From assembly GCA_009192285.1 (NCBI GenBank), contig WBVU01000003.1, positions 1,643,973-1,707,972 on the forward strand: a DNA stretch of 64,000 nucleotides. Reading direction: 5' to 3'. The stretch's first letter is position 1, and every line of letters begins with the position of its first letter. The DNA comes from Morchella semilibera. Its lineage: Eukaryota; Ascomycota; Pezizomycetes; Pezizales; Morchellaceae. The notes beneath the pieces are model-generated. The model was given only the letters and a program-made list of their open reading frames with translations, did no database searches and was not told the DNA's origin. The translations under genes and the position numbers were made by a program. This document shows positions 1 to 64,000 of the stretch, in pieces.

Positions 1-836
1 ATCAATCTCCCGCTTTCCCCTTCCCTAGCGTACCCACCTCCATGCAGTATGCTCCGAGTAGCTTTTCAACTCCTATGTCTTCAGCAAGTGCCAGCCCAAA
101 TACATCTTACTCAACTTACGTGCAGTCTGCCCAATCACCGCTCCCTCCATCAACACCGACTTTTAACCACCCGGGGTATTCCCTTGGCCACCCAAGTACT
201 CCTATCAACAACCCTTACCCCTTATCACTATCGACGCACGGACCCCATGGTGGATATCCAATGATGTCCTTGAACACGGCTCATGGGGCCATCCAAATAC
301 CCATAGACACAACGGCAGCCTCAAAAAGCGCCGATGAGAAGCGTAAACGAAATGCTGGCGCTTCCGCTCGATTTCGTCAACGTAGAAAGGAACGTGAACG
401 CGAGATGTCGACCAGAATCAGCGATTTAGAGCAGCGCGTTAAAAAAGTAGAAGAGGAACGAGACTACTATCGGGACCTGGCGTTGAGGTTGCAACGGGGT
501 GGTGGAAGACCTCAACAGGGGCAACCGCAATCCTTGTCTCCATCACGGATTGGAATGGCAATGGGACCCGGTGACAGCGGATTTGGTGGGTTCAGACCGA
601 GTGAAATTTCGCGTCCGAGTTCCAGCATGCGGGATTTTGGGTCGTCACCAATGACTGGTATTGAAGCGAGCAGTGACCATGGACAAGGTAGCAGAAGTGG
701 TCACCAAGGACATCCGGGAACGCCGAGGATGAGACAACCAATGGACAGCGGCGCTGGTAGTGCACTGAAACGAGAGACCGAAATGTATGACCGAGAGCAT
801 CACGGGGCTGGGGGTAGTGATCAGCGACATCACTAG
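1..836 (+). CDS. bZIP transcription factor, 5'-partial
   Basis: Nuclear DNA-binding regulator of the bZIP family. From the first ATG in the window (42) it reads 264 aa to a TAG at 834-836. The same frame stays open without a stop back to base 3 and reads as Ser/Pro-rich sequence of the same kind, so the real start probably lies left of the window. Counting from ATG 42, residues 1-95 are Ser/Pro/Thr/Tyr-rich (likely activation region). Residues 99-124 form the basic region, with the diagnostic Asn-x7-Arg (NAGASARFR, N104 to R112). A hydrophobic heptad zipper follows to about residue 150. The tail from 151 is Gly/Ser/Gln-rich and disordered. The family call is firm; the exact regulator (nutrient, stress or sulfur type) cannot be decided. 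It converges with the EVE-domain gene downstream. Confidence 0.85.
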   Translation, partial: QSPAFPFPSVPTSMQYAPSSFSTPMSSASASPNTSYSTYVQSAQSPLPPSTPTFNHPGYSLGHPSTPINNPYPLSLSTHGPHGGYPMMSLNTAHGAIQIPIDTTAASKSADEKRKRNAGASARFRQRRKEREREMSTRISDLEQRVKKVEEERDYYRDLALRLQRGGGRPQQGQPQSLSPSRIGMAMGPGDSGFGGFRPSEISRPSSSMRDFGSSPMTGIEASSDHGQGSRSGHQGHPGTPRMRQPMDSGAGSALKRETEMYDREHHGAGGSDQRHH

Positions 837-1837
837 ACGCGGCATTATACACATTTCTTAAACTCATTTCTTTTGTTATTTCCTATGTGGACCTGATTTT
901 ATCCGGCGCGGGGAGGGGAGGCTTTGTCGATTTTATTTCCTTTGGTCTTAGAAGTGGGTCATTAACCGTGCGTTTTTGGAATTATCGTTTTCTCTGCATT
1001 GTTTGCCGTCATCTCATTTGTACTTGTGTGTTGCATGCATATTTTCTTTTCTTTTCTGAACCATCATCTACTTCTTGAACCATCATCTACTTCCATTCCA
1101 TCCAATCTTTTAGCGGGGGGACAACTCTGTAAATTATCATGTTTCTACTGCGGGAGGCGTTGGTTTTTCTAGAATATTTTATTCGTCCATTCTTATCCGT
1201 TCCTTTTTTCTTTTTCTTTTTTTACTCTCTTATATCTTATTTTTTAGTGTTTATTATTGGATTTGATCATGGAAATCATTTCGTTTGTTAGCTTTTTTTG
1301 GAACATGACCTACTACTATCACCACCCTACATCACCTCATGCGTATGGTATCTCCCTGTAATAATTATATTTGTATTTGTAGCTGTGATAAAAGCTAATG
1401 GGCTGGGGGAGGGATGGGGGCAACGCGCGTACAGCATAAGTATTTAGAGTTGAAAGGCGTTATTGCGCTATTGAGTTACTTTTACTTGTTAGGACGTTTA
1501 TTCGTATGATCTGCTTCTTAGCATGTGCATGTTCCTGGGAAGATCTAGAGTCGTACAGTTAGTAAGGTTCCTATGTTCCACATTGCACATTTGGTCCGTG
1601 GGTTGGTGGAGTGCAAGCAAGTTAGAGTAGGTGCGTTAGGTGCAGTATCGATTATCTGATTAGTCTATTTCGGCTCTGTCTATCTATCTACGAACACGGG
1701 CACCAATCGGGCAACTAGTACAAGGGATTTGAAAAGGGTAAGTTGGGTAGACTAACAGAATTAAGAAAAATTAAGAGAAGTGGCGGACCACGAACCTCCC
1801 ACACTTTGCCAATCCCCCGTCTCTACCCCAATCTGCC
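837..1837. other. Convergent 3' spacer between the bZIP and EVE-domain genes
   Basis: About 1 kb of T-rich 3' flank with no supportable gene. It holds a perfect-core tandem duplication of a 19-bp unit at 1057-1094 and T-rich tracts around 1200-1250. Both neighbours end here, so it should contain both 3' UTRs. Confidence 0.6.
1057..1094. repeat. Two-copy 19-bp tandem repeat
   Basis: The unit TGAACCATCATCTACTTCY occurs twice head to tail (1057-1075 and 1076-1094), differing only at the last base. It lies in the bZIP 3' flank. Confidence 0.8.
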
Positions 1838-2823
1838 TCATTGCGATTTCTCCAGGGAAATAATGAAATCCCAGCAAGCTTTCGGGACAGGTGACACGCT
1901 CAGACGGCTCATCTTGAGCAGCGGCATTTCTGACAGCTCACCTTGTGTGTAGGTCTTCAGCTCGGCAAGTCCAATCTGCCGCTCTAGTTTTCGCCTGAAC
2001 TCCACGTGCACAAGAAACCACTTCGGGTTATCCCTTGACGACTTTGGGTCGTAGTATGGCTCGGAAGGATCGAATGCAGTTTCTAAACAATCAATTTCAA
2101 GGCCGGCGGCGAGCTGAGACTCCCGGATGGAGGCTTACCATCTGGCGTGGCGGCTTTGACGATTTCCATTATTCCGGCGATACCTGGTTCCTTACAGTTG
2201 CTGTATTTTTCGAGATAAATAACGCGTCGGATTTAAATGGTCCTTTTACACTCTCGCCCAACCGCGGGATAGGATTGGAAGGAATGGCAGTGGCAGTGGC
2301 AGTGGAGATAGGACCAACCTGTGGTAGAAGAACGCCAAATCCCCCTGTTTCATCGCCTTTAGGTTGTTCCTTGCGCTGTAGTTCCTCACTAGATAGCACG
2401 GAATTAGAATAATGGCGGTCACCGGTCGTTTATTATATTATTTATTTTTTGCCCTTTTCGATGGCTGGACGAATCACTGGAAGCTTGCTTACCTCCGTCC
2501 CAACCTGCAGGTTCTTTGCAAGCTTTCAGGTCGTCGATCGAGAACTTCATGTCTTTGCCCTTTTCCATTCTAGTCTCCGGCTCCGCTTTCATAAGCCAAT
2601 AAGAAGGGCTCCCATTAGACTCCTCTTCTGTTTCGCGTTGGGGAGCATTCCCTTTCGTTTCCGGCTGCGACCCCTTTTTAGGCACATTTTCTCTCGTTGC
2701 TGTGGTGTTTACCTTCTTCTCCTTTTTTGAGTCGAGAGTTGGCCTGCCTTGTGATCTGAGAGCTCGTTTTGGTAACGGCTGTTCGGATACGGCTTCTGCG
2801 ATTCGGGTGCGTTTGAGCGGCAT
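1838..2823 (-). CDS. EVE-domain protein (THYN1-like)
   Basis: Small nuclear-type protein with a C-terminal EVE domain, a PUA-like fold that binds modified bases in characterised relatives. Four exons: 2823-2493, 2388-2319, 2200-2139 and 2082-1838. All introns are GT-AG and phases agree, giving 235 aa. Residues 1-70 are basic and disordered with Lys/Arg clusters (likely nuclear localisation). The EVE domain starts at YWLMKAEPE and continues through FSIDDLKA, WDGVRNYSARN, GDLAFFYHSNCKEPGIAG, YYDPKSSRDNPKW and a C-terminal LSVSPV. These match the THYN1 order of conserved blocks. Start chosen as the first Met giving this N-terminus (2821-2823). The substrate in fungi is unknown. Naive six-frame ORF calling misses it because it is split into four short exons. 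Confidence 0.9.
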
Positions 2824-5129
2824 AAATACTGATGAGAGTGTTATATAGGGGTGTTGTTGGATAGGTGGGGAGACGGTAAGAAGTAACTTCTGTTTGTTTA
2901 GACTTAGACGTTCAGGGCAACAGTCTCGTGACTTGACAGAAATGCGTGTGTCTTGGCATCGTGCATGTATGGCATTGCTCGTGCGTATGCCGATCTCTTG
3001 CACGACGGGATGTCCATACCTTCTCGCCAGTGGCAGCAACATTGATGGTGATGATGATAAGTATTTTTCTTTCTTTCTTTTTTTTTTTTTTTTTTTTTTT
3101 TCTCTCCTTTTGCCGAGGGAGAATGGGGTCAGCAAGGTCATACAATTCGGGGCTTTGAGTTATGTTGCAGTTGGGGTTCCTTGGTTGCGGTGGTGGCTTG
3201 CGGGGGCTTTTTTGGGCGGAATTCCGACGGTCTGGTTCGGTGAAACTTTAATCCAACCTCTGGGAGCGGCTCTTTTCTGTGCCGCTGATTCGTTAATCTC
3301 AACAACGTGTGCCCAGCTGCCGCGATATGAGTTCCCCAGGCCACATGTTCTTTTCATGCGCGCGTTTAAGTAAATGTGGCCGTACCTGGGGGGGGGGGGT
3401 GGGGGGTACATTATACAGAGGTAATGGCAGCTTCTACCCTAGGATGGGATGCATACTGCGGTACAGTAGGAGTAATCCGATCCCGTGTCTGCCATCTCGT
3501 CCCTTATATTTTTATTTTTATTATTTTTTTTTCTTTCCACTTTGACCAACTCCTTGGTTTCCGTGCTCCCGACGGCAGAAGTGCGTATTGTCACGACGTA
3601 TTGTCTGCGCTGCCCGGGGTTCTCCGGAAACGTTATTTTACTAGTCGTGATTCAAATCGCGGGTTCACATCCCTTAACACGCATCTTGAGATTACCCGGT
3701 TTGACAGGCAGGGTAGGGTATTGGGTTTATTTCACTACATCGGGTAATCATGCGGTGAGTGATAAGTTGTGAGCCGTGACACTAAACTACATGTGACTAT
3801 ATGTACATGTATCCATGTGCAACCCTCCCCTGTCGCCCATGCAGAAAGGAAACAACCCTAGCCAAGAACAAAAATAGGGAAGAATACATGGGAGAGCATG
3901 GGTTACGTGTAACGTAAGGGGGCCCTGCCCTATGTACCGACAACAACAACAGGTGTTAATTCGTGCATGGCTACGTGTATCACACCTGCTTCTGCTGCTT
4001 CTGCTGCTTCTGCTGCTGCACAGCAATCGAAGCGAACAATTAATGATCCATTACATGATGTTGTTGTGACCGGTACCGATGCCACTGTCTTTAGAGTGCT
4101 ACTAGCACTGGCAAATTTAGTTCCCAGCATGCCTTGCCATGGTGTTACGTTACTTACATGTACTTTGGTGTTCGGCGTGAAAGAGGCATAGCAAAGCTTA
4201 AAGGATACAGTATCATAGTAAAGTATGTACGGCGGCCTAGGGATTTAAAGAGTATATTACAACCAAGAAGATTTTATCACCTCAATGGGCTGAAATGGTC
4301 TTTAGAATTGGTCTACTATCACGTAGCGACTAAGAAAATTCGAAAAGCAAGCGACGGGATACGTACAAGGTGAAGAAGTTGGGGGATGGGTGGTGGCAGG
4401 GAGACGCTTAATTGCGTTCCTAGTAGTACTGCGGCGTCCTCAATAGACTGGTGCATGTCCTTGAATATAAACCTCATTACCACAGCAACATTTACCACCG
4501 ATCCAAAGAGACAGAGTGCCAGGTATCTCGCCTCGGGATAACAAGCAAATCGGTGTTTTAGTGGGCATACCCCCCCACATGAAGCCAACGAAATCCGATG
4601 ACTAGCCTACATTGTTCGCCCTAAACCGGGAGGGGAGTACTACTAGTGTAGATACGGTAGCTATAGGGCACATCATAGGGAGTTAATCTCTCGAATTCGA
4701 TTGATTTTATTCATTAAGCATGTAGTTTCCCAATTTACACGTATTACACCGGCTAATAACGATATATACGTATACTTGTATCTTAACCTCAATTTGCATA
4801 TCTTTCCACGAAGGGTATCCAACATCAGGGCATATAGGTATGGATCGAGAGGGCCTGAACAGCTGGGGCAGATCCTGAGAGGCAGACGTGACTCGATACG
4901 CCTCTTCCTCAATTCAATGGGTGCCTGAACTATACCGGTCTCATATGTCAGAGTAGCTTAAGTGACAGCTTATATAATTTAGTGGGGACTCATAAAGATA
5001 TAAGCGATAAGAAATATGCTAACAAGGTAGTAAGGGGCAGTTAAAGAACTTTGAAGAGGGTAGACTAGCTAAAAGAGAAACTCAAGGGATATAACTAGAT
5101 GAGTTATTAGGAAAACCGACACCCCCCAA
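2824..5129. other. Intergenic region 2.3 kb
   Basis: Spacer between the EVE gene 5' end and the esterase 3' end. It holds poly-T tracts near 3080-3102, an 11-G run at 3388-3398, an imperfect TTCTGC/CTG repeat at 3986-4020, one variant copy of the RTCAY-N5-RTCACTCG motif (3756-3772, minus) and one TACATGTA (3804-3811). The short ORFs present have no recognisable domain and I do not support them. Confidence 0.5.
3986..4020. repeat. CTG/TTCTGC microsatellite
   Basis: Imperfect hexanucleotide repeat (TTCTGC)n ending in CTGCTGC, in non-coding DNA. Confidence 0.75.
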
Positions 5130-6889
5130 CTACGCCCACGCAACATTCACCAAAAAGTCACATCTCTCATTGTCCCATGGGTCCGCCGACAAAAGCTCAA
5201 CCTTATCATCACTAATAACTAAAGAATTGCCTCCACTCCCATAGCTTGTGCTGTACTCCACGAAACATGGGAATGTATCTGCACAGCCAGGCTCTCCGTG
5301 GACCGTAAAATCGACCAGATACTCCTGATGCACCTTAGCAACCCATGCACTTATATCAACTCCAGGCAACTCAAAACCCGGGTTGTAGAAGTCGTAAAAG
5401 ACATCATCACCATGCCAGGCGCGGGATACATTGAAAATGTAGCGGTACGCATCCTCCCCAAAGGCACGTGCTAGGGAGACGGCATTGCAGGTGAAGAGGG
5501 TATCCTGGAAAAATTCCGTGACTCTCTTGTATTCCGAAATTTTATCGCTACCCTTTGGATAGAGCTCATTGAGTCCGGAGATAACGGACGCCGAGGCGTT
5601 CGGGAAGAAAGATTGAACAAACCCGTCGAAGCTTTCGGAAGTCACATTGTCAGGTGATGGTAGAAACAATCCGCTCTGCAATATATTGTTAGTATATACG
5701 TGTACCTAAACTAAGAGTGCCGAGAGTTTGTTAGTACTGACCTCAAACCAGGTATTCGACGAAATGATACTGCCAACGTGATGGAATTTTCCTTGAGACA
5801 ATAATCTACTGGGTAGGTCGGGAACATAATCCCCATCCACGGAGGGTGTGAACTGCGCACCGGACATAAGGATCTCCTCGTTAGATGCAATCAGGGTCTC
5901 AGTGGATGCCTCCCTCAGGCATTCAATGCTAGTGCAATTGGCAGCCATCAAGAAAGCCTGATAGGCACCATTTCGTTGCGCGAAGGCATATTTATCTGGA
6001 GACATACCTGCGGATTGCAGGATTGCCTTTTACGCCCTTCAATTCAGCTACTCCCAACTCCCAGATATCTCAAAAGTCTTGAGAGGATCACGATGCAAAT
6101 GATAGGGCATACCTGTTTAAACGGCGGCGGTGAATGTTCACCGCCGTACGCAGTGATTGAGTGCATGATTACTCCCCCACCTGCACTCTCCCCGGCTACA
6201 GTGATTCTCTCCGGGTCGCCGCCAAACTTAGAAATATACTTGCTAACCCAGTCCATAGCTGCGCGAACATCGTGAAGCCCAACATTCATGTCAATATCCT
6301 GTTCTGCATCTGCAAGCCATCCAAAGGCACCAAGCCTACAAATAATTAGCCTTGGTAAAGCTTGACAGGCCAGAATATAGATTTACCTATAGTTTGATGC
6401 AACATAGATCATTGGCTCATCCGCAGCACTAATCAACCCCATTGGATCACCCCACATCTCCTTACTACCGATCATGTACCCTCCCCCATAGAACCACTGA
6501 AACACCGGCATTTTATCTGTCGCCTTGACCGATGCAGGGACGTATACGTCCAGCAACAAGCAGTCTTCAGTCCCCATCGTAATAATGTCTCCGCCGACTA
6601 TGTCTACGATCTGTTGCGGAAGAGTCTGTACACATGCTGTATCCGTGATATTGCCGTCTTGAATCTCTGCCTCAGGGAGTGGCGGAGCAGGTTTACGGAA
6701 ACGAAGGTCGCCGAGCGGCGGGGCAGCGAAGCGGATGTTCTTGAAGATATAGTAGTCATGGGTGGAGTTGTAGAGAGTGGCCCGTTGGGAGACGTACCCA
6801 AGATCAATGACTGGGAGGGCCGGTTGGAACGCAGGATACGATACTTGCATAGAGAGATAGGAGGGGGAGGAGGGGTTTTCAAAAGCCAT
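5130..6889 (-). CDS. Type-B carboxylesterase/lipase (alpha/beta hydrolase)
   Basis: Serine esterase of the cholinesterase/carboxylesterase family, 518 aa from four exons: 6889-6387, 6335-6113, 6026-5742 and 5675-5130, all in frame. The oxyanion loop WFYGGGY is near residues 132-138. The nucleophile Ser218 sits in GESAGGG. The acid is probably Glu337 at the end of exon 3 (NTWFE). The catalytic His425 is in the WHGDDV motif. The N-terminus (MAFENPSSPSYL) shows no signal peptide, unlike most secreted family members, so a cytosolic enzyme is more likely. Length is normal for the family (about 500-560 aa). The triad is complete, so it should be active; substrate unknown. The third exon was placed by the conserved KQ-AILQSAG junction, using the AG at 6027-6028. 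Confidence 0.9.
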
Positions 6890-8720
6890 GCTGTGCTGTG
6901 ATGTGGTTTGAAACTCTGTGTTCTCTGTTTTGGAAGCTTCGTAAACTGGTTTAACGATCTAAATGTTTTGATGCTGATATATACCGTAGTTGGCTATCAT
7001 AGGCGTACTAAAGCTACTGAACTCTGGGGTCGAATGAGAATATATATACCTTTTAGTTCTTTCCTGGTCGTGCTACTTATTCCTGGGTTCTATGAAATAC
7101 GGGAATAGATGGACATCATTGCCACACCTCGTATTCAAGATGTTTGATATCTGCCGTTCGTCTTGGCGCAGCATCTAACAGTCATAAGGTTTTAACCAAT
7201 GCGCCTTGGATACCACTTGTACACATGTACTACATTTGAGATTACTATTCACCAGAAATGACCTCCAAATTGCGATGGCTGCAGGTTCCAATTGGTTATC
7301 TAATCAGAGCAATAATCATATGTATGTTGTGCCTATGACCGCGAGTATATCAGAATATGTTCTCCCCGTTCTTCTAGGGCGAAAGTGTCTTTCTCGTTGG
7401 CCTAGAAATCGACTTTTAGCTTGAGATTGATGATTCAGGGTCTCGGGTTAAGGCTGTCCCCCAAGAAGTTAGCACGCCCACCAAGGTAAACCGAGCCGTA
7501 CTTTCACGGAACTCTCGTTGGCTCAGGTTTCACGACACTGCCTTACACAAGGCTGAATGACGGGTACGGGATGTTATTAGTCAGGCGCCGCGGGTGCCAA
7601 GACCGAGCCTAGGTCGATCAATCATGATCATTGATGTTGCACGGAATAAATACATACGTATGTGTTACACGTGTTGCGTGGTGTTTTTTTAGAATATTTG
7701 TATGTCTAGAATGCCTTGTGGTAGGAGGAAAGAATTATGACCAATGATATAGCAGGCGGTATGGGGCGAGTGATGATTGATGATTGATGCCGGTTGGTGT
7801 TCGGCCCATAGACTATGATCGCAGTGTATAACCCCCCTAATATCATTAGTATAGTATTCATGGCTGAGTAGACGACGTAGTAGTTTGGCCGTTTTATAAC
7901 CTGATTAATTCTCTCGATAGTACAGAAAGCCCATGAGGAGTGACTGATATGGCAGTACCGGTATTCGGGGAAGCAGCCGCTAGGCGCTGATTACGGTTTC
8001 TACTCTACTGATACCACTGGTACACGTATATCTTTTCCAGTATCCGTGGGTTGGGGGGTTTTCCCTTTGAGGCTCCTAACTAGATCAAGGTGGGTTCAGC
8101 CTTAGAGTTGTCTCACACACTGCATATCGTATCGGGGTGATGCGAGACCACTAGACAATTGTAATCTCCAGTGTAAAGTGCATTTTGTGCCTTATATCTC
8201 ATGAGATTGAATTCGATAAAGCTATTGGCAGCGAAATGGCCGTAATTATAGTCGCGGTGATCTATAACATCTAAATCTACATGATTCCCAAATTAAAGCG
8301 GCATTTTTATGGTGTAAATGTAGGATGTCCGATATTCGATTCGATTGATGTAGGAGGATTGGGTACGAGCCTACAATAATCAACTTCGGATTTCTAGATG
8401 GGGTTAGATTGTCGATCGTACCTACGCACTCGCTTGTGCTTCGGGGTAGGAGAAAATGAGAAGACGTCACCACACTGCCAAGGTTGCGTGAATTGTGTCT
8501 TCTTACTTATTCTCGCCCCCGAATACCGCAGTCTTTCACCGTCTCTTGGCGAATACTGCCAGTTGACGATTCTGAACAGGGATTCCAAGTATGGCAAGAA
8601 GCAGCCAACCTGCGAGATCTCCGGGGAGTATGCATGGGCATGAGGCCGAGGTTCCTATTGGCCGAGTCAGAAACTAAATTCCAGGCCCGGCCCCTGTTCC
8701 TACAATAATTCTACCCTCGC

Positions 8721-8811
8721 TATCCACCATGACAGGGATGGTGGATATATAACGAGCGCGAGCACTACACCAACCTGGTGTATTTCGACTTGTTTGTAAT
8801 CGAAAACGATT
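8721..8811. repeat. Three successive short hairpins
   Basis: Three perfect stem-loops occur within 91 bp. They are TATCCACCAT/ATGGTGGATA (8721-8730/8738-8747, 7-nt loop), TACACCA/TGGTGTA (8766-8772/8776-8782, 3-nt loop) and AATCG/CGATT (8798-8802/8807-8811, 4-nt loop). Confidence 0.6.
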
Positions 8812-10396
8812 ATTATATAACTACATGTATGTATTTAATCACCTGTGAACATGTCCCTCACAATATATAGAATAGGGGGCAGAATTTTGGCGAGTGGTCA
8901 AAAATGATAAAAGGAATATCATCTGTGTAAAAAGCCACACCGGTCTAGTTGGCACTTAGGCGGGTAGCATTTTTCGCCAGACCATAGGAATTTCTGGCGC
9001 GAGTCGCCGGGGAGGGAGGGAGGGTCTGGGGTTTACAACTCATAGAACAGCCACTGGCATAAACTTATGGATGAATCGTGACTGCGAAGGCACCGCCCGG
9101 GGAGACTTTGCGTTCGTGATAGATCATCGAGATCGGGATCGATCAATTGATCAAGAATAGGCCCTTCAATGCCACTCGATTCTCACATGGGTTTGTAGTT
9201 TCAACTCTAGCTAGCTAGCTCTAATAATTAAAGGGCCTGATAATTGTTGTGGGTACTGATTGGGCAGATAAGGCGCAGGGCATAATACTTATGCTGTGAT
9301 TTGGCCGTTAAATATAAGTATATATACTTGTATGTATAGTTCTTGTTCAAAAGTCCTGGGACAACGCAACTGCGAGTTGCTACGGGGCTTGTCCCGGGAT
9401 TTTTGACACGGAGTTATATATATACAATCACTCACCGTCACTCGACGAATACATGCATATACTACATGTGCAGCCGCGTGCGAAGAGTTTTGGCACCCTA
9501 CTATATTGAGTCTGTCCATGAATTATAGTTCGCGAACAGACCTTTTAGCCAAAAGGGGCTATATAATGCCAATATAGTCCACCAGTGGGAATTTCATCAC
9601 CGGCCGGTGGCAGCTATTTTACCACCGGTGTGAAACTGTTGGTCAGCATTTATATTATACCGCAACAAGGTCTGAAATTCAGCTTATACCACCGTTGGTG
9701 GGGTTACTTTTGACACATTTACCGCTCCATATACCGCTCCATAACTGGACTCTTATTCACTAAATAGATGCGCCAATATACTCAGTCGTTAATTAAAAAG
9801 TCGGAATTTTTAGCAAGCTTTTGGTTGCAACGATATCCGACTACTTAGTTAATGCGTGAGTATAATCGAGTAAATGTATTTGTTTACATATATACATGTG
9901 TGTATGCACCGGTATACGTATCACAGTATTAAGGGATAACACATGTGCGTGCGTGCGTGTGCCTTGTGTGTAAGTATATCTTATCATAATATACTAAGGG
10001 CCTCGAAGAGTGATGCAACCGCCTGAGATTGGGTGGGGTCTGTGAATTCGCAACCACCTTAACTTCTTTCATTTAGGTGCATAAGTATGTTGTTTTCCTT
10101 ACCACCAAATATTGTTGCTTCGTTAAGGCCGCCAAAGTTAGGCCGCATGTCGTGGGTTGAAATCGTGAGTGGTAAATTGAGTCGTTGCGTCACTTTCCGG
10201 AACCCCTGGGTACATTTAGTAGATCTATAGAATCATTGAAAAGTAGATGCCTGAAACGCGGCTCTAGAAATTTCCAATCGTTCACAATAATAGATATGAC
10301 GCAGTGTGGGACGAACCTGAACATGTTGCTTGCCTGAAAGGAACATCTCGCCCTGAGTCTTAAGAGCGTACTACCCACGAGGGTCTACTAGTCAAG

Positions 10397-10457
10397 TTTT
10401 TATCAATAGGACTTCGGTTGCTACAGCCATTACCTACCCCCGTCCTATTGATAAAAA
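10397..10457. repeat. Perfect 16-bp inverted repeat
   Basis: Arms TTTTTATCAATAGGAC (10397-10412) and its exact reverse complement (10442-10457) flank a 29-nt loop. This is the form of a very small MITE remnant or a strong cruciform. It lies about 580 bp upstream of the RdRP start. Confidence 0.75.
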
Positions 10458-11032
10458 TTTGGCAAGTACATGCGAACTTTGTCAACATTAATGAAAATAC
10501 ATATATATATAGACATTATACAGATAGAACTCAATATCTCAGACCCCTTGCTACCGTACTAGTCGGCATATTGAGTTGCAGCAACAATACAATTATAATC
10601 AATTAATCTCACTAGCCCCAACGTCAAAGAAAAATGTACTTTGGATAAACTTCTACAAAGGTTGTACGTACCTACATGTGGCCATCCGTTACACAAACAC
10701 CACTGCCCCGCAGTGGTTGCCTGAACCCTGCATAAACAAACATAACTTCGGCCATCGTAGCTGTTGAGGTAACGCGTAACAGCAGATAGTTAATGGTTAT
10801 ATAAACACAGAAAACTGCTGTCTATTTGGCAAGGTGTTCGTTTTAAAACTTCAACCAAGTCACTCAAGTGAGAATCCAGTATTTTTTTTTATGGGTGCTC
10901 AAATGCTGATTTCATGATCAGATAAAGCTTCCTACGGCCTACACACTGCCCTATACAAAAACCAAACCCGATATCTACAAGATACTTGTTTCCCACCCGA
11001 CCTAGGCCTGAGTAGGGCATAAAAATAGAAGA

Positions 11033-14000
11033 ATGGAGATATTCATCCGCGATGTTCCTTACCATGCCACTGTAAAAGATGTGGAAAACGCTCTAGAACC
11101 CAAGCTCGAAAGAATCGGCATTCTGGCTTGGGCCGTACAAGTATTTACAAAAAAGCAGAAGCACAGCAGGAAAAAGAAATTTGCATCTTTAACGCTCCCT
11201 ACCATGGAAGCCGGGCAGGATTTCCTTCGACACTTTGGCCCGAGACCAAACAACAGACCGCCACAGGAACAATTATGGGTGTTGAGTTGCAAGATAGCCT
11301 GTGCAATCAACAAGGAGCCACCCGATCCGCTAATGGTCAAAAGCCTTGCAAAAGAGCAACAAGACAAAAAAGTCAGAAACCATCGACGCACCCAGCCGGT
11401 TACTCCCAATACGTTAACGAGAACGTATGAAATTGACTTGGTCGAATGCGGAATATGGTCTCCCCAGGCCACAAATGTGCCAATTTTTGAGGCATATTAC
11501 TCGAAGAAAGTCAACGGAAAGCTGATATTCAAACCCAAAGAAGCCACCGTGGAGTTCCAAGATGACAAGCTAGATGTTGAAGACCCCAAAACACTGGGAC
11601 CGGAGCTAGAACAGAAATTTGGAGGTATACGAATCGATAAAAAAATTTCGATTTTATACCCCATTGTATCTAGTTCAATTATCACTTCCGGGACAAGAAG
11701 TGGGCGGGTTCTGTTCACCCTTGCAAGGGCACCTAGGATGTATCGTAAAATTGCAACTGGCCCAAGAATCGACGCGGGCATGGACGAGCTGACTAGTCTT
11801 ATTCAACAATTTTCAATGTCGGAGGAGGAGTTTTCTCTTGAACGGACATCCAGTATAGATGAAGACCATGCCTGTTTTGCGGCTTTCGCCTTCGTCTACC
11901 AGTTCCGTCTCAAAGAGGTCAGTGATCTCAATAAGTTGCAACATCTCTCACGTAAGAACGGCGTTCCAGAGATAACGTTCCGGCGGACTATTACGAAGAT
12001 TGATACTGGTTTGTTTGTGGATTCTTTCCAGAAACTTACAAGTATATTGTACACGGACTTCGATTTCCCCATCGCATTTCAACTAAATGCATTATTTGCA
12101 AACGGCGTCCTTCCACCATATTCTATTCTCTCAATTCTTCCACATGTATCCGAGTTGGCCTTGACATTTGGAACAGCGAAGACAGCAAGTATCATGCAGA
12201 CTTTTATTAAATATCTAATGCCAGCGGACCCACTAGGTGAGCTTGATAGCTTATCATATAATAAACTATTTGATATTTTAAGGCACTGTATTGTCGATTT
12301 CGAGCGTCTTCGGATACCAATATCCAGCCCAGAGAGGGCGCCCCCGGAAGCTGGAATGACTTACATATACCACACAACAATCACTCCGGCTGGGTGCTAT
12401 TTCTATGGACCCTCACTTGAAATGCAGAATAGGGTGCTTCGGAAGTATCCTCAGCATCACGGCTCCTTTCTACGAGTTTTATTCGGTGATGAGGATGGTG
12501 ATCAACTCATGTACGAACATAACGTCGCACAGCGTTTGATTTACGACGGACAGTTCCGAAACTACCTCTCACCGTCAGGAAAGGGGATTGTCATTGCTGG
12601 TAGATCTTTTCAGTTCCTGGGGTTCTCAAGCTCTTCTTTGAGAACCAGTAGTTGTTGGTTTATGGCTCCTTTCGAATTCAACAATGAATACCTGGACGCA
12701 GCGAAGCTCATCAGCAATCTGGGCGACTTCTCCCAAATTACCTGCCCCGGTAAATGTGCGGCACGTATTGGGCAAGCTTTTAGCGACACCGTCGGGTCTG
12801 TCGAAGTGCATCCTGAATCAGAGTTCGAAATCAAAGATATAGAACGGAACGGCCGCTGCTTCAGCGATGGCGTTGGGAAGATTTCTCAACAAATGCTTGA
12901 GCATATCTGGAACTGGCCTGGGTCTGAAAAGTTCCGCAAAAATAAATCCACTGCGTTTCAGATCCGTTTTTCTGGTGCCAAGGGTGTAGTCGCTTTAGAT
13001 ACAACTCTTAAAGGACTTCAAATATGCCTTCGCCCGTCGATGATCAAGTTCCGTGGCTCAACTGACCGGAATATAGAAATATGTTCGACTCCAGGCTGGC
13101 TTCCTATGGTGCTAAATAGACCGCTAATTAAAGTAATGGAAGACCTTGGCGTTGAGAGGGGGACATTTATGGATCTCCAGCGAGATGCTATAAATAAGCT
13201 TCGCGACTCAACTAGGTCGCCATCCTTAGCAGCGAATTTCTTGAAACGCCAAAGAGTTGTACCAGCATCCGTCAAACTACCATGGATGATCGAGGCCCTC
13301 CATAATATCGGGTTAAATTTTAGAAATGACGATTTCTTAGAGCGTGCGTTAGAGCTTGCCCTTTTGACAGCATTGCGGGATCTCAAGCATCGTGCAAGGA
13401 TTCCCGTGCCGGGCGGAGTTACTCTTATAGGAGTTGTTGATGAAACAGGGTTTCTGAAGGAAGGAGAAATCTACTGCCCCTATAGTGGCGAGGACGAAGG
13501 AGGCGTGGTGGAGGGACCCGTTTTGATTACCAGATCTCCAGTTTACCATCCAGGAGACGTCCAAATGGCAAAAGCAGTGTCCCTAAGTTCCATACCTACA
13601 GATTCTCCCCTCAGGGCACTCAAGAATGTTGTCGTGTTTTCACAACAAGGGAGCCGTGATCTGCCCAGCATGTTGTCTGGTGGAGATTTGGACGGGGGTA
13701 AGTGACTCTAATATACTATGTGCGCATAAAGCTGACATGCGAAAGATCTATACAACATCATCTACGACCCTAGGTTCCTACATTGTGAAACTTGTTCTCC
13801 TGCCGAGTACCCTCGAGTCCTGCCTCAAGATCTTGGTCGTCTGGTCACCCTAAATGATATTGTCGACTTCCTGATAGATTTCATGCAGAATAACATCCTC
13901 GCTTTAATTAGCACTAGACATCTCATTATCTCCGATAGAGAACAAGATGGCGTGAAACACCCCGACTGCTTGAAGCTGGCAGAAATGGCATCAACGGCAG

Positions 14001-14820
14001 TTGATTTCCCCAAAACAGGTGTCAAAGTTGACAAAACACAACTTCCTCGCTGTAACCGGGTCCGTCCTGATTTTCTGGCCCCGGGGCCTCGTGTTCTCGT
14101 TCAGAAGAACCGTGCGATTGCAGAGATGGGGGTTGAGGGTGAAGACGAGGAAGGTGGGAATACCGATTTTAGGTACTATGAATCAGAAAAGGTTCTTGGG
14201 CATCTATACCGTGCTATCGATGAGAAAAGGTTCATTCATGAAGTCAAAGCAGAGTTGGTGGGTTCGGAAAGGGCAATTAGCGTCAGTGAGAGTGTCTGGG
14301 ATTATCTTGAGAATAACATTCCACCAGTGTATGATTGGACTCAGCGGTTGAAGGAGGCTCAAGACATTAAGGAAAGGTACGTAAGAGCAAGCGTTTCTGG
14401 GGGGTTAAAAACACCGATTATTAATACGACAACAGTTACGAAATGGCGATTCGGAGCTTGATGCAAACCTATTCTGATTCTCCATGGAGCGGGAGCATTA
14501 GCGAAGTTGAAATATTCATAGGTTCGATCGTAGGGCGCGATAAACAGACCCAACGTCAGAGGGACGCCTCCATTGATATGAAAGACGAGTTCGAATCGCT
14601 GGTGGCATCAATCATTGATTCCATTAAGGGGGGTCAGGAAGGTCAAGCAGATGCTTTTGGAGTTGGGATGGCTTGCCTATTTCTGTGTAAAACGGATGAA
14701 GAATGTATTGGGCCACAGAATGGGCTGCGGAGCTTTAGGTGGGTTGTGACGAGTGTCTTATTGACGGAGGTTGATAAGTATCAAAAAGAGATGAAGCGGT
14801 TGAGAAGACATGAGCAGTAA
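11033..14820 (+). CDS. Eukaryotic-type RNA-dependent RNA polymerase (RNAi)
   Basis: Cellular RdRP of the Rdp1/QDE-1/SAD-1 family, which makes dsRNA for Dicer in quelling, meiotic silencing or siRNA amplification. Exons are 11033-13697, 13746-14376 and 14436-14820, giving 1226 aa, typical for the family. The catalytic DxDGD is residues 885-889 (SGGDLDGD) and is split by intron 1. The second Asp of DGD is completed only with the acceptor at 13744-13745, which also gives the conserved LYNIIYDPRF; the later AG before GTTCC would destroy it. RdRP-core blocks (FSDGVGKIS, QIRFSGAKGVV, QRVVPASVKLPWM) lie upstream. The N-terminus (MEIFIRDVPYHATVKDVE) looks like a weak RRM-type fold. No frameshift or stop is seen. 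Which paralogue (quelling or meiotic silencing type) it is cannot be decided from this sequence alone. Confidence 0.93.
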
Positions 14821-16672
14821 GGTTTGTAGTTTGGGATGTATGGGTTTGTTGACTGTTTTTGGGGGGGCTATTTCATTTTTCTATATTCATGGACGTATAT
14901 TGCATTTATTTTCGTTGATTCTTCTGTGGCCTGTATGAACTGGTGGGTTGAACTGTTTGGGATTAGGGTTTATTTATCTATGCTTGTTTTCTAGGAATAT
15001 ATTATTATTATATCTCCCTTTGTAATTTGAGGTCTTAAGCCTAAGCCAGGATACAGAATCCTATAGCTATAAGAACAAGGCATGGTCAGCCATACCCCGG
15101 CCCCCGGCCCGTATTTGGCATAGGAGATTGGATTTTATAATTAATCAATGAACCCTGGGAGGTATTGGATTACATGTAAGTATGTAGGTTTATATAGAGA
15201 ATGAGGTTTTTTGCGAGTGCGAGTAACCTTACTTAGAGCTAAGAAGCGAGTCGCAAAGATTTATATCTATATTAAAAGTTTAGACGATATATCGTCACCC
15301 AGCACCGCTACTTACAAGGCCTCAACTAGGTTTCTCGAGGCGCGCTCTTGATATGGTTATATGCAAACCTAGCTATATATAGCACTCCACCGCATAGGCA
15401 GTCTGCTCGGAGTTAATTCCAAATTCACGGGTCAAACTCCGCACGCCCCCGTCGGGAGGTCTATAATTGTATGCAACCGAAACGTATATAAGATACATGT
15501 AATATATATTAACCTAACTTCTTGCTATTCCCAGCTACGGACTACAAGAATTTGATCTTCCTGCAATTAAACTGGGCAGAAATTAAGAGCGTTAAGTTCC
15601 ATTTATACAAATACACAAGATCCATCGATATCGGGAGCTGCATGCAATTAATGAATAAAAAAAAGATAGAAATCGATACTGTGCAGCAAGTGTCCATGGC
15701 TTGGCGCCAAGTCATTCGAGTGATCTTCCATGTCTCGTTGAAAAACTTTCACTTTCCTGCATAATCGACCTAAGTAGTAACCATAAAGGGGGTGTGATGG
15801 CATCTGAAATGTGCATGTGCGCTCGGGTGTGTTGACCGGTGGTTTACTGCGTTGTGGCGTTTGAACAGAGGCAACATTTTACTTTTTTTTGCTAGTAACT
15901 AGTGCGCGACCTGCTTAACTAAACACGGTGGACGATATTATAAGCTTTAACAAACGTTTAGAAAAGGTTTACGTCCCGGGAAATATAGCGGATTTTTTCA
16001 CCGAAGGTGGGTCAAGCTTCATATCAAGAGTGACGGATATGGGTGTACATCATGATCAAGAACGGTGGATGCAGCCGGACTCGTATTTTAAATAGGACTA
16101 TAATATTGTTGGCCTCAGTGGCTAGCTATTAGACTTTAGGATTACAAGAGTTGAATTCCCCCTTGCTTACTCAATACTCTTCCGGACTTTGCTTGACAGG
16201 CGGAATATAGTTATTCTGGTGTAGAGTTTGAGGTATACGTTCATATCTTATCACTCGACCATATGAAACTGGGTATATGGCTTCTGAGATGACAGCGAGA
16301 CCGGATACACCATATAGGCACCTTATTCTATCCGAAAAGTAGCGATACAGTCAGCTAGCCAGACCTTAGAACCTAATCTAACCGAAAAGAATATCAATCT
16401 CGCCCCTTTCAATGGGAGCAACGATCTTACACAACCGAGGGTGGAGGGCGTTGTGGATGGCGGGGCTCCCATATACCATGACCTAGCTTGGTTGCTCATG
16501 CCTTCAATTGTAACTGCTGGGAAATTAGGGGCAAACCCCCACATCACACATTCTCAGGCCAAAGGAGTGCAAGAAAGCGAAAGGTTACGCGCCAACACGG
16601 TCGGCGAGATTATTAAAACCTTCATATTTACCACATTCATTCCATATATACAACACCGTACACCCAGAGCAC
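14821..16672. other. Intergenic region 1.85 kb
   Basis: AT-rich spacer between the RdRP 3' end and the uS8m 3' end (convergent). It holds two TACATGTA palindromes (15171-15178, 15494-15501), one strict bipartite motif (16241-16257, plus) and one variant (15717-15733, minus). No gene supported. Confidence 0.5.
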
Positions 16673-17140
16673 CTAACGCACCCTCAACAACAGCTGCCCC
16701 CCAATTTGCCTCTCAACGGCTTCCCTTGCCTCCAACAATCCCTTGTCACACAACAAGAACATGCACTCGCCAGGCTGCAGTGGCTTGACATACTCGTATT
16801 CCTTCCCACTAGTAAGATTCTTGAGACCATTCACACCCATCCAGACCCGCTTTGTCGGCTTAGACACAAGTCTCATTTTCGAGAGTACGGGTTCGTTGTC
16901 GTAATACTTCATTCCGAGCCACAGTCGTCGAGTCGCAACATTCTCCTGTGTTATCGGTGTATACTCGATGTCTGGTCCGGCGTAGTTGCCTCTCGTCACG
17001 GAGGACAGGAAACCTTGATCTTGAAGCCCAAGAGCGATTGCGAGATTGAGTTTGGACATTGGAATAGATGTCGTGGCGATACGTGCTTTGGAGACGTTCT
17101 GCAGGTGCGAGCAGACTTGAGCGAGATTTTTGAGAACCAT
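16673..17140 (-). CDS. MRPS8: Mitochondrial small ribosomal subunit protein uS8m
   Basis: Ribosomal protein S8 of the mitochondrial 30S-type subunit; binds the central domain of the small rRNA. Single exon of 155 aa, the same length as the yeast protein. Recognisable blocks: the N-terminal LAQVCSHLQNVSKARIATT, the mid TPITQENVATRRLWLGMKY, NEPVLSKMRLVSKPTKRVW, and the C-terminal GECMFLLCDKGLLEAREA. There is no cleavable presequence, as in the yeast homologue. The start ATG at 17138-17140 gives the family N-terminus. It shares a roughly 740-bp divergent promoter with the cytochrome b5-domain gene. Confidence 0.93.
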   Translation of the reverse strand: MVLKNLAQVCSHLQNVSKARIATTSIPMSKLNLAIALGLQDQGFLSSVTRGNYAGPDIEYTPITQENVATRRLWLGMKYYDNEPVLSKMRLVSKPTKRVWMGVNGLKNLTSGKEYEYVKPLQPGECMFLLCDKGLLEAREAVERQIGGQLLLRVR

Positions 17141-17879
17141 GGCCGCCGGGGGGGAGGGTAGTGGGGTGAACGAGTCTGCGAGAATTAGTGGAGGAGCTTC
17201 AGATGCAGTAGGAGATTGATTGCTCCGCAGGAGAGCAGGGCGTCTACCTAGAGGATTGATTGGGACCGGCGACTGACAACCTCTTTCGATTTGGGGGCGT
17301 CGCTAAGGTTCTTCTTCGATGTCTTTACGCCTGTTTCTGATTTCGATGTTTCGATAATCCTGATAGTCTTGGCATGTGATTTGGGTGATTAGGCATGTAT
17401 GTATGACTAAGGAAATGATTGAGTAAGCCAGTCCAGCCTAGGCTTCTCGGCGCTTCTCCGTAAAGGTAGCCAGGTCAGGGTCAGGGTTACATTTAGGACT
17501 CCCTTCCAGGAGGACGAGAAGACTTCAAACACAGATCGGACAGTAACCCCCAGCATAGGCATCCAGACCCCTCCCCTCACAATCATCACTCGGTTTCTTC
17601 TGAATCGTGACCTCTCTACAGAACGAACTTATTTTAACCTACCCTACATCATTCTCCTACCCCTACCCCAAATCATTCGAGAGCCGCCAAATAGAAGGGG
17701 GTCAGGAATTAAATCGTACGATTTGAACACCCAGCATCTTCATCATCACTCCACTTTTTTTTTTTTTCCCCCCTCTGGCTGGTGCAAGGCCCCATTGAAC
17801 TGCCGCCGCACACCCACTCGAACCACTCGCACCCCCCCCTTCCCCACCTCTCCCCCCCTACCCTTTCTGCTAGTCCCCG
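17141..17879. promoter_or_regulatory. Divergent promoter region between uS8m and the cytochrome b5-domain gene
   Basis: 739 bp between two head-to-head genes. The right half is pyrimidine-rich on the plus strand with a T run and C-rich tracts just before ATG 17880, as is common in fungal promoters and leaders. No specific operator could be assigned. An ATCACTCG at 17583-17590 lacks the correctly spaced upstream half-site. Confidence 0.55.
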
Positions 17880-19207
17880 ATGATACTCGGGCTGTCACTC
17901 ATCCTCGCGTTTCTCACGTATCTTATTTACCGCCGCTTGCTACTATCTACGGACACTGTTAGTGGTAGTAGTAGTATCACTGGTGGTGGCTCGTCCAGGA
18001 ACAGCTCACAATCATATCAAGTCTTTCCGATGTGGCCGTTCCTGTCGACGCTCTTACAGCAGCAGTCCTCCACAACCTCTACAGCCACCACAACAGTAGG
18101 CCCCTCTACAACAGCCAAGCGTCCTTTCCCTACATGCCAACCCACCACCAACACTACTACCAATAGTGCTACTACAACTACCAATACCACTACCGCTACC
18201 GCTACCACTACCATTACACCAAGGACCAATGACCACCATTACAGATCGCCGGTCGTTCCCGCGCAATATGCAGCATCGCCGGATACAACTCCAAAAGCGA
18301 CCCCCGCAGCACCTGCCATCGCAATCGAAGAAATCCCACCTGTCACCCTCGAGTTCACCCCCCCTAGCATCACCATCAAAGTCAACGCCGAAGATGAGGA
18401 TGACACCTACATTCCCTCGTTCCCATCCTTAAATTCCGCACAACGAGCCTCGCAATCATCATCTATATCCCTCATGGCTACCACCACTCACAACAAATCA
18501 GCAACAACCCCCATGGCGCCCCCCCCAATCCCCATCCGCGGCCGTAACCCAAAAGCTAACATCCGCTATGCAACGCCTACAACGACAGCTCCATCTGCTG
18601 CAGCCGTCGCACGCCAGAACCCAAACGGCGCAGCCCGCTCACGACTCACCGCAATGGGTGTCGGGGCGTCTGGCGTGGCCGCAGGCAGCGGGCTGAGCCT
18701 GCCGGGTAGGGGCGGACAGAGCAACAACAGCAACAGGAAGAAGGTTGTTTTAGAACCTGGGCACTCGCCGCTGGATTGGGCGCGCCTACAACGGAGCGGG
18801 GTTGACCTAAGGGTATGTATTCCGCAACATAGAGAGCTGTAGAGATATAGCATAACGATCGGATCAAAAAACTAACGAGTTTGTGTCTATGTGCTTAGGG
18901 ACTTCCGCACTCGAACCTAATCAAGGTTCCCCCGTCGCTACTGGCAAAACACGCAAAGGCACCAGAAGACATCTGGACGGCGCTGAACGGGCGCGTATAC
19001 AACATCACAGCCTACCTCCCATTTCACCCCGGCGGCGAGAAGGACCTCCTTCGCGGCGCGGGCAAAGACAGCACCAAGCTCTTCAACGCCACCCACCCAT
19101 GGGTGAACGTCGAGGGCATGCTGGCGGAGTGTCTCATTGGCGTATTTGTCAGCGAAGAGGAGGCGGCGGTAGCCGACGAGGAGTCACCGCTGGAGACCGT
19201 GGATTAA
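17880..19207 (+). CDS. Membrane-anchored cytochrome b5-domain protein (Irc21-like)
   Basis: Haem-binding electron carrier of 413 aa from two exons, 17880-18812 and 18899-19207 (intron 86 nt with an ACTAAC branch-like site). Residues 1-21 (MILGLSLILAFLTYLIYRRLLL region) form an N-terminal membrane anchor. Residues 25-300 are low-complexity Thr/Ser/Asn/Ala-rich linker. The cytochrome b5 fold occupies about 318-400, with axial ligands His354 in FHPGG and His377 in NATHPW, and WTALNGRVYNITAYL before the first ligand. A short acidic tail follows. The layout resembles Irc21-type proteins, which have been linked to genome maintenance and sterol or lipid redox. The linker here is unusually long and Thr-rich. 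The redox partner is unknown. Confidence 0.88.
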
Positions 19208-19594
19208 AGGACTTCTAGAGACATTGAGGGGGACGAGTGAAGGGGGGAATTTTTTTTAGAATTTGCGTGTTTTTTTTTATTTTATTATTGTCTTTTCTAT
19301 TTTCTAGTCGGTTGGGCTGGTTCTGGTGGGCTCCATGGTTGGTAGGGTTTGTTGTCTTGGGAATGCGGAGTTTTTTGTGCATATAATGCTTCTTCCTTTT
19401 CTTTCCTTTTCTTTCCTTTTTCCTTTTTCCTTTTTCGCAAAGTTCGTGATTTTTTAACTTTGGCTTCTTAGGGGGGGTGGGATTCTTTTTGATTGGACCA
19501 AAAAAAAAACCAGGATTTTTTATGTGGCAATATCCTGTGGTATAAATCCGTTTTTTCCTTTTATCTACTTAATTTCTCTGGGATTTTTTGATTA

Positions 19595-19642
<48 letters not shown>

Positions 19643-19675
19643 GCTACTACTACTATTACTACTATTACTGCTACT
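19595..19675. repeat. ACT/CTA trinucleotide microsatellite
   Basis: About 26 near-perfect ACT units with a few GCT/ATT interruptions. Non-coding, in the 3' flank of the cytochrome b5-domain gene. Confidence 0.95.
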
Positions 19676-20378
19676 CGGCATTGCCCTTAGCCTCTTAGTG
19701 CGTGTCTTTCGTGTCTTTGTATCTGTTTGGTTTCTTGTGTCATCTATGTGGAGGAGGGTTATTTTGAGAGGACGGCGACTATTATCTACGTCGTAATGGT
19801 AGTGGTGTGGTGTAGATAGACCCAAGATTTAATCATCATTGGCCGGTCTGGGGGGGGGGGGGGGTTTATTATTTGATATTGTTTGCGGCAGCTATCCGAT
19901 AGACAGTCAGTCCAAATTGCAACCCGAGACAAACCCTTTATGGCAACGTGATGAATCTAACGCCTTGGATGTCGGAATTGTAGTTTCTGGCATGCGTGAC
20001 AGTATGTGACAGTGCCTTAGTTCCGTGCGCTGTTTATATCACGATTACTAGAAAGGGTTTAAGTGTCTCGTTATAATTCGGACTGACCGTCTATCGGATA
20101 CCTATATGCTTGTGAAGGGGGGGGGGGGGTAAGGCGCACTGAGAAGAAGAGGGGTGTGTTGGTGTTCTGCCTGTACGTGGTTATCATAATATTGCTGCTG
20201 TTATTTGCACTTGTTGTATGTCCTCTTATGCCAGCTCTTAATGTGCGGGGTGTTCTATGTTCTAGCCTAGTCATCTTTTCTAGAAAAGAAAAGAGAGGGG
20301 GAAGATATTGCTTAGTTATTAAGCTTGTGTGATTGGTTGGTTGGTCCGTCGGTCAGCGAAGTAGTAATAGCAATTAGC

Positions 20379-20440
20379 GGTTTCATAGTGTAGTACCGTC
20401 TGTTCTCGTAGGAACAGCCCGGGTTCAAGGCTCAAATCTA
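20379..20440 (+). pseudogene. tRNA-like fragment (possible SINE head)
   Basis: The segment begins GGTTTCATAGTGTAGT, which matches the 5' arm and A-box of fungal Gln/Val-type tRNAs. A short hairpin (CTGTTC...GAACAG) follows, then CCGGGTTCAAGG, a B-box-like T-arm. The D-loop and variable region are shortened, and no clean acceptor stem closes the molecule, so it is not a working tRNA. A T11 run about 50 nt downstream (20491-20501) could be a Pol III terminator. It could be a tRNA pseudogene or a tRNA-derived SINE; confidence is low. Confidence 0.3.
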
Positions 20441-20611
20441 AGGCGTCTAATTGGTTGCTTTGCGTTTTGCCACCACATATTGCTCTGCCCTTTTTTTTTT
20501 TGTGGTCCTGGTATTGAAAGATCGAATATAGGGTGATGAGTATATAAACCAGTCATCTAGCTATCCACCCCCCCCTCCACCCCCGCGGCCCGCATACATG
20601 CAGCCACTCTC

Positions 20612-20814
20612 CAAAAGTGTTCGTGATCCATATATAAGATGGCCAGTGCTCAATGTGGCTTACAGAATGAAATTTCAAAGAACTCAAGTGTATCTACAGA
20701 ATTATAGAAACTTGATAACAGGGAATAAAAACACCATGAACATCTAATACTGATTTTAGCCACCATCAAGTACTGGTGGCCTGAGATTTTAAATCTGAAT
20801 CACGAACACTTTTG
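20612..20814. mobile_element. MITE, 203 bp
   Basis: Non-coding element with terminal inverted repeats. The left end starts CAAAAGTGTTCGTGAT (20612) and the right end is its exact reverse complement (ending 20814). Similarity continues inward with mismatches for about 30-35 bp in total. No internal ORF. No clear target-site duplication is visible next to the perfect arms. This is the form of a non-autonomous DNA transposon; the superfamily is undetermined. Confidence 0.75.
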
Positions 20815-21298
20815 TACATACATCCAATAGCCCTGCTATCTATCTGCTCCAGCCCGTGCCTGCGTTAGCTGCACAAAATACATAGCAGTGTCAGGTATAG
20901 TAATGCACATACACCGGCCAACGACGTATGTGTCTGTTCTTCCCGGTTGATATTGGTCAGGCATACGCTGCGTTGCCAAACAGAGCCACCCCATGCGGGC
21001 AAGGAGGGTTTCGGAATAATTATATATATATATATATATAAGTAATCCTCCAGCCAGACGGGTGACAGTTCACTGTTCGTCTTAACGTGAAGGATGAGGG
21101 GGAGGATCTTCCGCGAGCCGATAGATTGGTACGCGCGCAGATGCAGGCTGCAGGGTAACGAAGAGGGGGGCAACAGAAATTGCTGTGGATGCAGCCCTAT
21201 CAGATTTATCATCGTTGGGGCTAGGAAAGAGGGTGTGAGCGGCTGCAGACTTGATAGGTGTTGCGGAGCGAAGTCCTGGTGGGTGGTTGTGTGTGTAG

Positions 21299-22087
21299 TC
21301 ATGGGGTGTCACTCGACGGTGAATGGGGACTAGCGCCGGGGTTGCCGAATGTTTTTGTGGAACAGAGAGGCAGGGGTCTCCCTTTTGGGTAACGCCTTTG
21401 CCGAGAAATAGTGGCTGGTTGGGTTCCGTGTGTGTAGGTCGGTCATGAGACGGTCATGAGGTATCACTCGACGATGACCCTCCACGTTCTGGTGGCTGTG
21501 GCTGGTGAGAGTACTATGAGTCGTATATTAGTAAGTGTTTAGATTAGGGTAAAGAATCCTACTGTCGCCAATCATATAACCAAATCTTTTGCTTCCCTGA
21601 CCAGATTCCGCTGCGGGTCTGCTCCTCCATGGAACCACTAATTTGTTGACGGATAAAAACCACGGGACAGATATCGTGGGCCATGTTGATCCGGATAATG
21701 GGCATCCCTTGGCAGATGACACGATGATACCACTTCGGGTTCTTAGAGATCGGCAGGGTGGTGATAATCTGGTCTCAACAACCCTGATGGTGCGGTGGGA
21801 AGAGCGAGGAAGAGGAAGAGGAAGAGGAAGAGGAAAGATGAGGAATTTATATTTAGCGAAGCTCTCACAACATCTCCTGATTCTATAAGCTATTGGGCTG
21901 CGTGGCCATGGCCTATTGCGAGTAAGCTACATGTAGCTACATAGTGGACTGTTATACGCCAGCGTTGCGATAAGCGCGCACAGACATGGTGCCACTTGCA
22001 AAGTTGTACCAGCAGGCTCGGGGTTCTGTAATGGTAACTTTTTTCAGGGGTTAGAAGGATGTGCGGGTACTCATAGGGAGTCACTCG
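21299..22087 (+). repeat. Three bipartite RTCAY-N5-RTCACTCG motifs
   Basis: Copies at 21299-21315, 21454-21470 and 22071-22087, all on the plus strand. The first two lie in related surroundings (GTGTGTAG..TCATG..CACTCGACG), suggesting a diverged local duplication of about 155 bp. See the motif-family finding. Confidence 0.7.
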
Positions 22088-24121
22088 GTCTGTGCATTAT
22101 TATCTGCTGGAGATGAAAGGTTACAACCACATATGGACTATATTTGCACAATATCTTGGTTCTAATTTCTTTTAACCGGTCTCTATCGGTTTGAGCCAAC
22201 TACATGTATTCCCCTGTGATCTAGCTGGCTGGCTAGCGCGGTTCTGTGGAAGCCCTGGAGCCCAGTGGATAGGCAGGCTATATGCTCAATCATGACGACA
22301 GTTGGAACTTTGTTGAATCAGGATGTTGCGTCCTCTAAACAGCTAGTTCCTTTGCTTCGGCCATTTCCGGGTCTAGCTAGGAGAGCCGGTTGCTCTTAGG
22401 AGTGGGCTGTGCGGGTTGCATACGGGAATGCACGCCATAGCTACATACATGTAGCTGTGGGGCGAAGACCGCCATATTATTGGATTCCATATATCTACAG
22501 GTAGCTCCACCGCCTGGCGATCATAGCATACCTCCGCATACCCGCTCCTGCCCCCTCCACACACATATGCTCGGCCTTGTATATGCATGCAGCTCCGTTG
22601 TACAGGATACGAGTCACGCAAGTAAAGAACCCGGTATAGAAAGAACACCATGCTACAATATACAGCCAAGGGCTGTGAACGTTTAGGGATTGGGTAAGCG
22701 GCACATCCAGCCCCGCTCGTGGGTACACAGGCAGAGTGCGGAGCCCACTGACTGACCAAGGCCTGAAGCCGCTTAATCTAGAGAGCCAGAGCTTGGCAAT
22801 TCCCCCGCCCAAGGTACACCTGTACATTCGTAGATCATCGAACGTGCAAAGGTGCAACAATATATGGCCAAACGAATCTAGATACTCACCTCCTCGCGTG
22901 CTGCCAGGGGTGGGGTTTCAAGCCGTAGACCAGAGTCAAAAGAAAGAAAACTCACCCGGCATGGCTGGCAATAGGTGTCAAAACGAGGGGAGTCTGTCTG
23001 GGGATCAGATGACAACATGAAGACGGGAGGGAGCGCACGGGTACGGGAAGGAGAAGACCCACAGGGGAGGGACAAGAACTTGTAGAAACAATAGGCCTAC
23101 TACAGAAGTCAGAAGGTCAGAATTCATCAGCAACCTGAGTTATTCCTACACAAGACCCCCCCCCCCCCCCTCTCTCCCCACACACACATCTAGGACCCAC
23201 TTCTTCCTCAAACATAATTCCCATGGCACCTAGGGTATGATTGGGGGTAGATGTCTCTTACCCATTGTTTGGGGCACTTGAATATTTTGGCCTACCCTGT
23301 TTATTGGCTGATGTGTGTGTCTATTTGCTTACGAAGAAGGAAGGGGGGGGGGTGGTGGTGAGTTTATATTATTTATGAGCTTTGGTGATGGTAAGGACTT
23401 TAGGTTCCGTTTCATATACTCATGTTTTTCTACCCCTTTTGTTTGTTTGTTTGTTTATGTGGGGGCTGGTGGTGGGGTGCTAAGTAGACTCGGGTTGATG
23501 ATAAGTGAGTTCGCGGGTGTTTGCTGAGGTTTGAAAAAACGAACCCGAGGCTGTCCGGGGCTATCTGTTTATACAATGTAGATGCTCTCTAACTTGGGGC
23601 GTTAGCTTTTTCACAACTACCCGCAAGAGCTGGCCTTTTTTGTACGAAGCTTTCGTATCCACGGGGCGGCCTTGACGAAAACAGAAACACAGATGTTTCG
23701 TCCGTACCTAATCCGTAAATATCTGTCACCGTAAACTAGTACGACTTATCATTTTCAGTTTTCGTCTGTCGTTATTCCACGTTCTATCAGCCCGCCCAAC
23801 CTCATCACCTCCCCTACCAGCATCAACAATCCATCGTCCCCGGCGACCAGGCACAGACTCTTCCCCTTCAGGGCTTAACAGATTCGACAGTCACGCCTTT
23901 TTCCCACACACACCCTCCCACACATCCCCCTCTCTGATTTGTGGGTTGCCTTGAGCGCCGTCACAACCCATCACTCGAACATTTTCTATCACTCGTTGTC
24001 CCCCTACCCCCTCCTACCCCCTCCTATCCCCACCTCCTTGACCACCCTCTCTCTATTTTCTTCTCTATTTTCCTCTTCTCATCTATCCAAAGCCCTCTAA
24101 AACTAAAACAAAAAAAAGGTC

Positions 24122-25316
24122 ATGAAAAACCCTGATTTCCAAGCCGGTGTCCGCCACGGCCACGAAATGGCCATCAATCAATGCGTGCGGGCCGCTAAAA
24201 AGCACTTGGCCGAGTCCACAGCACTTCGTCTTGAGGCAATCATATCCCGCCTCAAAGTCCCCGATATAGTCACTTTGCCCCCGAACAGAAAGGGGCGCCC
24301 AAAGAACTCCGGCGCAAATGATCTAGGGGATGTCAAGGCTCCTGCGGTCTCCGATCATTATAGTGGGGACGCTGATTTCGAGGGCGACGATGAGAGGTCT
24401 ATCCCTAGGAATCGTGGGCGACCCAGGCAAGAGACTAGCGGTGTCCAGAAGACCGATAAAATCACCACTATCGCTATGGGCGAGAATCATGAGCAGATAC
24501 CTGACCGCCGTAGAAGGTCTTCGCCGCAATATACCCCGGTTACCAGTGACAAAGATGACGACAACACTGCTACTGCTGTTAAGAAACTAGCTGGAAAACG
24601 TGGTCGTGGGCGCCCTCGCAGGGATTTTGTTGAGTCCGAGTCCGACTTTGAGGCCTCCAACATCACCAAGAAGTCATTCCGTGGGCGCAACCGCGTGCTC
24701 GGTTCTGACGACGAGTCCGCCCCGCATCATCATGTGGTGTCTCGAGCCCTTCCACGATCCGGTATTACTACCTTTGAAGTAGATGAACCGCGCCAGAAGC
24801 GTAGCCGTTTGCAAAGAGCCGTCCCCGTCGCCTACTATGCAGAGGTTTCTGATGACGCTGATTTCGAGGGGGTTACCGATGTCTCTGATACCGCTGCCGC
24901 CACCACTACAGCCGTCACCGACCGCCGCCACCTCTTCAAGAGCGATCAGCAGCACTTTGGGTCTGACATTAAGCCTGAAACCACTATGGGCATCCTCGAA
25001 AAACCCGCCCGTAAGCGCGGCCGCCCGCCAAAGGCCATTTGGCAGTACGACCATGTCTTTGCTGGAGTGGATACCGCTGGCGCCGCCTTCCGTATGCAGA
25101 CCAAGGTTGCCGTCCCGCAGAAGCTTCAGCATGTACCCTCTTACTCCGCACCCCTCATGGGCCAGGAGAAGAGTGGACCAAGCACAGAGTACCCTCGGTA
25201 TGTAAACTTCTCCTCCTCCTCATAATACGTTTTGTTTCTGACCGCTAATGATGATGATGGTGGTATATTATAGTGGTTTTGGGCCGGACGGAACTATCGT
25301 TTCTGATCTGGAGTGA
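24122..25316 (+). CDS. AT-hook nuclear protein
   Basis: Probable chromatin-associated, AT-tract-binding protein of 372 aa. Exon 1 is 24122-25197. A short second exon (25274-25316) adds about 14 residues through a GTATGT donor and a TATTATAG acceptor. Without splicing it ends in a Ser-rich tail at 25225, so the second exon is an inference. Four AT-hook cores (GRP flanked by basic residues) lie near residues 56-61, 96-102, 158-167 and 297-304. Between them lies an acidic DADFEG-type block repeated at about 83-88 and 245-250, with a shorter relative (SDFEAS) near 174. The N-terminal 55 residues form a predicted helical region with no family I recognise. No catalytic domain. A bipartite RTCAY motif lies about 145 bp upstream of the ATG. 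Confidence 0.8.
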
Positions 25317-26796
25317 GGGAGTTAGTGGGCTAGTTGAGATGATTGGGTTGCGTTGAATTTAGGTTTGGGTTTGGAGGCGAGACGGGCTTCTTTTTTTTTT
25401 TAGGTTGGAACTAGCTGGGGTGTCCTTTTCTCTTCCTTTCTTTTCTTCCCCCCAGCTGCCCTAACTACATGTGTCTGTTTCTGTTTCCATTTCTGCACCC
25501 GAATCCTATTCAACCCCCTCTTCTAACCTTTAAAACATTCCTTTCTCTTCCCTTGTCTCTTCGTTTGAAGATTTTTTTTTTTCTCAATAACCAATACCCC
25601 CATTAACCTTAGCGTTCCTGTATCAATCAACCTGTCGCTAGGAAATAAAATGTCAGAGTAAATCTGCAGAAAACCCACTTACTCGCACGGCTGATACCAC
25701 AACCACATGCACACGCCCAATACCAGCTTGAAAGTGAGCCGATGTACTCAGTTACTCAAGAAATATCTACACAGCTTTGCAAAGAACAAGTGTTTAAATA
25801 CAAGCAATTAATGGACCCCTCGATCCACATCGGAAGCCCACTGAGTGAGTATAGTAGGGGGGCAACAACTGGAGACATAGCACAACAACAACAACGAGCT
25901 CCTAAAACCTACTGTTTATGTTATATTTTGAAATAGTATAAGGTAAAGTATATGGAACAGACTTCAATCGTGGTTTCATATACTATATAAGATGGTCGCA
26001 TATAAATGTGTACTGGACATATAGTCCCGGGCATAATAGTTGACTGCACACCCACTACAAAAAAAAGTATGCCGAGTGATACAGAGTGACGCAACCCTAA
26101 CCCTCCTGGAATCCTAATTCCTGATATCCTCACCCCCCCCCCCCCACAACTCAAAACCTCGCTACTAGTACCAACAGCAGCAACCAAAGGCGTAGATCTA
26201 TCCCAAATAACCGTATAAATTCCCGTCTCTAGACCACTACCTACCCCGCCGCTAGCTGCCCGCGCGCTACCTACTACCCAATCCTCCCCAGCCCACCCCA
26301 CCAGGCTACTAAAAAAAAAACTAAAGGTCGTAGAAAGTATATAAACACAAGAGAAGAAGAAGAAGAAGATATAGCCGAGCTAGTGTGGGGGAGAGGAGTA
26401 AAGATATGAATATAAGGTGATGGTGGTGGCAGTGGTGGAGAACTAAAATAAATAGATAAATAGATATGTAGAGGGAGGTAAAAAAAAAAGTATAATATGA
26501 TTTTAAGAAACACCATTTACCGATCCGCGCGGATGAAAGAAATATAATGAGAAAGCTGGAGCAAAACAGACAGACAGACATCAGAGGAGAAAGAAGAAAC
26601 AGAAGGAAGAGGAGCCCGCCGACAGGACAGAGGGAGAAGCAATAGCTACACAGCAAGAAAAAGCACAAGAAAGGGAGCAAGCCAGACCAGAAATCCAAAC
26701 CCAGCAAGAACAGCAAGCAAAAGAACAGACGCAAAAGGGACAAAAAAAGGTACTCAAAACAGCCCAACTCCGACCCAAAACCCACATTATCTACTA
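25317..26796. other. Intergenic region 1.5 kb
   Basis: Convergent spacer between the AT-hook gene and kinesin-5. It holds a 13-C run (26133-26145), one strict bipartite motif (26073-26089, minus) and purine-rich tracts (26340-26760). The purine tracts give long Leu/Phe/Cys-rich minus-strand ORFs that I regard as artefacts of composition. Confidence 0.5.
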
Positions 26797-29700
26797 CTAC
26801 CTAGACCTCTTCTTCCCGACCACATCCCCCCCACTCGCACTCCTATTAACCTGCTGTCCCCCACCCATGCCCATGTTATACCCTCCCTTCACAACGCCCG
26901 CTTTCGCGCTATGGCTCCTCGTCCTCTTTGGCGGCGGCCCCTCCTCATCCTCCGACACCCTCTCTTCATCTTCCGCCGCATCTCCGCCGATCCCCAACCC
27001 CCCCTTAAAAAACCCCTTCTGCGCGCCGCCCGGCCTCACCAGACCCCGCACCGGCGTCTGCGTCTTATTCGGCGTCATAATCTCCTTCTCGCTCAGCGGC
27101 GTCCTCGCCACCTTCCCACCCCCATTCCCCGGGAAGGTTGCGGCCGTAGGCGTCGTCATCGGCGACACATCATCCGCCTCCTCCCCACCACCACCAGCAA
27201 GCACAACCTCCCGCGCCGCCGTGCGCGGCAGCATAGTCGGATACTCGTACTCGCGCTTTCGCGGCGTCGCGCCTGTGGGCTTGTACTCCTTAAGAGGTGC
27301 ACGGACGACCGTTCGGCGGAGATCGGAGAGCGCCGGGAGGATGACGGACTCGACAGGGTCGAGGGCGCGCTCGAGCGCGCTTGTCTGTGCGGAGATGTCG
27401 TCGGCGAAAATCTCGGTGTCTTCTTTGACCTCTGCGAGCTTGGCCTCGAGGGTGGTATAGGTGTCGCGGACAGTGACGGCGAGGGTGCTGAGGCGCGATG
27501 AGAACTGGGTGTGATTTGATTCGCCGGCGGCGCGGGCGCGCGTGACGAAGGCATCGAGGGAGGTGAGTTGGTCGCTAATGCTGTGGACCTGGGCGTCGAC
27601 TAGGGCGACGGTTTCGGCGTGGATGGCGGCCGTGGTGGATTGAATTGCGGCATTTTGGGCTTCAGCGGTCTGTGCGGGGGTGGGGTGTTAGTTTTGGGAA
27701 GGGGTAATGATCGGGATGCAGGTAAATAAATACGCACCTGCCAGTCCACCTGCAGCCTCGTTTTGAGACCCTCCTTCTTCCCGTTCAGGTTCTCAATAAA
27801 TTTCTCCTCGTTGCCCGTCCATTCGTCCATCCCCTCCTTATACTCCCTCGTTGCTGCCTCTAGCTCCTCCTGCACGACCGCCACATCACTCTGCACCCTC
27901 TGTATTCGTGCCGTCAACCTCTTATCCTGTTGCTCCCGCCGCGCCATTAATCAGCTTCGATATCTGCGTAATCAAGCCCTCCCGCTCCCTCGCGGCCTTC
28001 TCCCTCTCATCCTTCAATATATTATCCATATCCTCCTGCGCCTTCCTCGTCGCACTCGTGCTCGCCTCCGTCGCCGCGGCTAACTGCAACCGCAGCTTCT
28101 CCACCTCGGCCTTCTGGGAGACCACGCTCTTCTGCGCCTCGTCGAAGAGGACGCGGAACTCGCGGCCGAGCTGCGCATACGACTCGTGCAGCATTGTACC
28201 GAACTTTGCGAGGTCCTCGACGACCTCCGCCGCGATACGCTCGGCGGCGTCGCCAAGGCCCTTAAGACCCTCGCCGACACGCATCTTAACATCCTCACGT
28301 AGGACCTTGATTTCTTCAAGCACAGCGTTCATCTCTTCCTTCGCTTTGTGCGTCTCGGAAGTGAGCTCAAGCTCGCTGGCGTTGAAGCCCTGTAGCCGTG
28401 TCTCAATGTGGCTGTATGCATCGTCGAGCTTGGAGACCTCGAGCTCTACAAACTGGGATAGGCGCTCGGTGACGTAGTCGGATAGGCGCTGCTGCTCGTT
28501 CGTGAACACACCGAGTTCGCTTTCGACGAGCTCGGTGGTGCTCACGACGGCGCCAGATGACCGCTGCCATGATGTGTGGTTGGCAACTTCCAGATCGGTC
28601 ATTCGTCTGATCTTCCCGTGGAGCCCGTTGACGTCCTGAACTGTCTGGCCGAGGGTCGTGATGAGCGTGCGGCCAACGCGGTCGAGCTTCTCCTCCGTGT
28701 TCTCGTGCGCTTTCCGGAGTACTGTTTCATCGGCAAGGTCCCTCTGTGTGCTCTCCAGGTTCTGCTCCGTCTTCTCCAGGGTTCCCTTTGTCTCCTCAAG
28801 GACCTTATTTGTGGACTCATGGTCCTTCTTTCAGCGCCACAAACATGCGCATATTATTCTCAAACTGTTCCCGGGTGTTCTTCAGACTGCCCTCCATGAC
28901 CTCGATCTTTCGCTGCTGCTCCTCATTCAGTATGCGCCTACTCTCGCTCTCCTCTGTCATCTCCTGATAACTCTCGCTCGTCAAAAACACGCCGTTCTTC
29001 TGCCTCGTCGCATGCAGATCTCCCTTTAGCTTCTCGATCTCCAGCACATACTCCCTGATGAGCGCCTTCTTCGTCAGCATCTGGTTCATCTGCGGCTTAT
29101 TCCTTATATCCTTTGCGCGCGCCGCATAGTCTAGTGTGCTCATTGTCTCCTCGAGATTACACTTTGCCGGCGATATTGTTGCGATGATGCAGGTTTTCGT
29201 GCGCCCGCCCAGCGAGTCCTGCAGCAGCCGTGTGAGCTTCGACTCACGGTAGGGGATATGCGGCGACTTGTCGACAAGTGCGTTGATGACACGCCCGAGC
29301 GTGAGCAAGCTCTGGTTGATCATTCCTGCCTCGCGCGCACGCTTGTTCTCAGCGCCTGAACGGCCAATATTCTCCGACCCGGCGAGGTCGACGAGGTTGA
29401 GCTTTCCCGTGCGCAGCATGTCCTCACCGTCCTCGCCCATGACCTTGACGTGCACCGTGATTGTGAAGACGGTGTGGGAACGCGAAGAGAGGTCGTTACA
29501 TTTTGTTGCTGCAACCTGGCGCTTGTGGGAGCCGTCTTTAAGGAGGCGAACACCGTCCTCGGCCGACTTGATGAACGACTCCTCCATGCCCTGGATGACG
29601 ATCGCGCCCTTCTTCGTCGAGTCCTCGAATATCTTCACCTTCGTGTTGTCGTCCGCCGCCAAGAGATCCCTCAGCTCCTCATTATACAGCTCAATGAACG

Positions 29701-30423
29701 AGCACTTGACGCTATTATCCGCATCGTCGGAACCCAGCTTGCTAAACAGCTGATACAGTGCCCTGGGTATGATCCCCGCCGTATCTGAATAGCTCCCAAA
29801 ATTATCCGTCATGTCCCCCGTCATCGTGTACGTCTTCCCCGTGCCCGTCTGCCCATACGCAAAGATTGTGCAATTAAACCCCTCGAGCATCTCGTCGAGC
29901 ATTGGCGCCACCACATCGTCATAGATCATCGTCTGGTCGGCCTCGGGCCCAAACACCCTATCAAAGCTATACGTCTTATTACTGAGAGCCAGTGGGCCCA
30001 TACTCAACGCGATCTCGCGGCCACGCAGCCCCCGGGCGTGGACACAACCACGACGCTACTCTCACGGATCTCACGCTCCGACCTTCCACGGCAGCGCACC
30101 ACAACGTTGATGTTTGTCTCCGAGTTGTGCTGCTCATCATGGAGGGCCTGCGCGGCCTCCGCGGCAATCTGGCGGGCCGTCTTGCGTGTCGGCGAGGCAT
30201 TGGGGTTACGGCGGGAGGTCGTGGAGCGGAGGGAAATTGTAGAGCCTGTGGGGGAAGGGGGCGCGGCGGTGTTGGGAGGAGGGGGGTTGCCGCCCATGCG
30301 CGCGTTGGCCATGGAGATTTGTTGAGCAGTCATGGCGGCGCGAGAGGTGGGGCGGGAGTTGGCAGCGCGTTGGAGATTTGAGGCTGCCGTCTTGCGGACG
30401 CCGGGACGAGGGGGGCCAGACAT
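26797..30423 (-). CDS. Kinesin-5 (BimC/Cut7/Eg5) spindle motor; three apparent frameshifts
   Basis: Plus-end-directed tetrameric mitotic kinesin that slides antiparallel spindle microtubules. Corrected length about 1185 aa. One 68-nt intron lies at 27670-27737. The N-terminal extension (about 105 aa, Pro/Ser/Arg-rich) is followed by the motor: NINVVVRCRGR, P-loop GQTGTGKT (about 191-198), switch I NDLSSRSHTVF and switch II DLAGSEN. Then comes the neck and a long coiled coil. The tail carries the BimC box (PTGATPRKREYEYPTMLPRT) and ends in basic KKRSR. The reading frame is broken at three places: a missing base in the C5 run at 30029-30033 (minus-strand G), one extra base near 28820-28828, and one extra base near 27943-27950. 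All other family features are intact, and the three corrections together restore a length divisible by three. Sequence error is more likely than a pseudogene. Confidence 0.9.
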
Positions 30424-31645
30424 GCTGGCGAAGGGTGGGGGGTGCGTTGTGTGATAATAGTGGTGGTGGTGAGTTGTATGAGCGTTTGTTGCTGTTTGTT
30501 AATAGTAGTAGTAGTGAAGATGGAAGGAGATGATGACGGTGACGGTGATAATGGTGATAATGGTGATGATGGTTATGATGAGATGCTTCGGGGGGGGGGG
30601 GGGGGGTTGAGTGGGGTAGAGATTGAAGCTCTTGTCGATGGTCTGTCGATGTCACTGAACTGTTACTGTTGCTGCTACTGAGGTCTTTCCCCAGTCAGTA
30701 TCAGATATTCGAGGTACGTGAGGATTGGCGGGGGGGTGGGATTGGATTATTGGGTTAGGGAAGTCACACATACCAGACACCAAACCAGAACACTTGACTA
30801 CATGCAAGTTGACGAACTGACAGCAAGAGCCCTTGTTTGTTTACGTTTTTTTTAATCCCCGGGAACAGATAAAGAAATCATGCAGTAATGCCAAGACACC
30901 AATCCAGTTGCACCCTTGAATTGTTTTAACCTGATTGGCACACAGCACAACAACAGGAAACGCCAGGTCAAACAACCTCAAATACTACAAACAACCACAA
31001 ACACAACCTGACTGCTATGAGAAACTAGTATTCACATCACCCACATAAACCAATTCGTACACTATCGACAAATCTACACCGCTGACCCTCGCCGTTTTCA
31101 CTAGTTACTACATAGATACTTCCTACATACTCAGCATCCGCGCGCCCCCTACGTACACTCTCTTCAATTGCAAAAGAAAAAAAGAAAAAGAGAATCCATT
31201 TCCCTACCTACCGATGCCGTTCATATATACCTATCATACCATCAACCCCCACCTATTCCTAGTTTTCCTTTCCCACGAAAAAACTTACAGCAACAAGGAA
31301 AGAAAAAAAAAAATCCAACTCAAGCGAGTAAAAAATGAAAGATCCGTAAAAGTCAAGTGAATCCCAGGCCACGTCTTGCACCTCTCCTTTCCCCCACAGC
31401 CACCAAATAGGTAATAATAGCTAAACATGGAGATCGGAAAAATGATACTAAAAAGGAAAGAGAAGAAAAAAAACCACAACCTAAAGAAGAATAATAACAC
31501 GAACATCCCAAAAACACCAAATCCGGAAAACAAAAATCAGGATACCTCACGAAAACGAATACTATCACAATTTTTATGTCCTATAATAATAATAATAATA
31601 GTGATGAAAAAAAGAAGAAAAAAGCAGTTGGCGACTGCTGCAAAA
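30424..31645. other. Spacer between kinesin-5 and CAF-1 p60
   Basis: Upstream of kinesin-5 and downstream of the Cac2 gene (same strand). It holds a GATGGTGATAAT-type repeat (30527-30582) followed at once by a 17-G run (30590-30606). A-rich DNA continues to 31640. No gene supported. Confidence 0.5.
30527..30606. repeat. GRTGAT repeat joined to a G17 homopolymer
   Basis: Imperfect GGTGATAAT/GATGAT repeats run into 17 consecutive G at 30590-30606. This lies within about 170 bp upstream of the kinesin-5 start codon. Confidence 0.85.
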
Positions 31646-33998
31646 CTATTCATCTGGTGTCTTCTTAGCTTGAGGAGCTGTTGTATCCGTCGTGATGAGG
31701 GTTGGTGCAATCCTCCTCCGTTTCCTATCCCCACTCGTGGCTACATCAGACGTTGCCTCCTCCGTCTTTGTGGTTGGAGTCTGCTCGTCTCTCTTCCCTA
31801 GAACACTTCCGCCGGTGGCGCTAAGGGGGGTCTGCGGAGGTGTAGTCAATGGCACTCCGGCTACAGAAACACTCGGGAGGCTTCCGACGGTTGGAGTTGG
31901 GTTGTTGATGGCGCTAGCAAGTGAGCTCAGCGTTGTCACTGACGACGCAGATGAGGATCTGGTTGGCGAGCTGGGCTGACGGGCCGGGGGAGCAGGGGAA
32001 GGAGGGAGGGTAGGCGTTGAAGCTACTTTGGAGGATGATGGTGTCGAGGTCAGGTTTGTAGGGGTGGGGGGGGTGGGGGTTGGTGCCGCTGTGGGGACAG
32101 GTCCAGTATATTTTTCCCCAAGCTCCCCTGGCGAGAACACAACGACGGAACAGAATCCGTCCGTCGACGTCATGAGTAAAGTATTGCCGTCAGGTGACCT
32201 GGATCGCGGATTAGCATAAACTAACACATATTCAAAAGAGGGCGGCCAACCATGTAAGATCAGTAAATGCTGCATAATGCAGGTTGCTGACAATGCAAAG
32301 CGGCGTCTGCTGCTGGGTGTCATATATCAGGACCGCATCTTGTGTAGCAACGGCGTATACAATCCTGTACGGGAGTGAGAACGCCGAGTTTGTAGGCGTC
32401 CCCGAGCTCGACGAGGATGGCGAGTCCAAGTTGCTGGCTTGTGACCCGGGAGTTGAAGAAGGCTCCTGTGCCGTTACCGCGGGTGGGGGCAGCAACGGGA
32501 TTGCATCTATATCGGACGATGTGTCTACGGTTATATGCTTAGTGGAAGCTGGCGCTTTCCGGTATGTATAGAACACCGGCGAACACTTCACTGCAATCGA
32601 TGGCTTTTTGTGGCCTGGCAGATGCGCAATTGGCGGCTTATTCAGACCAGCTCGGGTGTAAATATATACAGTGTTGATTACTTCATCCGGGTTCTTCACA
32701 CCATCTCCAGCTGTGGGATTGGAAGTCTTGTACTGTCCAGCCGGGGTGAGGAGAAGACTCCCGTCTGGAGTAAAGGTTAGTCTACGGAAGAAAGATGTCA
32801 ATGTCTCATTGTAGTATATGTTCGCATTCTTAACCCCTAGCCCATGAACCTTTGGCGAAAAGTCCATGGGTTTGACAGCGGGCAGGGGCAGAGCTGGGGA
32901 TGGCGAAGTGGAGCGGCGCATTGAGGGGGAGGAACTGAACGAGCTCCGCCTACTAGCAACCAGAATGGGCGGGTTCATCGGGAGAGAAAACCCAGTTGGT
33001 GTCCCTGGGGTAGACGGGGCAGGCGAGGCAATTGCAATTGCCGATCCCATATCAAACTCCCTCCCCCTCTGGAAATCCGGCGGAGCAGGGCTGCTCGATG
33101 AAACCCGTCTCCGTGGGGGCAGGTCCATTCTTGATAGCTTCCCATGCTGTGACAGGGAGAATTGCCCATCTTTGGACTTTAGTGTATAAATGTGCACTGA
33201 GCGGTCTGAGCTCTGGGTCGCAACAAACTCATTGAGCGGATCCCAGGCAACTCCCTGAACATAGTGGTTGTGCTCGGCAATTTGTCGAACCATTTGCCCT
33301 GGAAATTGCGTGGTTTGTCAGCACCCTCCAACCATGATCACTGATGAGAACCATACCTGTCTGCGCATTCCAAACTCGGGCAACATTGTCCATACTTCCA
33401 GTGATGAAAAACATCCCATCTGGGGACCATGCAAGATCGTAGATTTCCGAGCCCATGGACCTACACATATGCTTTAATCTCCACGTCTCCTTATCCTCAA
33501 GATCATCTTCGCCAAATCCCGGGCCCGCACGATGTGTTGGTTCTGCTGGAACCCAAAGAATAATGTTTCCGTCGTCTCCAGCGGATGCTATCATCTCGCC
33601 TGTGTCACAAGGGTCAGTCTCGACCAATTCCCTGGGAAGGCGTTGCAATAGCCGAAGGGTACACAAACCTCGAGGGCAAAAACGGACAACATTAACAGCC
33701 TGATTATGTTTGGCGAGCGTACTTAGATAGACGGCCTTCTTTTCCTCACCTTCACCTTGGATTTTCCACAACTACTCAATCCACATCAGATCTAGATTTT
33801 TTTTCAATTTTTCCCAAATAAATTGGGATGGGATCTTGAGGTAGGAAAACAAGACAAAGAGGTGGAGATCAAACATACGCGAACATTATTGTCTCCACCC
33901 GCAGTTGCAAGCCTTCCTTTGCCGTTTGGCTCAAAGTGTGCACTATAAATAGGCTGGTTGTGTTCGTGCCAGTGAATGGTGAGAGGGACAGCCTTCAT
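31646..33998 (-). CDS. CAC2: Chromatin assembly factor 1 p60 subunit (Cac2/CAF1B-like WD40)
   Basis: WD40 subunit of CAF-1, which deposits H3-H4 behind replication forks. Five exons: 33998-33879, 33771-33669, 33599-33357, 33298-32251 and 32198-31646, giving 688 aa in frame. The N-terminal MKAVPLTIHWHEHNQPIYSAHF and GRLATAGGDNNVRLW are typical Cac2 openings. Further WD repeats include VNVVRFCPRGEMIASAGDDG, EIYDLAWSPDGMFFITGSMDNVARVWN, VQGVAWDPLNEFVATQSSDRSVHIY, LTFTPDGSLLLTPAG and FTDLTWSPDGNTLLMTSTDG. A Ser/Pro/Thr-rich C-terminus carries the basic KRRRIAP (probable NLS). A Ser-rich insertion sits between blades 5 and 6, as in fungal orthologues. Intron 2 is a multiple of three with no in-frame stop, so retention would add residues inside a blade. 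Confidence 0.9.
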
Positions 33999-36113
33999 CT
34001 TGTTTCCTTTGCGCTGGAAGTCGTCTGAAGGCCGTTGAACAGGAGATCGTTGTCGACGACGTTGGTAGAAGACAATAAGACAAAGGTCAGAGTGAACAAA
34101 AGAGCTTGTAGGGGAATGCCAATCCCTCTATTGTCGACTTGTGAGGGTTCTTGTTTTCCGTCGTGTATAAGTAAAATTAATCTGTGAGTCTTTAACAAAC
34201 GGGGAGGTTTCTGTGGTGGGAGTTTGGGTCGTGAGTTGAGTTGGTTGTGGTTGAGGATTAGGTTTGTAGTGGTTGGTTGCTGTGGTGGCAGTAAGGTAGC
34301 AAGGTTCGAGGGTTTCAGAGCAAAAGATCGGTGCGGTGGAAAGGGTTACTTTGAGGCGAATAAATTATGTGCATATACTGGTAGAGCATAACGGGGCAAG
34401 AGCTGTGCTACATCACCGATGCACTTGCCTTAATGCCCAGAGACACTATCGTGGGGGATCAGTTCCTAGAACTTCTGTTTATTTACACTCCCCTTGTGCA
34501 GACCCCAATCAGACAACCGACTTCGTCCATGTTATATCTTGGCTCTCTATCAACAAAACCTCTGATACATCCTTCAATCCTAATGGGTCCCTTCCATCGA
34601 TCTTGCTATCGAATTATTATTTCATCTCGATTTCCCCACGTTTTCACATGCAACCACATTCTCAGCCCTGTGTCTTTTGTCCTTGTGCAATTCGTTCGGC
34701 TATGACTGGATCCTCAAAGCCCAATCTCTGCGTCCCTCACGAAAGTGATTTAATGAGGATCTGATAGGTGGGTGGGTGTTAATTCATAGACTACGAAGAT
34801 GGTCCTACCAGTCCAGGAACAGCACGCCCAGCGTTGTTCCTGGCCACTCGGCAAAGGTAATATTAATGTTTGTACAGGTATATACCACGCCCCAACTCTT
34901 CACATTAGCGACTTGCATATGAGACTACATACTCTAGCTAGAGAAGAAGACCACTGCGAGGCAGCGAGGCGGCCCGATGCAGTGTACTGTATCAGGAGGA
35001 AGCTTGAAGGTGCTCTACCCCAAACTGGAGCATGTACTTAGGGCATTCGATGCAATCCGGCTCCAGTTTGTAATGTTACCCAGACTGCTAAGCTTCACCA
35101 ATCAATCGATAAGACACAGGATGTTCCTAGAGTAGATCCTGGAGCCAGGCATAGAGGAATGTCCACGCGGCAAAATGGGATCATCCCACAGTACTTGATA
35201 TCAAGCCGGATGAGAGAATGAGAGACTTGTAGGGCAAATGTATCGCATCCTGCCCTATGAATCGACTGATAGTTCAGCAAGCACTGGTGCTGGTCCATAC
35301 ATAACTTCAAGACCCGACTCTTTGCCGTTATCAAATAAGGCTTTTTATCGTTCCTTTATACTCATGCATCACACCGATTAGACACAGAGTTGCCGAAGAG
35401 CGCACCAATTGCCTTTGTCGTGAAATAGGCTGAAGTAGGAAAGTGTGACATTAATGATCAAACAGTCGATGGTGCAGTTCTAATTCACATCGCATACGAC
35501 GTCGGGCCAGATTCAAATATTATATCCTCCTAACGCGAATTGGAAGTGTTCCCAGGATCAGAGACTAGAGGCCCTCTGAAGAGTCAGGGTAACTTTCGGC
35601 GCCTTGTAGCGAGTCAAAAGGTGATATATTTCTGTGCCAGGAAAATGCCTCAAAGGATACGTACGCCAGCAGGCGGATATTCGAATATAATACTTTATCA
35701 TCTCCTCTTTGCTTACGAGTTTGGCTGCTATGGCTTAGACCGACATCAAGGGGGTCAATCAAGCACTGATCTCCAGCAGTCTGAGGAATACTCACTGTGG
35801 AACCTAACAGTCTGCTCGCAGATACTGCACTGCGTGTTTCTAAGAAACCGACACGTCACCTGCAAATGAAAATTTTGAGGTTTCATTACACATGGAGAGG
35901 CAATAAAGAAACTTGATGACTCCATCTCTTAATCAAACACACTTTGGCCTATCGATACAATATTAAAGGTATATAACGGCTGAAAAGGTGTACTGGGACG
36001 CCCGCCAGCCTTGATATTAGTTGAGTACCTGAGGTGAAACCTTGGTAGCTTGTATGTTCCACGAACCACTTCGATTGGTAGCTTGTACCTGGTGTACGAA
36101 CCTAAGTTTTGTT

Positions 36114-36198
36114 GTACTTACATGTACCTTACTACATGTAAGTACACAGGTACCTCTTGTTCTCGTGAACTACATGTACCTACAAGTACTTACATGTA
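36114..36198. repeat. TACATGTA cluster with a perfect 13-bp hairpin
   Basis: GTACTTACATGTA (36114-36126) and TACATGTAAGTAC (36133-36145) form a perfect inverted repeat with a 6-nt loop. Two more TACATGTA copies follow at 36171 and 36191, making four in 80 bp. Confidence 0.85.
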
Positions 36199-36444
36199 AC
36201 TAACCCGTGTCTCAGAGCTTACTTTCAAGCCATGTGTAACAACGCTTTTGTTCAATCTCCCGCGCGGGGTTGAATAATTGGTGTTTATCTTCCAATAGCT
36301 TTGGCTGCAATTAGTATGACTGATATGCCTCGAGATCAACTTTGCATGTGATAGATCATAAAAGCTTTGTGCGTAGCACGTCAAGATCCACTGGTCCAAA
36401 CATCTCCTTCACCTTGTACCGTCGTTCACGGGGTAACGACGGAT

Positions 36445-36537
36445 ACTGGGTGTTGACGGATCCCGCTAAAGAGAAACGGCCAAGCCAAGTTTGTTTGTTC
36501 TTATTGGGCAAAAAGCCCCTGTCCGTCAATACCCAGT
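36445..36537. repeat. 93-bp inverted-repeat element
   Basis: Arms ACTGGGTGTTGACGGA (36445-36460) and TCCGTCAATACCCAGT (36522-36537) are reverse complements with one mismatch. The 61-bp interior is non-coding. Possibly a miniature transposon remnant; no target-site duplication is obvious. Confidence 0.6.
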
Positions 36538-37330
36538 GAGTGACAGTAGGTTGTCTCCGGCCGGAAAACTATCAATAAATCGCAAGAGCTGAACTTATAA
36601 GACTGGCCCGGGCGATACAGTTGGTTGAACAGCTGGTTGCAGATATGCAAGTCTGAATACGAGCTTTCTGACAAAAAAAAACCCAAAAGGATTCCTTTTG
36701 AACAAAGTGTCGTTCGTAGTTTAGGTGAACTAGTAGAACTTGTCGTACAAGGTATCCTGTATCAACGGGACTCGAACGACTAAGCGCCGTAAATTTCTAC
36801 GGGTATGTCCATGCGATACTCGAAAAAGCCTATTTGGCAAATAATTGATTTTTGTACGTAGTTTATATCCCTACAAGCTAGAGTATACCTGTATGTACTA
36901 AGATTAAGAGAGTCTATTATATATATAATTTAGTTGTGAGTTTAAAGGTTTAAGTAGACCCAGATTAATTTAACCCTTGGGGATGACCTCCTCGGCTTAA
37001 TGTCCCGCAGTACACGAGTGCTTAACGGGGGTGCGAATTGAGTCAAATAAACAGAGTTACTCAAGTGGGAAGGTGAACTGTTTTTTGATACGAAAACGAT
37101 GCTAGCTGCAGGACTCTACTGGAAAAGGCAGGCACAACATACTTGGACTGATGTAAATTTCTTTTGTTAGGATGAAGGTTTAGTGGACCTTTAGCTTTAT
37201 GGCTGGCGGAGCTTCCTTTATGACTCTGAATATCGACTGCCAAAAATTGGACATTTTAATAAGTTTATATATTCGGGGTCGGACATGTATGGATATCGCA
37301 GTCTATTTCAGCACTACACTGTATCGTTAT

Positions 37331-37465
37331 GAGTAGAACGCGGTTTGCGTTGCTACGTTCTACTCACTTACCTTGACAACGTAGTACTACAGGTGGGTAA
37401 GTCTGTAGACACCTACTGCTGCTGCAACCACGACTACTGTAGACTACAGACTTACCCCGTAGTAC
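37331..37465. repeat. Two adjacent hairpins upstream of the ABCC gene
   Basis: GAGTAGAACG (37331-37340) pairs exactly with CGTTCTACTC (37356-37365). Next to it, GTACTACAGG..GGTAAGTCTGTAG (37384-37408) pairs imperfectly with CTACAGACTTACC..GTAGTAC (about 37443-37464). Confidence 0.65.
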
Positions 37466-37864
37466 ATGGTAAGGGACGTATATGTGAAGACAGCAAGCTT
37501 CATAAAAGTCACCTTGTTAGCTAAGCCGACATGTAGGATAATGACTAAACAATGTTTGGAGTTTTTGTGTCTACATGTAAGTATTTGTCAGAGGTAGACT
37601 CCGCGATAAGAATGCCTATTCAGATATTGTCTTTTATGTCGTCATGCCTAAAGTACTGTACCGGACAGCTTACTATTTTCAGGCAATATCACCCCTTACA
37701 CTGCTTTTTCTCGTATTGTACTAGTGAGACAAGGCACCCCCACCATGAATTCCATCGGCAAGAGGCAAGAATTCATGACTCAACCAAAGTGGTGGAACCG
37801 GAGATATTCCTTTGGTGATGAGTAGTACCTCTCCGTCACAGTTGCTGAGGTAAGGGGAGCATGG

Positions 37865-40800
37865 GTGACTGACGCGCTCATAAAAGAGGGACATCCGTCG
37901 AGTAAAGGAAATTCCCGCCTTCCGGTACTCATCTCTTTTGCAACCCAGCAGCGAATGTCCGTTGCAATAATGGAACGTACCACCATTATTGCCCTTGTCG
38001 TAACGGCGTCGTCGGCAGCAATAATTGCAGTCTCAAGTACTATTAACGCCGCTAAACATTGGAAGCAGATCTCGTCCAAGCGAAAAGGCCGATACCAGGA
38101 GATTGAGATAGATCTCTATCAAGATGAAGACGGTACAGCTACAGAGGAATCAGAGGCTAGGTATTCGACCTATGTGCAGAAGTTTTTTATCGTGTTTGGT
38201 ACAGCGCTTGGTCTTGGGTTTTCTTTACCAATCGCAATAAGATCCATGGAGCACATGGAAAGCAATGTATATGTCTCAAACTGGATTGTATTCGTCTCAT
38301 GGGTACGTATTATCTCTTCGAAATCTCTAACTATAATCAATTATAATCTGACATTTTTAGTGCTTTATTTCTATCCATGCGGTATGCGTCGCACAATCAC
38401 GGGGAAAGCTTCAAACGTTCTACGCTTCCTGTCAATTAGCAGGAGCAGGTGCTATTCTTCTCGTCGCGCAATTAGTCCTAGCTTCAATGATACGTAGTGA
38501 CTTGTCTTCCTGGCTTGAACTTGGTCTTGTTGCTGGCCGAATATTTGCCGCCTTGGTTTTGATCCTCTCCTCTCTCTCAATTCCGAGGCGGCCTGACCTT
38601 TACCTCAATGGTAAAAAGGTGGATGAAATGCGTTCAGTTAGCTTAATTTCCCGCTATACCTTCACATGGGCCGGAACGCTCCTTAAGTTAGCTTTCCAGA
38701 AAGGCCGCCTAGAGGAACATGATTTGCCAGTATTAGATTCAAAGAGAAGGGCGCATGAGCTGCAAAGGTTGTTCAACCAAGTAGCGGAATCCCCTAGGCT
38801 ATATTATCAAATTTACTTGGCCCACTGGAGAGCAGTCAATATCCAGTGGACACTGTCCCTGGTAAATGCATTTACTACATTTGCGCCCCAATACATTATG
38901 TTCCAACTTTTAAAAAGTTTGGAGAAACGAAGCTCGGGAGTTGATGTTCGTTATGAAGCATGGTTTTGGCTTATTTGCCTAGGCTTGACAAAAACGGTTG
39001 ATTCGTTAGTTGCATCCTATTTATATTGGTATGTGCTTGCCTAGGGTCTTAGCGTATTATTCTGTAAATTTACATTTTGATAGAGCGTGAACTGATATTC
39101 CCCCAAATCAGGCTGTCATACATGGGATTAATGATCCCAGTCAGAGGACAGCTTTCTGCTATAGTGTTTTCTAAGACTATGCGAAAGAAGGATGTTAAGG
39201 GCATGCAAAAAGGAAAGACTTCGGAACCTACTGATGATGCAAATAATAACAAGGCAACCACTGATGGCGGTGATGACGAGGATGAACTGAAGAACATGAA
39301 GCAAGGAACCATCAACTTACTCGCCATTGATTCTTCACGAGTCGCAGAATTCACCTCCTTTAGCTCTGGCTTCTTTCAGGCGATCTTCGAAATGCTTTTT
39401 GGATTTTCTTTGCTCATCAATATCATTGGGTTTGACTCCTTGCTTAAATTGCGTACTCACCTTGGAACTAAAACTGACGTGCAAATGCAACCCAGCTGGA
39501 AGAGTATGGTTGCAGGTCTTGGTGTAGTTGCTGCCACGACTCCCTTTAATATCATTGTTTCGAAGAAGTATTCTGCGGCTCAGGATAATCTCATGAAAGT
39601 GAGAGACCGTAAAATGGCTGTTATCTCAGAAGCACTTCAAGGTCAGTGAATAAATGCGTCCAAGTCAACATGTTCACTAGCCCCTGAAACATTGGTGGCT
39701 AATCAGCTCTATAGGTATTCGACAAATTAAATTCTCTGCTTTGGAAACACAATGGGAAAATCGGATTCGGAGAGTCAGGAATGAGGAGCTTAAGACTTTA
39801 CGCACTGTTTTCACAACTGAGGCGTATGTATATCTTCCACTTAGTACATAAGAATGAATTAACAAACGCTAATTTTTTATAGTTGTCTGATTCTTTTTTG
39901 GATGTAAGAATACTAGCACTCTTGTTAGCTCATAGGATTGTACTTACGATGGCAGAATGAACCCCGTGCTTCTCTCAGCGGTTGCTCTGAGTGCCTATGC
40001 CATAATGTACGGGACTTTATCGCCCGCGGTAGCGTTCACTGCATTGGCAGTCTTCAGTGAGCTAGAATATGTCTTATCGGTTATTCCGGAGCTCACCACG
40101 TAAGTCCATTCTTTGAGGCCCACAGGGAGTAACACCTCGCTGACTCAAAGTAGAGATGCCTTGGATGCATATGTCAGCACAAAGCGCATAAAGGACTATC
40201 TAGATTCCGCTGAAAAAAAGCTTTAAGGCCACACCTTCTAACAGGATTGCGATTAATAATGCTACTATTGCTTGGGCTGCTGATTCTGAAGATCAAGAGG
40301 ACAGATTCTGTCTTCGTGATGTCAATCTTGAATTTCCCATCAATGAACTTAGCGTCATATCAGGGAGGACAGGTTCTGGGAAAAGTCTTCTGCTCGCTGC
40401 TCTATTGGGCGAGGCGGATGTCTTAGGTGGAGACATTGAAATGCCACTGCCCCCATCACCCGAAGAAAGGTTTGATTCGCAAGCCACTCTGGGGAATTGG
40501 GTCCTACCATCAGCCGTAGCATATGTTGCTCAAATTCCGTGGATTGAGAATACCACTATCAGAGAAAACATACTGTTTGGTTTGCCATACATCGAGTCAA
40601 GGTACAAACAAACATTGGTAGCGTGTGCTCTGCAGAAGGACCTTGAGATGCTCTCAGATGGAGAATTGACTGAGATTGGTGCAAGTGGAATTAATCTAAG
40701 TGGTGGTCAACGTTGGAGGGTATCATTCGCACGGGCTGTTTACTCGCGTGCAGGCATATTGATACTTGACGATATATTCTCAGCTGTGGATGCCCATGTA

Positions 40801-43634
40801 GGCAAGCACCTCTTTGAGAACGCTTTGGTTGGCAGCCTCATGCAAGGCCGAACCCGTATCCTTGTCACCCACCATCTTAAGCTCTGCATTTCTAAAGCAA
40901 AATATTCGGTTTCTCTGGATAACGGGGTTATCCAACATGTAGGATCGGTAGATAAGTTGATACAGGATGGAGTTCTGGAAGAGATCATTGCAGCAGAGGA
41001 GAATGATCAAGAAGTCGAACAGGTGATCGACGAATTGGGTGGTGATTTAGACAAAGACGATAGCAAGCCTCGCACTACACCCCTAAAATTTGTTTTGGAT
41101 GAACAACGCGAACGTGGTGCTGTAAAGAAGGAAATATATCTTGATTATATCCTTTCTAGTGGCGGGTGAGTCGGAATACAGGCCTTTTTCTATCCGGAGC
41201 AAGATCTAACAGTCTGCAGTATGATTTTTTGGGTATTTGTGATTGCCTCGTTCGTTGGACAGGAGTTCATCATATTATCAAGAGTAAGTAACCCCCGAAA
41301 TCTGGAATGCAAGGGCGCTGACAAGGTATAGAGTTACTGGTTGAAAATGTGGACCTCAGAGAGTGCACAGGCCTCTGTAGTTCTCAAGTCACAATATTTT
41401 ATTCATGCCTCTCTCCAGCGACTTATGACTGTTGTTCGAGAGGAACATTCTCTTTTTTATTGGATCGGCATTTACTCTGGTCTAAGCGTAGCGGTTTGCA
41501 TTGTCGGGGTTGCAAAATATGGTAAGTTGCTTGATATCGGTCGGGCCTCTCCTTGGCATGCTAACAAAGGGTTGCAGTATTGGTCTATATTGCTTCGCTG
41601 AGGGCTTCCAGGCGCCTCTTTGAAAGAATGACATCTACTATAATGCGAACTCCACTGCGCTGGCTTGATACAGTCCCTACTGGCCGGATTCTTAACAGAT
41701 TCGCCAAGGATTTTGAGACTTTTGATACAAACCTTTCGGGCAATATAGCCATGTTGGTTTATCACTCACTAGCCCTAGTGGGCGTTATCGTTGCTGGGTA
41801 AGTAATTACTGTCTGGTTGTGAGGTTATAGCTGATAAATATCTTCCCAAGTGTAATCCTTTCCCGGTGGATGCTTTTGTTGGCTTTATTTTTGCTCTCCA
41901 TTAATATCATCTATGCCATGTACTATCTCGGGGGTGCCCGTGAAGTGAAACGATTGGAAAGTAACAGCCGAAGTCCAATATTTGAGCTGTTTGGATCAAC
42001 TTTAAGCGGCGTTGGAACTATTAGGTATTTCATCATTACGCTACGATGATTTTATATGTCCTGACTGGAATAAACAAACAGGGCTTTTGGCAAATCCGAG
42101 GAATATATCGACAAAATGTTCAAGAGAATTGATATCTTTAGCCAGCGCACTTTTTATGTTTGGTAGGTTGACACAAGTGGGCTGATATAACAAAGCTAAT
42201 GATGATTCTGCAGGGTGCTCAATAGGTGGATGGGTCTCCGTATGTCCATAATTGGAGGATTCTTTTCGGTTCTCGTAGGAGCAGTGATCGTTGCCGTTCC
42301 GGATATCGATGCAAGTTTGGCCGGATTTGCGTTGTCTTTTGCTCTCACTTACACCATCAATGTGATCTGGACCATTCGCCGATATGCAAACACTGAGCTT
42401 GATATGAATAGTAAGTAAGACCGTGGTGATAGAAGAGGTGGCACGCTTTTCTGACTCTGAGACTAGGTACGGAGCGTATTGTTGAATACACCAGGCTTGC
42501 TACCGAAGATACAGGCGGTATAGCTCCGCCGGCAGCATGGCCGCATGAGGGCAGAGTTGAATTCCAGGACCTAGTGGTAAGCTATGCTCCAGAACTGCCA
42601 CCAGTGTTGAAAGGTATTTCGTTCGATATCAAACCCAGGGAGCGGGTTGGTGTTGTTGGACGCACTGGTGCCGGAAAATCCTCTATGACGTTGGCTCTCT
42701 TTCAATTTATAAGAGCTTCCTCGGGATCAATTTATATCGATGGTCTTGATATATCGAAGGTTCTCCTGAAAGACCTTAGAAGCCGGTTGGCTATCATTCC
42801 TCAGGGTAAGAAATAAGCATAAACCCAATTTAGAGGAGTAACGTTATTGATAGTTTTAGATCCTGTTCTCTTTTCTGGTACTATTCGTTCTAATCTTGAC
42901 ACGTTTGAAGAACATAATGACCAAGAAGTGAGCAGTTTTGTATGCCCCTTAGGAGCCTCCCTTTCTGACATTTCTTCTAGCTTCGAGACGCTCTGGAACG
43001 TGTTCACCTGATTAGATCAGCAAACAGTGGTACCGTAACGCCTGGCTCACTAGGATCGACAAATGCAAATATCTTCGAAAGTCTTGATTCCAAGATCTCT
43101 GAAGGAGGTCTTAACTTGAGCCAAGGACAACGGCAACTCCTGTGGGTGTGATCCAGTCATCCAATCTAGATTCCTTGCTGATGATTCCAGTTGTCTCGCC
43201 CGCGCTATTGTTTCCCGGCCAAAGATTCTAGTTCTTGACGAGGTATGAACCACAAAAGACCCTTATCAGTGAAGGATATCCTCTTATTAACGCATTAAAA
43301 GGCCACTAGTGCAGTCGATATGCAGACAGATGCCCTGATCCAAAGAAGTATACGCGAAGAGTTCACAGACTGTACGACTTTAGTCATCGCGCATAGACTG
43401 CAAACTGTGGCGGATTACGATAGAATACTTGTCCTTGGAGATGGCAAAGTGATTGTAAGCCCACATTCCCCCCAAGGGTCACCTGTATAAAAGCCAATTG
43501 CTAACAATCTTTAGGAATATGACTCGCCGTGGAATCTACTCCAGAGTAATGGCCTGTTCCATGATATGGCCCAGCAGAGCGGCGATTTCGACACACTAGT
43601 CAGTATCGCCAAGAGGGCTACGGGGCAGGAATAG
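37865..43634 (+). CDS. ABC transporter, ABCC/MRP family (Ybt1/bile-acid type); one apparent frameshift
   Basis: ATP-driven exporter of anionic conjugates, probably vacuolar. Nineteen exons: 37865-38302, 38361-39028, 39112-39641, 39715-39823, 39883-39903, 39956-40099, 40154-41165, 41220-41283, 41332-41521, 41578-41797, 41851-42024, 42082-42162, 42214-42410, 42467-42805, 42860-42927, 42981-43141, 43191-43242, 43302-43454 and 43515-43634. All phases agree. About 1579 aa if the A7 run at 40213-40219 is read as A6; as given, a stop follows. NBD1 has Walker A GRTGSGKS (40363-40386), signature LSGGQRW, Walker B ILILDD and an H-loop His (THH). NBD2 has [28 protein letters not shown] and IAHR. An acidic loop after TM block 1 fits the Ybt1-like subgroup. 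The start could instead be ATG 37955. Confidence 0.88.
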
Positions 43635-44143
43635 ATGAGATCTGATTTGTTTTGGTTGTGGTTGTGGTGTTTAAATAAAAGTTCTGCATACTAGGTTTTT
43701 CTTTTTTTGGTTTTTTTCTGGTTTTTATTCGTATCGTTTTGTAGATGTAGCGCAATGAAACTTTTTCTATTCACAATTTGTTAGTTACGGTTCTGCGCCG
43801 AGGATGACTGTTTGCAGGGCAGATCGTTTGTGGTGGTAATCGCAACGATTGGGTGGCGGAGGTATTGATTGATTGATTGATGCTTCAGACAGGGTGGTGT
43901 CGGTAGGGGAAGTAACGATGGTTGGAGTGTCACTGCTAAGTAGGGTAAGTGGGGGGTGGGGTGTGGCTCCATAAGTAGCGTCGTATCTAAATAACAGCTT
44001 CACACTTCACTCAACACGGTACTCCCCCCCCCCCCCCTCCCCTCTTCTCATATGTGATTGTGACACCTTTTCTCCCAGGGCACTGTTGAATACAGAGCCC
44101 GAGAAGCATGCTAGTCCCCGAAAACCAGCACATCGGCCGACCG

Positions 44144-44326
44144 CGAGTGATTCCCTATGACCGACCAAACACCCGCGATACCCAATGGTGTAATTACATA
44201 CATGTAAGACTGTGCTTGGCCCGGTACATACACATGACACACCGCACTCTACCCGCTGCTCTGTACATGTAAGTAGTTGTAACAACCGCATACTGCCCGG
44301 CCAGCGGGCCGAGTGATGGGGTGTGA
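44144..44326 (-). repeat. Two RTCAY-N5-RTCACTCG motifs bracketing two TACATGTA sites
   Basis: Order: motif (44144-44160), TACATGTA (44199-44206), TACATGTA (44264-44271), motif (44310-44326). The gap between motif and palindrome is 38 nt on both sides. Confidence 0.7.
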
Positions 44327-45437
44327 TTAGCAGCTGCCAGCTATTAGTGTTTGATAAAGAGAACCCAGGCATCTCTCCCGGCCCTGACAGATACTGTTTT
44401 TTTCTTTTGTCCCGCTCCTTCCTTTGGCTCCCCCCCCCCCCCCCCCCCACCTAAGACGTGGCCCCCTGACTACCTACCCACTCCCGGCGGTATGACTCCC
44501 GGCGGTATGCGAGGACATGATATGACTCAAGCACAGCACAGCACACAGAGCACGCCGCTGGACTGCATCCCCGTGTAACAATCCCTCAGAGGCACAGTGG
44601 CCGATGTATACCAAGTAGAACTAGAAACTGCCGCCCAGCCCCCCCCCACTTCGCAATCACATGGGAATGGATTTCCACCCGGCGGCGCGATCGGTTCCAG
44701 TGGCTGCGGCCGTCAAGGCACCCGACCGTCTGGGGCCGGAAAACCAGCCCTAGGCTGCAGACTGCAGGTCCCTCCCTCCCTTAAATGAGTGAGCCCGGTG
44801 TGACTCTACCCTCTACCAGTAAATGGACCCCCCCCTGGCGTTACTAACAGACCCCCTTACAGATTTAACACCGGGGCCGACTAAGAGGACTATAATGTAA
44901 ACCCCTGGCCTAGGCGGGCCATGCTAAGCCGGGCGTACGGACTGTCCGTTGGGCGTATATACTGCATGCACAAGGCAAGTAACAAGCGCGCAGATGAGAG
45001 AAGTAGAGGGGGGGGGGTTGTTTATCACCTGTTTTTTTTGCTGCTGCCTACAGTGCCCAACTGGGGGTGGGGGGGGTCAATACAGTCTCCAGAACCCAAT
45101 TCCGTAGCCCTAGCTACTTAGCCGCTAGTCCACGTATTATTATTAGTTTGATATAGGGTTTAGTTAAACAGGATATATGGCTGATTTGGCATCTCATATG
45201 ATATTTTTTATCATGCTTCGCTGAAGCTAACTTTTGGCCTAGTCTGGTATTTCTACCGTATGATATCATGCGAGAGGTCTTATATAATGATGATTTTACT
45301 TGCTGAAAAATCCAAATGTGCAGGTAGGCCAGTATTCGCGCTTATTCTGTATAGGTAAATTTCACAGGTTAAATTTTTATTTATTTCCTGATTAAATACT
45401 TCATACTATGTACACAAGTCTTTACTGCAGCCGTCCA

Positions 45438-45560
45438 CTTGCTTGCCTGCCTGCCTGCCTGCCCACCCGCCCGCCCGCCCGCCTGCCAGCTTGCCTGCTT
45501 GCCTGCTGCCTGCTTGCCTGCTTGCCTGCTTGCCTGCTGCTTGCTTGCTTGCCTGCGCCT
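45438..45560. repeat. CTGC/CCGC/TTGC tetranucleotide microsatellite
   Basis: Long GCCT-GCCT, CCGC and GCTT-GCCT tracts, interrupted, about 120 bp, non-coding. Confidence 0.95.
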
Positions 45561-45763
45561 ACCGTACCTGCTTGATTCGCTGCCTGTTTCACCGATTAGC
45601 TAGCATGTCTGAGTTTTGACGATGATAAGATGCTCAATTGCAGCGAGGTTGTGGGGGGGGGGGGGGCAGTGTAGGAGGCATAGACTCGGAGATGATGTGT
45701 AGTGGTAAAGGTGCGGAAGGTGTAGAGACGGAAGACATACTTGAGCACTCGATTGGATTCTAG

Positions 45764-45817
45764 ATTCACTGGATTCGCTTAATTCACTGGATTCACTGGA
45801 TTCACTGGATTCACTGC
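45764..45817. repeat. 9-bp tandem repeat ATTCACTGG
   Basis: Four adjacent units at 45782-45817 (the last ends GC), with another unit at 45764-45772. Confidence 0.9.
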
Positions 45818-47437
45818 TTGATTCCCCGGTTAGTTCGTATTCTGGTGGTGATAATGATGATTGATTGGAGGGGGGGAGTAGATGAAGCCGTAGAGACGAA
45901 GGTATAGTGAAGAAGGTGTAGCGACGAAGAAGGTGTAGTGGCTAATGAAGGTGTAGGGAAGGTGTAGAAGGGTGAACGTGTCCCAAACCCTAACCCTCAT
46001 TCCTGAGATCTGAATGATTCACTCCAAAAGGACCCCTAATTGAGCTTGATTGGGATCTGGATAGGCGGCAAATATCAGGGTTATCGCCCAATCAGAAATC
46101 AGTCTGATATTTTCATACGGACTGGCGGTAGCATAGCTAGTATCAACCCCACCGCCCATTCCCCACCACACCATACCCGCCGGGAGCATCCAAGCTCCGC
46201 ACCTCGAACCCAGATTGACTAAAACCGGGCCAAATTGCCGCCTAGTTACGCATGTGCACTGTCCACCCCCGGGGACCCCGCGGGGCTAGAGTAGACCATG
46301 CCAGCCTTTGTAATGACCGGTACCCACGGCTCGAAAGGGTGACATCACCGATTTATGGTAGAGTAGGGTCTGTATGATGTACTGCTACGACCAAGATAAC
46401 CCCCGAACATGGAAGCCCGGTGCAATCACAGATATGTTCTACGCTACGGTGAAGGGTCTCGTCGGTGCACGGCACGGAACGGGTATGGTCCACAGCAGCC
46501 CCCCCTCCCGTGAGGTGGCTATATCTCCCCCCCCTCCTTCCCCACCGGGGCTGAGGTAAAAGTTAGTCCGGCTCCAAGACCGAGTGATACCTCATGACCC
46601 GCCCACACGTAATAATAATTCAGAGTCAATCATAGTCGCAACCACAAAACTCACAATTAAGCTCGCTCTTTTCTTTTTTTTAAAAAAAGGAATTTGGAAT
46701 TTGAATTTCTGCCTACACTAACAAACAAACAAGACCAGTCCACCAATAAAAACAAAAAGACATCTCAAGCGCGTAGGCACCCACCCCATCAGATCAGATC
46801 AGATAAGATAAGATCCGGACCGGGTGGCGCATTGGCGCTCAGTAGAGTCTAGTACTCGCGATAGATAACAAAAAACGTAAAACGAAAAGGAAGGACAGAG
46901 AGAAACTTTTTTTTTTTTCAATATACCGACCGGATGCCGGGCGGCGCTAGAAAGAAAAAGGAAGGGGGTAAAAAAAAAAAAAAAAAAAAAACTAGATCCA
47001 AAATTACTCAACAAATAGGAAAATCTGGACTAACCTCCCGGCCCCCCTCACTCCCCCCGTTTTTTCTCGGTTGGGTTAGAAGGCTGGGGCGGAGATGGAG
47101 AGGATCCCCGGAGCTGATCGGTTCTGTTCTGTTCCGGACTGGTCTGATCGGTCGATGCGATATCTCGTCCTGGTAAAAAAACCTCCCAGAGGCGTCTGTC
47201 TTACTTGATGAAAGATGGAGGGGGGAGGGAAAGAGGGAGGATAAGAAGGAGGGGAGGGGGACGGAGATGTTAAATAGCCAATAATACAATACGGTGGGGT
47301 GGGTAGGTATTGTATCCGGAAACTTTATATGGTGATCCAAAGGAGGCCGATGCGTGTGTATTCGATCCAGATATGTGTTTGATGTTCCAGAGGTGGCTTT
47401 TTTCTTAAGAAATGGCCGCGCCCATGGGAGCCGTAGT

Positions 47438-48838
47438 CTACGGCTCCCAGAGCTTACCTCTCCCCCTCGCGACGCCTCTCGGTGCGCCCCTCAGGATGAA
47501 TCCCTCACCCCCGCCGCCTCTGCCGGTACCGCCAGGGGCGTTGACAAACGAGTAGCTCGGTACGTTATCCCCACCGGTGCTATCCCGTCTATGGCCGCCA
47601 CGACCTCCACCGCTTCGACCTCCGCGCCCGCCGCCACCTCCACCGCCGTTGCGCCCGTTGTTGCCACCGGTCCGCATGTTAGCATTATAGACGCGCGTCT
47701 TCTCGGTAAAGTCCCACCCCTCGCGGTCGAGCAGGTCCGCGAGCTCGTCGCTCCCAACAACCTTAATACTATATACCTTCGCCCATGCAGCCACGGTATC
47801 GTTGTTGGTCACGAGCACGGTCTCCTCGTTCTCCGATGTCTTCCGCTGCTCCTTTCCGGGTTGGTGAAGCTTATAAAGCGCGCAGTTGAGGATGGGCTGG
47901 ACCCATTTTGGAGGTGTCGGGATCGGGATGGTTGGTGTTGCCGGTTCCTCAGTATTTGTGTCGGATCCGTTCGCAGTGCGGGAGCCCCGGCGGTGCCTGT
48001 TTCCCCCATTGCTATTACCATTGCCGTTTGCGTTTGCGTTCGCGTAGTACCCGTTGTTGCCATAGCCATTGTTGCGCGGCGGGCTGGGCGGAGGCATGGC
48101 GGGCACTGCCGCATCGGGATCAATGAACTGCGCGCAATCCTCCCATTTGGCAAAGACCTCCGTTGGTGCCTGTACCCGCACGCCACGGACGGGTTTCCGT
48201 CCAGCGCCTGATTGGCAGCGGTCAAAATAACGGACCGACTCGCGGGAGTTGATATTGACCATGTCCGTGCCCTTCTTAAGGTCATCGAGTGCGTCGAGCG
48301 CTATTATATAATCACTTTCATCAACACCTGATTCAATTGGGGATGGAACGGGGGAGAGCAGGATAATACATACTACACAGCGGGACAAGCATGCTCACAA
48401 GACCTTCTCCGGTCCATCGCTTGAAGTCTCCAATGCTCTGCACGAGCGCGGAGTCGTCCGTGACGCAGTGGTAGACCTTGCGGACGGGCGGTGCGAGCCG
48501 CCGGTCGAAGTCGACTTTTGTCTGCAACTCGTTGACGGCGTATTGGAGGCGGGCTACGGCGAGTCGTTCATACTACGAAGTATGTCAGCATCGTGGTTAC
48601 ACAACAAGAACCCTGCTACGAGAGAAAAGGGGGGGGAGGGGGGTAAGTGTATCAATTATAGTATAATATATGTGTGTATATATATATTATACACATATAC
48701 CGTAGCTTCAGGGGAAGAGTGGGGGGGAATAGAGGTGGTGGTAGAGGAGGAGGAGGAGAGACAAACCAGTGGTGGTGGAGACGAAGCATTCTGATTCTGT
48801 GCCTGCCTCGAAAGCGCTAGATTTCCCTGTGTGTCCAT
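47438..48838 (-). CDS. Nmd4-like PIN-domain protein with RGG tail
   Basis: Probable nonsense-mediated decay factor of the Nmd4/SMG6-PIN family, which binds Upf1 in yeast. Three exons: 48838-48767, 48572-48377 and 48300-47438, giving 376 aa in frame. Residues 1-45 form a short leader and helix. The PIN fold then begins (HCVTDDSALVQSIGDFKRW), with a strand and helix VPLSLDALDDLKKGTDMVN and NSRESVRYFDRC. It continues after a Gly/Asn-rich insert with ETVLVTNNDTVAAWAKVYSIKVVGSDELADLL. The C-terminus is a long RGG/Gly-rich region ending RGRGKLWEP, which resembles the conserved end of yeast Nmd4 (GELWSP); this is the best support for the identity. The large Asn/Gly linker and RGG tract are absent from the short yeast protein and suggest added RNA binding. 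Exon 1 is inferred from its phase-matched GT donor; Met 48859 is an alternative start. Confidence 0.78.
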
Positions 48839-50049
48839 TCTTTCGCATCTTACGTGCAAAAAGCGATTCCTATGGTGTGTTGCTTGCTAGCTGCTACTGC
48901 TGCTGCTGCTTCTCAATGGTGTGGAATGATCAGTTGATTCTGTCCGGTGCGGGTGGTTAAGTATTGACTGCTCTGAAGCTGTCTTGGGAGAGGGAGAGAG
49001 AGAGAGAGAGGGCCGCCCTGTAAGAGTCAGAGGCGGGGGGGGCAGATGAGTGTAGTGGCGGTTTGTTGGGGAGGAAGAGGAGGAGGAGGTGTAGGTGTAG
49101 GTGTGGTGAGGTGAGGGGAGGTGTGTGTGAGGTGTGATGCGATGTGATGGGTGGATGGAGAGGAGGGTAGTGGTGGTGAGGTAATTCGGGGGGAGGGGAG
49201 GCTTAGCTCATGTATGTGTATATGTATGTATGTAGTTAGAGTTAGACCCTTCCTTCCCTACACTCCCCACCATCCCTCCCCTTCCCCTCCCTCCCTCTCG
49301 CTCTTCCTCTCCCTCCCGATCCCGTCTGCTCGCTCGCGCGCGCTGCGTGGAACACTCCTCGGTTCGTTCCACGCAGGTAGGCGATGCAAATCCTCGCTCG
49401 CCTACAATACCGGATCCATCCAACTGCCGCCCGATCTGTTTGGATGCCTTGTTTAGATGTGGAACAGTCTACAAATGTATCATAGAGACACACACTCACA
49501 TCCATAGGTAGGTATGTAGGTAGGTAGGTAGGTAGGGCACACTAAAGTTCTTACTGCAGTACTTGGGTCCATACGTCCAATGTACAGGTTTGTAAAGTAT
49601 GGGGCGCTCTCCCACCCCCCGAGGCGAGACGAAACGAGACGAGACGAGACGAGACATGTAGAATACATCATCGTCATAATCACTAGGTATTAATATAAAT
49701 CGACCCCCCACTCTACATCCCAAACAGATATCATAATCTACAAGGTCCTGGATTCACATTATATCCAACGGGCCCAGCCGCAGCACCGCATTGACAACAC
49801 AGCTGTTTCCCCCATGGCCCATGGTGGTTCAGGCACGCAGTACAACAAACAACGTGTGTAGGCAACGGAGCCAAGCTAAGCAAGATAAAACAATCATCAT
49901 GTAGTAGTGTATATGTGGTGGTGGTGGTGGTTGCGGTAATTGATCTATCAGAATACGTACAACACACTCACTCACTCACACTCGCTGGAGTCCTAAAGCT
50001 ACTCACTCATTGCGCTCAATGGTGTAACACAGCTAGCTGCCTACCATAC
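48839..50049. other. Spacer between the Nmd4-like gene and TUM1
   Basis: Simple-sequence DNA: an AG run (about 48990-49010), GGTGTAG/GGTGAG repeats (49080-49140), TAGG tetranucleotides (49506-49535), an ACGAG pentamer tract (49630-49655) and GGT repeats (about 49918-49931). No gene supported. Confidence 0.5.
49506..49655. repeat. TAGG and CGAGA tandem repeats
   Basis: GTAGGTAGG-type tetramers at 49506-49535 and five CGAGA pentamers near 49630-49655. Confidence 0.85.
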
Positions 50050-51826
50050 TTACTCCGAAGTCTTTGCGATCAATCCTGAGTCCTCAGTGACGCGCTGGGC
50101 CCACTCCCTGTAAACAGTAGCAGCTGGAATGTCAGCCTCGGTACCGTCCGTGTGACGAGTTGTGACTCAAACGAATGCAAAGGGAGCTCAGGACGGGGGC
50201 ACGTGTAGGGTGATATAGTAACGATGATGATAATAATACGAACCGGTACTCATCGCACGGCTGTAAAGATCGGGAGGGTATAATCATGGGGAAAGTGATG
50301 TAAGGATAAGGGAAAGGTACAAGGCAGTGGAAATAGTGGTAGTACATCATAGGCAGTAGGGTAGGGTCTGTATCTCATAGGGCGATATGAGTAGAATCGT
50401 AGCCAATCAAACCGACCGGCTTGTGATTCCAGTGTGAAGGGAAGCTCAGGGAGTCAGCCAGCCAGTAGCCAGCAGTCAGGCAGGCAATGCGTATAGTGAA
50501 AGTTCCTTTTTAGAAACCGCTATCGCGCTGCCCAATGCTTACTCTGCCTGCCAACTAACTACTCATCCCGGGCCGCTTGGGGCCTTGCAATGCCTGCCTA
50601 TCTTTCCCTTGCCCTATAGTCATTATGACTTCAAGGGACCTCTGTCATTGCAATTGCCTAGCGAGAGATATGAACAAGAGGGCAAGCAGGCCCCCCAAAG
50701 CCACAACACCCAGGCGAACCCGGTAAGGCTGCGCAGGGTAGGCCGGTGAGCACTCCCGGCCTACCAAAAGTGCCGAAATGAAGAGTAAACTGCCACCGGG
50801 GGAGAGGGGGAAAAAGAAAGAAGGAAAGAGCGCACTTACGTCCAACTCCCATCATACACCCTCCTCTTGCCTGCGATCCCAGCGAGCTCCAATGCCGTGT
50901 CCACGACCACCGCCGTCACCCCCGTACCGCACATTAGCACCTTTTCCACACCGGCGTCCTCACTGACGCCCGCGCCCACCAGCACGCCGCGGAGCTCCGC
51001 CGCGGCCCTCAACTTCCCTGTCGCCGGGTCCACGAGCGAGCTGAATGGGACCGAGATTGACCCGGGAACATGGCCGGAGGATAGACCTTCGCCCCATGAC
51101 GAATCAGCCCCATATCCTCCCCCCCATACCATATCCAAACCAACATCAGCAACTTACCTGGCCTTGGCTCTGGATCCACACCCTTAAACCTCCCCCCGGC
51201 CTCGCATCAATGACCTGGACCTTCTCCCGGTCCCCGTGCAGCGCCCACTCCTTGACATCCTCAAAGTCCGCAACCAACCCCTCATCCATGACCACATCAC
51301 CATAGACCTTCTCCTCAACCAGGTCCACCTTCCCGCCCACCACCGGTAGCCCCTCCTGCACCCAGAGTCTAAAGTTATCCAGCAAATGGACCTTTGGGTG
51401 CCCGAACACCTTGAGCGTCCACGCGGCCCTCGGGGCACTAAAGATCCCAAGTTCGGCAGAGTCATAAACCACAAGGGTATCCTCCTTCGTGACCCCTAAC
51501 TTCCCCATAGCGGCGCTAAAGACCGCGGGCGTCGGCAGCATGTGCGGGTAAGGCGAGTCGGGGTGCTTGATTGCGTCAAGGTCGAAGAAGCGTGCACCGG
51601 GAATTCGAGCAGCGGCGAACACGGACTGGCCAGTGTGAGGTGAATTCGGGAGGAACCAGGAGGCGCAGAGGGGGATGATGCGTGGATCGGGGGAGGTCGG
51701 GTGTGGGTTCGTGGTGAGGGCTGAGGCGAGGGCCCCCGGGGGAATGGTGAAGGAGCTGAAGGAGCGGGACATTTTTGTTGCGGTGGTAGTGAGAAGACGG
51801 GCACTGGTTGTGAGAAGGGAGGGCAT
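50050..51826 (-). CDS. TUM1: TUM1/3-mercaptopyruvate-type sulfurtransferase (tandem rhodanese); one apparent frameshift and a 732-nt intron
   Basis: Two-rhodanese-domain sulfurtransferase that in yeast passes persulfide sulfur towards Uba4/Urm1 for tRNA wobble thiolation. Exons: 51826-51158, 51086-50840 and 50107-50050; 324 aa. The first domain runs from about residue 25 (inactive type) and includes IPGARFFDLDAI and LVVYDSAELG. The second begins at VQVIDARPGGRFKGVDPEPR and has SGHVPGSISVPFSSL and the catalytic loop CGTGVTA. It ends VYDGSWTEWAQRV. The frame slips by one at the G6/C6 run 51192-51197; a seventh G restores the conserved RFKG. Met 51772 is an alternative start after a short Ser/Thr/Arg-rich N-terminus that could be a mitochondrial presequence. 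The last exon was found by matching TEWAQRV across an unusually long intron (50108-50839). Confidence 0.87.
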
Positions 51827-52324
51827 TGGTGGTGATATTGTTGTTGATAATACTAGGGATAGTCAGTGGGCGGTGTTGGTGACTGAGGGGAATTCAGTTT
51901 GTTTGAGAACGAACGCACCTATGCCTTATTCTATAGATTATCCTTAAGTCGTCACAATCAATCTCAAATTCCTATGATATATCTATCGATGACGTCTGAT
52001 GTTTTTGCGTATATGTGGGTATGGGGTATGTATGTAGTTTGATTAGAGTGTCTCTCGATCCCTCTGCCCCCAGCCCCACCCACTCAGCTCTCTCACCCCC
52101 CGGGCCACCCCTGTCAAATTTCCGCCAAGCCCCCACCTTCATCCCTCTCCGGGCCCCCCCATCCCATCGGGTCCGCCCCACCATCCATCTAACCCTTGCA
52201 CACACCCGCCTTACCTTACCTTACCCCCCACACATACAACAACGCCTCACAGCCTCACCCAAAAAAAAACACCTCAACGCGTCTCTCCCGCGTAGGGTTA
52301 AAACACGTCAAAGAAAAAAAAAAA
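51827..52324. promoter_or_regulatory. Divergent promoter between TUM1 and APC11
   Basis: 498 bp between two head-to-head genes. The APC11-proximal half is strongly C-rich on the plus strand with a CCTTA repeat (about 52210-52225). Poly-A tracts (A9 and A14) sit just before ATG 52325. No defined operator recognised. Confidence 0.55.
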
Positions 52325-52713
52325 ATGAAGGTCCGCATCAAGACCTGGAACGCCGTCGCCTCTTGGCGCTGGGATGTACCCGAAGACGACGTGTGCGGTA
52401 TCTGTCGCGTTCAGTTTGACGGTACATGCCCCAACTGTCGCTTTCCCGGCGATGATTGTCCGCTGCGTATGTACTCCCCCACCCGTGGAGGAAGAAGGGT
52501 TTTTGGCTAATTGGAGGGGGATAGTGGTCGGGAAGTGTGGGCATTCGTTCCATCTGGTATGTGAGGGTAACAACGACTATGGGTGGGGGATTGAACAAGC
52601 TAATATTAGTGGTAATAATCATACAGCACTGCGTCAACGACTGGATCTCGACCGAGAGCTCGAGGGGCCTCTGCCCCATGTGTCGGCAGAAGTTCGAGGT
52701 TGCTGGGAGTTAG
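52325..52713 (+). CDS. APC11: Anaphase-promoting complex RING subunit APC11
   Basis: Catalytic RING-H2 subunit of the APC/C ubiquitin ligase. Three exons: 52325-52466, 52525-52556 and 52627-52713; 86 aa, matching the family (84-ish aa in animals). Begins MKVRIKTWNAVASWRWD. Zinc ligands are C24 and C27 (CGIC), C35 and C38 (CPNC), C45, C52, H54 and H58 (CGHSFH), C60, and C74 and C77 (CPMC). PGDDCPL and the VNDWI linker are the usual APC11 signatures. The acceptor at 52523-52524 was chosen because it gives LVGKCGHSFHL. Divergent to TUM1 and about 250 bp upstream of the next gene. Confidence 0.95.
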
Positions 52714-52964
52714 ACGGGGACTACTCTGGGGAGGATGAGGAATTGGTTTCTTCTGTTCCTTTTCTGTTGGTGCGTTAATGTGTTTTTCAATCATTGATAC
52801 CACTGTAGGTAGACTAAGACTAGACCCCATACGATAATGAGACCTAAGCTACCCCTGTCAATATCGTCTCTCACGTGATATGCTACCCCAGTAACTCGAA
52901 AGCTTACCTACATAGAGTACATACTTGTAGATACTTCTTCATACCACCACAACCAACGCCCACA

Positions 52965-53582
52965 ATGACCTCCCCGCACCATCACCCCTCCTACCCCCCT
53001 CCCTCACCGCACTCCACCCCGACCCCCACTCCCCAGGCCCGCTATGCCCCCCCACCTCCGCCCCCACCTCCCTTCTCCCCCTTCTTCACGCTCATCAGCA
53101 CCCCACACACCACCGCCCACAAGCACCCAATCGTGCACTACATCTTTGCCGACGACGACATCGACCCGACCCTGCCCTCCGACCCGAACCCGAACCCGAG
53201 CCAGAACCAGAACCCAAGCCCCCCCAGCACGGACCGCGTCATCATCGTCGACGTGGGCGCCACCACAACAGACGTGTCCGCCGCCTCGCTGAGCCACGAC
53301 TGGCAGGTCCTCGGCGTCAAGATCGAGGCGGCGCCGCAGTGGGCCGGCGAGACGGCGGGCGGCGGGCTGATGCTGACGGTGGAGGGGACGGACGCCAATG
53401 TTGTGCAGAAGAGGGGGGAGAGGGAGAGAGGCATGGGGATGGAGGAGCTGGCGGAGGTCTATGGTGAACGGTGAGCTTGTGCCTGTCTGTTCTGTGGAGG
53501 GGGGTGCTGACGGGCGTGTAGGATGGCGCTGTTGAAGAGGGTGGTTGAGTTTGGTGGCGGGGGTGGGGCGCAGACGGGGTAG
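52965..53582 (+). CDS. Conserved fungal protein of unknown function
   Basis: Two exons (52965-53470 and 53522-53582) give 188 aa. Residues 1-35 are Pro/His/Ser-rich with a polyproline run. Then FFTLISTPHTT.HKHPIVHYIFADDDIDP, a Pro/Asn/Ser/Gln linker, and a block DRVIIVDVGA..SLSHDWQVLGVKIEAAPQW and GGGLMLTVEGT. The HYIFADDD and LMLTVEGT blocks look like conserved strands, and I believe similar proteins occur in other filamentous fungi, but I cannot name a function. The short second exon (MALLKRVVEFGGGG) is supported by a GTGAGC donor and a GTGTAG acceptor. Met 52875 is in frame upstream, but its extension looks like leader sequence. Confidence 0.65.
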
Positions 53583-56500
53583 ATGGCGACGCTGTGCGGG
53601 GCTTTGTCCGTTCGTGAGGGCGGTTGCGGGTGCCCCAGGACGAGGTCTTTTCTTTTCGGTTCACGAAAGCCGTGTAGAGCTAGGACGTGAATAAATTGAC
53701 CATCAAGAGCAGAGTGACCAGTAGTAAGCAGTTCAATCAATCCAAAGACAAGAAAAGAAGGCCGAAATCCAAATGCCACATTAACCCAAGTCCACACCCG
53801 ATTCCGTAACTTGTAAGTAATATCAATGATATGAGCCGACTCTGTATGTGCACCCTCCCCGGGAGTGAGAGAGGTGACCCGCCTCGAGAAAACCGCCCTG
53901 TTCAGCCCTGGCCGGCAGGGCGAATATATAGCCATGCGGTAGGAGCTTGAAACTAGACAGCCCGGCCACACCACTTTGTCCTTCTACGCGCCCTACGAGT
54001 GGTGGCTGCTAGTAGTAGTAGTCTTTGTGTGAATAGACCACCCCATACATAGGGCGCTACCCCCCCCAGCTAGCAGTATCATAGTTAATATATACGGGCT
54101 AGTAAGCACCGGTACACGCCGTTAAGTACGCCCGTGGGTCGTATGTAGGTTTCTAAATAGAATAGTCAGGTATCTCTGTCATCACGAAAGGTTTTAATTG
54201 GATGGGTAGCTGCCCCAGATTTCTGTGGTCTGGCGGGCGGGCTACAGCTGTCAGTAGACAAAGAATCGGGTGTGTTAAGGGAGACGGCATACACTGGCAT
54301 ATACATGTAAATTGGCAAACCTCAATCACTATATAATAACCCTCTGGCCGAGATCAATATTTCTTCTCTTCCAAAACTACAACCTCACGCGAGCAAGGAG
54401 GGCCCAGCATGCCGCGCAGCGGCAGGTGGCCCCGACTGCATGCGGAGATGTTTATCCCACATCATTGCATAGGACTGTAAGTTTTCTGGATCCTTCAGTG
54501 TCGGTGGTTTCTCGAACTGACGATTACATACATATGCGGCCGGAGGCCGCTCCTCACTAGTATGTATATATATCCGTAGGGCCCGAAAGACCTAACTAGC
54601 TGGCGATAACATGGCCAAGCCATCATTTCCAGCTGCGGCGGGTACCCGGGTGGTGCTGGCGCCGTCCCTGTGCTAGGGCGTAGCCAGCGATGTCAATCCA
54701 CCCGCGGGCCAAATTCCTGCCCTGCACGGCCTAGCTCAACCAGGATAAGATGTAGCTAATCCCTCTCCCCCTCCGCGGCGGGGGTCGCCCACATACCGCG
54801 GCCCCCTGGATGCTCTGAGAACTACATACCCGCTGGCGGTGTCTCGTTCCCGCTGGTGTGGAGGCTTGCTTGGGGCGGCGGGTAGGTATAGCGTATGTAG
54901 CTGCTGGCTGAGGCCGGCATACCCTAAGGGCCCCGGAGGGCCTAGCTCCATAGCTAGGGCATGCACAGATCCGGTAATCTCGCCCATGAGACCCCGCGCG
55001 CCCGCCTCCATGAGGATTTCCGGTCCGACACGTACCGTCAGCAAAACACTTGAGACGCGCCAGGCCGCAGCGCGGTCCCCGTTACCAGCTGCGGTTTCTG
55101 GCTACGTTGCGGCCGGCCGGCAAGGGTGCGTCACAGACTATCACTCGGCCCGCTGGACCACCGGGTGTGGGGGCACAGCTGCTGGTGTACGCGGTGAGCT
55201 TCTCCCTAGAGTAGTGTAAGAGGTGCTGAGCTGTGTAGTCCAGCCCGGGATCCTGGAACAGCCCATAGGCCAATCCATCCCAGCGGGGTTTGGGGCGGGC
55301 CGCCTCCCCAACGCAGATGGGGGCGGGGCCACCCAGCAGACAACAACACACTAAAGCACCCTACCTAATACAACCTCAAACACCTTCTGCGCCGAATCCC
55401 CTTCCTGACCCCACTGCCAGACGCCAAACAGTCCCGCGGTCGTAGCAGGCTCTCATGTGCAGTTCCCAGCCTGCCCCGTCCATTCCGGTGCAGTTGCATA
55501 TGGGGTAGGAACCGGCCCCAACCGCTGGGATATTTCTTGGTAGCTTGGAGGTTGTGAACTAAAAGAGGCCCACAGAGCTAGCGCTAAACGTGCCCAAAGC
55601 CCACATCCCTCAGCAAGAAACCAACCCCCCAGATGCCCTGTAAGCGTAGTCCCCATAAGATTGAGAGACCACCGCCACCAGGACATGAGGCAGCGGCGGA
55701 TGTGTTCTACACGTTGGATACAGACCAAGCCAGCAGCCCAAGGATCTACTTGGCGCCTTGCTAGTGCCCAGATCTCCATGCTGCAGTTGGTTCTCTCCTT
55801 TCTTTTCTCCTCCCCTGCGGCCCAGGGGCTGGGGTCTAAGACGGGCCGCCCGAAACGGTCATAGATATCTGTAGATGCGCCTCCGGACTATATGGCCACG
55901 GTCCGTCTAGCCCCTACCTTTGCCAGGACTATAGGTATGGCGCCGGACTATCCCTTGGAAGGATGAAAATTGTCAAATTCGCGACCTGGACCGTGCACCA
56001 CTTAGTAGGGGAGTTATATTGCTTGTTATGGTAAATACCAACAAACGAACCAAACAAGAATTTTCAACAGTTACCACACGAGGTTACTATTAGCTGAAAG
56101 TGGTAGGTCGCGAATTTGACAAGTTTTATCCGTCCAAGGGATAGATATCTAGGGTCATGGGCGATCACTCGGTTTGGCGACAATGTATTGCGGGGACTAA
56201 TATTGGGCCATAAGCGCGGGTTGTGTTCACTGCAGATATGTATTTATAGATAGCAATGTGGGACTGTAGATGTCTATGCAGACCTTAGACATTGAGCACC
56301 TATGCCAAGCTGCAACCCTAGCCCATGGTTAGTAGTCGGCCCCGAATACCTACTCAAGACCGGCCCCAGCCTAGTGCTGACCTCCGAGACTGCCCCGCTG
56401 CGAAGGTTGGCCTGGCTGGAGCTGGGGTTATAGTCATGTCATTTACCAAGACCTATAAGCCACCCACGGTCCTGGAAACGTCCGTCCAGTCTTACCAAGG

Positions 56501-57929
56501 CTACAGGCCGCCCGGAACTCCTACAGCCGGGCTGCAAGTAGTCCACACAGCTGAGGAACAGCCCCAATGCATCGCACTACATCATACAGTGGGGGAAACT
56601 ACAGCTAGTCCAACACTCTCAAATGACACATTACCCCAACACCACGCGCCGATTTTGATAGCACGGGCCAACCCATTGGGTGAGAAACAGTGCTTGGAGC
56701 GGGTTAAGTAGCTATGTACATACGAAATAAACATGTAAACGGCGCCAGGCCCCCAGGTGAGTTTCTGCCAGGCCAGCGGCAAGTATTCATGAAACGGGGT
56801 GGAATTCGAAGCGAGGATTAAAAGTAGAATATTCATCCAGTAGCATAGCCCGGGCCGATATATAACCCCGAGCCGTGTTGCCCCGTTGGTTGGTGGGCCC
56901 CAGAATGCAGTGTGTGACCAGTCCGCGGGGCCTGGCGGAAGTCCTGCATCCTGCATAACCGATAACCCGCCATACCACCCCAACAGAAAAAGTTAGTCCA
57001 CCAGGGGCAGGGACCGAACCCACCCCCATGCGCGGCTGGGGAACCCCCTCCACCACGACCACCCCATTTCCATCCCACACCACAACCACATGCTGGCGGC
57101 AGCCCACTTTGCTCCTTTAAACCTGGGGTCCGAGAGTCCCCGGGCGATTACTTACAGAAAAACATTGGGTCATGAGCGCAAGACCCATCCCCAGGCCCTG
57201 AACAGGGAGGGGGAGCAAGGAACGGGAATGCCCCCCTTGAGAACACCATCTATCAATCAATCCCCACAATACACTCCCCCTACGCCTACCAGGGTAAAAG
57301 ACAACCACCTTCCACCCCGAGCCAGGCCCTGACGGGCACTACCGGGCACTACACACCCGGGCCCTACAGCGTGGTTCTTGGCTGGTGGTCCATCCCCACC
57401 CCACACCCCGCCCCGCACGCAAGCAGCGAAGGACATCCCACCCGCATGAACGGGCTCAACAAAACCCAACCCAACCCAACCCCACCCCGCCCCACCCCAC
57501 CACCCCCCGCCCACACCCCGCCGTTTGAACACCACAGCAGCGAGTGATAGCCCATGACTGTACCTACCAGGGGCAGAGATGTAGCGGTCTATGTATGAGG
57601 GACAGCCTATCATTACCCCGGTGCCTACATGTACTTGTGTACGGACATGTAGCTTCCCGGATTGTTGGGTATAACGTTACGTAGTCCGTACCCATCCCCT
57701 ACCTACGCGTATACGGACAGCTTGGGGTCTCGGGGGTTCCCACGCCCTAGCCAGACAACATCAATCCACGCCACCTCACCACAAAATCACAAAAAATCAC
57801 TCGATCTATTCCACTTCCTTCCATCTCAAAGCTAGTCGTACAGTACTATAAAGCTTACAAAAAATCCTGCTACTTCTATAGAGCCCTCCCCCAATACAGT
57901 ACCGTCTATCTATAGCCGCCGCTGCCGCT
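53583..57929. other. Accessory spacer of 4.3 kb
   Basis: No supportable gene. It holds a MITE (55947-56145), four strict bipartite RTCAY motifs (55131 plus, 56155 plus, 57541 minus, 57787 plus), TACATGTA sites (54302, 57626) and CCCAACCCAACC-type C-rich tracts (about 57466-57515). Many GC-rich ORFs occur on both strands without recognisable domains. Confidence 0.55.
55947..56145. mobile_element. MITE with ~39-bp terminal inverted repeats
   Basis: Left arm starts near TATCCCTTGGAAGGAT (about 55949) and runs to GCGACCT (55987). The right arm (about 56105-56143) is its reverse complement with four mismatches and an exact inner 17 bp (AGGTCGCGAATTTGACA). TA dinucleotides border both ends, consistent with a TA target duplication of the Tc1/mariner type (inference). 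The roughly 110-bp interior is AT-rich, non-coding and partly self-complementary. A bipartite RTCAY motif starts about 10 bp beyond the right end. Confidence 0.85.
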
Positions 57930-59877
57930 TCAGTCACTGAGGCTCTTGTTCCTAATGAACACTGCCGCGACCGCCGCACACACCGCGCATACCGCCCCCA
58001 GGACGAACGCCTGACACCGCGCATCAGCGACACCTATCAGTAGAGGGGGAGGGGGTAATGGGGGGGGGGGACTTACAGCGTGCACAGCGTGCTCATACGA
58101 GTTGATGACCACCGCCCTCGTCTCTGCGGGCAGCTCATCAATGTACTTGAGCGACTGCCTCACCCTCCTAACAATCTACATCATACACCAGTCACATCAG
58201 CACCTCATCTCCCCCCCTCTCTCAAAAAAAGGATCGGGGCAAAAAACACAAACCTCCTCCGCATCGCTCCCGTTCAGTCTCTCCGCCAACTCCCTCCTCA
58301 GGCTACCTTGGACCAACATACTCCCCACACTCACGCCCCCCACCGTTCCCAGCGCCCTAAACAGGTACGTAACCGCCGTAGCCACCGCCTGCTCCTCCGC
58401 CCCCGCCGCTCTAATCACCGCAATCAGCGTGCTCGTCACGCCGATACCGTTCCCGAACCCCGTCAACACAAGCCCCACGCTCACCCCGAGCGTGCTGTGC
58501 CCCGCCAGACCCGTCAGCAGCAGGATAGGCAGGAACCCGAGCGTGAAGATGAAGTAGGCCGCGACAGTGAGCTTGTAGTAGCGCCCCGTGGCCTGCATGA
58601 CCAGGCCGCCGAAGAGAGAGCCGCTGACGCCCCCGGCGATGGCGGGGACGATGCGGAGGCCTGAGGCGGCGGCAGAGAGCCCGGACACGGCCTGGTAGTA
58701 GAGCGTGATGTAGAAGAGCGTGCTCATGTACCCGCCAAAGGCGAAGAAGACGGCGATGCAGCTGGCGAGGATGGTACGCTCCTTGACGATGTGAGCGGGC
58801 GCGAAGGGCTCCGAGGCGATGTAGGCCTCAACGTAGACGAAGAGGGCAAACGCAGCGAAAGCGAATGTGAGGGTGGCGATAACGATCCTGTCGTTGAGCA
58901 TAACGTTGCCGGCACGGTCGAGGCCGACGAGGAGCGAGAAGACAGCGGAGACGAGGATGGCGGCGCCCAGGAAGTCGACGCGCTTGATCTGGGTGCGGAA
59001 GGTTGCTGCCGTGGCGGGCGGCGGCAGGTGCAGAAAGGCGCACACGACGAGGATGGCCAGCCAAGTGAGGGGGACCTGCGAGAGGAAGGACCAGCGCCAG
59101 CCGATGCTATCGGCGAAGAAGCCGCCGAGGGGCGCACCGACGGCGGCGCCGGTGGCGAAGACGATGTTGATGAGGCCTTGGTAGGTGCCGCGGGCGCGGA
59201 GAGAGACGATATCACTGAGGAGGATGGAGGCAACAGTGGTCATACCGCCGCCGCCAATGCCGGCAAAGGCCTAGAAAGCGACGTGAGCATTCATGGGGTT
59301 TATGAAGAAGGGGGAGTTGGTAGGTACCCTTGCGATAATCAGCTCGTTCATTGTCCTGGCAAGACCGCAGCCCAGACAGCCAATACCGAAAATGAGGTAT
59401 GAAGACAGCAGTGCTGGCTTCCGGCCAAAGATATCGCTCAGCTTCCCATATAGGGGTTGAAAACTCGTCAATGTGAGGAGATATCTGCCACCCGACCCGT
59501 ATCAGAAAAACCCCACCCAGGAAGGACCCGATATTCAGGACAAAGAGAGAGACATGACATACGAAGTCGCAATCCATGAGGTCCTGTTCAGCTCCTTCAT
59601 CTCCGTCCCAATCCTACCGTAGGACGACACCACGATCGTATTATCCATCGCCGCCAGGAAAAACCTATAATCCATTAGCACACGTTTTCACTCTCGAGCT
59701 CTGGGGGAGACATACACCAATACTCATTGCGGGGAGGATGACGCTCAGCCTCACCCCCGGAATCCTGGGCTTGTCGGGGTCAGCGGCCACCACCACCTCC
59801 TCCGGGTCTTTGGCGATGTCATCTTCTAAGGTGGGGTTTGTGCTAAAGAGCGGCGTTCTTTCGTCGACAACGGACAT
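57930..59877 (-). CDS. MFS transporter, DHA2/14-TM type (Vba/Fnx1-like); one apparent frameshift
   Basis: Proton-coupled major facilitator, resembling vacuolar basic amino acid or drug:H+ antiporters. Exons: 59877-59718, 59664-59563, 59484-59328, 59270-58254, 58175-58077 and 58010-57930; about 538 aa. The N-terminus MSVVDERTPLF is acidic and cytosolic. TM1 reads FLAAMDNTIVVSS. Motif A is LYGKLSDIFGRKPALL. Motif C region is ATGAAVGAPLGGFFAD. A central loop (about 210-225) carries RTQIKRVDF, typical of 14-TM members. The C-terminal segment AFVLGAVCAVCAAVAAVF is a last TM helix. Exon 1 (phase 1) and exon 2 disagree by one base at the T5 run (plus-strand A5, 59659-59663); a sixth T gives IGFFLAAMDNT. 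Four other junctions are in phase. The acceptor for exon 2 is the only plausible AG. Confidence 0.87.
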
Positions 59878-61023
59878 GTTTACGGTGATGTTGGAAGACG
59901 GTCTGGAAAGGCGCGTCGTGGGAGTTATATACGCATGGATCGTGGCTGCAGCGGTTCGAGAGCACTAAAGTAATCACGGATAACGCAATCCGTGATAGAG
60001 CTGCGGGAATACTCAATTGAGTCAATTGACTGAAATCCACAGAAAACAGCACCTAGGGTCTTACTAAGGTCAGGGGTTAAAAGTGCCCAATGCCCAGTAG
60101 CGAATAAAGCTGGCCAATCGCCTATTTGGCCGCGAACAAGGCTTGCTGATTACTGGATGCGCCAAAATATCAAGGATAGTAGCATGATAAAGCGAAGACT
60201 GGGCTATAGGACTGAGGGGCAATCGTCCCAAGTAAGTACATGTATCTTCTATCCTTCAGTATTCTTCACATACGCGTAATCACAGTCGCTTAGTCACACA
60301 TCTATAAAACCCTCTCGGTCCTGGACAGAGAACTCGAACAAGTTAATGATCCATAGCCAAAGTACGCATACGTACTGAGACCCCGGCGGACGATAAGCGG
60401 GCCCGTAGTACCGGCACCACTTTAACACTACCCCTCTAGAGCATCGTCACACACAAGGCACTGCTATGCCGTCTAACAAATATCATTTGCGGGAGACTAC
60501 AGTGTTTTACGACAGGCGGTAGTTAGAGCCAGAGTTACACCTCCGGCCGCTAAGTTGGGTTGGAACTTAGAGGCTGTAACATATAAAGGCCGGCTTTCAG
60601 CGGAATCACACAATGTCACTCGGGGAGGCCCGATGGAAAGTGCCGCAGCCCCAACTGAGGCAGTGGAACCGCAAAGTAAAGAAGGGTCACCAGGCGGTAA
60701 AGCTTACTACCGCCATAGGTAACTCGAGAGACTGTATGTGTACATACAAAATCAAATATATGAGCTACACCGTTTAACCAGCCGTTAAGCCTGGCGATTT
60801 TGGGAGCGTTGACCTGGCCTGGTGACTACATGTAGGGGACTTCTTAGTAATATGTAACCCGCAAATGAGAACTGTTTATCTAAGCGATTATATAGGTACA
60901 TGTAATTATGTATATAAGTAGTCAAAAGGTAAGGGCTAGGGTGCACACATTAACGCAGTTGCCATAACGAAGAGCCCATATATCGTCCGTCTATCGGAGC
61001 TTTGCCAGCTGCCACCTTGGTTC
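59878..61023. other. Intergenic region 1.1 kb
   Basis: MFS promoter (left part) and spacer. It contains TACATGTA at 60237, 60827 and 60897 and one strict bipartite motif at 60606-60622 (plus). No gene supported. Confidence 0.5.
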
Positions 61024-61305
61024 CTACGTGCCCCTCCCCCCGCCCATCTCCCTCAGCGTCACCTCCCACGCCCTCACCTCCGCCACAATCCGCCGCCTCG
61101 TCTCCAAGCGCACACCCCTGCTCTGCGCGCGCTCCGCAATCTCCATGTCGGCGTTCGTGACGGGGGCGCCCAGCAGCAGCTGCCATATGCTGGGGTCACC
61201 GCCGCCTATCTCGCCCGCCGCGAGCTTGTCGTACTCCTGCCAGAGGTGCTCGATGTGCGTGTGGATCATGGCGGCGTGGACGTGGTTGGGGTTGTGGATG
61301 GACAT
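61024..61305 (-). CDS. Small hypothetical protein
   Basis: Single-exon ORF of 93 aa from ATG 61305. The sequence (HNPNHVHAAMIHTHIEHLWQEYDKLAAGE, then PVTNADMEIAERAQSRGVRLETRRRIVAEVRAWEVTLRE) is a plausible pair of amphipathic helices and unlike the low-complexity shadows around it. No family recognised, no signal or TM segment. It could be a real small protein or a fragment of a longer spliced gene; no upstream exon was found. Confidence 0.45.
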   Translation of the reverse strand: MSIHNPNHVHAAMIHTHIEHLWQEYDKLAAGEIGGGDPSIWQLLLGAPVTNADMEIAERAQSRGVRLETRRRIVAEVRAWEVTLREMGGGRGT

Positions 61306-64000
61306 TGGTGATGGAGGAGGGGTGTATAATAGAATGTATAGGTTGTGTTGTGCTCCCAAAATTATAGTTGGGCGTGTTTTTAGATGTGATATGGTACCGT
61401 TTTTATGGTTGTATGGCTATTGTGAACCCACCCCATTCATGAACGTTCCCGAATGAAGCACATTGTTCACGAAGAGCATAGCTACAAGTATTATATTGAT
61501 GACCAGATATACCGTTCACCGGCATACATGAATGGCGAGCAACCCCCCCCCCCCCCCCGCGGATACCCTGAGTAGTCTGTTCCTGCCTGGAGATAGCGCG
61601 GTTGAAACCGGTTGGGATATAGGACCAGGCATTTATACGCACGCTCAAATATCAGTAGGTAAATACATACAGGTCTTAGGACTGGAGGTAGATAATATAT
61701 CTACCATCTATCTCGAGTAGAAACCACATACCGTCCCCGCCAGTGAGCTACAGACACTGCTAGAAGGTATTGGCTACTGGAACATTCCATAGTAGCTCCG
61801 CGCCCATTGAAGGGGCCCTTGTTCGGAAACCACTCCAATACCAGCCTACCTAGCCTTAGGGCCCACCCCTCCTACGCCGAGAGGAGCGGTACCAGTAGCC
61901 CAGACGGAATGGAAGAGACAGGTACTCCCTTCGGGTGGGTGTGAGGAAATGTTCACCTGTAGGTAACCCAGGGCTGAGTGATGAGCCATGATCACATATA
62001 AAATGCACGATTTTTGCCAAAGAAATGTTTCATAACCCTAACCTGCTACATCAAAGATTTTCTCTATCCATCGCCGGGGAGGTTTTGTGTACCAGTGTAC
62101 CCATGGTGGGTGGCATGACAGGCTGGGTTGGGTTGGGTATGGGTATGGGTAAGGCCGGACGCTCATATTGACGTGGGTTGGGTTGGGTGAGTCTTCAATC
62201 AAACCCAGGTTCACCCATTCACAATTGAGCACACATTTAGGTTCGGGGTGCCTTCCAAATCTTGTCCGAGTTAATCTCACCCCCTCTGTGGCGGGCAGCG
62301 GGCCAGGCCTGACACTACGCCCCCCCCCCCCCCCGCCAAAAGTGTTGTGCTCTTCTCTTCACCGCTGAGCCGGTCCTTGGGTGTTCAGGTGTTTGGGGTG
62401 CTTTGGTTTGGGCCGCCTTGTACCTTCTAGATAGGACTATATATATATATCTGCATGCACTGGCTGGGCATAAGCTGGGAGGGGGGTGATCACAGACCCG
62501 ACCAGCTGCAGTCCTGCTTAATTGCTGCACATTTATATAGTTTGGGCCTAGCTAATCTACAACACAGCTATAACAAAACGGCGTCAACATACCGACGTCC
62601 CTGTAGTGTATGGGGTTAGTGTGCCGCTGCATTGATTGTTGCCGCTGACAAGACAATGGTCACGATGCTTCGGGGTCTCGGCGGGTGGCCTTCGTGGTGT
62701 ATCGGTATTTTATATACCGCATTGGTTCTGGCCGGGCGTATCTATAGAATCGAACTCCACCTTTATCGCCCTCTGTGTTGGGACTTGGAGGGACGTATTA
62801 GTAGCTTGGGGGCGAGTCTTGTTATTACATAGGCTCCTCCGCATGCTGCCGGCGCGGGTGTGGAGTATCGCGGTGACGTGACCGCCCGCCCGCAGGTGCG
62901 GCCCAAAGAAGCCCATAGGCGGAGCCAAAAACCACAATTAAGTCTCGGTTCTCAAGGAATACATGCAGACCACACTCTCCAGCCGGCCGGGGGCTAGCTA
63001 TAGTTCCACAAGCCCTGCAACTGTAACCCGGGTCAGGCCTGGATGAGATGCCCTTCGCCGCTTGGGTGCGGGGCCGTTGACAAACTACATACGTATAATG
63101 TGTGCAGGCCTAGTGCTATATTCCGGCGGGCCCGTCCATGAGACAGCACATTGGGCGGGGCGGATATATGTACCCTGCACTTTAACTTGGGGCGTACAGG
63201 TCATGCCAAGCCACAGCGGTCCTGACTTGCTAACCGGCCCGTGTTTGGACCCTCAATGTGCTTTTGGGGAGAAATGGTGCCTGGCGGTCGGGGGCGTTGG
63301 ATGGATTTCGTGTTTTGTGGGTAGAGTGGTATTATTAGGGCGTAAAATCATCATACGTTCCATAGTCTCGTACCAATTAACCCCCGGCCTACAGACAGCT
63401 TGCTGCCGTAGGGTACGTCTGGATGCACATCCTCCCGACAGGCCCCGACTCTACGCCGGATTAAAGCAAGCCCGAGTCCCTATGTAGCTTCTTAGTTAGG
63501 GTGCTAAAACATACCCGCCCCCGGCCCCCACGCCTCCTGGGTGCCAAAACATGTCTGGTTCCCACTTTACATACAACATTAGCGCCCCGGATCCGAGGCA
63601 TGATCTTAGCACGAGACTCCAAACCAGATATAGAAATCGGACACATCTTAGCACCCCAACTCCCAACTCCCAGTGCCAACCAACCAGGCCGGATCATGAG
63701 CCATCACTCGCCCGCCCCGCCAACCCGGGCAGACCCCAGGGCACCCGCCAGACCTGTCTTTGCGGTCCGTAGGCTCCAAGCTGCCCTACAAACAGAGAGG
63801 TGAAGGATATCATACGCAGTCACAGGCCGTCACTCGCCGGCAATGCAGGGTGGCCACTAACTACTAACCGCCTAGCGCGAGCGCGGCGGCGGCGGCGGCA
63901 CTAGTCGCTTTGGGAATGAGGGTAATGTAACTTTTTATCTGTGATCTGGGGTTTTGCGACTGGGATTGCCATTGGTAATTTGGGGGTAAGGTGTTTGGAG
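61306..64000. other. Right-end accessory spacer
   Basis: No supportable gene. It holds C16 (61543-61558) and C15 (62320-62334) runs, GGGTTGGGTAT repeats (62125-62190), two strict bipartite RTCAY motifs (63694 and 63820, plus), one variant (61975, minus) and a short GGC repeat at 63881-63900. Confidence 0.5.

Follow-up and report, generated by a model that had tools for sequence, protein, structure and literature searches.

A dispersed bipartite motif with fixed spacing in the Morchella semilibera genome, a probable recognition site of a dedicated DNA-binding protein

The CENP-B box (NTTCGNNNNANNCGGGN) is a 17-bp asymmetric site read in two halves about one helical turn apart, and the site of TALE homeodomain proteins has a TGAY core. 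CTCF, the animal insulator protein, recognizes a long asymmetric site that is present in thousands of copies, mostly outside exons. Sites of Abf1 are concentrated at promoters. The recognition site of this budding yeast general regulatory factor is given as CGTNNNNNRNGAB, i.e., VTCNYNNNNNACG, in an excerpt of PMC12305957, and CTCF is described as restricted to metazoans in an excerpt of a review (PMC10246852).

The motif considered here is, in its refined form, RRTCAYRRRNYRTCACTCGV (17 letters); the window denotes the whole analysed stretch of 64,000 nucleotides of Morchella semilibera DNA. Like the Abf1 site, it is bipartite, with an RTCAY-type half-site, a subsequent spacer of five bases and a fixed spacing. 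However, its second half is RTCACTCG instead of ACG, its information content reaches ~23 bits, and it is not promoter-centred in our sample. The Abf1 core RTCRY-N5-ACG was not recovered, RTCAY-N5-ACG being absent from the top pairs of an unbiased pair scan of 294 kb. With CTCF sites the motif shares length, asymmetry, thousands of copies and a mostly non-exonic location, but the sequences differ. The CENP-B box is similar in its 17-bp asymmetric layout with two halves about one turn apart; its sequence is unrelated (the letters of NTTCGNNNNANNCGGGN are absent from the motif logo), and most morel sites stand alone at scattered places and do not form satellite arrays.

All 18 exact TCA-N6-RTCACTCG sites of the original prediction were found in the window at the predicted positions and strands, whereas 100 dinucleotide-preserving shuffles averaged 0.05 sites and never gave more than 1. 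Other spacings (N0–5, N7–14) gave 0–2 copies each. The three one-mismatch copies named earlier (3756, 15717 and 61975) are real, but the actual total of sites with one mismatch to TCAYN5RTCACTCG is six, and 24 sites with 0–1 mismatch are thus present vs. 0.84 expected. The sites are as follows:

7767..7783, minus strand, exact bipartite site
9428..9444, plus strand, exact bipartite site
16241..16257, plus strand, exact bipartite site
21299..21315, plus strand, exact bipartite site
21454..21470, plus strand, exact bipartite site
22071..22087, plus strand, exact bipartite site
23961..23977, plus strand, exact bipartite site, first of a pair with 18-bp period
23979..23995, plus strand, one-mismatch site, second of the pair with 18-bp period
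26073..26089, minus strand, exact bipartite site
44144..44160, minus strand, exact bipartite site
44310..44326, minus strand, exact bipartite site
46581..46597, minus strand, exact bipartite site
55131..55147, plus strand, exact bipartite site
56155..56171, plus strand, exact bipartite site
57541..57557, minus strand, exact bipartite site
57787..57803, plus strand, exact bipartite site
60606..60622, plus strand, exact bipartite site
63694..63710, plus strand, exact bipartite site
63820..63836, plus strand, exact bipartite site
3756..3772, minus strand, one-mismatch site (last G to A)
8891..8907, minus strand, one-mismatch site
15717..15733, minus strand, one-mismatch site (first T to A)
50149..50165, minus strand, one-mismatch site
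61975..61991, minus strand, one-mismatch site (last G to A)

Across the genome, TCAN6RTCACTCG occurs in 7,506 exact copies (3,785 and 3,721 on the two strands), or roughly one per 7.5 kb, vs. 32 copies (19 and 13) of the reversed pattern. This control and the shuffles led to the rejection of chance or base composition as the source of the motif. When 294 kb were scanned without bias for gapped pentamers, the motif formed one of the two dominant families. The earlier statement that nearly every RTCACTCG is preceded by TCA holds in the window (18 of 21), but among the 11,207 copies of this octamer in the genome TCA stands at exactly the motif distance in only 67%. RTCACTCG alone was nevertheless rejected as the unit: 3,701 of these copies lack an exact TCA partner and the reversed 8-mer control has 1,989, so most of the octamer excess belongs to bipartite sites.

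The spacing is fixed. From 11,207 octamers, ~175 copies per spacing would be expected by chance; the six spacings N0–5 sum to 713 copies (mean 119 each) and the 24 spacings N7–30 to 4,113 (mean 171 each). Spacings other than N6 are therefore at or below the chance level, and the comparison with altered spacings that was proposed earlier as a check comes out on the side of N6. With up to one mismatch allowed, 12,188 sites were counted across the genome, vs. 683 for the reversed pattern. Sites with 0, 1 and 2 mismatches in the 294 kb number 60, 29 and 50 for the motif vs. 0, 5 and 53 for the reversed pattern, i.e., perfect sites outnumber decayed ones.

Constraint is limited to the presumed contact letters. 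The base after TCA is a pyrimidine, as predicted, in all 18 exact window sites and in all 100 listed genome sites; a site with A at this place occurs at L037:1162. The five spacer bases had been thought to vary freely. This is true insofar as 96 of the 100 listed 17-mers are distinct, but a purine bias at positions 5–7 and a T bias at position 9 are present. Base 18 is T in just 3 of 58 sites. The base composition near these 58 sites (a set including some from the 3-kb loci L001–L008) showed nothing clear. The original observation that flanks do not align was reproduced by blastn: the sequences around 60 sites, taken as far as 400 bp on each side, showed no alignment in register. Distinct 17-mers together with unaligned flanks indicate that contact letters are kept and the remainder is free. 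No link was found to another abundant motif, TACATGTA, a copy of which lies within 200 bp of 13 sites vs. 9.2 expected (sd 2.7).

Positions relative to genes were determined with a home-made predictor applied to 294 kb, which gave an incomplete set of 42–58 genes depending on the setting. The loci L001–L008 were chosen for holding sites and were excluded from the exon, mismatch and distance counts. L017 and L020, duplicates of L016 and L019, hold no sites and were excluded from most sample counts, although early counts and the flank comparison still included them. In agreement with the earlier statement that all copies lie outside coding exons, none of 60 sampled sites is in a predicted exon (18.6% of the sample is exon, P 4e-6). 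The excess of perfect over decayed sites, differing spacers, unaligned flanks and the absence from exons point to a rigid site of high specificity and not to a transposon relic or base composition.

According to the best-supported reading, RRTCAYRRRNYRTCACTCGV is probably the recognition site of one dedicated morel protein, kept by purifying selection, and this protein is likely a genome-wide chromatin organizer. The suggestion of a binding site under selection, made in the original prediction, agrees with the rigid spacing, the kept contacts, the unrelated spacers and flanks, and exon avoidance. One sequence-specific protein, or a head-to-tail dimer, would read the site through two DNA-binding modules, one at RTCAY and the other, a helical turn further on, at RTCACTCG on the same helix face. 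The putative binder would tolerate no change of spacing. Purifying selection would maintain ~7,500 non-coding sites on both strands. A chromatin system, also suggested earlier, is plausible since the sampled sites are not concentrated at promoters; the protein could be an organizer of the general regulatory, barrier or insulator type.

Alternatively, the motif could be an ordinary promoter element, bound by a conventional transcription factor acting upstream of the genes of a large regulon. Its constraint resembles protein binding, and some sites are near predicted starts (window site 23961, for instance, lies upstream of a predicted gene at a distance of 144 bp). However, no excess near predicted gene starts was observed among 55 placed sites, and at the loosest gene-model setting the first kilobase upstream of predicted genes held 5 sites vs. 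10.9 expected. The statement on promoters rests on 55 sites because the home-made gene models cover 294 kb incompletely; three L026 sites (no predicted gene) and two sites in a predicted L030 intron were omitted from the distance counts. For a regulon, the site is also very long and its copies are very many; a promoter element is unlikely. Avoidance of exons combined with the lack of concentration at gene starts favours a chromatin organizer over a regulon activator. Depletion from divergent intergenic regions, seen first as 0 of 29 and at a strict setting as 0 vs. 4.7 expected, was dropped, looser gene models giving 10 observed vs. 9.5 expected.

Action at the RNA level (a terminator, a processing signal or a promoter element of non-coding RNA) is very improbable. 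In its favour, the site is asymmetric, 31 of 45 pairs of neighbouring sites are on a common strand (P 0.008), and 34 of the 55 placed sites have the same strand as the predicted gene closest to them, the other 21 being opposite. However, the strands are balanced genome-wide, orientation to genes is weak, and sites occur on both sides of genes.

Uptake sequences spread by themselves in some bacteria. A motif that spreads on its own through, e.g., biased gene conversion or repair, without being selected for any role in the cell, could explain very many near-perfect non-coding copies and their uneven density: 0 to 7 sites per 10 kb, with none in 9 of 23 ten-kb stretches (the sample density is not representative, since L029 was chosen from sequence known beforehand to be site-rich). 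Conversion would carry flanks along, yet spacers and flanks are unrelated; we know of no route for such spreading in fungi, and it is a rather remote explanation. For the dedicated protein, uneven density is unexpected if the organizer acts uniformly. The mismatch counts alone also suit a recent burst, with ~0.4–0.5 changes per site, but unrelated spacers and flanks do not. A single transposon or repeat family, with the sites as its remnants or ends, could be argued from thousands of near-identical copies, a few sites within repeats and Tc5-type transposase domains in the genome. This origin was rejected for the bulk of sites by the flanks and distinct 17-mers, four of the nine site-free stretches being repeat-rich (L014, L018, L024, L028); it is hardly credible, and the mobile-system reading of the original prediction is unsupported.

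Candidates of Abf1, CTCF, CENP-B and TALE type were considered for the putative binder, and none was tied to the site. The search for the Abf1 protein (PF04684) gave no matches in the genome and none in 14 control genomes either. C2H2 matches number 29, the longest of ~410 bp, and no obvious long array was among them; the query comprised just five fingers, arrays are interrupted by introns, and 150 of 201 candidates were scored with PF00096. HTH_Tnp_Tc5 matches number 44, of which the one in L030 also has a DDE_1 domain. One TALE homeodomain match is present (C14:782200-782292), again with no evidence tying it to the site. Among the literature matches listed, as far as their excerpts go, no fungal element corresponded to the motif (motif letters in fungi, Morchella regulatory motifs), nor did any for Pezizomycotina general regulatory factors or CENP-B and domesticated transposases. 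In the excerpt of an Aspergillus promoter paper, CGAGTGA occurs in a primer only (PMC4046813).

That a ~23-bit site is preserved at 7,500 places with almost no letter changed implies that its protein influences the genome strongly and broadly. It is conceivable, if doubtful, that morels evolved an architectural protein of their own, a fungal counterpart of CTCF, whose rigid bipartite site at ~7,500 places would set chromatin boundaries or loop anchors. If true, this counterpart would fall in a group of organisms where boundary factors are not fully characterized. The motif is a ready bait for finding the binding factor in this group of edible fungi, and identification of the binder could reveal how morels organize their chromosomes.

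The window holds exactly 18 copies of the bipartite site TCA-N6-RTCACTCG, the number and strands claimed in the original prediction, whereas dinucleotide-preserving shuffles of the window give a mean of 0.05 and a maximum of 1. The TCA partner is found at N6 in 18 of the 21 RTCACTCG octamers in the window, and each of the other spacings from N0 to N14 accounts for two at most. When one mismatch to TCAYN5RTCACTCG is permitted, 24 window sites are obtained (0.84 expected); the three near-copies named at the outset are real, although the total at one mismatch is six.

The window lies at C19:1643973-1707972 of the genome searched (56,756,124 bases, 23 contigs; contig C1 alone has 7,341,407 bases). 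This genome contains 7,506 bipartite sites (3,785 + 3,721) versus 32 of the reversed pattern; the figure of 7,506 somewhat overstates the count of distinct sites, since the assembly includes duplicate contigs. In the two pairs of stretches that were compared, C9 matches C10 and C12 matches C13 at 100% over 9.95 kb, and C21/C22, with parallel domain hits on both, are probably another such pair; some chromosomes thus seem to be represented twice. RTCACTCG by itself occurs 11,207 times (reversed 8-mer, 1,989), and 67% of its occurrences have the partner half-site at one distance, compared with 1.6% by chance. The spacing-altered controls uphold this preference: genome-wide, where they were counted as sums, N0–5 give 713 sites (119 each) and N7–30 give 4,113 (171 each), with about 175 per spacing expected from the number of RTCACTCG. 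Single spacings were counted in the window and in the 294-kb sample (the window and 23 ten-kb stretches, with duplicates removed); in the latter, a spacing one base shorter gives 2 sites, one base longer 1 and two bases longer 0. No sign of tolerance of altered spacing is seen in the summed genome counts or in these single-spacing counts.

A count of all pentamer pairs with gaps of 0–15 in the 294-kb sample is dominated at the top by two families, one being the bipartite site and the other a palindrome around TACATGTA; the former would have been found without the original prediction. The palindrome occurs at 22,206 places genome-wide (reversed pattern, 3,723), with 121 perfect, 212 one-mismatch and 1,341 two-mismatch copies in the 294-kb sample, and the flanks of its copies prolong it. 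Only 1 of 111 placed copies lies in an exon (23 expected), and 31 lie 500–1500 bp beyond gene ends (11.8 expected). No co-localisation of the two motifs was found in the 294-kb sample. Less strongly over-represented in the same sample is the palindromic pair formed by TGCAT-N6-ATGCA and ATGCA-N8-TGCAT (14 counts each over both strands, 0.76 expected). At distances of up to 150 bp from 58 bipartite sites, the hexamers TAGTTG (22 versus 5.9) and CACGTG (10 versus 1.1; both strands) appear to be in excess, which may be due to chance, given the overlapping flanks and the thousands of hexamers compared.

Refined on the first 100 sites listed and on 58 with their flanks, the motif reads R R T C A Y R R R N Y R T C A C T C G V and has an information content of about 23 bits. 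TCA, the R at position 10 and TCACTCG were fixed by the search pattern; position 4 was not, and the pyrimidine predicted right after TCA is present in 100 of the 100 listed sites. In the same sites, purines occupy spacer positions 5, 6 and 7 in 83, 76 and 70 cases, T is found at position 9 in 55, and position 10 is A in 79 and G in 21; T is rare at base 18 (3 of the 58 flanked sites). The five spacer bases, held to vary freely, thus do not do so entirely, although 96 of the 100 listed 17-mers differ. One version, TCATGGGCTATCACTCG, is present in 26 copies on many contigs.

Perfect, one-mismatch and two-mismatch sites number 60, 29 and 50 in the 294-kb sample (reversed pattern: 0, 5 and 53). 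Across the genome, 12,188 sites carry one mismatch or none (683 in the control), and one-mismatch sites above background amount to about 4,000 versus 7,506 perfect ones; perfect copies thus exceed near-copies despite about 30 ways of being one mismatch off. A recent burst of copies could produce the same mismatch counts, but it would also copy the spacer and flanks, and these are unrelated among the sites. Selection on the contact positions would be the simplest account. Transposon origin was rejected for the bulk of the sites, as the flanks of 60 sites (up to 400 bp on each side) show no in-register alignment, in agreement with the earlier view that the sites are not part of one longer repeat. 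The exceptions arise where adjacent sites overlap and where short matches cover the site proper; the flank pair L011/L027 shares a repeat displaced from the site, and there is one 24-bp match elsewhere.

A few sites lie inside repeats, namely two pairs of copies on C1 (stretches L040–L043, near 2.155 and 2.856 Mb) with identical sites. Outside the sites, the differences between copies are chiefly G/A or C/T changes of the kind expected from repeat-induced point mutation; at mean column identities of 97% and 93%, identity of the sites says little. Short tandem site arrays with an 18- or 19-bp period were observed at:

L001 (a sampled stretch), from 1501
C17:238378-238413

Packing at the 18-bp period is seen in the first of these and in the window (23961 and 23979); the second window copy and the later L001 copies carry a mismatch.

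The sites were predicted to lie outside coding exons, and 0 of 60 overlap predicted exons (exon fraction 18.6%, P 4e-6); the gene models come from a purpose-written predictor and are incomplete, and the result is the same at two looser settings. Genes recognised in the window include:

11012-14461 (+), RNA-dependent RNA polymerase gene (RdRP and fungal RdRP PH-like domains)
28817-30055 (-), kinesin motor gene
32232-33317 (-), CAF-1/HIR1-type beta-propeller gene

At the loosest setting, with a small sample of 55 placed sites and incomplete gene models, no concentration near predicted gene starts was found (5 within 1 kb upstream, 10.9 expected), and 14 sites lie within 1 kb downstream of predicted gene ends (12.3 expected). 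Density varies from 0 to 7 sites per 10 kb, with none in 9 of the 23 ten-kb stretches. Strands are balanced genome-wide (3,785 versus 3,721). Adjacent sites lie on the same strand in 31 of 45 pairs (P 0.008), or 25 of 38 without pairs less than 400 bp apart (P 0.036), and the nearest predicted gene is on the same strand for 34 of 55 sites; both tendencies are suggestive only.

Because the two RTCAY-type half-sites form a direct repeat of 10-bp period, both would be contacted from one face of the helix. The rigid spacing suggests two firmly joined reading heads, which could belong to one protein with two DNA-binding modules or to a head-to-tail dimer. Candidate binders include proteins with the Tc5/CENP-B-type HTH domain (44 genome matches), the five-finger C2H2 query (29), the single-finger C2H2 model (at least 22, with 150 of 201 candidates scored) and the TALE homeodomain (one). 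One open frame combines HTH and transposase domains:

L030:8655-9959 (-), open frame with HTH_Tnp_Tc5 and DDE_1 domains

It represents a pogo-like transposase or a descendant of one. Within this 10-kb stretch there are five exact bipartite sites, and 3.3 kb separates the frame from the closest.

The yeast Abf1 site, given as CGTNNNNNRNGAB in a passage of PMC12305957, resembles the morel site in the first half-site and has a spacer of 5 bases as well, but the second half differs; the Pfam Abf1 family had no match in the genome, and the control also gave none. According to PMC10246852, CTCF is confined to metazoans, and the boundary elements of fungi are still incompletely characterised. The morel element fits the full definition of none of the known site families, but resembles general regulatory and insulator sites in its abundance and non-coding location, and it is filed as a predicted site within the class of protein-binding sites.
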